The translations under genes were made by a program, and so were the position numbers. The notes under the pieces were generated by a model that worked only from the letters and a program-made list of their open reading frames with translations, was not told where the DNA came from and ran no database searches. DNA of 64,000 bases from assembly GCA_963971405.1 (NCBI GenBank), contig OZ020493.1, positions 2,108,001 through 2,172,000 of the forward strand, in the 5' to 3' direction. Shown here in pieces: positions 1 to 64,000 of this stretch; within the stretch, counting starts at the first letter, position 1, and each line of letters begins with the position of its first letter. This DNA comes from Psococerastis gibbosa (lineage: Eukaryota > Arthropoda > Insecta > Psocodea > Psocidae).

Positions 1-3
1 ACG

Positions 4-3000
4 TTACATTAGTTCATCAATAGAATTCAAATATATCAAAGATCTCAATTTTTCAAAGATTCCAACAGGTTTCGTCAGCATATCTGCTTTTTGCTCAGCA
101 CTTGGAATATACATTACTTCCAGTTTTTTATCTTGTACTAACTCTTTTACAAAATGATATTTAATGTCGACATGCTTTAGTCTTTTATATTCCCACTTTT
201 CTAGGGCTTTAATACAAGCTTGATTGTCTTCAAATATGACTGGATTTACTTCAAAACCTAAATCCTTTAAAAGAGCCTTAAGCCAGATAGCGTCAGATGC
301 AGCATTAGCTAATGCTATAAATTCTGCTTCTGCAGTAGATAGTGCAACTGTTTTCTGCTTAACAGTGCTCCATAAAACACAATTTCCAAATATTTCAAAC
401 AAATGACCGGAAATGCTTTTCCTTTCCTTATTGTTTGCAAATGAAGCATCTGCATAACCAATTAAAGTAGGCTTATCATTTTTAGCATATATAAGACCAT
501 AGTTAATTGTTCCCTTAAGATAACGCAAAATGCGTTTTGCTCCTAACCAATGAATTTTAGTAGGATTGTTACAAAATTGGCTGAAATATTGAACAGCAGC
601 TGAAATATCTGGTCTTGTACTTAGCAAATACATTAGAGAACCAATAAGTTCACGATAAGGAACATCAGTTAGCACAGATTCATCATTAATTAATTCACAA
701 GTTGAATTTTCAATAAAAGGAGTTTTGACAGGTTTGCAATTTTCCATATTAAAACGTTCAATAATTTTTTTAGTATACTCTTCCTGGGAAAGAAACATGC
801 CATTTGGCATTCTATGAACACGAATTCCTAAAAAATTATTGACTTCTCCTAAGTCTGTCATCTTAAAATGTGCACACAAAATCTCTTTAAAGTCTTCTAC
901 AGATCCTTTAGATCCCACTAAGAGACAATCATCTACATACAGAATGAAGTAAAGCTTTGAGCTTTCATTTACTTTTATATACAATTATATACAAACATTG
1001 ATCATGAGTAGATCTCATAAATCCTTCCTTAATCAGAAAATTATTCATTTTCATATTCCAAGCATGAGAGGCTTGCTTAAGTCCGTAAAGCGCTTTTCTA
1101 AGTTACAAACATTTTCATTTTTAACTTTTAAACCATCAGGTGGATAAATATATAGGCTACAGTTTCTTGTAAATTCGCTTGGATAAAAGCATTTTTAACG
1201 TCCATATTGACAATGGATAAGTTTTTAGAGTTAGCAACTGCTAGTGGAGTTCTAACTGTGCTCATTCTAGCTAGGGAAGCAAAAGTTTCTGAGTAATCCT
1301 CAGGTTTCTGAGAGCATCCCTTAACAACTAAGCGAGCTTTGTATTTTCCGTCGTCCTTAACTCGGAAAACCCACTTTGTCTTAAGACATTTGTAATTAGG
1401 AGGCATCGGAACTAGTTCCCAAGTTTTAGCTTCATCAAGAGCATTTAATTCATTTTCAATAGCTTTGTTCCATTTAATTTCATCAGATCTGCCAGCTATT
1501 TCTTCAAAGCTTTCTGGTAAACTTACATTTAAAGCGAAATGAACATAATCATTAAGATATAACGGATTTTTTACAAACCGACCAGAACTTGTTTGTCGTT
1601 GCTCCGCCTGTTTCATAACTTCCACATCTTCAATTGAACTATTCGAATTAGTCTCATTTGATCCAATCTCCTGAAGAGTCTCATATGACATCTCCTCCAG
1701 AGACTTTTCAGCATCAACATCTGCATCATAATGAAAAATTTTGGCAGAATCATTGTCTAGGAATGGAAACTTATTTTCTATGAAGGTAATGTCTCTACCC
1801 GACAAAAGTTTTTTAGAACATGGATCCATAAGTTTATAACCATTAGAACAATATCCTAACATTACATATTTCTTTGAGCGTGAGTCAAATTTAGATTTTA
1901 CATGATTATTGTGTAAATATGCCAGACAACCGAAAACTCTTAACTTAGATACATCAACTGGTTCATTGAACCACAATTTAGCCGGTACCTTATCTCGCAA
2001 TGCAGCAGTTGGACTGCGATTAATTAAATAAATAGCTGTATAAATAGCTATTGGCCAAAAATCTTTCGGTACTCCACTGCCTAAAAGTAAGCATCTAGCT
2101 TTTTCAGTCATTGTACGGTTCATGCGCTCGGCTACTGCATTTTGCATCGGATTATATGCTATAGTGGTTTCCATGCGTATACCTTTTTCACGTGTATAAC
2201 ATTCAAAATTTTTATTTATGTATTCACCACCATTATCACATCGCAAGCGCGCTACTTTATACCCAGGAAATTGAGCTTCCACTTGTGCAACAAACTGTTT
2301 GAAATAATACAGTACTTCATGTTTACCATTCAACATATAAACTTGAGTAAAATGCGAATAATCGTCGCAAAAGGTTAATACATACCTACTTCCATCATAT
2401 GCAATAGGATTGATTGGTCCCATCACATCGCTATGAATGAGTTCCAGAGGAAATCGTGCTCGTCTTCTAGTCTTATTGTGAGGTAATTTTACTTGCTTCC
2501 CTTTTATGCATACTTCGCAAGCTTCAGGTAACTTCCATCTGTCTGGTAACTTCATGCCAGAAACGATGTTCCCCACATTCTTCAATCCTCTATTTGAAAT
2601 ATGACCATAACGTTTATGCCATAAGTAGGCTAAGTCCGAACCATCGTGTTTCTCTTCTTGGTTGCAGAATAATCCAGTATTCTTTTCATTAACTACGAAG
2701 TTCACAGTAAATAACTGACCATTCTTTATACCATGGAATAGTACTTCATCTTGCTTTTTCACTAATGCTTGATCTTTGCTGAAAATTACAGTGAGTCCAG
2801 CCGCTTCCATCTTAGGCACTGATAGTAAATTAAATTTAAATGGTGCTGTTGCTATATCCTTTATCAGCATTTCATTTTTACCATTTTTACTAGTGACTTT
2901 GAGATCACCTTTCTCATAAATCTTTACTTTTTCGCCTGTAGCGACAGTAACATCAAACTTTTTACTTAGTTTTTGCTTGTTTGATAATAAATGCGATAGA

Positions 3001-4025
3001 TTATCAGCTAAATAGTGCTGACTTGCGCCGCTGTCTAAAATGAACGACACGCTATTACTGCTCTTCTGGATTTCCGGAGTAGGCCTGAATGAATTTAATG
3101 CAACAAAAGACATAAAATTCTTTCCATCATCTTCTCTTGGACCTCTCTTACTTGACTTAAAATTTTCACACTCAGGGCTATTTGATTTATGCCCTATACG
3201 CCCACAAGAGAAGCACTTGACGATAGGCTTAAAAGGTCTACTGAATGAGTGTCCACGTCCACGTGCACGGCCTCTATTTACATTAAATGAACTAGACGAA
3301 TTGTTGCTAGTTTCGCCAGTTTCTTTCCGTTTATTCTCTTCCTCAAGAAGTCTGTTTTTAACAAATGATAGCGTCAAGGTGGTTGGATTTAACGTTTCAA
3401 GTGCTGTAACTACAGCATCATAGTCATTGGGCATTGCTTAAAGTAAATGACATATAATGTCGATTTCATTTAACGTGGCCCCCGTTGCTTTTAAATCTCT
3501 TACTATATTATCAAATTTTAAATAAAAATCGCTTAATGAGTTGACCCCGACATGTTTGATGGTTAACAATTTTTTTCGCAATAGCAACTGGCTTGCTATG
3601 CCCTTTTTCTCGTATGTTTCCTTTAATGCTGTCCAAATGTCTAGCGACGTACTTTTATCTTTCGCTATTTCTAGGTGTGAGTCAGCAATTCTCATTATTA
3701 ATTGTAACTTACATTTTTTATCAGAATCAATCATAAATTCTTGTTTTTTCTTATCTTCATTGGCAAATTTTTTCCAATAGTCTTCTTCTATGCATTCGCG
3801 CACTTTTTGTTCCTCTAACAAAATTTCCAAGCGAAACTTCCAATTTGAGAAATTGGTTCCATTGAACAATGGGATTGTGAACTTTTCTGTTGATGTCATT
3901 TTTACAACTTTACTTACTGTACTTGACAATAAAATTACATCAACGTATAACTGGTCCCATAACCTATTGAAATAATTATATTTATAGTTGAATAAATCAT
4001 AATTATAATAATTATTGAAATACAA
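4..4025 (-). mobile_element. Ty1/copia-type LTR retrotransposon, decayed, cut by the window edge
   Basis: A copia-order gag-pol fossil. Gag lies at the right end (about 3438-4025) with a copia-type N-terminus. Leftwards come a CCHC knuckle (CFSCGRIGHK), an aspartic protease (LDSGASQHYL), a pre-integrase zinc finger, an integrase core (DDYSHF, DNGGEY), a reverse transcriptase with YVDD, and a copia RNase H near the left edge. The order PR-IN-RT-RH separates it from gypsy. No LTR was recognised: the left end lies outside the window and 4026-4140 shows no clear repeat. The element is broken, with a few interruptions, and looks moderately old because all domains are still readable. Confidence 0.93.
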
Positions 4026-4157
4026 TTTTACAAACGATAATTAAAGGAATTCACACCAAACGCCATTTTCTAATATTCCCGAATGTTCGGCGCCAGCAGC
4101 GCTAGTCACAGATAACTAAAATTGGCGGGAGAAAACAAAAGTATAAGTCATGAACTC

Positions 4158-4270
4158 AGCTTATTTCAATATTAACTACGGCTTACTTCTATGGGGCCAT
4201 TCTCCAAGGGTGGTTAATTTTCTTCTATTGCACAAGAAGGCTGTCAGGATTGTGGTGTCCCCAGCAGTCT
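4158..4270 (+). pseudogene. LINE 3' fragment (end of RT domain)
   Basis: One frame reads AYFNINYGLLLWG, then LLLHKKAVRIV. This matches the post-RT stretch of Jockey/CR1-type LINEs, where a Y-G-I-x-x-W-G block precedes an L-Q-K-K-A-I-R block. The frame decays after about 40 residues. It is an isolated scrap with no nearby ORF. Confidence 0.6.
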
Positions 4271-4349
4271 TACTATTAAAAAAAATCAGGGTTTAAGCCC
4301 GTTGTCACGAGGAGGATGACGGAATGTCCACTCCACAGCATGGATGAGT

Positions 4350-5470
4350 TCAGGGAACTGGGATACATAACTCATTAAACATGACAGAGCATTCAGCAAT
4401 GCGTACATGAGGGAGCTGCCGGCCATTTTTTCATATACTGTAAGTTATAATGAGAAATATTTTTGAGATAAACTGGAACATTCCAACTACAAACTATAAT
4501 ACCTATTATATATTGACACTTCACTGATTCACCGCTAATACCAGAGTACTTAAGTTCTTAATGAAGGGCGGTAGGCAGATAATATGGTTTTTTTGACGAA
4601 CCCTATAAATAGTAAAACTGGGACAACTCGCCACGACGGCCTGTTAAGAACGTTTAACTGAGCTGAACCATTTTCTATGTCTGCATCATGTAGTCTTTAC
4701 ATGAATTAGGCTGAGATGCGAATGCTAACAACTACAAACCCAGTCAAAAAACTTTAGTAGGGTGAGGCATCGGCATGACACAGTCATAATTTTTTATGAT
4801 TTAAAATTCGGCATGACGTGGACCTATTCAAATGGAAAATATTTTGAATTGCTACTTTTGTATTAGCAATACTTCCTGAATCCCATAACCACCAGTTCCT
4901 ACCCACAACTCAATTTTGGAAGCTAAATATGAGATTCAGGAGTAGCAATGTAATGCTAATGAATTTGATTTTATAGTTTAGCTTATCTTTTTATTGCGAA
5001 AAAAAATAGAATCGAGACAATAGATATGTTGTTTCCACGAAAACATAAATTTGAAAGCCCAATAGTTTGACAAATTCATCTATGCTGGTTATATAGTATT
5101 TCTCTCTCTTGGCTTGTAGATCACCTTTTATTCAGCCTTACATAATTTGAATTGTTATAGGTCTTAAAAGTTCTAGCAACCGACCACGCATTAGATTCTA
5201 CTCGCCACTATTCGCAAAGGGAGGGTCCGAAACTAATACCTGCTAACCTGTTCAGCATGGAATTAAACGCTTCAAATCGGCAACATAGTAGTTCGTTACT
5301 GTGACGTCAGGTTAAATGGAATAAGAAGGAGAAGCTCCTTCAATCGCACCTGATTTTCGTAAGTTAGTTTAATAATTATTATATTATTATATAATTATTA
5401 TTTAATAATTATTTATGTTTTACGCAGAAACAAATGTAACCTGACCTAGAATGTGTCTTAACATCATGAG
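4350..5470. other. No gene recognised
   Basis: AT-rich sequence without a recognisable frame. A run of TTA/TAA-rich low-complexity DNA lies near 5370-5415. Nothing else can be supported. Confidence 0.5.
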
Positions 5471-5474
5471 TGGG

Positions 5475-6027
5475 CAACTTACCCAATCTTATTAAAAATG
5501 GTAAATTCAAATTATATTGCTGTATTAAATGGTGTATATAACACTAACATTAAATTAACTTTGGTTGAAGAGATAACCCCCACGAAATTAGAGGATATAG
5601 AAAAACTGAGCTTGGCGGGATTCGAGCCCATGATCTACGCCTAGCTGGAGCGTCGTCTTAACCGCTGGACCAGAAGCCCCGACAAGAACAGTTGATGTAC
5701 TTAAATGCTCGAATTGACATGATTCGTATTGTCAGACAGGTTAGCACAGCTACCGAACTAGTCTGTGAGCTCCCTTAATGCTATAAAGGCAATGCTTTAC
5801 ACATTATATTGAAGTTATTATATGGTTTATATAACACAGGTCTTAAATTAACTTTGTGTTAACCTGGATAACATTACGAATCATGTCAATACGAGCTTAT
5901 AAGTTGAAGATCCACATCAGTTACTGTTCTTGTGCAGTTAAGACGACTCCCCGGTTAGGCGTAGATCATGTGTTCGAATCCCGTCAAGCCCAGATTTTTT
6001 ATATCCTCTAATTTCGGTGAACTTCAC
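5475..6027. repeat. Pair of tRNA-like SINE copies in inverted orientation
   Basis: The reverse strand of about 5575-5690 reads like a tRNA head: GTCCAGCGGTTAAGACGACG, then a B-box-like GGCTCGAATCCCG, then a tail starting TATATCCTCTAATTTCG. The forward strand of about 5930-6027 repeats the same head and tail, with B-box TGTTCGAATCCCG. A body segment (TATATAACAC...AAATTAACTTTG) occurs at 5530 and again at 5840. A further pair lies at 38380-38745. This fits a tRNA-derived SINE family inserted head to head. Confidence 0.65.
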
Positions 6028-6640
6028 ATTTTTAATCGCATGTTAAGACTTTATAAAATTGCCATAGTATGCCCGCAGGTAGCCTATATGCCATAAGTGA
6101 GTACCAACGGCCACCAGGTTCCCCACTCTCCCTGTCGATATCTATAAAAACACTGCAACGTTTCGGAAAAAGGGAGATAGCAAACTCTTTAACTGGACAG
6201 GCATAGCATCTGAATTTGAAACCCCGAGCCGGTCCAGAAGGCATAATTTGCATTGGATTTGGCTTTATGTTATGTGTTATATTGTCTCGCCAATTAGTGA
6301 CTGGACGTCATACCATGAAATTTGTCCTTACTACGTTTACTATACATGCGTACAATGGTTATTATTGCTCTATATTTATGTATTATTATAATTTTCAGGA
6401 TGTTTCAATGTTGGTGATATTTGAGAAGGATCTGTAGAAACAGGAGGACCCATTACGCCATCCTGCACTTCAGTTTATTCAGGAGAAGCTGCGAGAAAAG
6501 TTGTATGTGCTGAAAAGGACTGGCACTTGTTAAAATTCAGACCATCATTGTTATATATGTCAAATTAAATAACTAAGTCTGGAATGTAGAAACACACAGT
6601 TCATAAATTTTGCAATTGTACGAAGAAACCATCAATCGCA
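6028..6640. other. No gene recognised
   Basis: Short open frames exist on both strands near 6032-6437, but none has a motif I recognise. The rest is AT-rich. Confidence 0.4.
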
Positions 6641-6644
6641 ATTT

Positions 6645-6768
6645 TGTGCACGGGTTATACATACCTAATTTAATTGCTTTTATACCCAGAAATAAGAAAA
6701 GAATTTTGTTTCTTTTCTTATTTCTGGATATAAAAGCAATAAAATTAGATGTGTATAACCCGTGCACA
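6645..6768. mobile_element. Foldback MITE
   Basis: The two halves are near-perfect inverted repeats of about 58 bp. They begin TGTGCACGGGTTATAC and meet around AGAAAAGAA/TTCTTTTCT. It has no coding capacity. The structure is that of a snap-back MITE; the superfamily is not clear because no target duplication stands out. Confidence 0.75.
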
Positions 6769-7113
6769 TTGTTCTGAATTTGCTTTTATGCGTAAAAAAT
6801 GGAAAAGTTCCAATAAATGAAAATATATATATAAGAAGTGGATGTAGAGATGATTTATCTTATATGACTATGATGATTTTTAATATTTACATCCGTTGAT
6901 GGAAAAACTCGTAATCCTGCCAGTTATCATTCATAATTTTCAGCTCTATGGTTTCCAAGAAAATAATGTACTAGGCCTACTACTGTCAGTGCTTTGGGAT
7001 AGGTGCTATCCTAGGCCGTTGCCAGAGGTCCGAACCCCTCCCCCCTTCCCAAATGGTTGCAGCGTACACTAGATAGAATGGGGTTTTAAAGATTTTTAAA
7101 TATATTGAGATTA

Positions 7114-7156
7114 ACTCACCTCCAGTGACGTCAGGTGGACACCTCCCCCCCCCCGT
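7114..7156 (+). repeat. Left part of an interspersed repeat split by the gypsy element
   Basis: CTCACCTCCAGTGACGTCAGGTGGACACC followed by a C-run, matching family members at about 19138 and 33490. The continuation (GAGATATCC and on) appears only after the gypsy element, at 11787. The intervening element therefore landed in the C-tract. Confidence 0.7.
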
Positions 7157-7198
7157 AATGTTTGTTGTTGCGTTGTATTTTAATTAATTTAGGTTCTT

Positions 7199-7296
7199 GA
7201 AAAAATAATACAATCTTGAAGTTTCCATGTTGAATTTATTACTTAAAACAAAATGGCCGCTTCCACTCAAAGCGCCTAGATTCAAACTACTTGACA
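7199..7296 (+). repeat. Left terminal direct repeat of the gypsy element
   Basis: Runs from an A-rich start through TACAATCTTGAAGTTTCC to CTTGACA, and matches 11674-11769. The true LTR may begin about 40 bp earlier at a TG, but only this segment is duplicated on the right. Confidence 0.75.
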
Positions 7297-10200
7297 TCTC
7301 CTTTTCTTTCCCCAATGAACAAACAATAATAATACTACTATAGTATTATACTATATATACTTACGTATGTACCAATTAATTAATCATTAAAATTAATAAA
7401 AATGAACAATTTACCGCCACCACCGAAGCTAACCCTAACTGGGCAGCCCCACATGGAATATAAAAAGTGGAAAAAAGCCTTCGAACTGTATGCAACGGCA
7501 ACAGCATTAGCAAGTAAGGCAAAAGACGCACAGGCGGCGGTATTCCTACACTTAATAGGGCCGGAAGGCCAGGAAATATTTGATTCGTTTGCATTAAATG
7601 ACAGCGATAGTAAAGACCCACAAAAGGTAAGAGATGCTTTTGATAATTATTTTATGCCAAAAAGTAATGAAACTGTGGAAAGGCATATTTTTGCAATGAG
7701 AATGCAAAAGGAAGGCGAATCTTTTGACGAGTATGTGACTGCGTTAAAACTTTTAGCATCAAGTTTCGATTTTCAGTCAATGAAAGACAGTTTGATTAAG
7801 GACCGAATAATAGCCGGAACAGCTAATAACCAACTAAAGGAGCGGTTGCTGAGGGAGGACAACCTTGATCTAGCCAAATGTATAAATATTGGGAGAGCTT
7901 CAGAGCTGGCAGAAAAGCAAATAATGGCAATGAGGAAGACTGATGAAGCAATGGTAGATAGAATACGAAATGAACATCAAAGTCAACGTCAGGATAGCCA
8001 GAAGGTGCCTAAGCAGAAGTTTATCAAGCATCAGAAGCAGAGAGGACGTCGAGAAGGCTACATAAATGATTGCACCCGATGTCTCAGAAGTCACGAAATA
8101 AATCAGTGTCCTGCTTTTGCTAAGAAGTGTCATAAATGTTCCTTAATGAATCATTTCAGTCAGGCTTGCAAGACAGGCAATAGGCCTAAGAAAGTAATTG
8201 CTATTGAAGAAGAAAGTGGCAGTGAAAGTGATGAAAGAAAATATTATGTTGGTTCAATTAATAAAGATAGGTCGCGTGAACCCAATAATTGGGTCAAGCG
8301 TTTCTATGTGTCAAATAATAGGTGGTTTAATGCCATTTTGGACAGTGGTGCTGATAAATCAGTGATGCCACATGCAACATATGAATTGATTGCAAAAGAT
8401 TTACCGTTAGAAAGATGCAATGTAAAGTTATTTAATTATGATGGTACACGTATGGAAGTTTTTGGTAAATTTAATATCTCTGTACACGACAAGGAAAATA
8501 AGAACTATAATTTAGAATTTATTGTAGTAAGAACGAATAAAATGTCTAATACTGTGGTGGGCAGACCCGCCATTGACGAAAATGGTTTAGCCTTTACAGT
8601 CAATATAATAAAAAATGAGATTCCGAACAGATATATTGAATTGATTACTAAGTACGCTGAAGTATTTTCCGATAAAATTAAACAGCTGAGACAGTTTGAA
8701 TATGAAATTAAATTAAAATCTGACTACGTTGGTAAGATTGAGGCAAGACGTGTAGTACCAGAAAAGCTAAAAGTTCCGCTAAAGAAAGAAATTGACCAAA
8801 TGTTAAAGGACGGAATAATAAAAAAGGTTGATGAACCTACTAAATTTGTGAATTCTATGGTAATTGTCAGGAAACCTGACAATAGTTTGCGAATTTGTTT
8901 AGATCCTAAATACTTAAATAAATGTATTATGAGAGAACATCATCAATTGCCTACTTTTGAAGAAATAAGTGCTAAAATGAAAGGATGTCGTATTTTTAGC
9001 ACTTTAGATGCAAGACAGGCCTTTTGGCAGCTAAAATTAAATGAAAAGAGTCAATTATACACAACTTTCAATACTCCTTATGGTAGATATTGTTTCAAGC
9101 GTTTACCGTATGGTATCAATTCAGCTCCTGAAGTTTTTCATAAGCATTATTCGAAGATTTTCGAAGGAATTGAAGGGGTACAAATTTTCATTGATGATGT
9201 GCTTTGTTTTTCAAAAAATGAAAAAGAACATGCTGAATTATTAGAAAAAGTTCTAAAACATGCAAAAGAGTACAATGTTACTTTAAATAAAAGCAAATGT
9301 AAATTTGGTTTAAGTGAAGTGAAATATTTGGGTCATAAATTTACTGCGAATGGTCTTATGACTGACGAAAATAAAATTAAAGCTATTAAAGAATTAAAAG
9401 CTCCACAAAATGTTTCTGAATGTAAATCACTGTTGGGCATGTTAGCCTATGTATCCAAGTTTGTTCCTAACTTAAGTCAAATAAGTGAACATATAAGAAT
9501 GTTATTAAAGAAAAATGTAGCTTGGTCATGGAATTTTGAACAAGAAAAAGCTTTTAATGAGATCAGGGAACAATTGTCAAGTTCTCCAGTTTTGCAATAC
9601 TATGATCCTAACTTACCTGTGAAACTCTCAGTTGATAGTTCAAGTACGGGAGTAGGCGCGGTAATGCTTCAAAATGACTTACCAGTTGCTTATATTTCGT
9701 CATCTTTAAATGAAAGCCAACAAAAATGGGCACAAATCGAGAAAGAATTATATGCTATTGTTTTTGCGTGTGAACGATTTCACAAATATATTTTTGCAAA
9801 TAAATTAGTGACAGTAGAAACTGATCATCGTCCATTACAATTTATTGCTGAAAAACCATTACATCAATGTCCACCAAGATTGCAAAGAATGTTAATGCGT
9901 TTGCAGGCATATGATTTGAAAATTAAATGGAAACCAGGTAAAGAGCTATTATTAGCTGATGCTTTATCTAGAAATTATTGTAATAATAGTGACAGTGGTT
10001 CTGACACATTATTGTCGCACAGTGAAATTGAGTTGTATGTTTCTACGGTTATAGAATTGCCAATGTCAAAAGGAAAATATGCTGAATTTATAAAAGAAAC
10101 TCAAACTGATGAAACTCTGAAAACACTGGCTACAATGTTAAAAGATGGATGGCCAGAAAATAAATTGTTTATACCTGATTGTATTAAGACATACCATTCT

Positions 10201-10316
10201 TTTCATCATGAATTGTTTGAATATAAAGGGTTACTGTTCAAAAATAAATCAGTAATAGTGCCAACAAATTTGCGTAAGGATATTTTAAAGAAACTTCATT
10301 ATGCACACATGGGAAT

Positions 10317-10978
10317 TGAAGAATCGGCCAGAAGAATTAGCTCACTCGATTTAATCTCTGGAAATGTCGTTTTTCTGGTTGATTCCCAAGCGGTCATCCA
10401 AGCCCTCAGCAACAATAAGCCTACGGACTGCCCTCGTACCATTAAATGCCGCAGTACCCTTGCTGATCTGAAAAGGGCTGGCTGGAATGTCCACCTGCAG
10501 TGGATTCCGAGCCACGTCAACATAGCCGGTAACGAACTAGCTGACCAGTTGGCAAAGCAAGGCGCAGAAGCGGTCCAACCGGACGTCCCGCAATCACTTC
10601 AAGCGGCAAAAAACTGTATCGACGGAAAGATATCAAAAGCTACACACGATCAACTAAAACTTTCGAGCGTCGGCTAACAGTGGGAGCCTTTATCTAAGCC
10701 CGGATTGATTCCACATAACATCGAACGGAAGGACGCCGTAGCACGGTTCAGGCTCATAACCGGCCACGACTACCTGCAGGCGCATCTACACCGCATAGGC
10801 CTGGCTGACAACGACACCTGTCCACTCTGCTCACAGGCCACTCAGACAGCTGCCCATCTACATAGATGTCCAGCTCTCGATTTCCTTCCTCAAAATCTTA
10901 CAGCGCGATATTGGGAGACTCGACGTCGAATGGCTCACCTGCCACAGACGGGCGTTGGCTAAAGTAAAGTAAGTAAGT
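10317..10978 (+). mobile_element. 5'-truncated LINE (I/Jockey-type) with RNase H, inserted in the gypsy integrase region
   Basis: An exact 12-bp target duplication, ACACATGGGAAT, flanks it (10305-10316 and 10979-10990). The insert encodes the end of a LINE RNase H (FLVDSQAVIQAL, WIPSHVNIAGNELADQLAK). A stop follows near 10677. A downstream frame carries the usual C-terminal zinc motif CPLCSQATQTAAHLHRC. The 3' end is a short AAGT-type simple tail (AAAGTAAAGTAAGTAAGT). Family knowledge: an RNase H plus a terminal CCHC motif is typical of the I, R1 and Loa groups. Confidence 0.9.
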
Positions 10979-11673
10979 ACACATGGGAATAAATGAAACT
11001 CTGAGTAGAGCCAGAGAATCGGTGTATTGGCCCGGTATGAGCAAACAAATTACAGATATAATTGAGAATTGCTCAGTGTGCTTAAAATTTCAAAGGAAAA
11101 ATCAATCCGAACCTTTACTTGTACGAGAAGTTCCTTACAAACCTTCTGAAGTAGTTGGTACTGATTTATTTCAATTAAATAATAAACATTAATTGATGGT
11201 AGTTGATTATTACTCTAAGTTTGTTGAACTTGCGTTGCTAACTGATTTGTCCTGTGAGACAACTATTTATGAATTGAAATCCATTTTCAGCCGTCATGGC
11301 ATTCCAAAAATTGTATATTCAGATAATGGACCACAATATTCGGGTTTTCGATTTAGAAAATTTGCTAAAGATTGGTGTTTTGAGCATAAGACTTCGAGTC
11401 CTTTGTACAGTCAATCTAATGGCATGGTAGAGCGTGCTATAGGAACGGTTAAAAAATTACTAAAGAAATGTGTTGCTGATAGTAAAGATCCTTATATTGC
11501 TATGTTAGAGTACAGAGCTACTCCTATTGACACTAATTTAAAATCACCAGCTGAATTGTTATTCAATCGAAAATTGACTGGTATATTGCCAAGTGTAAGT
11601 GATTTTTTTGGATGCGAGTTAGATGTTGATGAAAACATTCGCGCTAAATTAGAAGAGAGGCAAAAGATAGAAA

Positions 11674-11769
11674 AAAAATAATACAATCTTGAAGTTTCCA
11701 TGTTGAATTTATTACTTAAAACAAAATGGCCGCTTCCACTCGAAGCGCCTAGATTCAAACTACTTGACA
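11674..11769 (+). repeat. Right terminal direct repeat of the gypsy element
   Basis: Same sequence as 7199-7296 apart from one substitution (CGAAGCG for CAAAGCG). It ends CTTGACA and abuts the C-run of the split host repeat. Confidence 0.75.
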
Positions 11770-11950
11770 CCCCCCCCCCCCCCCCCCGAGATATCCGAAA
11801 CTTAACCATAGTAAATTTAATTTACTATGGTTACCTATGGTTTACTATGGTTACCTTGAAATTACCCGTTTTCTCTATCTACCAATTGATAAATTGGAAA
11901 GCATGTTCAAGTAAACTCGAACCGGTTCTTTTATTAGTGGTAGCATAACT
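11769..11950 (+). repeat. Right part of the interspersed repeat split by the gypsy element
   Basis: A long C-run, then GAGATATCC, and on to GATAAATTGGAAAGCATGTT and AACCGGTTCTT. The same sequence follows directly after the C-run at 19170-19300 and 33525-33650. A local duplication of TTTACTATGGTTACC is private to this copy. Confidence 0.7.
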
Positions 11951-12970
11951 AGAACTTTAACGACAATGCAAATTTTGACAACCAACCAATTGGAGTGATC
12001 TTAAAGTGACGTCATTCTAAAATAGTCTACTCGATTTGTCTATTGCCACTTTGTGTAAGCGTTCGCACCAGGGGGCTGTCAACGCTGTATAAAATGGAAT
12101 TTTGCCTTTCTTCCACTAAGAACCGTCTTCTGCTAAGTGGACGGAGATAATTTTTTCCGCACCGCGGCGCTTGCAGCGTTCCCGCTTAAATTCAAATTTT
12201 GGTCTGTAACATTTTAGTTGCCATATTCCAATGGAGATTAATATTATTTTTTTTATATTCCATTATAATGACAGTTGACTGTATTTCAACGCTTATATTA
12301 TGTAATGTGCCATTGGCAGTGTAAAGTCTAATAAGCTTACGTATGATAAGTAGATAAGTATCGGTAATACAGTAAGCAGCGTTAGTCAATTGCAGTTCAA
12401 ACGTTAAATTTCCACATTTCAATTTTATTCATATACTTTTATACTGTACTGAACATTCCCATTAATATGGTAGTTTATTTTTACTCTTTGGCACTACAGT
12501 CTAGAGCCCGTAATGTCCTAAAAAACTTTTTCATAACCCGTACGTAGCACATTGTTTATTACTCTAGATTATTATTAGTAACCCATTCGTCCTATGTCGA
12601 ATGCCTAATACCAACGACCAAAATTGATTGTTTTTTCCATTAGCAATCCGTTAAACGTCTTCGATGTCAACTTATGCTATCTACTATACGAGGGATAATG
12701 GACACTATGAGAGAATGAGCCATGCTCAACATGGACAAAATGTACAAATGGTCGTCCCACTACTACCTATTCCTTCTCGATCCCTAGGACTTATTTTATG
12801 GGATCCTATCTTTATTATAAAAAAACACCTTTACGTAATTGTACGTTCCATTTATTTATTAATACAAAAAATAAAGTATTGGCCTCACGCCCGTCACATT
12901 AACATTAGAAAACCCCAATGTTGGCAACCGTGTTACTTTTTACCAACACAATATACCGCCAAATATCTAA
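11951..12970. other. Unassigned region with a 145-codon open frame
   Basis: A forward frame from 12664 to 13101 is open for 145 codons but has no motif I recognise. It is lysine/leucine/isoleucine-rich, as random AT-rich frames are. It also overlaps a better minus-strand candidate at 13070. A GC-rich stretch (GGACGGAGATAATTTTTTCC then GCGGCGCTTGC) at 12138-12176 recurs in diverged form at 13369-13412. Confidence 0.35.
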
Positions 12971-12977
12971 TAATACA

Positions 12978-13070
12978 AAAACTTATCACCCTTTTGACTG
13001 GCATATTAATTGAATTGAAACAGCCCACAACCGAGCAATATCGGACTCTTCTTTTGCTAGCTTTCGGCAT
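12978..13070 (-). CDS. Possible start of a THAP-type zinc-finger protein
   Basis: From the ATG at 13070 the minus strand reads MPKASKRRVRYCSVVGCFNS and continues for about ten residues. The Met-Pro start, basic run and CxVxGCxN spacing match the N-terminus of THAP (C2CH) zinc fingers. The remaining Cys and His of the finger are not visible in this frame, so an exon may end near 12980 or the gene may be decayed. About 390 bp upstream on this strand lies a 98-bp block with two CCAAT boxes. THAP domains occur in host transcription factors and in P-element-like transposases, and I cannot tell which this is. Confidence 0.35.
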
Positions 13071-13461
13071 TTTTCTACTAAAACTAAAATCTAAAATATA
13101 ATAGTGCCCAGTTGAAAATGCAAACAAAACAATTTCAGTAATGACTGGTAGGCTGGATGGCGTGCGTCCTTCAGTGATCAGTCCTTGATTTTGGACTATC
13201 TTTTTGAAAATAAGTTTCAAATTGAGATTTTAGTGATAGTTTCAGAATTTGTAAAAAAATCATTACAATTTTTAAAATACATTTTATTCCCATGAATATT
13301 TAATTTGACATTTAAATATTTACAAAAGAATTTAACTTGAGCTCTGTTGTTCAAGGAAAATGGACGGAGAAAAAATTTCCGCTGCGCGGCGTGGCGCTGC
13401 TATCGCGAACTGAATCCCTATCCCGGTGACGAGTCTAGTTATCTGTTGTCTATGGTTCGCA

Positions 13462-13559
13462 CATACGGCTAATTCGGTATAATTTACTCTAATTCTGCAG
13501 CCTCCTCATTGGTCCGAATTTCAGCCCCACCGATTGGGTGTCAAATCATAACATGATAT
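13462..13559 (-). repeat. 98-bp block with CCAAT boxes, inverted copy
   Basis: The reverse complement matches 16824-16921 with about two mismatches. Read on the minus strand it contains ACCCAATCGG and GACCAATGAG, two CCAAT-box matches. It may be a duplicated promoter segment or one arm of a long-terminal-inverted-repeat element of about 3.46 kb. Confidence 0.8.
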
Positions 13560-14367
13560 GTTCAATGATTTTAAATTTGTAAATGTTGGTCCATTCGGTT
13601 GGCGTCTTGGCGAATGGGGATTTTACTCTATCAACTCTATGGTTTTTACTCTTAGCTGGTTTAAATGGTGGCACCACTGCTGGCGTGGCGATCATCAACA
13701 AACATGGTGGATAGCCTTTTTGTATTGAATTGATTTCAGCTATATAATTTGTTAACCATTTTAACTTGAATACATCGATGCCTGGCCAATGTGTTGCATT
13801 TAAATTAAGCAGAAATGACCAATTTCGTTTCCAAAAAATTTAAAAGCAGGAACCGTTGTGGGTAAGGGCCATAAAGAGGAAAAATTGGAAGCCCACTCCA
13901 TATATAGTTCTAGTTCTGGCACTAGGAGACCCTCGTCCCTCTGTGAACTTGTGAAGAATTGTACCAAAACTACTTGAAAGTGTTCTAATGTAGAATGCGC
14001 ACGATAATAATAATAATAGAAATAGAAGAAAATAAAAGGGAAATGGTGTTTTATGAAATCGAATTAGCTTTTTATTTTTAATAGCCCGCTTCAAGTTTAT
14101 ATACGGTCAAACCCAATGTTCAATTGCATTTTCTGGGCATTTCCATTTTGGCGTCAGTAAACATTCAGTACGAAACTTAAACTTGAAAAACTTTGTGAAC
14201 GAATTCATAAACCAAACGTCAGTGCGTCGATCGACATGGAGCTGAAGCTATGATTCAAAATATTCTGACAATTGATGATTGATTGATGATTTATTTTTAA
14301 TTTTTAATAATTGTAATACACTAGGTAAACATTCTAAATTCTGTAAGAAGTTAATTCAAACCTGTTT
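13560..14367. other. No gene recognised
   Basis: Mixed AT-rich sequence. A minus-strand frame near 13840-14094 is open but contains no recognisable domain. Confidence 0.4.
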
Positions 14368-14890
14368 TTTTCATTGGCGTAAATAGGGGGTCCTGGGGCC
14401 ACCCGTAGTCCCCCCCCCCCTCAAGATTTGTGGTGACAAAGATGTTATGGAGGCGAAAGTGAAACGCATAGTATCCACAATAACAAAAGGGAAATTAATT
14501 CATCCATCATATTGACTAAGCATACTTACACAAAAATATATTATTCGAAATACTTACTACGCCATTATTTGAGACCTATTTTTTTCAAATTTTTTCTTCG
14601 GGGGAGACCCCCAGGCCCCCCTCACCGGTAGGTTTATTCGTCGGTAAAATCTCAAGTCTCAACTGTACTGCTTGCAACATGCGTAAAATCTCACTAATTT
14701 GGGCCCATTTATCAATTTTTATCTCCCGGGGAGACCCCCGGGCCCCCCATTCTCCAAGGTATAATATGCGTAAAACCTCACTAATTTGGGCCTGTTTATC
14801 TTTTTTTTTTCTCCGGCGGATCAAAGTCTTGGAGTCCTAAAGTCCCCCCTCCCCCAGAAATTTTGGCCATTTATGCCAATGGCTTTTTGT
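14368..14890. repeat. GC-rich inverted-repeat element related to the local minisatellite
   Basis: It is bounded by inverted arms: CATTGGCGTAAATAGG on the left and its relative CCATTTATGCCAATGG on the right. Inside are units in reverse orientation (GGGGAGACCCCCGGGCCCCCC, then TGCGTAAAACCTCACTAATTTGGG). These are the reverse of units in 15350-16250 and 22320-22680. It is non-coding, with C-runs near 14408. Confidence 0.6.
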
Positions 14891-15800
14891 GTTAGCCTTT
14901 TTAAAAGCAGCAACTTAGTATGGACAAGGCGTACAAGAGTCTAAGGTGTTGCATAGTTAAAAATACTAAAACAAAGTTTCCTCAGGAGGTAAATCCAACA
15001 GTACAATTTCCGTCGTATTTGGGGGGGAGGGGGTCACCTCTCCGATTTGCCCCCCCCCCCCCAGACTTTTTCAAAACTGGGCGCCCCTGATATCTTACAC
15101 CATATACACATCAATAATAATTGTTGTTTGAAGCCCAGTTGAGTGATAATATCCTAATAGCGTCTTCAGTTTTCCCCAGTTGAGTGTTGACCCAGTTATG
15201 TCCGTCTTCAACGCATAACCTTTCAACTGGATTGCATAAGGTTTGCTAAGGGTACGGTAAGCCTGGCAGATTTATTTTTCAAAAAACCGGGAGGTTTCAG
15301 TTTGGCTTATACAGTATACACTATACCTATTTTTCTTTTATTTTTGACATATAGAGGGCCTCCACGGGGAAATCCGTTCTCACGGACGTACGCAGCTTTT
15401 AAGCATTTATTTAGATTTGACAGGCGACGAATATACAATTGTACACAAGGGGGCCCAGGGGTCTCCCCCGGTAGATTGTTTTTTTTAATTGGCTTTAATT
15501 AATGAGGTTTTAGGCACTTCGATAGCAGTAACGTTCAGATTTTAATAGTGGGGTTTGACAGGCGAAAAATACAACTGCTCACAAGGTCTCCCCCGGTAGA
15601 ATTTTTTTAGAAAAGTTGGCTTAAATTAATATGGTTTTACGCATTTAGTTAGCAGTAACGTTCAGATTTTATAGGCGATAAATATAGTCCCTATTAGTGG
15701 CTAACAAGGGGGCTCGGGGGTCTCCCTCGGTAGAAAAATTTGTACAACTTGGCTTAAATTAATGGGGTTTTACGCATATTCATAAATCATAGCAGTAACT

Positions 15801-15945
15801 GAATAAAGAACCAGTAGAATAGAAAAGTATATAAAATAATAGAAATAGTAGAATTGTAAGTTCACTTTCATTTCGACCACGGCCCACCAGCCCGGATTCT
15901 ACTGGTTCTTCATTCGACTCCGGCCGTGAAAGCCTTTGCAGTTAC
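15801..15945 (-). mobile_element. Short foldback retroposon, copy 1, with target duplication
   Basis: The flanks repeat ATAGCAGTAACT (15789-15800 and 15946-15957), within a minisatellite unit. The element shares AAGAACCAGTAGAAT, ACCACGGCCC, CCGGATTCTACTGGTTCTTC and a CTCCGGCCGTGAAAGCCTTT segment with the copy at 23014-23147. The left inverted arm is more decayed here. Confidence 0.8.
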
Positions 15946-16099
15946 ATAGCAGTAACTTTTAGATTTTAAAGGCGAAAAATACAATTGCACATAAGGGGGC
16001 CCGGGGGTCTCCCCCGGTTGCAATTTTTTGAAAAATTGGCTAGATGTGGGGGTTTTCCGCATTTTGATAGCAGCGACGTTCAGATTTTACATGCGACGA

Positions 16100-16260
16100 A
16101 TTAAGCAGGTAGTTTGAAACAATGAGGGCCGGGGGTCTCCCCCGGTTGAAATTTTTTGAAAAACAGGCCTCAAATAGTGGGGTTGATTGATTGATTGATT
16201 GATTGATAGCAGTAACGTTAATTAGAATTTACTGGCGATGAATACAATTGCACACAATTC
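16100..16260 (+). repeat. Last minisatellite unit with a GATT tetranucleotide run
   Basis: The final GC-rich unit runs into TGATTGATTGATTGATTGAT at about 16183-16206, an expanded tetranucleotide inside the usual unit sequence. Confidence 0.6.
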
Positions 16261-16448
16261 GATTATAATTTATACTTAATCGTAAATTACATCACTCAAT
16301 TTCATGTCTTAGAAAAACAGGGAGATTTTCCGGGACTTTTTCCAAAACCGGGAGATTACGGCCTCCCAACAATATTCACCCGGGAGCCGGGAGATAGGGC
16401 TGAAAACCAGGAGCCTCCCGGGTAAACTGGGAGGTAAGGCAGGCTTAG

Positions 16449-16823
16449 CTAAGGGAGCCGTCTATTTCACCTTGGTGGGTCACGATCAAAGATGAATTGT
16501 AATAATGTCTTAGGTCACTTAGCTTAACGTAATGGGATACCTATCACCGTGTCTAGAGACACAGTTGTGTCTCACCAAAAGTCTACGAATGAATGGGGCC
16601 TATCCAGTGCATTGAGCGACACCTGGGCTTCTAATTTTTTGCCTAGTAGTTGTTATATTGCAAAGCACTGATATATATATATATATACATCGCTATAATA
16701 TAGTTTCAAGGACCTTTATAAATTAAAGTAGAATAATAATTCGATATAAGCAATGCTCATGCTATAAACAAGTAAACAACAACAACATAGCAGAAGACCT
16801 ACATCAGAAATCACATTATGGAT
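16449..16823. other. No gene recognised
   Basis: Intergenic sequence upstream of the CCAAT block, with a TA dinucleotide run at about 16671-16686. Confidence 0.4.
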
Positions 16824-16921
16824 ATATCATGTTATGAATTGACACCCAATCGGTGGGGCTGAAATTCGGACCAATGAGGAGGCTGCAGAATTAGAGTAAA
16901 TTATACCGAAGTAGCCGTATG
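16824..16921 (+). promoter_or_regulatory. CCAAT-box block upstream of the HP1-like gene
   Basis: The forward strand has GACACCCAATCGG (about 16841) and GGACCAATGAGG (about 16868), spaced about 20 bp apart. Paired CCAAT boxes fit an NF-Y-type proximal promoter. The HP1-like ATG lies 664 bp downstream, of which 591 bp is a later hAT-like insertion, so the original distance was about 65 bp. An inverted copy lies at 13462-13559. Promoter function is inference; the block could instead be a transposon terminus. Confidence 0.45.
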
Positions 16922-17512
16922 TAGGGATCCAAATTTTTACAAATGTATCGATTCTTGTATCGATACCGGCATTGAATGGAAGGTATTGATACTGGTATTG
17001 TATTGAAAGAAAGGGATCGATACCATGAGGTATTGGTATCGAATGGAATGCCAGCTCGCAGGGTTGCATCCATGGACCCAGGGTATCAAGGGGCCTTTGA
17101 AAAATTCTGGTAACTTCTTTAATTAAATAAATATTCTAAAATAACCATTAACTATAATGTTAGACGCATATGACTAAAAATAACTTAAATTCAATATTAA
17201 AAAAAAATTGGGGAATTGCAAATTACAATTGCTAAAGAATCAGGCCCGCAAAATTAACCTAGACCAACCTCTATACTTAGCGTACGAAAGAACACTCACA
17301 CAGCAGGTTGGTGACTATTTTAAAAATTAAAAATTAAAAAAAAAATAGCGTTAAAAAGTTTAGTTGTGTGGTAGGTATTATTTGATTCAATACCAGCAAA
17401 TAGGTATCGATACCTGCAAGTATTGAATGAAAAGTATCGGGTACCAATACCAGTGGTATCGAAAGACAAGTATCGATACTAGTATTATATCAGTAGTATC
17501 GTTGGATCCCTA
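16922..17512. mobile_element. hAT-like non-autonomous element (MITE)
   Basis: Terminal inverted repeats TAGGGATCCAA/TTGGATCCCTA are flanked by an exact 8-bp target duplication GCCGTATG (16914-16921 and 17513-17520). An 8-bp duplication and a short TAGGG-type terminus are characteristic of hAT transposons. The interior is non-coding and filled with variants of GGTATCGATACC, concentrated at both ends (about 16943-17050 and 17395-17500), which form many small palindromes. Confidence 0.88.
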
Positions 17513-17584
17513 GCCGTATGTTGCGTTCGCCATTTCGAATTTCGAGGAAGTTGTTCGTGAACTCAGCTTATTATTCTGCCGGCA

Positions 17585-17789
17585 ATGTGTTTCGGAAAGT
17601 CATCAGGCAAGTATGCTGATGAAGGATGCAAAAAAAAGGAGGAGGCGGAGTATCATGTTGAAAAAATTTTACTCAAACGAGTAAGATGTGGAGTGGTGGA
17701 ATATTACATAAAATGGGAGGGTTACTCAGATGTCGAGAACCCATGGGAGTCTGAAGATGATCGACCTGCCAATAAGAAGGAAATTTTAG
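17585..17789 (+). CDS. HP1: HP1-like protein, exon 1 (chromodomain)
   Basis: The exon encodes 68 codons plus one base. A short basic N-terminus precedes a chromodomain: EYHVEKIL, then VEYYIKWEGYSDVENPWES. The aromatic-cage positions of HP1 chromodomains are present (Tyr of EYHVEK, Trp and Tyr of KWEGY), so methyl-lysine binding (H3K9me in the family) is plausible. The C-terminal helix usual after NTWEP is shortened or diverged (DRPANKKEIL). The first in-frame ATG is at 17585. The exon ends at the donor TTTTAG|GTAAAT (phase 1), which fits the acceptor at 23182. It is clearly host-like, not a transposon chromodomain, because the partner exon is a chromo-shadow domain. Confidence 0.85.
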
Positions 17790-17834
17790 GTAAATGTGAC
17801 AATTTATTGCTTTCCAATTTAAACATAGTAGCAT

Positions 17835-19310
17835 AAGGAAAGCTTTGTGATGGTTGAAATTTTAGATTCCGAGATTTCAACGGATTTACACGTTTTGCGG
17901 TCCCAGAAACCCAAAAGTGTTTTTTAAGAAATGTCTGTCTGTCGCTCTGTCTGTCTGTCTCCTCATCGATTTTTGGGCAAACTACTAGGTCGTTTTTTAT
18001 GAAATTTAGCATCCCACAAAAATCATACCTCGGGACCATTTTTTATTTTATTTTGGGCTAACCCAATTTGGGGGGTTTAATTCTAAAAAAAAACACGTCT
18101 AAAACAATTATTTCTCAAAAACGGCTCCAACGATTTCCTTTAAATTCACATATAGTGTAGTCGTTATTAATGTTAACAAAATGCGAGGGGTCACTTGCCC
18201 CTTGATTGTTATAAATTTTAATGAAAAATGACTAAAAAATAATATTTCTGCGAAATTGAGTAACAAAACCAGACAGGTTGCTTTCCCAAAAAACTATTTG
18301 GTTTTGTGCAATTTTTTTTTTTTTAATGATAGAAAATTAACGCTCAAACGCATTGCGTGCCCTGCCATTATGGCCAAACCGGAGGGGGTCACGGGTCTGG
18401 CCTGGAAATGACTTTGCCGGGAGTTCCTAATACACGTTTTAAACTGCAGGGGCATAATAATAATCGATAGGAGGGACTAGTATACGCGTAGACATGCTTA
18501 CGCTATCAAGCCAAACTAAAATTACTATTACTATATGTCTCAACTATTTTTGCATGAAGCATTTAAAAACATACCTCTTAGAACATTTTTACGTGCCCCA
18601 CAGGGAAGAAAAACCTCCAACTTTTGTAATTAAAAGCATATGCCTTGAAATATGAACACTCAATTTGACAGTAAAGCGCCAGCAATAGGTAAAACTGCAG
18701 TTATTCGAAATAATAAAAAGTAAAATACGGAACAGGTACGCGCCGCGGGGCATTGTTTATAAACTGGATATTCAACCATCCCGTGGCTAGAGACCGTTAT
18801 AAATATGGCTGCTAGTGTAGCCTGCACAAGTTAAGTACGCAATTCGGCGGGGGAAATAGCCTGCACAAGCAAACTACTAAACTACAGAGTTTTTGACCGG
18901 GTCCAGGTATCCACTCTGCTATGCTGCAGAGTGTGTAAGACTTCGATATTTTTTGCGTTGGTACTTATCTCTGATAGTTGGCTTATGGTTAACGGGTGCC
19001 TCGTAAGGCATATTATGGCTCCCGCCGCTCCAGTTCTATTATATTTCTATGCATTCAACGCTCAACGTTCAAGGTCAAAAGTCTCCGGTTCGGCCTTATT
19101 ACTGTGTGGTAATTTGTTAGTCTGACCTATATTGAATTCACCTCACCTCCAGTGACGTCAGGTGGACACCCCCCCCCCCTGAGATATCCGTCTAAAATGA
19201 AACCATAGGAAAATTATTTACCATTCCTATTACTCATTTTTTCCATCTACTAATTGATAAATTGGAGAGCATGTTCCAGTAAACTCGGACCGGTTCTTCA
19301 ATTTAGTAAC
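17835..19310 (+). repeat. Long interspersed repeat, fullest copy
   Basis: It starts ATAAGGAAAGCTTTGTGATGG and includes a TGTC-rich run (17930-17962) and CAAAAACGGCTCCAACGATT. A middle block carries GGAGGGGGTCACG and ACATTTTTACGTGCCCCACA. It ends with ACCTCACCTCCAGTGACGTC, a C-run, and CTCGGACCGGTTCTT. Relatives: 32878-33660 (lacks the middle block), 46505-47180 (inverted, blocks in a different order) and the split copy around the gypsy element. A short frame in the middle block reads EHFYVPHREEKPPTFV in both long copies. Confidence 0.75.
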
Positions 19311-20130
19311 GCGGCTATAAATCCACATGCTAATTTCTCATCAATAATTGACAGAAATATCACAAATATTAAATTATGTATTTACTTCTGTGCACCTTCA
19401 ATAATGCACATCTTTCCTACAGAATTATGTCAATAACCTGCTGTGATTGAGGGCTCCAGTGCCAATTATAGCACCCAAGATTAACTTATGGAGAATCCTC
19501 GCCCTGATTATCGATAGTTTGGCTGGATTGAGCATTATTTTCCGCCATAAATATTTTTGAATTTTCAACAACTTAAGTTAATAATCTCCACCCAAATAAC
19601 AGCTAATAGTATACATCATTATAATTCATAATATCAACAAAACAAACTCTTATGTCGTCGTAAAATAAGTAAATAAATAATTAATAAATAAGGACTTTTT
19701 TGTTCTATTACTAAGCCAATTAAATAAAAGTGGGTGCGCGTACTTATGTACGCGCGTGAGAAGTTATACTTAAAATAGTTTTTAATTGCATGCAAATAAT
19801 TAATTACAATAAAATAATAAAATTTTGTAAATATTAAATAACCAATAATAAATATTTAACATTAATAATTTAGGTAAAATTCTGTTTGAGCTACCCCTAA
19901 TGAAATCGCAAAAACCTGTCGGTTCCTTAATTGAAAAGAAGTCAAAATGTGAAAAAATGAAATGTCGGACAAGAATAGTTATTTAATTATATCAAATTAA
20001 AAGTGTCCTTTTATGAATATTGAAAAATGGAAGTGCGGTCAGATTTGTTAACAATTCGGTTTCGATTTTTTGGGGCCCATTATTATTTTATATGTTGCCA
20101 TGCCTGCAATGTTTTCAAACTTCTCAAACT
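19311..20130. other. Intronic AT-rich DNA with a SINE scrap
   Basis: Around 19640-19715 the sequence ATAAGGACTTTTTTGTTCTATTACTAAGCC matches the 3' end of the SINE family seen at 26073, 36843 and 59975. Nothing else was recognised. Confidence 0.5.
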
Positions 20131-20164
20131 TTTAGGAAAAGCCCTAATTTTGACAATTTTTATT

Positions 20165-20420
20165 ATCTGAGAATTTTTAGTGGAAGGAACGTATCAGAGG
20201 CAATGCTTGAAATGGAAGTTGTATCACAAATGGAAAAATATCCTTCCACAACGATTTGCATGTAAGGTACACGTCTAAAATGCAAGTGAATGGGGGTACC
20301 CATTGCTCATGAGAATTTTTAGTGGAAGGAACATATCAGAGGCGTGCAAATGAAACACTCCTTGCGTGAAATGGAAGTGGTATCGCAAAGGAAAGTTATC
20401 CTTCCATAACCATTTTCGTC
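20165..20420 (+). repeat. Imperfect tandem duplication
   Basis: GAGAATTTTTAGTGGAAGGAAC, AGAGGC, GAAATGGAAGT and TATCCTTCCA occur in the same order at about 20169-20255 and again at about 20308-20415. The copies are diverged. Confidence 0.65.
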
Positions 20421-21350
20421 CAACTTCACCAAATTGACCTAACGACATTATGAAATAATAATATATCTAGAGAACACTTATTAAACTAAGCACTAAACAG
20501 GACTTACATAAACTACATATCAATAGAAAAGAAAAAATATTATAATTTGCAACAGACATTATAAACACGAACGAGGACCGCATGGATAAACTATAAAGTA
20601 TTAGGGGACTAGGGGTTGCCAACCTGCCAAACCTACATCAAAATCAGAATGAACCTCTTTCATACGTATATAGAAATCCAGGCAAATGGCGTCAAATCCC
20701 AGTGTATTAATTGGTTGGGTATGTACCTGAGAATGGGCCCAAAAAATCTAAAAGGCCCCTGCATAAACAGTGTGAACTGTGATTGTATGATATTCATCCG
20801 CTGGTTTTGACGCAGATGCAATAATTTAACAATTTGTCTTTAAATAAATAATAATTAAGGTAAGATTGTGGAAATTAGATTGCTTTTATGCTTTGTTTTA
20901 GCTTCTCCCCCATTTATTCGCCCTGCCCAAAGCCCCACCACTTTCCTGCCCCCATGGGGCTGGCTGTAAACAGCCTGACTATAAAGCCAGGCGGGGTAGC
21001 TCAAACATAGTTTTACCATAATTTAATAATATTTAGTGTTAATTATATTACATAAAAATATTTTAATTTATATCAAGAAATAATACGTACGGATAGTTAA
21101 CCTCAATTATATTGGAGCATTTGAAAAAGTATATAAGCATAATTTTTATTTTATTTTATTTTTTTAATATTCACGAATAGTTTAATAATATCAATCAAAA
21201 TATTCAATTTAAATCAATACTGATTTTATAATTTATTAACTCATATATAAATCGCACTTGTATGAAAGTAAAACACGTGTGTCGTGTTGTGAATGTAGAA
21301 ACTAGAAACATGTTGATAAATTATAAATATGAAAACAGTAAGGCACTATA
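20421..21350. other. Intronic DNA, nothing recognised
   Basis: AT-rich sequence with a C-rich patch at about 20907-20950. No frame or repeat structure stands out. Confidence 0.4.
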
Positions 21351-21356
21351 TACCCA

Positions 21357-21588
21357 GGCATTGTCATCCGCCATTTTGTATCCTATAATTCCTATATGGT
21401 AAGAATTGTAAGAAAGTAAAAGATTGAAAAAAACTAAAACACTTAAACACTTCCCTTATTGGTAGAACGTTTTTTAAAAATAATAATTCATAAATAACGA
21501 TGAATTTCTAAAAATAAATCCGTAAACACCCAAAGCTTTGCTTATAGACCCGACTTAAAATGGATACAAAATGGCGGATGACAATACC
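21357..21588. mobile_element. Short MITE with about 27-bp inverted ends
   Basis: Left end GGCATTGTCATCCGCCATTT with TGTATCC, and right end GGATAC with AAAATGGCGGATGACAATACC, are inverted complements. The interior is about 180 bp, AT-rich and non-coding. No certain target duplication. Confidence 0.7.
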
Positions 21589-21944
21589 TGTCTAGAAAAC
21601 AGTGATCAGAGGTGACTAGTGTACCAACATGCGCGACTAATATCGAGGTTCTATTTCTATTTTGTTAGCAGCTTCATTCTGTGAATTTTTGTGTTGCAGA
21701 TGCGCGCGCATCTTCAAAATTCACTCTCATCATTTTTTCATAACGCGCCTAAAGAAGTAAAACTTAAAAAAGTGATACGATATGCTTCTCCATAAGTTAA
21801 TGGCCGAAGTTATTTTAACGAATTGGCCTTCAATTTTTTCTTCAGTTTTTTCCAGGTCTACTTTTATATTTTAATCTGCATGACCATCACTGTAAAAGAA
21901 CCCGAACCCGAACCCATTTCCTTAACTCGCCCCGGTCGGATGCA

Positions 21945-22650
21945 AAAAACCGGGAGGTTTCAGTTTGGCTCATACAGTATATACTATATTTTTCTTTTTT
22001 TTTCGACATCTAGGGCCAAGTAGCTTCAAGAATATTGGCATCATTCGATAAACTGGGTAGGCTTCAATGTAAAATTTAAATTTTCGTAAAACTTCTTGTT
22101 CGTTAATGAAACTTATAGTGTTAGTAAAAGACTCCGCAAAAAGTAGGCTACTGTATTTTTTTGCTTAAAGGCCTATAGTTAACTTAAAATGTGTATACAC
22201 ACGGTGGCGGATTTCCCATTTTCAATGTGGTTATAGCTCTCTCATTCGTTCACAAATAGAGACCCTCCACGATCTCATGTACGTACGCAGCTTCTAAAAA
22301 TTTAGATTTGACAGGCGATGAATACAATTGCACACGCGGGAGGACCCGGTAGAAAAATTTGGAAAAATTGGCTTAAATTAATGGGGTTTTACATATTTCG
22401 ATAGCAGAAACGTTCAGATTTTACAGGTGATGAATATACTAGAAGTTGCAAACAAGGGGGCCTGGGGTTCTCCCCCGGTAGAAAAATTTGAAAAACCTGG
22501 CTTAAATTAATGTGGTTTTAGGCATTTCGATAGCAGTAACGGTCAGATTTTACAGGTGATGAATATACTAGTAGTTGCAAACAAGGGGGCCCGGGGGTCT
22601 CCCCCGGTAGAAAAATTTGAAAAACCTGGATGGCGTAAACAAATGGGGTT
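21945..22650 (+). repeat. Second block of palindromic GC-rich minisatellite units
   Basis: It carries the same leader as 15285 (ACCGGGAGGTTTCAGTTTGG, then ACAGTATA). Three or more units follow, with GGGCCTGGGGTTCTCCCCCGG-type cores near 22340, 22455 and 22580, then TTAAATTAATG, TTTCGATAGCAG and GTTCAGATTTTACAGG blocks. It lies in the HP1-like intron. Confidence 0.7.
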
Positions 22651-23013
22651 ATAGGCATTTAGTAAGAAAGACTAAAACAAAAGGTGCATAAATTATTGAT
22701 AGAATATTGACATGTAGCCGGCTTGCTGAAAAGGGAATACATATATGTTAACGTAAACCATTCTGTGCTTTATAATGTTGGAACTCAGTGTCCCCAAACA
22801 AGTGAAAAAAAGGTTCACAACAAATTATTTGCCTGATGTAGAAATAGTGTCCAACAATCGTGATTGTTAAGATATGGCGCAATTAAGGGCAAAATTACAC
22901 ATTCTAAGGTTATAACCATTTCTCCAAGATATGCCGGTGGCTATGGATTTTCATTAGGTCGGAGAACAGTGCCTTTTTGTACCATTTCAGTATATATGAA
23001 AATGCCTGATTTA

Positions 23014-23391
<378 letters not shown>

Positions 23392-23578
23392 TTTAGTTTT
23401 TAACATTAGTTTTAAGAGCTCTATATACGGTGAGAAACTCCACTTTATCGCATTATTGTATGTTTCATAGCATAATTTAACTACATTAATTATTATTTAG
23501 ACACAGTATACAGTATACTTGATTGTGGATTCTGGATTGTGTTCGGTTGATGGGCTACAGTGAATTTAAAAAAATAAT

Positions 23579-23584
23579 AATAAA
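23579..23584 (+). promoter_or_regulatory. Candidate polyadenylation signal of the HP1-like gene
   Basis: AATAAA lies 188 bp after the HP1-like stop codon and before the next LINE begins. Confidence 0.4.
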
Positions 23585-23708
23585 ATTGTGTTTGGATATT
23601 TTAAAAGGTACGATGTCACAAATCGTAGTTTAAAGGAGGCCTTTTTAATGGTGTTTTGATTACGTCGACATAGAAATATTTTTTCTTCTTTATTTTCATT
23701 TTTCTGGA

Positions 23709-24218
23709 ATGATTTGCAGTAAATGTGGTGAGTCGGCTACTGACTCTGTTCACTGTGAGGGCTGCAATCTAGATTTTCATTTTGAGTGCGCTGGAATTAG
23801 GGAAGCAACATACAGGAAAAGGAATAACGAGGCGAGATCTGCGTGGAGGTGTGTGGACTGCAAACCTAATCGTACGACAAGTGATACTGAAATGAGTGCT
23901 GGTGAACTTAATGCTGCAACCCTGAATAATATTTTTGATAAATTAGGGAAGCTTGATACGATTTCACGTAAAGTTGATGATCTCACATCTTCGGTAACGT
24001 GTATGTCCGATAAATATGAAAAGCTTTTCAAAGAAATGAAAAAATACAAACAAATGTGCTCAGAAAATGCCAAGGAAATACAAATACTGAAGAATGAAAA
24101 TCAGTTTCTGCATCGTGAAATGAAGAAATTTCAAGTTAATTTTAGTAGGATGGAGCAAAATTCATTGAGTGATTCAGTGGAATCATGCCGAAGCCGAATG
24201 AAAATGAGAAGGAGATAG
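23709..24218 (+). CDS. LINE ORF1, N-terminal part (PHD-type finger and coiled coil)
   Basis: Residues 3-55 contain a C4HC3-style finger: CSKCGE, HCEGC, FHFECAGI, WRCVDC. Residues 70-150 are heptad-rich (LGKLDTISRKVDDLTSSVT and on), a likely coiled coil. In LINEs this protein binds element RNA and forms multimers. The frame ends in MKMRRR, and the matching C-terminal part is in an overlapping frame from 24185. Confidence 0.85.
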   Translation: MICSKCGESATDSVHCEGCNLDFHFECAGIREATYRKRNNEARSAWRCVDCKPNRTTSDTEMSAGELNAATLNNIFDKLGKLDTISRKVDDLTSSVTCMSDKYEKLFKEMKKYKQMCSENAKEIQILKNENQFLHREMKKFQVNFSRMEQNSLSDSVESCRSRMKMRRR

Positions 24219-24628
24219 TCCAAAAATTAGGTAGCAAATTGAATCTTCCCTGTTCAGATAACATGTTCGTGCATGTCAATCGTCGTCCCCAGCCTAAATT
24301 GAAATCAGGTAATACTACCAAGTCAACTCCTATTGTCGTTCAGTTTGCAAGTAAAATTGTAAGTGGGCAATGGATGGAGAAGAGAAGAACGGGACTCAAT
24401 AGTATAGATATCATAGGAGGAGCTTATAGTGATCCAATTTTTATAAATGAAAATTTGTGTCCAGCAGTGCGAGAGCTTTTTTGGAATGCTAGAGTGAGAG
24501 GAAAGAAGTGCAACATAAAATATGTTTGGGTAAAAAATGGGATTGTTTATATGAGGAAAGCTGATGGAGATGGTGTGAGGATAACACAAGGACTGAAAGA
24601 CGTGCCTCGTCTGCCCGGGGACGTTTAA
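24185..24628 (+). CDS. LINE ORF1, C-terminal part
   Basis: The frame overlaps the previous one by 34 bp. It contains the block conserved in CR1-type ORF1 proteins: TPIVVQFASK, KRRTGLNS, PIFINENLCPAVRELFWNAR, YVWVKNGIVYMRK. The shift of frame between the two parts suggests a single ORF1 that has lost its frame. A related fragment lies at 63565-64000. Confidence 0.85.
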   Translation: MPKPNENEKEIVQKLGSKLNLPCSDNMFVHVNRRPQPKLKSGNTTKSTPIVVQFASKIVSGQWMEKRRTGLNSIDIIGGAYSDPIFINENLCPAVRELFWNARVRGKKCNIKYVWVKNGIVYMRKADGDGVRITQGLKDVPRLPGDV

Positions 24629-24734
24629 GAAGGCCCCTTATAGTTATCAAGTTTGTTAAAACCTGCAAACTAATGGTAATGACTGCCTATGCTGAACTCA
24701 GTGACAAACAAGAGGATGAGTAGTATCAACATTA

Positions 24735-25380
24735 TTATTTTATGCAAATGCTAGGAGTATAAGGCAAAATTTTGATAAGGTCGAACTTTCCCTCAGCCTT
24801 TCTACTATTTCATGTGATATTATTGTACTGTCTGAATCATGGATACATGATTCAGAATTCAAGTTGCATAGTTTACCAAATTACACTGGAGTCATTCAAA
24901 TGAGACATAATCGACGCTCTGGAGGTATATGTTAGAAATGGAATCAAATATAGGTATAATAATTATTATTATGTTGATCATGAGAGCATTTTGTTATTTC
25001 GTATGGCGAATGGTAAAAAATTAAATTTATTATGCACTTATCGGAACTGTAGGGCACCATTAAGTACCTATATGACCTTTATTGAGAGTATCAAGAGTTC
25101 GGTAGACATATTGATAGGCGATATAAATCATGATATTCTTAAAATCAGTCTGGAATCTATTCATTATTTGAATGGCATGGATTCTTGTGGTTTTAGATCA
25201 CACATTGATTTTGTCACTAGAGTTGGGGGGGGGGGGGGGGAACATGCATTGACCAATGTTTCTCTAAAAGATATATTGGAAATGTTGAAACTAGTGTACT
25301 TGATAATGGTGTGAGTGATCATCATTGTTTATTCATCAAACTACACGACTACAAAATAGTAATTAAAAAAAAAGCTACAC
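24735..25380 (+). pseudogene. LINE ORF2 endonuclease region
   Basis: Short frames read IIVLSESWIHDSEF, then RHNRRSGG, then LNLLCTYRNCRAPLSTYM, VDILIGDINHDIL and FRSHIDFVTR. These are the ordered motifs of an AP-endonuclease-like LINE nuclease. A G-run at 25225-25237 lies inside the domain and interrupts the reading. Confidence 0.75.
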
Positions 25381-25569
25381 TTATTGTGATCTTAGATTAG
25401 TGAAAATTTTTTTATCAAATTTTGATTGGTCTGGTCTGCTAGAAATGAATGATGTAAATGATATTTATAATGGTTTATCCTGCATCATAAATTAAGCCAA
25501 ATCAGTGGCAACTGAAACAGTTATAATAACTGGAAAAAATAAAACCATAATGAATGGATAAATCAGACT

Positions 25570-26079
25570 TTGATGAACAAGTGTAGAAGAAAAAATGTCA
25601 TTTATCAACTACATCGAAAATACCCTTTTTGTCAGTACATTGCCAATGAACTAAAATTAATGCAGGGGGAGTTAAAAAGAGAAATAAAGATAGCTAAGAC
25701 TAATTATTATGAAAACAAATTTAATGGTGCTAATAATACTAAGGATTATTGGAAATTAACATATTCTATTATAAATGGGAATTGCGAAAAGGATCGAGAA
25801 ACGCCAATAAAACTAACAGATGCTGAAGGTAATGACATTGACGTATCACAGAATGGGATGCATTCCGCTAAGTTGTTTAATGAATACTTTGCTAATATTG
25901 CTCCTAAATTGATTGCTGAGGGTGGTATGGATATTACTCATTTTCCTTTCATAAATTCGGTTGATTATTCTATGTATTGCCCGTCACTGAAACTAGTGGA
26001 AGTTGATGTAGCTATTGATTCTATGAAATCCAAAAAATCCTCTGGTTTTTATAAAATTTCAAGTGAGCTAATTAAATAA
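25570..26079 (+). CDS. LINE ORF2, linker between endonuclease and RT
   Basis: An open stretch of 169 codons reads KRKNVIYQLHRKYPF-like linker, then YWKLTYSIING, LFNEYFANIAPKL, and VEVDVAIDSMKSKKSSG. The last is the pre-RT block of CR1-like elements. It ends where the SINE fragment begins. Confidence 0.8.
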   Translation: MMNKCRRKNVIYQLHRKYPFCQYIANELKLMQGELKREIKIAKTNYYENKFNGANNTKDYWKLTYSIINGNCEKDRETPIKLTDAEGNDIDVSQNGMHSAKLFNEYFANIAPKLIAEGGMDITHFPFINSVDYSMYCPSLKLVEVDVAIDSMKSKKSSGFYKISSELIK

Positions 26080-26191
26080 ATAAATAAAGACTTTTTTCTT
26101 CTATTACTAAGCCAACCTAGTGGAGTTAGTGCTATAAAGCCCTCTCTTACACTCAACTAGGAAGGCCCGGGACCGCCTGCTTTACATGCCC
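26073..26191 (-). mobile_element. SINE 3' fragment inside LINE ORF2
   Basis: ATAAATAAATAAAGACTTTTTTC, then CTATTACTAAGCCAACCTAG and AACTAGGAAGGCCCGG. This is the tRNA-distal half of the SINE at 36843-37065 and 59975-60190. The tRNA-like head is missing, so it is a 5'-truncated minus-strand insertion with an ATAA-type tail. Confidence 0.8.
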
Positions 26192-26930
26192 TTAAATACA
26201 GTAAAGATGAACTAATAAAGCCTCTACATCACCTCTGTTGTGTTTCGCTAAATGAGTGTGTCTTTCCTGATGCTTTAAAATTGAGTACGGTTCTTCCATT
26301 ACATAAAGATGGTCTAAAAAAAATTGAAAATTACAGACCTCTTTATCTAAATCTGACGATTGCCAAAGTTAGTAATTCAGAGGAGGATTATGAAATATTT
26401 AACTCGTTTTAACTTACTATCACCAAATCAGTACGTCTACCGAGCCAAGTACGGAACTGAAAAAGCAATTTTTAGCTATCTCACGCAAATAAGTACAGGA
26501 CTTCACAATGGCAATAAAGTGGTAGCTGCCCATGTAGATCTCAGAAAATGTTTCGATATAATTAATAGAGCACTACTAATACGAATAATTGAAGCAGCGG
26601 GAATAAGAGATAATATTTTGATGTGAATTAAATCTTACCTGTCAAATCGTCGTCAGGTAACGAAAATTCATAATACGTTCATAAGTACCGAACTGCCCTT
26701 TGATTATGGAATTTTACAAGATTCTGGACTAGCACCCTTATTTTTCTTGCTTTTTATCAATGAATTATGGAAATTGAGATTGCCTAATTGTTATTTTTTA
26801 AGTTTTGCTGATGACTGTGCTCTAGTCTGTGTGGCAAAAGAATTACAAGATGTACGGGTTGATTTAATGGCTGTTCTAAGAATTGCAATGAAATGGATCA
26901 TTGACCATAAATGAATACCGAACTGGAGTA
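26192..26930 (+). pseudogene. LINE ORF2 reverse transcriptase region
   Basis: LSTVLPLHKDG, KIENYRPL, LLSPNQYVYRAKYGTEKAI and VAAHVDLRKCFDIINR (26360-26626 open) lead to GILQDSGLAPLFFLLFINEL and FADDCAL near 26803. The RT motif order is complete, but the frame is interrupted several times. Post-RT sequence can be followed to about 27300, and an end-like stretch to 27578. Confidence 0.75.
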
Positions 26931-27649
26931 AGACTAATATTATTGAGTATACTTACAACTATAGGAGCGCCACAAGTATCTCCAGCTCCGGAGAATTTAA
27001 ATGTCACCTTTCTATAAACTGCACTGTAGACACATATTCTTGTCCTTGCCCTCTAATCAGAAACGTATATAAAAAGCTAAGACCTATAAATTTACTTTTT
27101 TACAACTTGAGAAAATTCATGTCTACAAAAAACATGGTAGCCTACCCATTTATTATGCTTTTTATCAATCTTTATTGCAATATGGAATCGGTTTTTTTTG
27201 GGGGGGGGGTGTGTGCTGGAGTTACAAAAAATAAAAAAAAGTGTTACTTGCCAAAAAATTTGCCTGAGGATGCTCAATAAAACAGGTTACAATGTTAATA
27301 CGAGGATAATATTTAAGAAGTTAGGAATTTTTTCATTTGAACTATAATACAAGAAAATTTTACTGACAATGGTTGTAAGTAACTTCCAAGTTGACAGAAT
27401 TTCTGCTAATAACATAAGCACTAGTCAAACAGGACATGGATTCCTCACGGTTCCTAATTACAAATTAACACACAGCAGAAATTCTGTCAACTATAGAGGT
27501 TTGAGTTATCACAATGAAATGATCGGGGCAGATACCATGAAAATATTACCTTGTCTATCATTAAGAACTATATTGTAAGTCTACTCACAGGTACAGTTTA
27601 AAAAAATATTGTTAGTGTGACGAACTAGTAAATAACCTACTACAGGAAA

Positions 27650-28400
27650 TTGTGTGGTGATCCCAACGCGCTTTTTTTGGCTTTGTACCACCGGTTTAGT
27701 AAAATGTGTAATGTTTTTTTGGTAAATACACGTATTATTATTATCCATGACGATTTAAGACTTTTAGGAGAAAAAAAATATGTCTCACCCCTCTTCATCC
27801 AAAAACACATAAACATGATGCGTGTGAAATACTCAAGTCAGCCCTATCTTCAGTTCTACATAGATGGCTCCAAATCTGACAGAGACAGAGGTTGGTGCGG
27901 CCTTTGTTTCAGCCAGCAAAGAAAAATCCCTTTTCCACTTATATCCTGCTAACTCAGTTTTAACTGCAGAGCTATACGCCATCTTACAATGCCTTTTACT
28001 GTGCCCAGTGTCAGTAACCCCGGTTATCTACATAGACAGTCTCAGTGCTGTTCAAGCTATCTCTTTGTATGGAAGAAGGGGGGAACTGACTCACCAAATT
28101 ACAGAATTGGCCCAATTAATCGGCAAAATTATTGTTATATGGTTGCCATCCCATTCAAGAGTCATGCTCAATGACTGAGCAGACAAAGCTGCCTAGGAAG
28201 CCGCAGATTTAGCTTTCATTGGTGCAAAAAATACATGGTGCTAGATAGCGTTCTATATAGGAGAGATGACCCATTTGATCGCTCAAAAAATATTTTGCCA
28301 CGTCGTTTCCCATGACCAGCCATTGAAAACCCTACCAAAATTATTTTTGGCGCGTTTAAATGTACCATCTGTCCTATATAGAACTGCTAGACTTTTAAGT
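27650..28400 (+). pseudogene. LINE fragment with RNase H
   Basis: The frames read YIDGSKSDRDRG, GAAFVSASKEKSLFHLYP, SVLTAELYAILQCLLLC, YIDSLSAVQAI and IIVIWLPSHS. These are the ordered RNase H motifs (D, E, D, and the H of PSH). A downstream block reads PLKTLPKLFLARLNVPSVLY. It is truncated at both ends and lies directly beside the Penelope-like element. It belongs to an I/Jockey/Loa-type LINE, distinct from the one in the gypsy element. Confidence 0.75.
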
Positions 28401-28744
28401 CAAAATGGTCGCCAGACAAACATTGCTCGGTAACATTTTAAAATAAATAATTAGATTACTCGTGACTTCGTGGTATTTCATTTTAATAAACAAAAAATAA
28501 CAAAAACTTAGAGTTTTAGAAAAACTTGTTATAACAACCCGAATTAGTAAAACCCAAATAATCGTTAAGAAATTAACTTTGTCTAAGAAACCCACTTGTG
28601 ATAGTATAAAACCCTGAGCGCTTTCGGCAAGAACTGCCATCTACAGAGGGAAACCCACTAGCACAGTTACACCTTATCTGCGATTTGAGACTTGCTCAAC
28701 TCGAGGAGAAGATGCAAATGTGACTAGGGAGAGGAAACCTTGGT

Positions 28745-29842
28745 TTATATAGGACTGGGAGGAGGGGGTTGGAGGGGGCGTGGCTGGTTACCTATTCCTA
28801 ACCTACTAGCTAGATCTATTAGAGGGGATGATTGTGTGAATGTTATGTCGTTTGTTAATTTTTCCCTATTGTGTAAAGCTCTCTTGATTTCAACGTTTTC
28901 AAAAAAATTTAAAGTGTAACTTTTCTTTATTTTGTGTAGGGCTGTCCAATTGTGAGGATCGAATGTGTGATTTTCCGAGTTAAGGTGTTTCGCAAATGTG
29001 CTGTTGGTGTTGGTGTCTCCTATACCTGTTATATGTTCTCTGACCCTAGTTTTAAAGCTTCTGCCTGTTTGGCCTATGTAAATTGCGTTACAATCGTTAC
29101 AATTTAGACGATAAACTCCATTGCCTTTTTCCTTTTCTGGTTTGGTTTTGCAGTTCATGAGTTTATTGGCCAAATTGTTGCGGTTGTACGGGGCTGGTGT
29201 TTTGTCTGTTGTAGAAGAAATGAGGTTACTTATTTTTTCTGTGATTTTTTCTATGTATTGTATCCTGAAATATGGTTTATTGGTTACCGGGTTTAAGCTC
29301 TCTGGGGGGTAAATTAGTTTGAGGTTGTGTTTGATTTTGTGATGTCGCAGGATTCTGTCTATTAGATTGAGATTGAAATTGTTATTTTGGGCGATTTGTT
29401 TTATTGTATTTAGTTCATTATTATAGTTGGTTTCATTCATAGGGATGTTAAGGAGTCGAAAAATCATACTATGGAATGCTGCGTGTTTGTGTTGGAATGG
29501 GTGAGAAGAATCAACAGGGATTATATTATCGCTATGGGTTTCTTTACGATATATCTTGAAGTCTAGGGTACTATTATTTTTGGTGATGGTGAGGTCTAAG
29601 AAGTTCAGGGAGTTGTTTTCTTCTACTTCCATGGTAAATTGGATTTTTGGGTGAATTGTGTTGATAAAACTTAAGAAATTGTCTAGTTGTCTGTTACTTC
29701 CTGTCCAAATGCAGAAGATATCATCCACATACCTTGTCCAGAAAGATATGCATTTAACTAGGGGATTTTTATTGAGTAGAAGTTTGTGTTCGAAGTTATC
29801 CATAAAAATTTCAGAAAGAAGGGGAGAAAGGGAAGAACCCAT
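28745..29842 (-). CDS. Penelope-like RT C-terminal half plus GIY-YIG endonuclease
   Basis: 365 open codons. Residues 1-55 carry MGSSLSPLLSEIFMDNFE and RYVDDIFCIW, the catalytic RT region. Residues 75-100 read NSLNFLDLTIT. About residues 240-275 carry the GIY-YIG fold: GVYRLNCNDCNAIYIGQTGR, then RVREHI. A downstream asparagine/histidine block (FAKHLNSENHTF) fits this nuclease. The C-terminus is proline-rich. The first in-frame ATG is internal to the RT, so this is the distal part of the polyprotein. Confidence 0.9.
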   Translation of the reverse strand: MGSSLSPLLSEIFMDNFEHKLLLNKNPLVKCISFWTRYVDDIFCIWTGSNRQLDNFLSFINTIHPKIQFTMEVEENNSLNFLDLTITKNNSTLDFKIYRKETHSDNIIPVDSSHPFQHKHAAFHSMIFRLLNIPMNETNYNNELNTIKQIAQNNNFNLNLIDRILRHHKIKHNLKLIYPPESLNPVTNKPYFRIQYIEKITEKISNLISSTTDKTPAPYNRNNLANKLMNCKTKPEKEKGNGVYRLNCNDCNAIYIGQTGRSFKTRVREHITGIGDTNTNSTFAKHLNSENHTFDPHNWTALHKIKKSYTLNFFENVEIKRALHNREKLTNDITFTQSSPLIDLASRLGIGNQPRPLQPPPPSPI

Positions 29843-29883
29843 AGGTAGCCCTATTTTTTGTTGGTAGTAGTCGGATTAATAGG

Positions 29884-30555
29884 CTAGTTTTGATGAGTGC
29901 ATGTGCCTAACAGAAGGAGGGTCTCAGAAATAAGGCTGTTCGAGGTGTTATTATGATAGAGTGACTGGGCAACTAATTTACGTACTTCGGGTACGGGAAT
30001 ATTAGTAAACAGATTTTTGACATTGAAAGAGACAAGTTTGGCATTGCTGGATAAGGAAAGGTGCTTAAGGCGGGAAACCAACTCGAATGAGTTTTTGACG
30101 CTGTGGCGGGGTGTGAAGTTTGAGAGCTCGCGAATGTGTTTGTTGAGAAAACTAGCTACTTTGCTGGCTGGGGCACTGTTATACAAAACTACTGGGCGGA
30201 TAGGTTGATTGGGTTTATGAAGTTTAACCAGACCAAAAAATGCAGGAGCTACGGGGTTCATGTTGGTAAATTTATAGGCTATATCTTGAGGTATCGTATT
30301 AATTTGTTTAATGGCTTTTTTGGTTGCTTTTTGGAATTTGTTTGTGGGGTCTGATTTAAGTTTTACGAATGTGGATTCATCAGAAATGGGGTCTAAGACT
30401 TTAGAAACATAATCATGGGTAGGTAAAATGACAATAGAATTTCCTTTATCCGCCTTGGTGAGTGTAAGGTTATCTTGGGCTAGTTTATTTTTTATAGATT
30501 TAGTGTTATTGTTTTTGTGTGTAAGTTTGACGTTTTTCAGAATATCTGCTGCCAT
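29884..30555 (-). CDS. Penelope-like RT N-terminal half
   Basis: 223 open codons with TLTKADKGNSIVIL, then PAFFGLVKLHKPNQPIRPVV, then NAKLVSFNVKNLFTNIPVPE. The last is the RT motif A region, with Asn where most Penelope-like RTs have a catalytic Asp (FDVKxLFTNIP), which suggests loss of activity. Confidence 0.85.
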   Translation of the reverse strand: MAADILKNVKLTHKNNNTKSIKNKLAQDNLTLTKADKGNSIVILPTHDYVSKVLDPISDESTFVKLKSDPTNKFQKATKKAIKQINTIPQDIAYKFTNMNPVAPAFFGLVKLHKPNQPIRPVVLYNSAPASKVASFLNKHIRELSNFTPRHSVKNSFELVSRLKHLSLSSNAKLVSFNVKNLFTNIPVPEVRKLVAQSLYHNNTSNSLISETLLLLGTCTHQN

Positions 30556-30848
30556 GTGTTTTTCATTATTGTGGTTTTTAGGCTAAATTCAGTGTCTGAC
30601 ATTAAGTTGGTTAACGTGTTTTTGTTTAGACCTATATCGGGGCAATACTTGAGGCCCTTGTTGAGAAGTTCCATTTCTTTTGTGTTGAAAATCGTGTTAG
30701 ATAAGTTGACGGTACGAGGATAGAATTTATGTGTTGTGATGGGTAGTGTAGTGAGTGTCTGCGCTGAAGGCGTGAGGCCTTGACCTACCCCAGCCTGCAT
30801 CGATCGATGAAGGGGGTTAGACCAGGAACACTCATTCGTCCCGCACAT
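30537..30848 (-). CDS. Penelope-like N-terminal region
   Basis: About 100 codons. From residue 45 it reads NLSNTIFNTKEMELLNKGLK and YCPDIGLN, the conserved pre-RT helix block of Penelope-like elements. The frame overlaps the next one. The upstream residues are not conserved in anything I recognise. Confidence 0.7.
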   Translation of the reverse strand: MCGTNECSWSNPLHRSMQAGVGQGLTPSAQTLTTLPITTHKFYPRTVNLSNTIFNTKEMELLNKGLKYCPDIGLNKNTLTNLMSDTEFSLKTTIMKNTWQQIF

Positions 30849-30995
30849 CTGATGTTTCGTGTCGCGATGTGATGTGTGATGTATTCCGTTGGATTTGCTA
30901 TTTTGGTTTTGACTCAGTTCTTTTATTTTTTTATTTAGTGTTGTGCGTTTTTTGTAAGTGATGCCACTATTTTTTTTTTTTTTTTTTTTTTTTTA

Positions 30996-31430
30996 AACAT
31001 TTTAAACCAATAAGCTATGTCCTTCTACTGTAGTTTGAGCGTGTTATTAGCTGTATCAGGAAAAAAATCAAGTCCTAGTGGGTTATCGTGTATCAAATTG
31101 TTCATGAAAATTTCTTCCGGTCTGATATTATTGACGATTTAATGGAATATTTGATTTTCACGCTTTGGTGACTTTTCCCCGAGTGTCTCTTAAACTTTCA
31201 CATCAAGTTTGCTATAACACGGTGTTTCCAATATATGAACTATGAAGCTGTTGTCAGGCAATGATGTAGGACTTGTCTGATGGAAATGACTGCTCTATAG
31301 TGCTATGGTCGCACCACTCCTTACGTTACCCCATATGGTAGGTACGAGCAAGATGTTTTATTTTATAGCTTGTAACAACCACGTCTTAGTGATCCAAAAA
31401 GTGACAATCTGGTTCTTCGCCGCCCTTACA
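30996..31430. other. No gene recognised
   Basis: Unique-looking intergenic sequence beside the T-run that closes the Penelope-like copy. Confidence 0.4.
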
Positions 31431-31439
31431 AGCATTCAA

Positions 31440-31930
31440 CAGGTGGTTAGTTGAACCCACTTGCAACGAAGTGCACACTCTTGTGCTGACTACCGAATAT
31501 CCCTGCGGTAACCAACAGTGATAGCGTTTCTAACCTGCTGGGAGGACCTAGTTGGCCGAAACATACTTACCTCGACCAATTGATGGGGACTTTCTAACCG
31601 GCTAGGTGTTCCTCTGTGACCCGGTGCACATGCTTGCATTGTCCACCTTGGATCGATACGAAGGGAAACTAAGGTGGATCATTTGACCTGGTACACTCAT
31701 GACTGTCTTATTCCGACATTCCTTCTCAATTGCATAAACTATCTAACCTGGTTGATGTATACATGATTACTCTCATTTTACCTTATATCCTTACTCACTA
31801 AGCTAGTTCATGTGACCAGGTGCACTCTCTTATTCCAACAACCATAGATCCTTACATAGTCGCTCATTGCAACTAACCTATCGTTGGCCGACTACTTCAA
31901 CCGGTTGACCAGCCTCAGTGCGCCCTGCTG
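31440..31930. repeat. Degenerate tandem array
   Basis: Variants of TGACCNGGTGCAC (about 31618, 31686, 31816) and of CTTATTCCNACA (about 31708, 31830) recur in the same order. TCTAACCTGCTGG/TCTAACCGGCTAGG/TATCTAACCTGGTTG-type words are interleaved. The unit appears to be about 100 bp and strongly diverged. It is non-coding. Confidence 0.45.
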
Positions 31931-32877
31931 ACGCAACGACCTTAGTGTGCACCCCTTCCCCCCTCCTTCCCCTGGGTAAACATGGGTGAGTAAGTGCCCA
32001 TCAAATTGACAACTACATACAAACAAAACCATACCATAACCGGGACCCGAGTAAGACGGTTGGGAGGGAGAGAGTAATCGATCAGAGCATTTGTCGATTT
32101 GCTGGGTCAATCACTTAAGCGTAAAGCCTGTAACAGCAAATTGTGTTATGCACGCACTACGTGAATTTCGCCATTGTACCAATTTCATCTAAAGAAACGA
32201 AAAATTTACACTTTGCAGCTGAACTCAAAATATACTTAATCAAAATGACATCCCAGGTTGGTGCGATCCAAATCGCACAATAATGTCTCCACGCAACCTC
32301 TTATTGTAGTTTCTTCTTTTTCAGTGCATTCACTTGAAATTTGCATATTGCGATTAGACGACGATAGAAGAAGTAGCTACCCCAACAGGCAACAGCGAGA
32401 AAACATTGAGTTCAGTTTCAAGTACATTCAAATTGAGATTATGTACTGACGTTACGGGTTGAATAACTTAAAATAATATACAAACTGGGTGTCATTTATG
32501 GCACCTAGTGATTAGATTTTGTCGTCCAATAGCTGGAGCTATTGCTTATATTGCTATTGATCCTTAGTTTGTCAACAGACTATAGCCAGCCTAATTAGGT
32601 AGGCTGGCTTCTCAAGTTTGTAGCTAAGCCTCTGGCCATTCTGTCTATCTAATGGAAAACAACTTTACTTAGGCCTAGGTAAATATAACTACATACACAG
32701 TGCAAATCAGTTGGGCTAATGATGAATGACGATGCTTTACGATATAGGTCTGTGACCAACCTAACTCCTAACGGGAATTCGGAATAAGGGACTACAACTA
32801 TACGTAACTTAAAATCGTCACCCTTCATGTGCATCCGAATAATAGGTGACAAAACGACTCTGAAAAGATTTACCTAG
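31931..32877. other. No gene recognised
   Basis: Mixed-composition sequence without recognisable frames. Short ORFs on both strands show no motifs. Confidence 0.4.
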
Positions 32878-33660
32878 TAGTATAAGGAAAGCTTTGTGAC
32901 GGTCCAAAATTTTCTATACCGAGATTTCAACGGATTTACACGTTTTAAGGTCCCAGGAACCCACGAAATGTCTGTCTGTGCATTGATTTCAGGGCAATCT
33001 ACTCGGTCGATTTTGATGAAATTCAAAAATTATACCTCGGGAACGTTTTTTTATTTGGGGCTAACTCAATTTGGGGAGTTTTATTCTCAAAAAAACGTCT
33101 AAAAAAATTATTTCCCAAAGACGGCTCCAACGATTTCTTTTAAATTCACATATATTGTAGTTGTTATCAATGTTAATAAAATGCGGGGGGTCGCTTGCCC
33201 CTTGATAGTTTGCTTCTGGGGGTTAAAAAATAAAAATAACTAAATTTAAATGAAAAATGACTAAAAAATAATTTTTCTGCGAAACCTTTATATCGATGAT
33301 TTCTACCTTCAGGTATGTTTTAGGTGTTAAATTGAGTAACGAAATCGGACAGGTTGCTTTCCCAGAAAAGTATTTGATTTTGTACAAAAAATGTTTTTTT
33401 GAAAAAATGATAGAAAATTCACACTCAAACGCATTGCGTGCCCTGCCAGTATTGCTGTGTGTTAATGTGTTGGTCTGACCTATCTAGAATTTACCTCACC
33501 TCCAGTGACGTCAGGTGGACAACCCCCCTACCCCGAGATTTCGAAAATTTTACCATAAGAAAATTATTTACCATGAAATTACTCATTTCCTCTATCTACT
33601 AATTTTGATAAATTGGAAAGCATGTTCGAGTAAACTCGGACCGGTTCTTGTGTATAAACT
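32878..33660 (+). repeat. Long interspersed repeat, copy lacking the middle block
   Basis: TATAAGGAAAGCTTTGTGACGG to CTCGGACCGGTTCTTG. It follows the 17835 copy through CATTGCGTGCCCTGCCA, then jumps directly to GTTGGTCTGACCTAT and CACCTCCAGTGACGTC. About 0.7 kb present in the 17835 copy is absent. Confidence 0.75.
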
Positions 33661-33799
33661 CGAATCTCACAGGAAATGTCATTGTAATTATAGAAAAGCC
33701 GATAAAAAATATTTCTCTACACTTAGATACATGACATGTGGCCGTCACTGACATCGATTTAGAATCGTCAGGATTTATTTGCATAAAAAGTGTCTTAAC

Positions 33800-34297
33800 A
33801 ACCGTTTATTTATTTATCATTTATTAATATATTTATATTTGGACAAGTATAGTACATACGGTTAGACCTATACAAAAAAATAACAAAATCAAAGACAACT
33901 TGAAAATGGAAGTGGGGTCATTTCCTGCGATGCTCTTCCATTTCAAACGTAAAAAAAAACAATGAAAATTACAACTTAAACCTATAAGCCTTATGTTCAA
34001 AACTCGGAATTTCACCATCAGTCTAGTATGCGCATTAAAAATTTTAAGAGATACATAGAAAAAAGGTAACTGCCGAAAATTGTTTGCTAATTACAGACAT
34101 ATTAAATTTCTATTCCTGTCGGCTCTAGAAATACCAAAGGGTAGTTTTTTCAGAAGCTGCTTATTATGTTCCTTGCTGTTCAAAACTTTACACATGTAAC
34201 ATAAGGAAGCCATTTTTCTCCTAGTCACAAGAGAATTAATTTTATAGCGCTGCCTAAGAAATCGATTTGATGTAAATTTATACAATGGACTTTGTTA
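33800..34297 (-). pseudogene. LINE 3' end (family also at 47335-48880)
   Basis: The minus strand reads FLRQRYKINSLVTRRKMASL, CYMCKVLNSKEH and LPFGISRADRN, the last block of CR1/Jockey-type ORF2. A non-coding 3' tail follows, shared with 47390-47640. The upstream part resumes at about 35364 after an inserted block. Confidence 0.75.
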
Positions 34298-35363
34298 TAG
34301 ATTTTTCTTTCTTTCTTGTTCTCAATCCTTCTCATAAAGGCCTCCTCTAAATATACACTAGTAACTGGTACCAGTCCCTTCTTGACGGATGGAATGTAAT
34401 GCCCAGACTAACTCTTGCAGCCACTAAGGGGCCAGTAACCAGTGTGCATGAGTAGAATGCATTTCACTAGAGATCTGAGGAGCGAGCTACAAATTTAAGG
34501 AGGCCAGATATTACCTCACACAATAAGCAGCTAAATCTCCTCTACCCTAGACCAAACACATTCTATCTCTTCTCAGGGGTTTCTTTTCAAATAAAACCAA
34601 CTATTTTACCCAGGTAAATGAAAATAAATTATGTAGTCAAGAAACTAAACTACTAGACAAAGTCAAATGTAACCAAGTTAGAAAAATCATTTACATAACT
34701 GCTGTAGCTAGAGAGTGCCATCTCTAGTAGTCCAGGTCTCAGATCAGCAAAAGGGTGGAATGCGCCAAGGGTTAAGCTTGTAGAATTATGCCTGAGAAAA
34801 GATTGACAAACCAATGTAGGGAAACCCTACCCTACATATCGAAAACTATAGACTACAATGACTACTAGAGACAGCCCTCGCTAAAAACCTTAATCAATTC
34901 AAAATTCAAAAAGTAGATACTTTTGTAGGTACGGTATATAGTTGAAGTGAAAACTGGAAACAAATGGCTCTCTCCTACCTTCCTTGCTGCATAAAATTGA
35001 TGATAGAGGTTAGCGAATCCAAATCACTCTCTGACAAAAGCCAATTCCTCCCCAATTGGTCAGGGCCTCCAGATATCCAATGGTTGCATCAGTGCAGTGC
35101 AATCAACCCTCTTGGCCCCGGAAAGGCCTTAAAAGCTCTCAGCTTTCCATTATTTCTTTTCAAAAATGCAAATCAAAACAACATCTCATACGTGGCCATT
35201 TTCTTCTTCCACACCTCTAAGCTGCCGTTCTAGCTTGTTTCTTCCAATGATTCCCTTGATTTTTGTAGGTGGCAGCACCTTCCGGCCACTCTTGATTTTT
35301 CTGTCTCATTTTCAATCTCTGTTCCCATTGTTTTTGGGAACATTCTTGACATTACAACTTTTA
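34298..35363 (-). pseudogene. Inserted block, possibly a retroposed transcript
   Basis: It interrupts a LINE whose sequence is continuous in the 48.4-kb copy (…GGCTTTCTTGATCAATTTTT…). Read on the minus strand it ends with an A-rich tail (AACAAGAAAGAAAGAAAAAT at about 34300-34320). The first 400 bp look coding-like in broken frames: SGRKVLPPTKIKGIIGRNKL, and QLGRNWLLSESDLDSLTSII. I do not recognise the parent protein. A processed pseudogene is the simplest reading; an unrelated repeat is possible. Confidence 0.4.
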
Positions 35364-35440
35364 TGATCAATTTTAATGCATAAATATCTTAAAAATCAAT
35401 TTTGAACTTATTCAATAATAAATTCCCTTAAAAATGATAA
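35364..35440 (-). pseudogene. Continuation of the LINE 3' end
   Basis: GATCAATTTTAATGCATAAA, then AATTTTGAACTTATTCAAT, matches 48379-48440 in the sister copy. Confidence 0.6.
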
Positions 35441-35988
35441 CATATTGCACTATTAAAGTACACTTGCACATATTTCGCCCTTTTAAAACGCTATGTTGAT
35501 TACTTTGAACTTCAATTTAAAAAATCTATTATATTCCATTCTTTAAAAATATACTAGTGAGTGGGACAAGAGTTAAACGCTTACTAAGTAAAATATTACT
35601 CACTCACTGGACTCCAAAGAGTATGGTTAATTGTAGCAAATTAAAAACCCTCCTGAAAGAGCACGACCTTAAAATCATACTTTGATTAATTGTTAGTAAT
35701 GAACCAAGAATGAATATAAATAATGCATCACTAAAAGTAAGCAGTAATGGTGAAGTAAGCCTACACTGCAGTAGTAGTAGTAGGCTACCCATTAAAAAAA
35801 AAAGTGGCTGTGCCGTATTGACGCTCTATCGTAACCAAGCCCATCCAGCGATTAGTATTACCATATTCTTGGGGTTAAAATGTAAACAAAACAATTTTCA
35901 ATAGAATTTTCCATTATAAAATGATATTGTTCACATTTTCAATCCCAGGTAGTGATTAATAATTATCGCCATAGAAGCCCGGTGATCA
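35441..35988. other. No gene recognised
   Basis: AT-rich, with a short TAG trinucleotide run near 35770-35783. Confidence 0.4.
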
Positions 35989-36123
35989 TTATTCAGTAGA
36001 TTTAATGTATCTTGGAACTGTTCTGTTGATAGAGGACAGTCTGATTCCTCCTTTTACAGCACTTTGTATACGACTGAACTTCTGTGCGCGTGTCATATCA
36101 TTTTCACGCTGACTGGTCGCCAT
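35989..36123 (-). CDS. Short unrecognised ORF, possible first exon
   Basis: 44 codons from an ATG in good context (CAAGATGGCG): MATSQRENDMTRAQKFSRIQ and on, rich in Arg, Ser and Gln. An overlapping frame on the same strand also looks coding (CPLSTEQFQDTLNLLNNDHR), so splicing or a frameshift is possible. It lies 1.9 kb beyond the last TDRD12-like exon I could place. No family recognised. Confidence 0.25.
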   Translation of the reverse strand: MATSQRENDMTRAQKFSRIQSAVKGGIRLSSINRTVPRYIKSTE

Positions 36124-36504
36124 CTTGAAATCGTCGTAAAAACTAAAAAATTATAATTTATCATTATCGCAATCGATATGCATATATACAAACATGCATA
36201 TAGGCCTATATGACATTTTGAACATGGGGTAGTATTAGACTAAGGGGGTCATGAACGAAATTGCAAACATAAGAATGAAAGAGCGGTTAGTTCCTGCTAT
36301 ATGCTCTTCCATACAAATCTCCATGCCTGGTGAGAGCTAGTGCTCATCGGAAGCTGTATCAGGACTGGAAAAGAAGAAAAAAATTAAAACTCTATATTCG
36401 ATGCATAGGCCTACCGGCACTGTGTATTTCGAATTTGTATATTGTTCGAATCAATAATAAATAACGTATTTGCTTTCAAGATAACGTACAATTTGACCCC
36501 CAAA

Positions 36505-36625
36505 AGGTGCAAGTGCAGAGGCTGCAGAAAGAACTATGGCACAAGAAGAGTGAAAGTTACTTAGAAAAGTGACTGATACCGGAGGAAGTGTTGAATTGCC
36601 AGAAACGGAGAGGTAGGAGGCTATG
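36505..36625 (+). pseudogene. LINE 3' scrap
   Basis: Shares the AAAAGTGNCTGATACCNGAGGAAGTG and GAGAGG words with the fragment at 39420. These derive from the Arg/Gly-rich C-terminus of a LINE ORF2. Too short for frame analysis. Confidence 0.4.
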
Positions 36626-36842
36626 TTTCACACCCGGGCAACGCGCTGATTACCCACGTTGATGGTGACAAAATCCAGACAGTGTCCGATAGTAGATATA
36701 GAATGCAAAAAAATAAAAACTCTTAAAACCTGCTTCATGTGCCAACGATATCGATATAAGTTAGTTTAATATGTTCCCGGCCTTCCCACAGCCTCATAAG
36801 GTATAAGCAATCTCTAACATGCATGTACGTGTTTATTTTCTA

Positions 36843-37065
36843 AATAATAAATAAATAAATATAGACTTTTTTCGATTACTAAGCCAACCTAGCGGAGTTA
36901 GGGCTAAAAACCCCTCTCATACACTCAACTAGGAAGGCCCAGGATCGCCTGCTTTACATTTAGCAAGGTCAGAAAATGTAGTAAGTGTGGGACTCGAACC
37001 AACAACCTTACGGGTGAGATTTGGACTCTGTACCACCAGCTTTAACCTTCTACCAGGTTTTGTCA
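36843..37065 (-). mobile_element. tRNA-derived SINE, complete-looking copy
   Basis: On the minus strand a tRNA-like head contains a perfect pol III B-box GGTTCGAGTCC (reverse of 36992-37002). The body follows (GGCCTTCCTAGTTGAGTGTA, GCTAGGTTGGCTTAGTAAT), then a T-run and an ATTTATTTATTTATTA tail. Copies: 59975-60190, with 5'-truncated ones at 26073 and 19640. A-box similarity (GGTTAAAGCTGGTGGTACAG) is weak. Confidence 0.85.
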
Positions 37066-37455
37066 ATCTCTAGCGGTCATGGAGACCTTTGGACATAGAA
37101 ATAGTAGAAAGAGGGGTCGTACACAGGGTCAAAATAGCTCACCCTGCGGGATACATACATATTTATTCCCAACTTTGCAACAAGGCAAGTTTACATTAAA
37201 TGATAAATTGTATAAAATTAAATTTAAAGAAGCTAAATGAAATTAAGTTATATTAATTTAAAATTTTATGAGGAATTAACCAGCCTAACTGTGTTTCCAC
37301 GTGCTAGGGCCGGTGCTGTGTTTCAATTTAATTCAGATTTGTTATGACGGTGTGCAGGTATGTGTTACGTATGTAAAGTGCAGGCTATATGTTAGAAGAG
37401 AGTTAATGAAATAAAATAAAAGTTTTGTTCTTTACGTCGATTAAAAATGTTGATT
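37066..37455. other. No gene recognised
   Basis: AT-rich sequence between a SINE and a LINE 3' end. Confidence 0.4.
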
Positions 37456-37466
37456 AAAATATATTT

Positions 37467-37697
37467 TTATTCTTCTACATGGAATAGTAAGTTTTCTAGA
37501 TCTGTTCTTTCCGCATGAAGGCATAAGTTTAGTAGGTGTTTAAATGAAGTTTTCATTGTACAACTTTTTACGACTACGGGGAGCAGGTTAAATATTTTTG
37601 GTGCCAGGTATGTGTAGCTATTTTTTGCCAAGCTGAGGTTTTGTCTTGGTAGTAGGAGTGTAGTAGTAGGATGCTGAAAGTAAGTTATTCGTATCAA
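37467..37697 (-). pseudogene. LINE 3' end (ORF2 C-terminus)
   Basis: The minus frame reads RQNLSLAKNSYTYLAPKIFN, LLPVVVKSC and SFKHLLNLCL. This matches the terminal block of Jockey/CR1-type ORF2 (…Y-x-A-P-K-x-F-N-x-L-P…F-K). It is truncated upstream. Confidence 0.7.
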
Positions 37698-37978
37698 CGG
37701 CTACTGCAAGCTATGCCGATGGCGAACCTTTGGGTGTTGAACTCACGCATTGTAGTGGTTCGATCATGGTCATCAATATGCATTTCAATATGCAAAATAC
37801 AATACGATACGACCTATTAAGGCTTGATTACTGGTGGAGAATATCTTGCCCCTGGCCTATTTGGGATGCTGTGATCAGCATGATCACCGCCCCCTCCCCG
37901 CCTCGTTGCGCCACCTAATGCTTATACTAACGCATCAATATGTAAAATAAGAAAGCAAGGTAACTAATTGAAACTTAC

Positions 37979-38276
37979 CGTCATCATGTGTGTCAACTCC
38001 AACATCAAACTCGATATCAAACAGAAATTCCTCCTCCGTCGCCTTTCTAGCCAGTCCAAATTCTTCTGCTATCAGCCGGCCAATGCTGCGCCCCTCCGCA
38101 TCAAATAAATTGACCTTATATGTCCGACCACCGAGCAAAGAGGGCGCCACATCAGTCGGCAACACTCGGGCCCAACAATGATCATCGTTATTCCCACAAT
38201 GAACGTAAATCTGATCTATTATGCTTTTTGGGCATTGGGGAATATTCCAAATCCCACCCAGCTGACATTCGATTGC
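37979..38276 (-). CDS. TDRD12: TDRD12-like exon h: end of the extended Tudor domain
   Basis: Acceptor TTTTGTTTTAG|GCAATC (phase 0) and donor GATGACG|GTAAGT (phase 1), 298 bp. Joined to exon g it gives LPFQ-AIECQLGGI, the conserved L-P-x-Q-A-x-x-C-x-L of extended Tudors. It continues HCWARVLPTDVAPSLLGGRT, YKVNLFDAEGRSIGRLIAEE, FGLARK, and then an acidic tail (ATEEEFLFDIEFDVG). The exon does not end the protein. The next exon was not recognised downstream. Confidence 0.87.
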
Positions 38277-38379
38277 CTAAAACAAAATGTTTATCTAGTA
38301 TGTTGATTAAGTCGGCATAAACCAGGCGCGGGGTTAGAAATTTTTAACGGGGGAGGAGAGGCAATGATACTTGAGAAAA

Positions 38380-38745
38380 TTCGTCTTAACCGCTGGGCCC
38401 GACAAGAACAGTTCATCTATATCCTTTACTTATATGCTTTTATAGTGACATGATTCATATAGCTAGACAGGTTAGCACAGCTACACAACTATCTAACCGA
38501 ACAGGTCTGTGAGCTTACTTAATTGCATAAGACAATGCTTCATTCATTATATTAAACGAAATTAGAGGATATTTAAAAACTGGACTTGGTGTGGTTCAAA
38601 CCCACGGTCTATGCCTAGCCGGAGCGTCGTCTTAACGGCTGGACCACAATTTCGGTTACAACGAGGAGGTTACCTCTTCAAACAAAGTTAATTTAATGTC
38701 AGTGTTATATATACCATACAATACTGCAATATAAGGCAATAATAA
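38380..38745 (-). repeat. tRNA-like SINE family, second locus
   Basis: GTGGTTCAAACCCACGGTCT, then GGAGCGTCGTCTTAACGGCTGGACC, on the + strand is the reverse of the tRNA-like head at 5575-5690. A body half (GACAGGTTAGCACAGCTACA, AGGTCTGTGAGC) precedes it and a TATATAACACTGACATTAAATTAAC-type body follows. It lies in the last intron recognised of the TDRD12-like gene and is decayed. Confidence 0.6.
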
Positions 38746-38867
38746 TTAATTATCTTTTCCGTTATTCATGCCCACCCTTGTTAGCCGAAGCCTAATGAAA
38801 GGCGAACATTCAGCAAACATTAATTAATAGTCATGCCAATGGTTGGGCTGACAATTGTCCTCATAGT

Positions 38868-39215
38868 AATGATTCACTCTGAACAGCTAGGTCCAAAGGT
38901 AATACACGTGTGTACCAGTGCACCTTTAGCCTACTTCCATCAGTTGTGCGTCATTATTTGCCAATCAGAGCGCTATTTACATGTTCTTTAGACTACTGGG
39001 TAGGCTTGGTGAAGTGATATACGACTTGTAACGGCGACTTCGAGGGAAACTCCCAGACGACTCCAGACTACTGAGATATGAGAGAGAGAGTTGCGCCATG
39101 TAATTAGGGTAACTCTATTTGTAGTGTATTACATTGTATATATTTATCTTTAAGTTAAAGTATTGTGTACAGCCCTCTACATGGTCAAATAGACCATAAC
39201 ACAATTACTTGGCTT
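38868..39215 (+). repeat. Interspersed repeat, copy 1
   Basis: GATTCACTCTG, AGTAATACACGTGTGTACCA, GCCAATCAGAGCGCTATTTA and TTGTAACGGCGACTTCGAGG recur in order at 53885-54065. A shared end (TGGTCAAATA with flanking T-rich sequence) is at about 39180 and 54590. The nature of the element is not known. Confidence 0.65.
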
Positions 39216-39419
39216 CGTTTTATTTACTCATTAACAAAAAGAAAGTTTAGTGTTTAGCTAGCCTTCCAATGTCTCCCACATACCTAGCGCTAGTTCCCAG
39301 ATTGGCCCTGTGCAAAGAAAAATGTAATAGCACGACACCCCTTTGAGGGTCTAAGACTATTTCAGTTCGGCAGCCTTGCGATGTATGCAAGGACAAGGTA
39401 CCCTACAGTAGACCCAGCC

Positions 39420-39725
39420 CCAGGAAGAAACATAGGGAACACGAAGAAGGGGACGGCCAAGGGAAAGACACATCAGAAAAGTGATTGAGGACGATCTCAG
39501 AAAAGTGGACTGATACTAGAGGAAGTGCTGAATAGTCAGAGGAGGGAGAGGAGAGATTGGAAGAGGTCTAATAATTACACAATCGGACGTCCTCGAAAAC
39601 GCTGGAAGGATGAGTCGGAAACTGACCTCGCGAGTTGGGAGTCCGTTGTACAAAACCTAGATGACTGGAGGAGGTTGTCGAGCAGACCAAAGCTCATCAA
39701 GGGCTGTAGAGCCAGGGGAAAATGA
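39420..39725 (+). pseudogene. LINE 3' ends (ORF2 C-terminus), two overlapping frames
   Basis: RRGRPRERHIRKVIEDDLRK in one frame and IGRPRKRWKDESETDLASWE with DDWRRL in another. The G-R-P-R-x-R-W-x-D…W-R block is the usual C-terminal tail of several LINE clades. It lies 155 bp from a TDRD12-like exon, in the intron. Confidence 0.65.
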
Positions 39726-39768
39726 AGTATCAATCACTCCCGGACAACCAGAGCTGATTGTGGGCGAT

Positions 39769-39800
39769 AACGACGACGACGATAATGATGATGATGATGA
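39769..39800 (+). repeat. GAY trinucleotide run
   Basis: GACGACGACGATAATGATGATGATGATGA, a short microsatellite. Confidence 0.8.
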
Positions 39801-39879
39801 ACCCCGACCTTCCGTTCCATTGTCCAGTTGTCTGACAACTGCACTACTGAACCAGTACAGAGATCTACGCATACCTTAC

Positions 39880-40018
39880 CTGGAAAGGCAGACGGGCTAT
39901 TAAGTCGAGGGAAATGCGTGTAAGATTCGAATGCGCAACTTTGGATAGATCACCGTAGTCGACAAACAATACGATCACACTGTCGGCTGCTACATACTTC
40001 ACTTGTCCCCGGTTCCAC
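39880..40018 (-). CDS. TDRD12: TDRD12-like exon g: Tudor barrel
   Basis: Acceptor CTTGTTTATCAG|GTGGAA (phase 2) and donor TTCCAG|GTAAGG (phase 0), 139 bp. It reads RWNRGQVKYVAADSVIVLFV, then DYGDLSKVAHSNLTRISLDL, then LPFQ. W-x-R-x-x-V…V-x-F-V-D-Y-G-D is the core Tudor signature. The region that binds dimethylarginine in other Tudors is present in outline. It sits 155 bp from a LINE 3' fragment. Confidence 0.88.
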
Positions 40019-40029
40019 CTGATAAACAA

Positions 40030-41120
40030 GATAAACAAATAATATTAACAGCAATTAACTAATACAAAGGAGAGTCGAACAACTCACCGGAGCAAGAGGA
40101 AAAGTAATGGCCGAGCTCAAGACGTAAGCGTCCAACCGGGTCGAGTATAGGTAATAGGTCCGGTGTGACTCCCTCACTCTGCAACGGCACTAAGAGGGTA
40201 GAGGGAAGAATAAACTAATGCAAAGGAGAAAGGAGATATAATGGGCATACGACGGCCATTGGCATAGCTAGTGAAAACACAGTGTTTCTTCTTGAAAAAT
40301 TGAACAAATTGGCTTGCAGCAACTTGCAGTCCGAACAATTTCGACCCTGTGCCAATTTCTGTTGTTTCTAATGGTGGAAATGACCGTATGCATTATAGAT
40401 ATTAGTAAAGCCTATCAGCAAGCTAATAATTGCTGGTCTGATGGGATTTGGGAATTGCCTACCTAGTTCTCAAGGCAAATTTAAAAAAATTGCAACAAAG
40501 TTTAAAATTTTAATTTTAAATTTGTAAGTTTAGATAGATAGGTATCTTATAAAATACTAATGTAAAGATATAGATCGTGAAATGAGAGGAGAACGCAGCA
40601 AAGAACATTAATGAGTTTTGGAGGAGTTTGCGGCCACGCCCCCCCCCCCCACATCTTGTGCCCATGGCCACCGTTCCTTACAAATAAATCTGTTTCATTG
40701 TACTTGTTGTCATCTGGTACTGGTAGTCTGGTACATCAGATAAGCTAACGCTGCCTCCCGTAGTAGAACACATCAACTCAATCAGTCTATCTACTATATT
40801 ACTGTAATATATGATAATTAAGGTATTTTTATAAATAAAAAAACGCAATACAATTAATAAATATCCATGGGCGGTGGGCCCACTAAGTGCACCTGTGAAG
40901 GGGACATGCGTCGTGGCCCTTTTCCCCCAATTACACACTCGAATAATGGCCCAATATTCGATGCAATAAAAATTGGTTGAAGAAAAATTGGAATTGTAAT
41001 AACAAAAATTCAGATTCAATCGAATATTCGATCGAATTTAAGACACACGCCTTAAATTGGATCCAAAAATTTTGTAAACAAACCAACCATGGCAACCAAC
41101 GCCAACACGTAAACAATCGT
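40030..41120. other. Intronic DNA, nothing recognised
   Basis: Includes a C-run at 40639-40650. The minus-strand frames near 40678-41116 lack motifs. Confidence 0.4.
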
Positions 41121-41127
41121 TTTCAAA

Positions 41128-41301
41128 ATGGCGCCTAATGTGAAGTGGATGATGGAAATGACCAAATTATTATTTGAATTAATCCAGGAAGAGGAGCATT
41201 TATACGATAAACTAAACCCAGTTTACGCAAATAAATTTAAGCGACTCTCTTCGCAAGAGAAAATTAATAGGAAGATTAATGATGCATTTATTTCCCCATG
41301 A
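41128..41301 (+). CDS. Small MADF-like ORF
   Basis: 57 codons from an ATG in good context (AAAATGGCG). KLLFELIQEEEHLYDKLNPV, then YANKF and KINRKINDAF, fits the MADF pattern L-I-x-x-h…L-Y-D-x-x-x-x-x-Y-x-N. MADF proteins are found as arthropod transcription regulators and as the DNA-binding partner protein of PIF/Harbinger transposons. The stop comes right after the domain. It is probably a transposon relic, in a TDRD12-like intron on the other strand. Confidence 0.5.
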   Translation: MAPNVKWMMEMTKLLFELIQEEEHLYDKLNPVYANKFKRLSSQEKINRKINDAFISP

Positions 41302-41559
41302 TTTGTTTTCCCGTTGTCGCCTTCTGTATTAGGGGCTTAGCCCACTTAGCCATAATCGACAGTGCCTAAAGTTACTATTGTCGCTAACAGCGTGACGAAG
41401 TTACAATAGAATATTTATTTCATTTTTAACCGCAAGGTACAATACAATGTAGGGCATAGGTTCTAGACGTTGTCAATAATAAATAGCCCCAAAAAATTAG
41501 TTGTCTTAAATAGTCTAAATTATAAACTCCTGCACGGAGTAGGGGCAACTCTCCGCATA

Positions 41560-42060
41560 AAATGCATTCATTTTAAAGTGCTCAAGGAATGAATGGACGC
41601 CCTGTTTTCAAGTTATTGACTACGCTGTGTCCGGTATGAAGGGCTTGTGTGGAACTCACACTATTTATTGGATAATTTTTTAAAGAAAAAAGCAGATTAT
41701 GACAATAAAAATGCAACAAATGAGGCACCTTAAAATCTTCATAAATTTTAGTCGTCGGGGTTCTACGAGGCATAAATAAAGATATTTTTATTAATGAGTT
41801 CATAGCTACACAGATTTGTTTGATATAAGAATGGCTCCACCCGAAGTAGCAGCCACGGCATACTGCGCTATGGTCTGTGCTATCCCAAAATAAACCTGTC
41901 TCATTAATGTCTTTGACAAGATATTTTTCAATTCAACAAACATATATATAGACATCCGAAGGCGGCTTACAGATTGCTGTATTTGTAGGTGCTATTTTAA
42001 GTTTTCATCTATTAGTACACCAAGATATTTTGTATACGATACATTTCTAACCAAAAAACA
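41560..42060 (-). pseudogene. LINE 3' end
   Basis: The minus strand reads RQVYFGIAQTIAQYAV (the post-RT block L-x-x-Y-x-x-x-x-x-S-x-x-x-Y), then PRRTPTTKIYEDFKVPHL, then YCHNLLFSLKN and GRPF. This is the C-terminal part of a CR1-like ORF2. It meets a plus-strand LINE 3' end at about 42100, tail to tail or by nested insertion. Confidence 0.65.
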
Positions 42061-42099
42061 ATTATTACATCCATACAAATTATCACAGTTAAAGTCAAT

Positions 42100-42475
42100 T
42101 CTCTAGACAGAGTGGCGAGCATTCAAAGAAGTCAGCTAAAAATTATATACAAAAACGCAGTCCCGCAAGATCTCAATTTATTTAAAAAGTTAAAGTGTAT
42201 GACTGTTTATGACTTGTATAAATATAACTTGATAACAACGAACTACTACAGTAATGAATACAAAAGTCATACTGCAAGTTTAAGAAATGCGACAAGAAGA
42301 GAGGGTGTCCAATACAAAAGATTTATAGAACCAATGTATTATAACAAATATGGACAAGCCGAACTACGTGTAGCTATTCCGTCGGTGTTTAACGAATTAC
42401 CCGACGAACTACTCATAATACAAAATATTGGCTCAGTTAAAAAATTAATAACAAACTGGTTTTTTCAGTAACTAA
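42100..42475 (+). pseudogene. LINE 3' end, 119 open codons
   Basis: IQRSQLKIIYKN, KCMTVYDLYKYNLIT, SHTASLRNATRR, PSVFNELPDEL and a terminal KKLITNWFFQ. This is the typical end of a CR1/Jockey-type ORF2. It is truncated upstream, and an A/T-rich 3' UTR follows to about 42600. Confidence 0.75.
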
Positions 42476-42683
42476 CGTACAATGTCTTCTTTGCTTACTT
42501 GCAAAAGAACAAATAGTGTTTTCAGTAAATGTCTTTTAGTAAAGGAACTTTGGGTTTATAGACCTATTTAATATTTGGAAATTTTAAAATAAAAGTTAAT
42601 TATGTTTTGTTGTAAAATACATTTTAAAATCTTTACTTTTTCTATCTGAGGTGACATCTTGTATCCAAACTCGCCCAGACAAA

Positions 42684-43535
42684 CTTCCTGAACTTCTTAG
42701 ACCTCACCATAACCAAAAATAATAGCAACCTAGACTTCAAGATATTTCGTAAAGAAACCCATAGCGATAATGTAATCCCTGTTGACTCTTCTCACCCATT
42801 CCAGCATTCCATAGTATGATTTTTCGACTCCTTAACATCCCTATGAATGAAACCAACTATAATAATGAATTAATTACAATAAAACAAATTGCCCAAAATA
42901 ACAATTTCAATCTCAATCTAGTAGACAGAATTCTACGACATCACAAAATCAAACACAACCTCAAACTAACTTACCCCCCAGAGAGCATATAACAGGTATT
43001 GGAGACACCAACACCAACAGCACATTCGCGAAACACCTTAACTCAGAAAATCACACATTCGATCCTCACAATTGAACAGCCCTACACAAAATAAAGAAAA
43101 GTTACACTTTAATTTTTTTTCTGAAAATGTTGAAATTAAAAGAGCTTTACACAATAAGGAAAATTAACAAACGACACAACATTCACACAATCATCCCCTC
43201 TAATAGATCTAGCTAGTAGGTTAGGAATAGGTACCCAGCCACGCCCCCTCCCCCCGCTCCCAGTCCTATATAAACCAAGGTTTCCTCTCCCTAGTCACAT
43301 TTGCATCTTCTCCTCGAGTTGAACAAGTCCCAAATCGCAGATAAGGTGTAACTGTGCTAGTGGGTTCCCTCTGTAGATGGCAGTTCAGCGCTCAGGGTTT
43401 TTTACTAACCCAAGTGGGTTTCTTAGACAAAGTTAATTTCTTAACGATTATTTGGGTTTTACTAATTCGGGTTGTTATAACAAGTTTTTCTTAAACTCTA
43501 TGTTTTTGTAATTTTTTGTTTATTTCTGTTGATTA
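42684..43535 (+). mobile_element. Penelope-like element, 5'-truncated and internally deleted copy
   Basis: Begins at the FLDLTIT region of the RT and follows the 28441 copy through RKETHSDNVIPVDS. It then jumps over the GIY-YIG core to FAKHLNSENHTFDPHN and the shared 3' end. The internal deletion removes about 0.2 kb of the nuclease. It ends near GTTTTTGTAATTTTTTGTTT. Confidence 0.85.
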
Positions 43536-43589
43536 TATGCCCTTGGTCCGTGCAGTAACGGACGAAGGAAAATAATAAAAATAAAAAAA

Positions 43590-43985
43590 ATAATATCACA
43601 GTTCAAACAATTTTTGCAGAAAATTTTTAGTATTTTATTTATGGGTTGACCAGATTTAGAAAGAGAAAAAGTCATGTAATAGGTTTTGTCATAATTAAGT
43701 GACGACTTATTCTGACAATTCTGAACGTGGTTAAAAGCAAGTTGAGCTTTCGTAAAGGTATCTTCCCAGTCATCACCTGATACTACAATGGCACTAGCAT
43801 CGGCATAACTAATAATATGACTATCAATTTGGGCATCACAAAATTAAATTTCAAAAACTAAAAACAATATAGGACCAAGAACAGGACCTGGGACACCACA
43901 AGCAAACACTTCTTCCTCACTCAAAATGCTTAAAGAAGACAGCCTAACTCCCGAAACTCTGTTACTCAAGTAGGATTTTATTAAT
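43590..43985 (-). pseudogene. LINE reverse transcriptase fragment
   Basis: The minus strand reads LSEEEVFACGVPGPVLGPIL, then SHIISYADASAIVVSGDDWE and FTKAQLAFNHVQN. G-V-x-x-G-x-x-L-G-P-I-L-F is RT motif B. YADA replaces the usual YADD, so it is inactive. It is a short fragment between two Penelope-like copies. Confidence 0.75.
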
Positions 43986-43989
43986 TCGT

Positions 43990-44370
43990 ATCAAACTCCT
44001 CGTATACCGTAATTGTATAGATTGATTTATTGTAAATGATAAATCACTCCCCCCTGAAGTTCTGCCTACGGCTTTTTTAGGGAAGGCCCACTGCAGAAAT
44101 TAATTAAGTTCAACAATTGAGTTTTTGCGGTGCTGCAAAATTAAAATATCTAAATTAAATATTTCAATATTACGATATTGTTGTATGGGTGTAGCCTACC
44201 GTAATGTACTTTGGTATTATAATGTATTTCCTTCTTTCTTTCGGTAGGTTCCGGTGGAAAAATTACCCTTTTGAATCGAGTTTCGAAGCTTCACATTCCA
44301 GTTCATAATCCAGTTCTCCACCAACTGAACAATTCCACGCACCTAACAGCTACACCTGCAATGAACATAC
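43990..44370. other. Intronic DNA, nothing recognised
   Basis: AT-rich spacer 3' of TDRD12-like exon f in the gene's direction. Confidence 0.4.
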
Positions 44371-44487
44371 CTCCCGGAACCCCCATCGCGGGCAAGGCAA
44401 AATGCTCCGACTTCCAAAAGCAGCGGCTCCTTTTTCACGACTTCTCGGTCACCCATCTTTTGGCAATCGTTCTCCAAGGAGATGAAT
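44371..44487 (-). CDS. TDRD12: TDRD12-like exon f: extended Tudor, first half of the core
   Basis: Acceptor TTTGGTTCCAG|ATTCAT (phase 2) and donor CCGGGAG|GTATGT (phase 2), 117 bp. It reads FISLENDCQKMGDREVVKKE, then PLLLEVGAFCLARDGGSGR. The helix followed by V-G-A-x-C-x-A-R-D is the classic entry to a Tudor barrel. The opposite strand of this exon has a longer but meaningless open frame. Confidence 0.82.
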
Positions 44488-44489
44488 CT

Positions 44490-44836
44490 GGAACCAAAGC
44501 AATTATCAGCGTACTAAGATGCAAGACCGTATACAATACTTTACAATACATAATTTACTTACATTGTCTCGATTAACTCGGTTTCACAAGAGTGGGGGGG
44601 GGGGGGGGAATATCGGGCCGAGAAACCAGGTGGGCCATTATTGGATTTCACATTCCCCGGAGACGGACATATGGCACTTCATTCTAGTGAAGAGAAGTAA
44701 AAAAGGGAAGGGAAATAATATATTTTACACACACACATATAACGGTATTTACAAAATGAACGCAAACCACTTTGAATGTATTCGTGTAGACGGAATAGAG
44801 CTTATGGATGAGCACGGATAGCTTGGGTTAGTACTA
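44490..44836. other. Intronic DNA with a G-run
   Basis: A G-run at 44594-44608 and an AC microsatellite-like patch near 44728. No gene. Confidence 0.4.
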
Positions 44837-46270
44837 TAAACAAAAACTTAGAGTTTTAGAAAAACTTGTTATAACAACCCGAATTTTTAAAACCAAATAA
44901 TCGTTAAGAAATTAACTTTGTCTAAGAAACCCACTTGTGTTAGTATAAAACCCTGAGCGCTTTCGGCAAGAACTGCCATCTACAGAGGGAAACCCACTAG
45001 CAATGCTACACATTATCTGCGATTTGAGACTTGCTCAACTCGAGGAGAAGATGCAAATGTGACTAGGGAGAGGAAACCTTGGTTTATATAGGACTGGGAG
45101 CGGGGGGAGGAGGGGGTGGGACCAAAAATAATAGTACCCTAGACTTCAAGATATTTCGTAAAGAAACCCATAGCGATAATATAATCCCTGTTGATTCTTC
45201 TCACCCATTCCAGCACAAACACGCAGCATTCCATAGTATGATTTTTCGACTCCTTAACATTCCTATGAATGAAACCAACTATAATAATGAATTAAATACA
45301 ATAAAACAAATTGCCCAAAATAACAATTTCAATCTCAACCTAATAGACAGAATCCTACGACATCACAAAACCAAACACAACCTCAAACTAATTTACCCCC
45401 CAGAGAGCTTAAACCCGGTAACCAATAAACCATATTTCAGGATACAATACATAGAAAAAATCACAGAAAAAATAAGTAACCTCATTTCTTCTACAACAGA
45501 CAAAACACCAGCCCCGTACAACCGCAACAATTTGGCCAATAAACTCATGAACTGCAAAACCAAACCAGAAAAGGAAAAAGGCAATGGAGTTTATCGTCTA
45601 AATTGTAACGATTGTAACGCAATTTACATAGGCCAAACAGGCAGAAGCTTTAAAACTAGGGTCAGAGAACATATAACAGGTATAGGAGACACCAACACCA
45701 ACAGCACATTTGCGAAACACCTTAACTCGGAAAATCACACATTCGATCCTCACAATTGGACAGCCCTACACAAAATAAAGAAAAGTTACACTTTAAATTT
45801 TTTTGAAAATGTTGAAATCAAAAGAGCTTTACACAATAGGGAAAAATTAACAAACGACATAACATTCACACAATCATCCCCTCTAATAGATCTAGCTAGT
45901 AGGTTAGGAATAGGTAACCAGCCACGCCCCCTCCCACCCCCTCCTCCCCCCGCTCCCAGTCCTATCTAAACCAACGTTTCCTCTCCCTAGTCACATTTGC
46001 ATCTTCTCCTCGAGTTGAACAAGTCTCAAATCGCAGATAAGGTGTAACTGTGCTAGTGGGTTTCCCTCTGTAGATGGCAGTTCTTGCCGAAAGCGCTCAG
46101 GGTTTTATACTAACACAAGTGGGTTTCTTAGACAAATTTAATTTTTTAACGATTATTTGGGTTTTACTAATTCGGGTTGTTATAACAAGTTTTTCTAAAA
46201 CTCTAAGTTTTTGTTATTTTTTGTTTATTAAAATGAAATACCACGAAGTCACGAGTAATCTAATTATTTA
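44837..46270 (+). mobile_element. Penelope-like element, 5'-truncated copy flanked by its own inverted 3' end
   Basis: The right part (45119-46270) is a sense copy from NNSTLDFKIF through the GIY-YIG nuclease to the 3' terminus. The left part (44837-45113) is the reverse complement of the last 275 bp or so (45955-46235). The element therefore has long inverted ends, joined where a G-rich stretch (GGGGGGAGGAGGGGGTGGG) meets ORF sequence. Such inverted attachments are known for Penelope-like elements. Confidence 0.88.
45079..45969 (+). CDS. Penelope-like GIY-YIG endonuclease region
   Basis: 296 open codons. The first 18 come from the G-rich junction and are not native. KIFRKETHSDNIIPVDSSHP follows, with the GIY-YIG motif at about residues 171-200 (GVYRLNCNDCNAIYIGQTGR) and FAKHLNSENHTF downstream. 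It is nearly identical to the 28745-29842 copy (for example KTKHNLKL for KIKHNLKL), so the two copies are of recent common origin. Confidence 0.9.
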   Translation: MVYIGLGAGGGGGGTKNNSTLDFKIFRKETHSDNIIPVDSSHPFQHKHAAFHSMIFRLLNIPMNETNYNNELNTIKQIAQNNNFNLNLIDRILRHHKTKHNLKLIYPPESLNPVTNKPYFRIQYIEKITEKISNLISSTTDKTPAPYNRNNLANKLMNCKTKPEKEKGNGVYRLNCNDCNAIYIGQTGRSFKTRVREHITGIGDTNTNSTFAKHLNSENHTFDPHNWTALHKIKKSYTLNFFENVEIKRALHNREKLTNDITFTQSSPLIDLASRLGIGNQPRPLPPPPPPAPSPI

Positions 46271-46504
46271 TGGGTTAGTACTGGGCAGTAGGTCAACACG
46301 ACAATCAAATTGATGCAATGCACAAAAAAAAAAAAAATAAGATCAGGAAGTTATGCATTCCAAAATTTGAACTATTGCCTAACGCTTAAAAAGCTAAGTA
46401 TGATTTGCTATGCATTAAAAGAAAACTGGTCCTTAAATATGGACTATAATCTTAGGGTAGGGATAGGAATAACTATTTCACAGAATTACAATATTATATA
46501 TGAA

Positions 46505-47180
46505 TTCAAAAGAAATCGTTGGAGCCGTTTTTGAGAAATATTTTTTTTAGACGTTTTTTTTTAGTTTTTGAGAATAAAACCCCCCCCCCCCCCCCCCAAA
46601 TCTTACGAAGTCTTACACATTGCAGCATAGCAAAGCGGATACCTGGACCCGGTCAAAAACTCTGTAGTATAGTAGTTAGCTTGTGCAGGCTATTTCCCCG
46701 CCGAATAGCGTACTTATCTTGTGCATGCTACACTAGCAGCCATATTGTAACGGTCTCCAGCTATGGCATCGTTGAATATCCATTTTATAATCAAAGCCCG
46801 GCGTCTCGTACTTGTTCCGTATTTGACTTGTATTATTTCAAATAATTGCAGTTTTACCTATTTCCGGTTTTACCTATTAAGTGTTGAGCTTCTGACTAAA
46901 GTGCATTTCATTACAAAAGTTGGAGGTTTTTCTTCCCTGTGGGGCACGTAAAAATGTTCTAATGTTCTAAAAGGTATGTTTTTAATTGCTTCATCCACAA
47001 ATTTTAGACCTAATGTAATTGTAATTTTTGGTTTTGTCAATAGTGTAAGCATGTCTACGCCTATACTATACCCTTCTATCGATTTTTACTATACCACTGC
47101 GGTTTAAAACGTATATTACGAACCCTCTGCAAAGAAATTTCCAGGCCAGTCACGTGACCCCCTCCGGTTAGGCCTTAATT
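46505..47180 (-). repeat. Long interspersed repeat, inverted copy with permuted blocks
   Basis: On the minus strand the middle block of the 17835 copy (GGAGGGGGTCACG to GTGTAAGACTTCG) comes first. A G-run and the block TTTTATTCTCAAAAA...CAAAAACGGCTCCAACGATT, which precedes the middle block at 17835, come second. The order is reversed relative to the other copy. Confidence 0.7.
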
Positions 47181-47334
47181 AATCAGTTTTGGCAGAGATA
47201 TTTAACAAATTATCATGTGTATTATTATTATCATTATCATTCAAATTATAAAAATAAAATAAAATATGGAAAATTAAAAAAGAATTAAAAACTCATTAAA
47301 TTCAAATATAGACTACCACCGTAGTCAATATAAT

Positions 47335-48880
47335 TATTTATTGATTGAATGATTGATTGATTATATTAATATTCATATTTATATTCATATTTATATTTGT
47401 ACAGGTACAGTTTACAATAGTTACACCGATACAAAAAAATGTATGTATAACAATACATGAGAATGCAAGTACGGCTATTTCCTATTATTTTCTTCTTCCA
47501 TTATAAACGCACAAAAAAAAAACAGATACAAAAATGAACAATGAAAAATACAACTTATCCTATAAAGTATAAACCAATGAGGACTGACTTATTTTTAAAA
47601 CACAGAATTCACCATCTGACTAGCATGCGCTTTAAGACTTATAAGAGACAAACGGGGCTAGGCTCGCATTAACGTGGTTCCATTGGGCATTACGCAGCTC
47701 GCCCCTTCGGGGCTCGCATGACATGTGAGAATGGTCGTAGTGGCCCTATTTAGTTGTTGAACCAAACCAAGCAGTTACCTAACAAAATGAAAATCTGGCG
47801 TTGCACACAATCACTATTCATAAGGGCGACTCAGGTACCGACAGGGCTGCACTCCACAACTTGTGACCCCTCCAGAACAGTTCCCTGCACTTTGCTTTTG
47901 GACATGGAAGTCTCCAACGGAACAACCCAACGATTATCAACTTCAATTTCCAGAATTATCTATTTTCCCCGCAATCTTTTAATTTTTTCCGTCATAAGAA
48001 CCCTGTCCTGACAATAACACACAGCAACAAAAAAATAGTGAAATCGGTCCAGCCGTTCACGCGTGAACAAGGGAAATAGGGATTCATTTTTATATATAGA
48101 GATACATAGAAAAAAGGTAACAGCCGTAATATGCATGCCGTTATAGTGGTAAGGCTTTCTCATTTTCTTTGGTAAGAGTAGGCGTACATAGTAAATTTCT
48201 ATTACTATGGGCTCTAGAAATACCAAAAGATAGTTTTTCCAGAAGTTCCTTATATGTTCCTTGTTGTTCAAAACTTTATACATGCAACATAAAGAACCAA
48301 TTTTTTTTCCAAGTTTCACGAGAATCAATTTTAAAGCTCTGCCTAAGAAATCAATTTGACTTATACAATGGGCTTTCTTGATCAATTTTTAATGCTTAAA
48401 TTTAAATATCTAAAAAATCTAATTTGAACTTATTCAATTTTTTTATACAGGTCTCTTTGTATCCCAAAAAAGCTGCTATATTCCCAATTTGATCTCACAA
48501 ATGCACAATAGAGTATTTATTTGTTTTTTCATTCTAAAATATTAATAGCATCTCTTTATAAAGCCAAAACTTTGCATAATATCATTCGAGATCTTATTTA
48601 CAGTTGGTCAAATTTCAGATTAGCAAAAACCCCTAAATCACACGTTTCAGTTTTTCTGTCTATCATAGTGCCATTCAAAGTGTAGTCGTAAAAATTTACA
48701 TTTCCCTTATATGAGTATGACATGCACCACATGACATTTTATAATAATGAACTCAAGTTTATTTTCAGTAGTCCATTGGTGTAAACCATTCAGATCCAAC
48801 TGCAGGTCACCACTATCTTTTGTGCTCCTTACTATTTGATTAATTTTTAATCATCTCCAAACAGCCCTTGACTTCAATGA
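47335..48880 (-). pseudogene. LINE 3' portion, interrupted by another LINE 3' end
   Basis: The minus strand reads GNVNFYDYTLNGTMIDRKTE, TCDLGVFANLKFDQL, RSNWEYSSFFG, FLGRALKLILVKLGKKIGSL and CCMYKVLNNKEH. This is the post-RT part of the family also at 33800. The 3' UTR-like tail extends to 47390. A 458-bp plus-strand block (47641-48098) splits it. Confidence 0.75.
47641..48098 (+). mobile_element. RTE-like 3' end inserted in the LINE above
   Basis: It ends with GTGAAATCGGTCCAGCCGTT, CACGCGTGAACAAGG, then ATTTTTATATATAGA. This terminal sequence is shared by many RTE-group LINEs and their SINEs. Flanking AAGAGA/AGAGATACATAG words suggest an approximate target duplication. The upstream part has no firm coding signal. 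Confidence 0.6.
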
Positions 48881-48889
48881 TCAGGTAGT

Positions 48890-50080
48890 AATGTGCTTGC
48901 ACTTGTGCGAGTCTTTACACGCCATGCGATCGGAGACGTGTCGTAACTCAACACATGTACTTATCTACAGAGGCGACTGAAGAGGTCAATCGGATACATT
49001 CATTAAATTGTTTGTATGCGATTAATCTTTATTTAAAAAATGATCCCTACATTCGAATTTTTTACTTCTTTAACAATGTATAGAGAAATAATAAGAGTGC
49101 CGATTAAGACCCTTGTTGAATTCTTCTGGAATTAACAACCGAAGGCTCAGAGTTTGCATATTTATAATTTATGTATGTTTTTCCATCACGAGAAAATCAT
49201 AACAGTGCCCCTCTGAACCACTAATACCAAAATTGTGCAAATTTTCATGTAATAAAGATGTACTCTACTTTATTTTACATATATAACTAGCGAATTTTCC
49301 TTAAACCACTGTCACCCACACTAGTTAACAAATTTATAAGGTTAGGGTTAACTGACCTACACGAGACTAATAAAAAAGCTAATTTGAAGACTGAAATTTA
49401 AAACAAGACCTTATAGCGCACTGTGCTATGGCCCCTGAAAAATTGACCTCGGTAGTACCATTTATTAGCATTGCAAGTTGAGCAGAGAGGCAAAAGTCAC
49501 AGTGTATAAATGCTTTTAAGACGGGTCAATTTATGCGGGAAAAGGTACCCGACAAAAAGCTTCGTCTAGCTCGGATTGCTAGTCTTCACAACAATCCACT
49601 AGCAACGAGCTCACCCAATGTTATTTGGTTTTTGGAGCGTTGTGAAATAGGTGTGCCGATTTAGTGACTTAAGTGTGATAAATTTATTATAAATTGTTTT
49701 TGGAAAAAGAAATGAACACTATTAATTCGTTGTTAGAAAAACTTTTTTCTACCCTCCCCCTTGAACGTAAGCTAGAGGTTAAGAAATTGGGATGGCCTTT
49801 GTTTCAGTAAAAGTAGTATAATAAAGGTAGAGGACCTTAGCCTATTGAATCACTCACTGCTCCGATGCAACACCCATTGACAAAAACCGCGAGCCACCAC
49901 TGATGGTTTGTCATTGAAAATGACTAAAGACAAGTACATTGTGTATATTATATATCTCCTCCAATATCACTCAATAACCGAAAGCTTGAGTGTAAAATAT
50001 TACTCTTTGAAAAATTGTCAATATTGTCCCTTGCCTGGGTTATCCGTTGCCGGAGAAGGAAAAAGGTGAGGGGATGTTGA
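48890..50080. other. Intronic DNA, nothing firm
   Basis: A short frame at 49711-49812 (MNTINSLLEKLFSTLPLERK…) looks helix-like but is only 33 codons and has no known relative. Otherwise nothing is recognised. Confidence 0.35.
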
Positions 50081-50086
50081 GTGAAA

Positions 50087-50837
50087 GGCTCTCTGGACAC
50101 GATGCGTTTTTCCCAAGCGTTCTAGGTGCGTTTTACTAAGGTCAAAAGGCACAATTTTAACGTAGTGAAGGGCACAATATACGATGCGTTTTTCCCGACG
50201 TTAAATCGTCAGTCCGCCATTTTTGTTTATTGTTATTTTTGCTTAAAAATACAGTGCAAAACTAATTTTTTAACATGCCTAGATCCAAAGGAAGAAGAAA
50301 AAGACTATATTTGCTGCAATGCTCCTAATTCTACAGATGAAGCTCGAAGAAGAGCAACGACATGATAGACAATAAGTTAAATCACGGTTTTTACTAAATG
50401 TAAGTACGATTACTCCGATGTTAGACTTATTAAGGAGCTGCAGTTAATGACAAGTAATTTTTCCTAATTTTGTTAAAATAATTGGAATGTTTCATGTGCC
50501 AGAGGCACGGAAATGACTCAAACGCATCGAAAAATTCAGACAAAATATCTTGTTGTAGTTGCTCCGCCATTTTGTCTCTTTTGATAGTAAACAAATCGTG
50601 GAAGCAGACATTTTTAGTAGCAAAATAGCAGGGATTTTGTGTTTCTCATGTTGCCCGCCTAACCGACGAGCAAACGCATGCGTCAAGAAATCGGTTCATT
50701 TCTAATTCCAAATAGCGCGTCCAAGCGTTTTACCGGTGCGTTTTCTCACTGGTGCCGTGTATATGCACGTTAAAACACAACGTTTTTCCTAAACGCTTGG
50801 GAAAAACGCATCGTGTCCCGAGTCTCTAAGAGAGCCC
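50087..50837 (-). mobile_element. PIF/Harbinger-like deletion derivative
   Basis: Terminal inverted repeats: GGCTCTCT…GGACACGATGCGTTTTTCCC at the left. The right end, inverted, is GGGCTCTCTTAGAGACTCGG and then GACACGATGCGTTTTTCCC. A TAA follows the right end, as expected for a 3-bp TTA/TAA target, but the left flank does not show it. Internal sub-copies of GATGCGTTTTTCCC occur at 50187. It carries a MADF-like ORF on the minus strand but no transposase. Confidence 0.65.
50430..50570 (-). CDS. MADF-like protein remnant inside the Harbinger-like element
   Basis: 46 codons: MAEQLQQDILSEFFDAFESF, PCLWHMKHSNYFNKIRKNYL, SLTAAP. F-x-x-x-x-E-x-x-P-C-L-W…Y-x-N-x-x-R is the MADF core. PIF/Harbinger transposons encode a MADF/Myb-type DNA-binding partner besides the transposase, which fits the terminal repeats. 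The C-terminal part is missing. The ATG has good context (AAAATGGCG). Confidence 0.6.
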   Translation of the reverse strand: MAEQLQQDILSEFFDAFESFPCLWHMKHSNYFNKIRKNYLSLTAAP

Positions 50838-50877
50838 TAACTTCCCAACATTCATTAACAGAACAACTAAGTCATTA

Positions 50878-50930
50878 TTTATTTATTATTATTTATTTAT
50901 TATTATTTATTTATTATTAATTATTACTAA
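50878..50930 (+). repeat. ATTTATT-type simple repeat
   Basis: Tandem ATTTATTATT/ATTTATTTATTATT units, just downstream (in gene direction) of the TDRD12-like exon e donor. Confidence 0.8.
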
Positions 50931-50943
50931 AATTCGTACTTAC

Positions 50944-51064
50944 AACCCATTAAACTGGCGGTCTCTCAGATATACCGCGTGTGGGCCGTCAGCTCCAATA
51001 AAATTAACCCCAACAAAATCCTTGTGAAAATGGGCCCAGCGCGGTCGGAATGGCTCCAACTTCT
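50944..51064 (-). CDS. TDRD12: TDRD12-like exon e: start of the extended Tudor domain
   Basis: Acceptor GTTGGTTTAG|AGAAGT (phase 1) and donor GGGTT|GTAAGT (phase 2), 121 bp. It reads KLEPFRPRWAHFHKDFVGVN, then GADGPHAVYLRDRQFNG. The P-x-x-x-Y-x-R pattern is the first strand of extended Tudor domains (…P-x-x-F-Y-V-x…). It follows exon d without a stop. Confidence 0.78.
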
Positions 51065-51069
51065 CTAAA

Positions 51070-52620
51070 CCAACACAAAAACAACAAACTTTATCACAGC
51101 ATTGTATTGCATTATTGTAATTATGAATGCGATCAAAACACAAACCAGGCAATTAGCTCCGAGTTTACATAGGACCCTTAATAGGGCTCTTTATGAACGG
51201 ATGTTCTCACGCCTCAAATTTTTCGCCAGGTTGGACATGCACTGCAAGAAAAAATAATAATAATACACGAATATTCTCATCATTCTCGAAATTTAATATT
51301 CTTAGCCTTAATACTAAGAATACTTGTAGGATACATCTAGATCCCTACTTTTTAAGAGGCTCTCACAGATTTGATTAAGAGTCAAGAAAGCCAGACCTAT
51401 CGAGATGAGGTCCTTGGTAAAGTTGAGCTTAGTGACGATACTCCGGGGAATCGTGAGGTGACGCATATTCAGATTAGCATGAGAATCACAATTCGTTTAA
51501 ACGTGAAAAATTTTTCAAGATTAAAGTAAAGGAAACACGAATATCAAAAAATTAAAAAAGAAAAATAGAAGGGAATGAGATTACAAAGAAAGTCGCCAAT
51601 TTTAGATATTTTGTAACCCCAATTGTACCATCTTTAAAATAAAATATATCTACTGCTTGATATCTTGGAAGCACAACTATTTTTTTTCTTTTGATTTAGC
51701 CTTATTCGACTCGGCACTTCAGAATTTATTTCGGCTCCAATTAAAAGGGGTATGAACTGTAGCCTAGGGCAAAAGCCTTAATCCGGCCCTGGTGCCACCT
51801 ACTGTGCATCCAATTTATTTTCACTCGGTCCACGCAAGACTATTCAATTATTCAATTGCTTAAGACAAATGAGTGCAAAACGCGGGAAATTAAAATTAAT
51901 AAATTAATCCTCGGCTATATTTTTGGTGAGTTTTAAATTATTCTCCCATAGATGTAAACGCTATAATTAAAATTCGTATTATATTTCAAATTTCTTTCTG
52001 TACATTTTAATGTTTATTAGTATTCCCTTCAATTATCAAATGTATGTAAGTGCATGTAAATAAACAAAGTACAAGACACAAATCAACAATAAAACAATGC
52101 AAACATTTTCTTGTATTCTAATAATTTATTAATTTGAATTTCTCGCGCATATTTTAACCTTACCCCTTACTAATCCAGCATTAAAAAATAAACCACGGTA
52201 TTTTATAAACCCCGTTGTTACGTTAATCCCAAACCGCCATAATAGGGCATATGCTCCTTGTGCCTTACAGCATAAACCTTCACTACGAGCTCAGTCACGA
52301 TACTCCGGGCAAACGTCAGATAACATGGTCATGCTGAGGGGCTACTTGACGATCAGCACTCCCGAGAGGGCCAGCTATACCCTAATCTACATGGGCGTAG
52401 CTAGGATTGGATCCAGAGGGAGGCAAGTGCAAAAGTTCAATTACAACGGTTGATTTTCGGTGGTTTCTTTCAAATTTTTTGGAATATAAACATTAAAACC
52501 TTGTTTATTATATCTAGTTGAAATTCCCCTTTTTTATATTGTGTAATGAAACACGATACACACACACACACACCCCGCATCTCTCTGCCTGCGCCCATGC
52601 TACCCTACTATATTTATTTA
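51070..52620. other. Intronic DNA, nothing recognised
   Basis: AT-rich. A CA-type dinucleotide run lies at 52557-52575 just before exon d's donor side. No other feature stands out. Confidence 0.4.
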
Positions 52621-52629
52621 TAAACTCAC

Positions 52630-52882
52630 TCGGGTCAAGCGCAAGTCCAAAGTTCTTGTGTTGCGCAGCAATACTCTTCTCTACGAGGTCCTGGACATAG
52701 CCGAATATACTATCAATTTCTTCCATTTTCTGGCTCAATCGACTGACTATTTTGCCGTCATCACTTTCCAGTCGTTTGAGGAGGCTCAAGATTGACTTCT
52801 TCTGCATTTTCTGCATTTTCGACTCTTCATCAAGGTAAATCAAAATTTTGACGTCCTCATCAGATTTTATATCATTTTCGTC
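52630..52882 (-). CDS. TDRD12: TDRD12-like exon d: post-helicase linker
   Basis: Acceptor TATTATTTCCAG|GACGAA (phase 0) and donor CCCGA|GTGAGT (phase 1), 84 codons plus one base. It is acidic and helical: DENDIKSDEDVKILIYLDEE, then KKSILSLLKRLESDDGKIVS, then AQHKNFGLALDP. The ILIYLDEES…LLKRL pattern matches the stretch following the helicase in TDRD12. An upstream candidate micro-exon near 52980-53012 was not adopted because its phase fits poorly. Confidence 0.75.
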
Positions 52883-53290
52883 CTGGAAATAATATAAACG
52901 TTTTTCTAAATCATATTCATGTATATTTCCGCAAAAGAAGAACATATTGACATTAATAACTAAACAGCAGGCACTCACCCACGGGTAGCTTACTATCAGA
53001 AAATGTTACCTAGTATATGAATATCAGAATTCCTGTTGCGGGATTTAATTGAATTGAAAGGACTTTATTGAAATACCAAAAGGCTAAGACTAAAAAGTCT
53101 TATTTTCATGCTAACCCTAAAACAGATTGGATAATTAATAGATATACATATAATTTAATCTTGAAGAAAAAGAAAAAAACGGGAGAGAAGGAGAGGAAAT
53201 AAAAGGATGAAGTATATGCAGGGGGATTCATTTTTACCACAATTACCAGACCGGAGCAAGTATTAAGCGTTATCTAAGATATATTTTTAA

Positions 53291-53506
53291 TTATATTCTT
53301 AAATCTACTGAGTGAATTAGCTGAGCTGCCCTAACCTCCAATGGTAGGCGGTTCCAGTGGCGAAAAGTGTATAGTACTGTAGATTGCTCATGTCTTGAGG
53401 TCTTATGTAGTGGCATTTCGTATGTTGTGCCATTGCGCTGTGTCTGTAATTTTGTATATGTTTGTGTGATGTAGGAAGGTGAGCTAGAGTGGGTTACTTT
53501 GTACAT
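53291..53506 (-). pseudogene. LINE 3' end
   Basis: MYKVTHSSSPSYITQTYTKL, RNGTTYEMPLHKTSRHEQST, and then FRHWNRLPLEVRAAQLIHSV. The W-N-x-L-P-x-x-V-R block is the terminal signature of R1/Jockey/RTE-type ORF2. It is in a TDRD12-like intron, same strand as the gene. Confidence 0.75.
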
Positions 53507-53574
53507 TAGTATCAGTGATGCGTGGTATTGTGTTCTTTGATCGGTGATTAGAAAATTTACTACTTTGTACTGTG

Positions 53575-53757
53575 GTTTTAAGACGAATTGATGCAGGAGT
53601 CGCGTTGCTGGTGACGGTTAAGAAACAGGAACTAACATATTTCGGCCATGTGATGAGGAATAAAAAGTATTGTCTTCTGTATGTAATAATCCAAGGGAAG
53701 ATAGGACAGAGGGCTCCAGGCAGAGGAACATCCTGCAGACATTGTGTATGGAATTAA
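53575..53757 (+). pseudogene. LINE 3' end of another clade
   Basis: VKKQELTYFGHVMRNKKYCL, LYVIIQGKIGQRAPGRG. L-x-Y-F-G-H-V-x-R…L-x-x-x-I-x-G-K-I…G-R-G is the C-terminal tail of many arthropod LINE ORF2s. It is oriented opposite to the fragment just left of it. Confidence 0.75.
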
Positions 53758-53879
53758 CCCTCTTGATTGCAGTTAGATGAATTTTCATCGGTAAAATCTA
53801 ATCTTCACTGCTGTCCAAATGTGTGAAACCAAAATATTTCAGCCAATTTGTTGTGCTGACAACTGAATGAACTGATGAT

Positions 53880-54620
53880 TGAATGATTCACTCTGGACAG
53901 CTAGGCCTAAAAGTAATACACGTGTGTACCAGTGTACCTATAGCTTGCTGTCATCAATTGTGCGTCAATATTAGCCAATCAGAGCGCTATTTACATGTCT
54001 TTTAAACTACTGCTGAAGTGGAACAAGATTTGTAACGGTGACTTAGAGGGCAATTCCCAGGCAATGCTGAGGCAACTACCAAGCAGAAGGTTCAGCCGTT
54101 CAGACGAAAAGAAGAAGAGAGAGATAACCAAAATGTTATTAGGGTAAGTTGTGGTTTGTTTGTTTTCCAACGCCTGCTTTCAGCATTTCTGCTTTCAGCA
54201 ACACTCTCAGCCTGGCGGGGGGAGTGAGTCTGTTTATTAACTTGAGGTAACCTAAGGGCAGACTCTTTCACCTCGGGGAGAAGAGGAGTTGACTGACAGG
54301 GTGGATGGACCTCCTTAGTGAATTCTGAACAACTAGGGGAACATATTGAAGTCACACGATTAATTTGGAGCTGACCAGGACTCGACACGCACATAGACTG
54401 ACTAGTATAGTCTCAGCACGTTATCATGTCCCACCCTGTTCCCCTGCCAACGCTGTGCACACCACCAAGTTTGCCGCAGTTTGGAACAGGCTCTGTTCTC
54501 GTGAACATAACATGGTATGGCCGTTAGCAAGTGTATATTTAGCCTATATATTGTTATATTGTACGTAGTATATTAGTCATTGAGTCCATTTATTTGGTCA
54601 GCCTCCTACGCGGTCAAATA
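53880..54620 (+). repeat. Interspersed repeat, copy 2 (with an extra internal block)
   Basis: Matches 38868-39215 at both ends. About 0.4 kb in the middle (54070-54530) is unique to this copy. Confidence 0.55.
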
Positions 54621-54639
54621 ACAAATTTTCGGAAAATAC

Positions 54640-54960
54640 CACCGGATGCCCCTGTCCGCAGTTTTAAATTAATCTTCGATGGTAAAATCTAAACCTTGCT
54701 GCTATCAAGCGTAAAACTCATCAATTCTATTTTATCCTGATTATTATAAATCTAAACGTTGCTGCTATCAAGAGTATACAACTCCTCCATTCTATTTTCT
54801 TCTGATTAATTCCCGGGAGGGACTCTTGCACCCCTGCCTGCAGTTTTATGCATATACGCTGGCAACATGCAAACATTACTGCTATCAAAAAACCCACTAT
54901 TTTTTTTTAAAAAATGCCTCGGCGGTCACCCCTCGGCCCCCCTGTTTGCAGGTATAAAAT
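54640..54960. repeat. Diverged minisatellite units
   Basis: AACATTGCTGCTATCAA-type and TAATTCCCGGGAGGGACTCT words are reversed, decayed versions of the 15350-16250 units. No full palindromic core remains. Confidence 0.5.
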
Positions 54961-55040
54961 GTGTAGTAGTTGCTTATACTTTGCAGTTGAATACAGTGGC
55001 TATAACTTTACTATATTTAACGCTAGTATTGTACTATTGA

Positions 55041-55178
55041 AAGAAACCGGGAACCCCCCCCCCCCCCCCCCTCAAAATTCCGTGTGGGTATACGGGTGTA
55101 CGGCTTTACACTGGCAGATGAAATAAATTATCTTATAAAATAATGATAGGTGATCCCTTCCCCCCCCCCCCCCCCTCA
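55041..55178. repeat. Two long C-runs in a duplicated context
   Basis: C-runs at about 55045-55062 and 55162-55177, each followed by CTCAAA. They lie 150 bp before the TDRD12-like exon c donor. Confidence 0.7.
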
Positions 55179-55333
55179 AAGGCAAGTTCTAGATCCTCCT
55201 CTGCTCATTATCATAAGGAATATATGTTGCGTTTGAGCTTCTATGTACTTAGTGGCATATCAATGCGGAACTTGTGCTGTGTTTCTTTTCAATGTAGGTG
55301 AAGTTGCTTCTAGAATTCCTTGAAGCATCTTAC

Positions 55334-55533
55334 CTTTTCGGATTCATTGAAATGGTTGCGATAGTGATCCATAACCAAACAAAATCGCGTACCAAGCATA
55401 TCCTCGGATTTGAAGGGGATACTGTAATGAAATAATAAGGTCGCATCATGGATTCGAAACCCTTCAATCGTGAACGAGTCGTCCGTGCACAAGAGGAGCG
55501 GATAAGCTGTCGTCCGCCATTTTTGTTGAACAA
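55334..55533 (-). CDS. TDRD12: TDRD12-like exon c: helicase lobe 2, motifs V-VI region
   Basis: Acceptor TTTTTTCAG|TTGTTC (phase 1) and donor GAAAAG|GTAAGA (phase 0), 66 codons after the split codon. It reads VVQQKWRTTAYPLLLCTDDS, where LLLCTDD parallels motif V (…T-D…). Next is LLFHYSIPFKSEDMLGTRFC, parallel to the hYdxP…Y-x-x-R-x-G-R stretch of motif VI, and then LVMDHYRNHFNE. The second arginine finger is not evident. Joining to exon b gives YLD-VVQQ without a stop. Confidence 0.85.
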
Positions 55534-55849
55534 CTGAAAAAATCACAAATTAAATTTGAGGGGGAAGAGACAATATTAGGGGCGATCTGAGAAAGACCAA
55601 AGGTGTAGAACTGAATTGTAATTTTTTAAGGACTTTTTAAGGACCCTAATTAGTGGCCCATAGGTCCCTTGTCCAATGTCAACGACCCCATGAATTTCGG
55701 ACATTATTTGTATTGTTTCCTTATGAATTTTTGGCCATTGGCTAACTGGTAATCTGGTATAAGTTCTCGATGTCAACCTACACTGGCTACAAGCGATAAT
55801 GGACAAGATGAGACAAACCTACGCAATGAAACGGGTGAAATCATGACTT

Positions 55850-56285
55850 AACCATGTACAGATACGAGTCTGTAGAACTGAAACTGAAGGCAGTGGAAAA
55901 TGGTCGGAAAAAGGAGATGCCGGAAGAAGACAAAAGTTTTGTACGATACACGAAGAGGACGGCCAAGGGAGCGGTGCAGAAGCCAGGGTGAGGGAAATTT
56001 CAGGAGGGTGTCGAACTGGAACTGAAGGAAGTGGTGAATAGTCAGAATTGGAGAAACAGGAAGAAGCGGAGAAGGTTCATACACCAACGTACGAAGAAGA
56101 GGATGGCTACGGAAGGGAGACTTCGGAAGAGACTACGGAAGATAGACGGATGGGAGCTACGACTGTATGGAGACCTGATTAAAGGCTGGGGCAAGATGGA
56201 GTGGACGAGGCTAATACACCACCCCCTGGGGCGATTAAGGGCGATTATTGATGATGACGGAGATGAGTATGAAGATAATCAATGA
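55850..56285 (+). pseudogene. LINE 3' end, possibly duplicated
   Basis: YTRRGRPRERCRSQ in one frame, then RLRKRLRKIDGWELRL and KMEWTRLIHHPLGRL in another. Both are variants of the Arg-rich C-terminal tail also present at 39420. AACTGAAGGCAGTGG/AACTGAAGGAAGTGG words suggest two tandem copies. Confidence 0.55.
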
Positions 56286-56371
56286 TCCTGACAATGTTGT
56301 TAATCAATAAACTAAACTGTGCAACATAGTTTGTATCATAATGTAGAGGAAGGTATCCATGTGACATAAAA

Positions 56372-56565
56372 TAAATAATAAATAATTAGATTACTCGTGA
56401 CTTCGTGGTATTTCATTTTAATAAACAAAAAATAACAAAAACTTAGAGTGGGTTTCTTAGACAAAGTTAATTTCTTAACGATTATTTTGGTTTTACTAAT
56501 TCGGGTTGTTATAACAAGTTTTTCTAAAACTCTAAGTTTTTGTTATTTTTTGTTTAATAAAATAA
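56372..56565. mobile_element. Penelope-like 3' end as a foldback
   Basis: A reverse copy of the last 65 bp or so (ATTAGATTACTCGTGACTTC to AAAACTTAGAGT) is joined to a forward copy of about 110 bp (GGGTTTCTTAGACAAAGTTA to TTTGTTTAATAAAAT). The whole can fold on itself. It shows the same arrangement as the 44837-46270 copy but without any ORF. Confidence 0.85.
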
Positions 56566-56569
56566 ATAA

Positions 56570-57160
56570 GTAAAAATGACATATTCGGTAGTCGACTTAC
56601 CCCTTTGAAACCCTATTTCATAATCAAGATTATCAATAATCAGCTCGATGTGTCCGGGCATGATGCGGACACTCCATCAAGTCACTCTGATTCACTTTGC
56701 GTGTCTAAACCATTGCAGTCTCCTTCTCCCCCTCGTTTCCACCATTCCACCTTTGGTTATTTCTCCCTGAACCTTCTTCCCAAGACTTAATTTCTAGTCA
56801 TATCCCTTTGTAACCTCTGAAGGCCTTCAGACAATAGATTTTAGTCTGCGGACCTAGTCTGCCTGTTCACTAGGTATTCCACATAGTTGGAATTCCAAAA
56901 CACCGCCAACCGCGTCACCGAGCTAGTCTGTCAGACTAGCTAGCTCATGTATGCGATTTAATGTGCGGCACACCAATGACTTCGATAGTGACTAAGGGGA
57001 TTCGCGAACTGTTCCGATGAACTCCATATAAGCCGCATGTGTTCCACTGTCTTGCTTGTTATTCATTACCACCATCGCCCAACAGTACTTGATATTACGC
57101 AAAAAACTAATCATAATTCTGAGCCAATAAAAAATAAAATAAAAAGTTAGAAACTGCACG
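56570..57160. other. Intronic DNA, nothing recognised
   Basis: Between TDRD12-like exons b and c. No repeat or frame was identified. Confidence 0.4.
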
Positions 57161-57163
57161 TAC

Positions 57164-57530
57164 CATCCAAATAAAATTGCGGCATGCCCCTACACAAAAC
57201 CAGCGGCTCGTATCCCCGATGCTGCAGGGCCACCGCCAGCTTAAGGACCTCACTCTTCCAGCAGCACACCACGGCAATGCGGCGTTTCCCGATTTCACCA
57301 ACTATCTCATCGACAGCAGTGCACAATTTTTTCTCGTTGTCTACCGTATGAACTATGGGCTTGAGTCGAGCGTAGATAGCGGCCTCTGTGTACGAGCCCA
57401 GATGCAGGCTGTACTGCCCAAAGTTCTTCATCATTTCCCACACTTTCTCCGACAAAGTCTCTGCAGCCACGATGTACTGGATGGGCTGCACCCTCGCCTT
57501 CTTCTGACTCAAACGCATGATTGATTTGAC
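57164..57530 (-). CDS. TDRD12: TDRD12-like exon b: end of helicase lobe 1, start of lobe 2
   Basis: Acceptor GTTGATTAG|GTCAAA (phase 0) and donor TTGGATG|GTACGT (phase 1), 122 codons plus one base. It reads VKSIMRLSQKKARVQPIQYI, then VAAETLSEKVW (where helicase motif III, S-A-T, would fall) and LGSYTEAAIYARLKPIVHTV. The second lobe starts with KRRIAVVCCWKSEV, then LAVALQHRGYEPLVLCRGM (motif IV-like). This layout and wording match TDRD12 rather than active DEAD helicases. The frame continues cleanly from exon a (FSKA|VKSI). Confidence 0.85.
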
Positions 57531-57534
57531 CTAA

Positions 57535-58490
57535 TCAACAAATAATAATTTTATATATAATACATAATGACATAAGTCTTTATAGAAAATAATAGATTCA
57601 GCGCGATTAGGGCCTGAGTCCCTCAATATCACTAAACTGTATGCAACAACTAGTTAAAGGTATAATATTTATCTACATAAAATTGCATGCATACCGAATA
57701 TCAGTCACATTCGCCACAATCCTTATTCATTTTCTCGATCATTCACACACAGCCCTGCCTTGATCAACCGGTGAAAGTGACTTGCTGGCTAAGGAGAAAC
57801 TGGTAATATTTGGTTTTGAAAACGTTGAGAGAAATTAGATATATGCAGAAGTAGTAGAAAGCTCATTTTGTAACATGGTTTATTAGTGATAAAGGGTTAT
57901 TTTACTATTAATTTTTAATTACCATTCACTCTTGGGACAAGGTAAGTGTATTCAATTACATTTTTATGGGCAATTCGTGTCGTCCGTGGCATAGTGTGGT
58001 ATGTTGTCGTTGCATGAAATTCGGACACCCCACCAAAAAAAAAACTGGCCACACCACTGGGAGGGACAGGAGGTAGTGGAGCAGACTCGACTCACCTAAT
58101 GGCGTATTAGACTTGGGCAACTCGAAAAAAAACATCCTCACTTCACTCGTCGAAAAGGTTGCTTTGCAAAGAAATAAATGATAACAGGACAATGTCGGGG
58201 TTAAGCGATTAGAATAACAGTGACCCCAGTAGTAGTAGCAGTAGCAACAGTAACTCTAACTTAGGAATCCAGTTTTCCGTAAATTGAATCCGCTGCTAGC
58301 ATGGCTGTTGCCAATGAAATGGTCTTCTTTAAAACTTCCTTAAGGACATAGTTATAGATAGTCTCCGAAATTATCTGATAGGCGTAGGAAGCACAGCACA
58401 ACTGCCTCAACAAATCCGTAAATGTTGACAATGGTAACAAACTATACAGTAGATTATATCACTAAAGACTAAATGACAATGAAAATACGT
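57535..58490. other. Intronic DNA, nothing recognised
   Basis: Between TDRD12-like exons a and b. The short minus frames have no motifs. Confidence 0.4.
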
Positions 58491-58494
58491 CCAT

Positions 58495-58550
58495 TTTTAT
58501 CGGGAATCGAACCCAGCGCCTCCAATGGGTGGCGTAGCACTCTGCCAGGT
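58495..58550 (-). repeat. tRNA-like SINE head fragment
   Basis: The minus strand reads CTGGCAGAGTGCTACGCCAC, then GGAGGCGCTGGGTTCGATTCC. A-box-like TGGCAGAGTGC and a perfect B-box GGTTCGATTCC are 33-34 bp apart. It is not a full tRNA: the acceptor stem is missing. It starts 25-70 bp inside the intron after TDRD12-like exon a and creates a false open-frame extension of that exon. Confidence 0.65.
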
Positions 58551-58569
58551 AGTCAAGCATTTCACTCAC

Positions 58570-58725
58570 TGCTTTGGAAAAATGAGGTGACGCCGCAAGG
58601 GCATTAAAGTCGTCCAACACAAGCCACTTGAGCCGATCAAAAGAGGTAACGCGGCGCACGCCCAGCAGACGAGCCAAACAGTTGGGAGTCCCAATCAGCA
58701 GCTCACAGCCCATGAGCACCTCAAC
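58570..58725 (-). CDS. TDRD12: TDRD12-like exon a: helicase motifs Ib to II
   Basis: Acceptor TTGTTGACAG|GTTGAG and donor AAAGCA|GTGAGT, phase 0 at both ends, 52 codons. It reads VEVLMGCELLIGTPNCLARL, then TSFDRLKWLVLDDFNALA. GTPNCLARLL corresponds to the TPGR region of DEAD helicases. LVLDDFNALA sits where VLDEAD would be, so Asp-Glu-Ala-Asp is replaced by Asp-Asp-Phe-Asn. The preceding exon with the P-loop should lie at a higher coordinate but was not recognised within 58726-64000. The exon is visibly more GC-rich than its flanks. Confidence 0.82.
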
Positions 58726-58739
58726 CTGTCAACAAAAAA

Positions 58740-59490
58740 AAAAAACTCAAACTTGTTACACAATAATACAAGTTTAACGCGAAAAAAATTAGGAGGTTCA
58801 TCCTCAGCTGTTCTGTTGCGCTGGACTCTTTTCTTTCAATCTTTTGAAATAGTGTTAAGAGAAAATCGGACACCCCACTACGCCCTTTTTGAAAAAAAAT
58901 CGGGAAAAAAACCGCCTAATATATTTTATACCACACAATATAGACGCTCTGCGGGTTGCGGAGCTAAACTCTATTGAAGCCTTGCTTGATACCAAGTAGC
59001 CTATCGTTAGAAGCCAAAAGATATTGCTTTCTCTCATTCCTCGCGTAATGTAAGAAGAATGCTCCGACGTTTACAAAATTATGAAAGCAACGAGAATTAA
59101 AGTTTTCACATTTAACTTTTGCTGCGATGAATCCGCAAGCCTAATTTTGTTTATCGGCCAGAGCGACAATATATACGTTTACAAACTGTAAACTACCCTA
59201 ACACCAGATCAGCATAGAGTTATTGATATTTAACGTATGGACTTTTTTTTAAGGCGCGGGATCCTTGCCGATATTTGCGCCGTTAGGTGGGGGTTTCTGG
59301 TAGGTGGTATCTTAGTGATGGTTTGGTAGGTGGTATTTAGGAGAGCACTCGACAACGAGGTTGCCTAGGGACTGTCTGAGATAGTATCTATGTACTGATG
59401 TTATTGTTGACAGTGGCATGTAATGCTAATGATTGCCAATAATCGATCGATCACCGTAAAGTTGATTTAGTGATACCACAAAGAGCCGTG
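58740..59490. other. No gene recognised
   Basis: This is where the P-loop exon of the TDRD12-like gene might be expected, but no such motif was seen. Low-complexity A-runs are at 58733-58745. Confidence 0.35.
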
Positions 59491-59496
59491 CCCTTA

Positions 59497-59640
59497 ACTA
59501 TTCCGCAATAATTTTAATCAAAGCACTCCTGAAGGCGTCCAACTTGTCGATCCTCTTGATTTCAGCCGGGAGTTTATTATAACGACTAATTCCATGTGTG
59601 TTTGAGAGTGTGAGTGAGGTTATAGCAATAAGCTACATAA
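59497..59640 (-). pseudogene. LINE 3' end
   Basis: The minus strand reads SLTLSNTHGISRYNKLPAEI, then KRIDKLDAFRSALIKIIAE and a stop. Y-N-x-L-P-x-E-I…F-x-x-x-L is the terminal pattern of LINE ORF2 proteins. Confidence 0.6.
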
Positions 59641-59974
59641 TTATAATTAATTCACTTTATTCCAAAATATATCAGTAATATAATAAAATCGAGTCTTCTT
59701 CTATGGTCTTTTCCTTACAACGGATAAAAACATACCTTACGGCATTCTATTAGTCTCGGTATATACAACACAATGTAATTACGGAAATTTCATGGTCAGC
59801 AATAAAAAATGTTTGTAGGCCCAGCATAAATAATAAAATAATAATGGAAAACGTACCAGAACAAAGTAACAGCATAAGCAGCATGTAATTTTCTTCACCT
59901 TCTATTAAGACATACCGGTACAGTACCCCAGTACAACACAACGGATATAGTTGATCAATTTTAGATACATCTTT

Positions 59975-60190
59975 ATAAATAAACAAAAGTCGACTTTTTT
60001 GTTTTATTGCTAAGCCAACCTAGCGGAGTTACGGCTATAAAGCCCTCTCTTACACTCAACTAGGAAGGCCCGGGGCCGCCTACTTTACATGCCCTCCGAA
60101 GCAAGTGTAGCAAGTGTGAGACTCGAACCAACATCCAACAACCTTTCGGGAGAAAGTCGGAGTCTGTACCATAACTTTACATTTTCCGAC
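59975..60190 (-). mobile_element. tRNA-derived SINE, second complete-looking copy
   Basis: The same family as 36843-37065, with B-box GGTTCGAGTCT on the minus strand, body GGCCTTCCTAGTTGAGTGTA, a T-run and a TTTATTTATA tail. An extra GTTGGAT duplication is next to the B-box. Confidence 0.85.
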
Positions 60191-60375
60191 CTATCCATAT
60201 TGAGTTGTGGGAGCCGAAGTGCGCCTCCCAGCAATGCTGCGTTATTTACGCCACTGCACTGGCCTTTACACTTTGATGTTAATTTTAAAGGGATTCTTAG
60301 GTTAATTTTCGACATACTACCAATTTAGGTTAATTATTCACACACAAATCAAAAAAATGGCTGCTTGCAAATAGT

Positions 60376-61398
60376 ACGAGTCGGTCAGCGTAACACCTGT
60401 GTTTGCACCATTCGTTTGTACTGCGCATGCTCATGGACTCCAACCACAGAACATCGTATAATTATATATTAGGGCTGCCACATTCCGTGGTTTAACTCAG
60501 AACTCCGTGGGAAATAATTCTATTCCGAAAAATTTCCGGGATCAACAATTTTTGAGGTTTTTCTGTGGATTTTGGGGGAAATACCTATGCATACCAATTA
60601 ATATTTGTATGCCAATTCATGGAATCATGTCAATTTGTGATGGTTGAATCTGAAGCTGATGGGTATTTTTTTTATCGGCCGCAATTTAAAGTTACAATTA
60701 AAACAACCAGATAAGGTTAGGAACCAGGGCCATGAACAGATGAGAGTTTAAAAAAATCATATCATATAAAGGGGACCAACATTTTAAAAAATTTCGGAGT
60801 ATTCCGTATTCCGTGAATTATTTAAAAATTGTTAGGAAATAGGAATACGGCTGAAGTCGTTTGGCTGCCCAGCCTGGTACTCATCGTAGCCTACCATCAT
60901 TAGTATTTGGTGCATTTAGTTTTTTTTTATACTACTGCACCTAATAAGCTAAATGATGAAGCAGTGACACACCTAAATTTCAAATTATGTAAATAGGATT
61001 AAAGAAGCTTGTGTTTTGATATTACCGTACTAAAAAATTAATATTCCACAATTAAAAATTAATTAGACTTATATTGTGTTTGCAATTGAAAACTTCACTG
61101 CACTTTACAGAATAGTCAGCAGCACAGAACACCAAAATAGCATGCAGTACCGTAGGCCAAAAGTAAATTACAGTATTACAACCCTTCACATTGAACTACG
61201 TACCTACAGTACCCACTGTTCTTAGGTACTGAAAAATTGTTAATCCCGGAATATAATTATTTCCCACGGAATTCTGAGGTAAACCACGGAATGTGGCAGC
61301 CCTAATATATAATTATACGATGTTCTGTGGTTGGAGTCCATGAGCATGCGCAGTGCAAACGAATGGTGCAAACACAGGTGTTACACTGACCGACTCGT
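60376..61398. mobile_element. Non-autonomous DNA element with about 165-bp inverted ends and 8-bp target duplication
   Basis: Ends ACGAGTCGGTCAG…CTGACCGACTCGT are flanked by exact CAAATAGT duplications (60368-60375 and 61399-61406). The inverted arms run past TTAGGGCTGCCACATTCCGT to about 60560 and 61235, with very few mismatches. The 700-bp interior is non-coding. An 8-bp duplication fits hAT or P superfamilies; an internal TAGGGCTGCC word looks hAT-like. Confidence 0.88.
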
Positions 61399-61409
61399 CA
61401 AATAGTAAA

Positions 61410-61875
61410 GTAAACAAAACGTGGCAATAGAAAATGGAGGTATTACTTGGCGGGAAAAATATAATACGGTGTTTTAATTAAGTTTTTAATTAAGTTTCTA
61501 TTTTAAAAATGGGATCAAAGACCGGAACTATAAATTAATTTCTTTTGTAGAAATACAAGATATTAGAGTAAAGACTGAAAAGTCGACGACTGAAAACACC
61601 TCAAGACAACAACAACAATAAATAATTAAGTTTTTCTTACTTTCATTAATACGAAGGCTGTCACTGTTACGGATCTAATTGATTTGAAAAATCAATTAAA
61701 TACAGAAAACGACATTACGTAGTTACAAGGTAACTTATTGTTGGGATATCTGGTTAAAAACTACAGTGTTGTGTATGAAGTTACTATATTTAAAAAATTG
61801 TATTGTGGAATTGACGACAGTGGTGTTGCCGAAAAGATGGGTTAGAATGTGAGGTGGTGGATTTATGACCCCTTA
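61410..61875. other. No gene recognised
   Basis: AT-rich. Nothing supportable. Confidence 0.4.
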
Positions 61876-61879
61876 TTCC

Positions 61880-62145
61880 TATGTACAATATAACGACTGG
61901 CGCAATAACATGAGCCAATTGTATGGGGCATATTCTGAGACATGAAGGATTCCTCAAGAACGTCATTGAGGGTGTAGTCGAAGGCACCAGTATAGGAGGA
62001 CGACGGGGGAAGGAGTACCTACCAGGATGACATCAAGAAGGACCAAGGATGCAACACCTATCTTGCACTAGAACTGCACAAGATAGGCAAGAGCAGAGAA
62101 CTGAGGAGATTGAATCATTCGCTGCAAATTAATCAATAGATTGAA
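61880..62145 (+). pseudogene. LINE 3' end
   Basis: A forward frame reads GHILRHEGFLKNVIEGVVEG, then GGRRGKEYL. G-H-I-x-R-H-x-x-x-L-x-x-x-I-E-G-x-V-E-G…G-R-x-x-x-E-Y is a widespread LINE ORF2 C-terminal block. A decayed tail follows. Confidence 0.75.
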
Positions 62146-62149
62146 ACTC

Positions 62150-63070
62150 CAGATGATAACCAAATGAGCTCCTATAGCTGCGTGGCGGATTGGCTGACCC
62201 CTTTGACCTCTATTATAGAAAATACAATAGAATCTGGCTCTTAGGTTATTGAGTCACATCAGTACTAATAACAATGGAAAGAATGAATGTGGTTGTTTAG
62301 ACGATAAGGGTTAAGTTACATAAAATATACAGTAGACAGTAATCATCAAACAATCGAGACACATCCTGCTGCCCATAGATTGTAGACAATAACAATCAAT
62401 AATATAATAATATATAAATAATAATAAAAATTTAAAAACATAAGAGAATAAAATAAAAAGTATAATAAGATGAAAAGCTATTTTCAATAGGCTATATATG
62501 GATTTATGTAGTATTATATAATATTTTAATTAAGTGTAAAATATGTCCCACACCAAATGGGTTCTTTCCTAAACTAGTGGAGATATGAAGTCAACGTGAA
62601 GTCAATTTGGGGTCAAAAACTTACTGTCAAAACATAAATACTGTAAAAGTGTGAAAATTGCACGTTAAACTATTATATAATTGTAAAATCTATAATTATG
62701 GTATGCTTTAGTCTGTCAAGGGCCAGCGTACCTCACGACTTGATATTCGGCTATCACCCAGAATATCCCGTCACCACCCGCGTACTATAGTAAAAAAATT
62801 GAATGCTTATTTCTGTTACCGAACCGTACCCATTTTAAAATTCGAAATTAAAAAAATTTAATTTAAAACTTGTGTAGCCTACAAGAAATTAAATTTTGGC
62901 TATTTGGCTACCGGCACTTGGACACTTTAAATCGAAATGAGATGTGCAGGTCTAGCAGACCGTTCTGTTTAAAATATGTTCGTCCAAATTTTTCATTATT
63001 TTTATTAATATTATTTGACCTCCTCCCGCGTACACCCTGGAGCCTCGTCGAGTACCACATAGGCTTGGAA
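62150..63070. other. No gene recognised
   Basis: AT-rich intergenic DNA with TAATA-type low complexity near 62400-62470. Confidence 0.4.
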
Positions 63071-63076
63071 ATCCTT

Positions 63077-63236
63077 CATCATGAGTAGAGGAAGAACAAC
63101 GCAATGATCCACAGTAAAATACTTTAATAGTGACCGGTTTCGGATAAAATCCATCATCAGACTTTTTATCCGAAACCGGTCACTATTAAAGTATTTTCCT
63201 GTGGATCATTGCGTTGCTCTTCCTCTACTCATGATG
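63077..63236. mobile_element. Foldback element
   Basis: Two inverted arms of about 73 bp with few mismatches: CATCATGAGTAGAGGAAGA, then ACGCAATGATCCACAG and AATACTTTAATAGTGACCGG, then TTTCGGATAAAA. They are separated by about 12 bp (CATCATCAGAC). No coding capacity. Confidence 0.85.
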
Positions 63237-63564
63237 TTCTCCAAGTTCCACGAAGTCACCAAGGAAACTCTCACAAGGATTCGAAATCCTTCCTTGTAAG
63301 TACTCCTTACGTATTTATGTATGAGCGTGGAGTCGGGACCCAGGCGGTATAGGTCCCCTATAGTGGTACGAGTTCCAGGGACGCCGAGTTTTAAAAGTTC
63401 TGGGGGGGGGGGAAGAATTCAGTACTATGGAAAGTATTAGGAAAATGCATTGGTAAATGGTTACTTAAAATAACTATAATGCTGGAAAGTAGTCTATACG
63501 AACAACATTGGCGCGAAAAAGGTTCTACAAGTTGGTGCTGTACAAATGCCAAATTATTATTATA

Positions 63565-64000
63565 AAATATTTTAAATCATCCATAGATCGAATTCGAATT
63601 GCTTGATGCTGTTTGTTCTTTTTTGTGAGAATCTTATAGTTTGAAAACCATATTGTTTCGTATCCCTTTTCTTTGGCTTTGTTTTTTGTTTTAAATAATA
63701 ATTTTTTATAGAATGGTGACAGGTTTTCTCCAATATAAATCTTCTGATTTTTATTTGAGCAGTCCTGGAAAAGGTTTCCCTTACTATGGTCATCTATCTA
63801 CATTTTTCCACGCTTTTAGCAATTTATAACGCAGTTTACTATCTTTTAAGCGGACTAATATCGGTGGGGAGCTAGGGTTTCTTTTTGAGGGTATACGATG
63901 AGCAATACTTATATCATTTATATTTGTGTTTACTCCCCAAGCATTGAACAATGTTAGTACAAGACCAATTAAATCATCATCATCCTCGTCCCGGCTGAGT
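63565..64000 (-). pseudogene. LINE ORF1 fragment (C-terminal domain)
   Basis: The minus strand reads SRDEDDDDLIGLVLTLFNAW, GVNTNINDISIAHRIPSKRN, ILVRLKDSKLRYKLLKAWKN. In a second frame it reads IYIGENLSPFYKKLLFKTKN, KAKEKGYETIWFSNYKILTK, IRIRSMDDL. The order I-x-x-A-H-R-x-P…E-x-L-S-P…Y-x-x-x-W…I-R-x-x-D-L is that of CR1-type ORF1 proteins (also related to the baculovirus FP C-terminal domain). The frame changes once. The window edge cuts its 5' side. Confidence 0.8.

Follow-up and report, generated by a model that had tools for sequence, protein, structure and literature searches.

A partial, probable TDRD12-family gene, with a degenerate DEAD-box helicase core joined to an extended Tudor domain, in Psococerastis gibbosa

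Introduction

TDRD12 proteins of mouse, zebrafish, silkworm and sea urchin share a layout in which a degenerate DEAD-type helicase is followed by a Tudor domain (PMC12147562, PMC5485951). TDRD12 is tabulated as Tudor plus DEAD/DEADH in PMC12147562, the zebrafish protein is listed with two Tudor domains, a DEXDc domain and an ACD in PMC5485951, and sea urchin TDRD12 is named in PMC12925329. As to function, mouse TDRD12 is described as required for slicer-triggered piRNA making (PMC5481186), and Tdrd12 in silkworm cells as localizing to granules that resemble nuage (PMC9962485). The fly members of the family are Yb, BoYb and SoYb of Drosophila; in Yb, an N-terminal Hel-C (33-133 aa) precedes the DEAD region (391-740 aa), according to PMC10243637. 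TDRD9/Spindle-E likewise combines a helicase with Tudor and belongs to the piRNA pathway; its helicase is described as DExH (PMC4232550), and it is tabulated as Tudor with DEAD/DEADH, HELICc and HA2 (PMC12147562).

Here, we analyze a 64,000-nucleotide stretch of P. gibbosa DNA (the window) and assign, with high confidence, eight exons on its minus strand to a TDRD12-family gene, either an orthologue or a paralogue, that is incomplete in the window and apparently intact, and in which a degenerate DEAD-box core is joined to an extended Tudor domain. Like the TDRD12 proteins above, the predicted product has a decayed DEAD-type helicase ahead of Tudor; their N-terminal Tudor domain, motifs Q and I and C-terminal ACD/CS domain were not found for it within this window. 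Nor did we see here the Hel-C of Yb, or the DExH helicase and HA2 domain of TDRD9/Spindle-E. The closest solved structures by sequence, TDRD1 and TDRKH for the Tudor part and eIF4A for the helicase core, each have one half only.

Results

Eight exons on the minus strand form one open chain

The original prediction had placed eight exons with consensus splice sites on the minus strand, in phase at all seven junctions, and this part of it was borne out. Joined between 58725 and 37979, the exons give 550 codons without a stop, with phase kept at 7/7 junctions (entry phases 0, 0, 1, 0, 1, 2, 2 and 0 for exons 1 to 8). Every acceptor ends in AG (8/8) and every donor begins with GT (8/8), the donors reading gtgagt, gtacgt, gtaaga, gtgagt, gtaagt, gtatgt, gtaagg and gtaagt from exon 1 to exon 8. 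The peptides that the prediction had quoted were also recovered inside the claimed exons: six of the seven motifs occur once each on the minus strand, and LPFQ occurs there twice, in exon 7 (39880-39891) and at 20207-20218.

Since the exon borders were picked with phase in view, the open 550-codon chain is not a blind test. As a chance control, AG..GT segments were drawn at random from the same strand, with lengths similar to those of the exons and with transposon frames included, and joined eight at a time; none of 20,000 such chains was open in any frame, and we rejected a chance origin of the eight-exon chain on this basis. Single short open exons, on the other hand, are weak evidence, because segments of ~117 bases picked at random had an open frame in 1,820 of 5,000 cases as well.

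Support for the joins that is independent of phase comes from sequence homology, which spans five of the seven junctions: 1/2 and 2/3 in the alignment to eIF4A, and 5/6, 6/7 and 7/8 in the Pfam TUDOR match. For junctions 3/4 and 4/5, and hence for exon 4 (52630-52882), a charged and probably helical linker, the evidence consists of splice consensus, open frame and phase; neither Pfam nor alignment to an approximate human TDRD12 segment (z 0.04) gave a homology match for this exon. As sequence features, the eight exons are confirmed.

The helicase half is of a degenerate DEAD type

Exon 1 (58570-58725; 52 aa) carries a motif Ib-like TPNC and a motif II-like LDDFN, exon 2 (57164-57530) a motif III-like AAET together with the first part of helicase domain 2, and exon 3 (55334-55533) the motif V region TDDSFTIEGFRI. 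The names Ib, II, III, V and VI are those to which we take these positions to correspond. When the whole 550 aa were searched against solved structures, eIF4A matched over aa 3-220, that is, across exons 1 to 3, with an E value of 3.6e-5; the helicase part searched alone gave a best E of 1.1e-5 over aa 6-219. In the alignment from the whole-protein search, eIF4A keeps intact catalytic motifs, its GTPGR facing GTPNC, its LDEAD facing LDDFN, its LSAT facing AAET and its STDLLARGID facing CTDDSFTIEGFRI. The alignment stops ahead of motif VI, and the rest of exon 3 contains no HRIGR-type sequence. In the exons read, helicase domain 1 is present from motif Ib onward only.

As to helicase type, the part searched alone matched 32 distinct sequences at E up to 10, 31 of the DEAD-box type plus one glutathione S-transferase, while the 34 distinct matches of the whole protein comprised 17 Tudor proteins, 15 DEAD-box helicases and two others. 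The DEAD-box matches include eIF4A, DDX48, Dbp5 and DjVLGB. Neither list names a DEAH/DExH helicase, save for 7am2, one of the 31, which bears the ambiguous label "DEAD/DEAH box helicase-like". These sequence matches support a degenerate DEAD-type rather than a DEAH-type helicase.

Weighing against the assignment, the helicase half matched weakly in the profile searches. The Pfam DEAD family was matched with an E of 0.0068 by exon 1 alone and of 0.0012 by exons 1 to 3 joined, its 19.1 bits lying below the curated cut-off of 26; Helicase_C (E 0.031) likewise stayed below its cut-off, at 15.0 versus 23.5 bits. With the whole 550 aa and E up to 1, DEAD was not listed; exon 2 alone gave no helicase match in Pfam, and exon 3 alone no match. 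Structure prediction for exon 2 alone had a mean pLDDT of 48.5, too poor for a fold search. Because DDFN replaces DEAD, AAET stands at the place of motif III and motif VI is absent, normal ATP-driven unwinding appears unlikely.

An extended Tudor domain follows the helicase

The extended Tudor region begins in exon 5 (50944-51064), the end of which falls within the Pfam TUDOR match at aa 359-459. This match, with an E of 8.8e-13 for the whole 550 aa, spans exons 5 to 8 and lies C-terminal to the helicase; combined with the eIF4A alignment of exons 1 to 3, it agrees with the helicase-to-Tudor protein originally proposed. Exon 6 (44371-44487), with VGAFCLARDGGSG, is covered by both the Pfam TUDOR match and an alignment to TDRD1 Tudor, and exon 7 (39880-40018) holds the Tudor core, WNRGQVKYV..FVDYGD..LPFQ, also within the Pfam match. 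Joining the exons sharpened the Pfam signal, from 5.2e-7 for exon 7 alone to 3.1e-13 for exons 5 to 8. The Tudor domain ends, with AIECQLGGI, in exon 8 (37979-38276), which probably also encodes the SN-like half that completes an extended Tudor domain; searched alone, this exon had no match in Pfam, and its structure prediction (mean pLDDT 49.6) was too poor for a fold search.

The best match among solved structures was to the Tudor domains of TDRD1 (8e-6). Two Tudor positions differ in this alignment, WNRG standing for WYRA and DYGD for DYGN. These differences make it uncertain whether this Tudor domain binds methylated arginine.

Assignment to the TDRD12 family and alternative readings

Our family assignment follows from the layout, since TDRD12 likewise places an extended Tudor domain behind a degenerate DEAD helicase. 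The placement rests on layout and on helicase decay, the only TDRD12 sequence compared being an approximate human segment. The helicase part of this segment is collinear with exons 1 to 3 at a score of 130, against at most 70 in 300 shuffles; its raw score exceeds that of eIF4A (116), but its z is lower (16.3 versus 19.1). The human segment also aligns beyond motif V, where the eIF4A match has ended, while its Tudor part scored 46, with shuffles reaching 52. We treat this alignment as a lead only. No TDRD12 was among the chains in solved structures matched by the 550-aa model, and a search for relatives in viral contigs yielded 10 stretches fitting the peptide pattern, none confirmed by tblastn. 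Of the "TDRD12/Yb-type" label first given to the gene, the TDRD12 part stands on the layout of degenerate DEAD helicase then Tudor, and "Yb" was dropped as a gene name, since PMC13172572 describes fs(1)yb as a duplicate of TDRD12 that is limited to Drosophila and its close fly relatives.

Three other readings were weighed against a TDRD12-family gene. The same decay of the helicase motifs could be expected of a lineage-specific or unrelated fusion between a degenerate DEAD-box helicase and Tudor, or of a TDRD12 paralogue that has diverged and taken on another role, and the lack of a significant alignment for the approximate human Tudor segment points the same way. Layout and decay taken together, however, agree with TDRD12, as does, as a lead, the stretch past motif V that the human segment covers and eIF4A does not; we regard this reading as very unlikely. 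A gene of the TDRD9/Spindle-E type, a DExH helicase plus Tudor, would have the same outline of helicase then Tudor and, like TDRD12, is tabulated with both domains. Its helicase would be of the wrong type, though: the matches are to DEAD-box proteins, with 0/34 and 0/32 named DEAH/DExH apart from the ambiguous 7am2, motif II reads DDFN rather than DExH, and a Pfam search of the 550 aa did not reveal HA2. On these grounds we rejected TDRD9/Spindle-E, which we rank as the most improbable of the three.

Alternatively, two genes might have been wrongly joined, one comprising helicase exons 1 to 3 or 1 to 4 and the other Tudor exons 5 to 8, or the locus might be a pseudogene. Junctions 3/4 and 4/5, at which homology support is lacking, are where such a false join would fall, and copies of a retroelement sit in the introns. 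Against this, splice consensus and phase hold at all junctions, neither a stop nor a frameshift interrupts the frame, and the order of the domains is that of a known family, which leaves this reading highly improbable. We retain a single TDRD12-family gene, partial in the window and apparently intact.

The ends of the gene

No start codon was found for the TDRD12-like gene in the window. A motif I pattern had 15 matches on the whole minus strand, none of them upstream of exon 1, and no exon for the first Tudor domain or motif I was recognized among frames of at least 28 aa read by eye at 58.7-64 kb; both may sit beyond the window. At the other end, reading by eye the minus-strand frames of at least 40 aa downstream of 37979 did not reveal a C-terminal ACD/CS exon. 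A candidate 3′ terminal exon on the minus strand (36297-36364), as yet unproven, would keep the phase of exon 8 and add 22 codons and a stop. Its acceptor, with a pyrimidine fraction of 0.94 compared with 0.56-0.83 for those of the eight exons, is the strongest among the 13 in-phase 3′ candidates listed; it shows no homology.

In human TDRD12, a zinc finger of the CCCH-like kind lies between the helicase and the Tudor part. Above 30 kb, a CCCH pattern occurred at one place (52105/52096, overlapping), which is hydrophobic and not convincing, and the interval from exon 4 to exon 5 offered three candidate exons of compatible phase, none of which contained CCCH.

Neighboring features in the window

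The strand opposite the TDRD12-like gene bears two exons (17561-17836 and 23041-23391, both plus) of an HP1-type gene, with Pfam matches to the chromo domain (4.5e-10) and the chromo shadow domain (7.4e-24). Just past the latter exon, an open frame at 23649-24215 (+) with a PHD finger (3.6e-6) is probably a LINE ORF1.

Several mobile elements were also seen. At 28443-30582 (-) lies a retroelement, presumably Penelope-like, in which reverse transcriptase and GIY-YIG domains were matched; fragments of it, 91-100% identical, occur in intron 2 (56377-56568), intron 5 (45070-46271, plus) and intron 6 (42682-43524, plus). We take an element at 1131-3437 (-), with RVT_2 (7e-21) and an integrase, to be Copia-like, and another at 7384-11678 (+), with RVT_1 (9.8e-30), RNase H and an integrase, to be gypsy-like. 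A repeat at 5512-5672 is related, at 85-88% identity, to 38556-38734 in intron 7. A tRNA match that overlaps it, at 5607-5679, is borderline (29.5 bits versus a cut-off of 29; E 0.045), and ARAGORN found no tRNA; the repeat pair is probably a tRNA-derived SINE. Upstream of exon 1, inverted repeat arms of 152 bases (60376-60527 and 61247-61398; 96.7% identical) probably form a foldback or MITE-type element.

Discussion

By analogy with its family, the protein encoded by the TDRD12-like gene would reside in germ-cell nuage, where its helicase-like core would hold a piRNA precursor or sliced RNA and its Tudor domain would dock a PIWI protein or another partner. Such a protein could act as a scaffold that passes RNA to the piRNA-making machinery, and we consider it probable that, in germ cells, it brings RNA together with PIWI partners in this way. 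With catalytic motifs so decayed (DDFN, AAET, no motif VI), one may speculate that this TDRD12 is an RNA clamp independent of ATP or purely a scaffold, and that its Tudor pocket may be unable to read methylated arginine, a combination we think rather unlikely.

TDRD12 is already on record from vertebrates, insects, sea urchin and a flatworm (PMC12147562, PMC5485951, PMC9962485, PMC12925329), and the finding, set beside these reports, alters no view for that reason. As one more TDRD12-type gene, it helps to annotate the piRNA pathway of this genome and to trace the decay of helicase motifs across the family.
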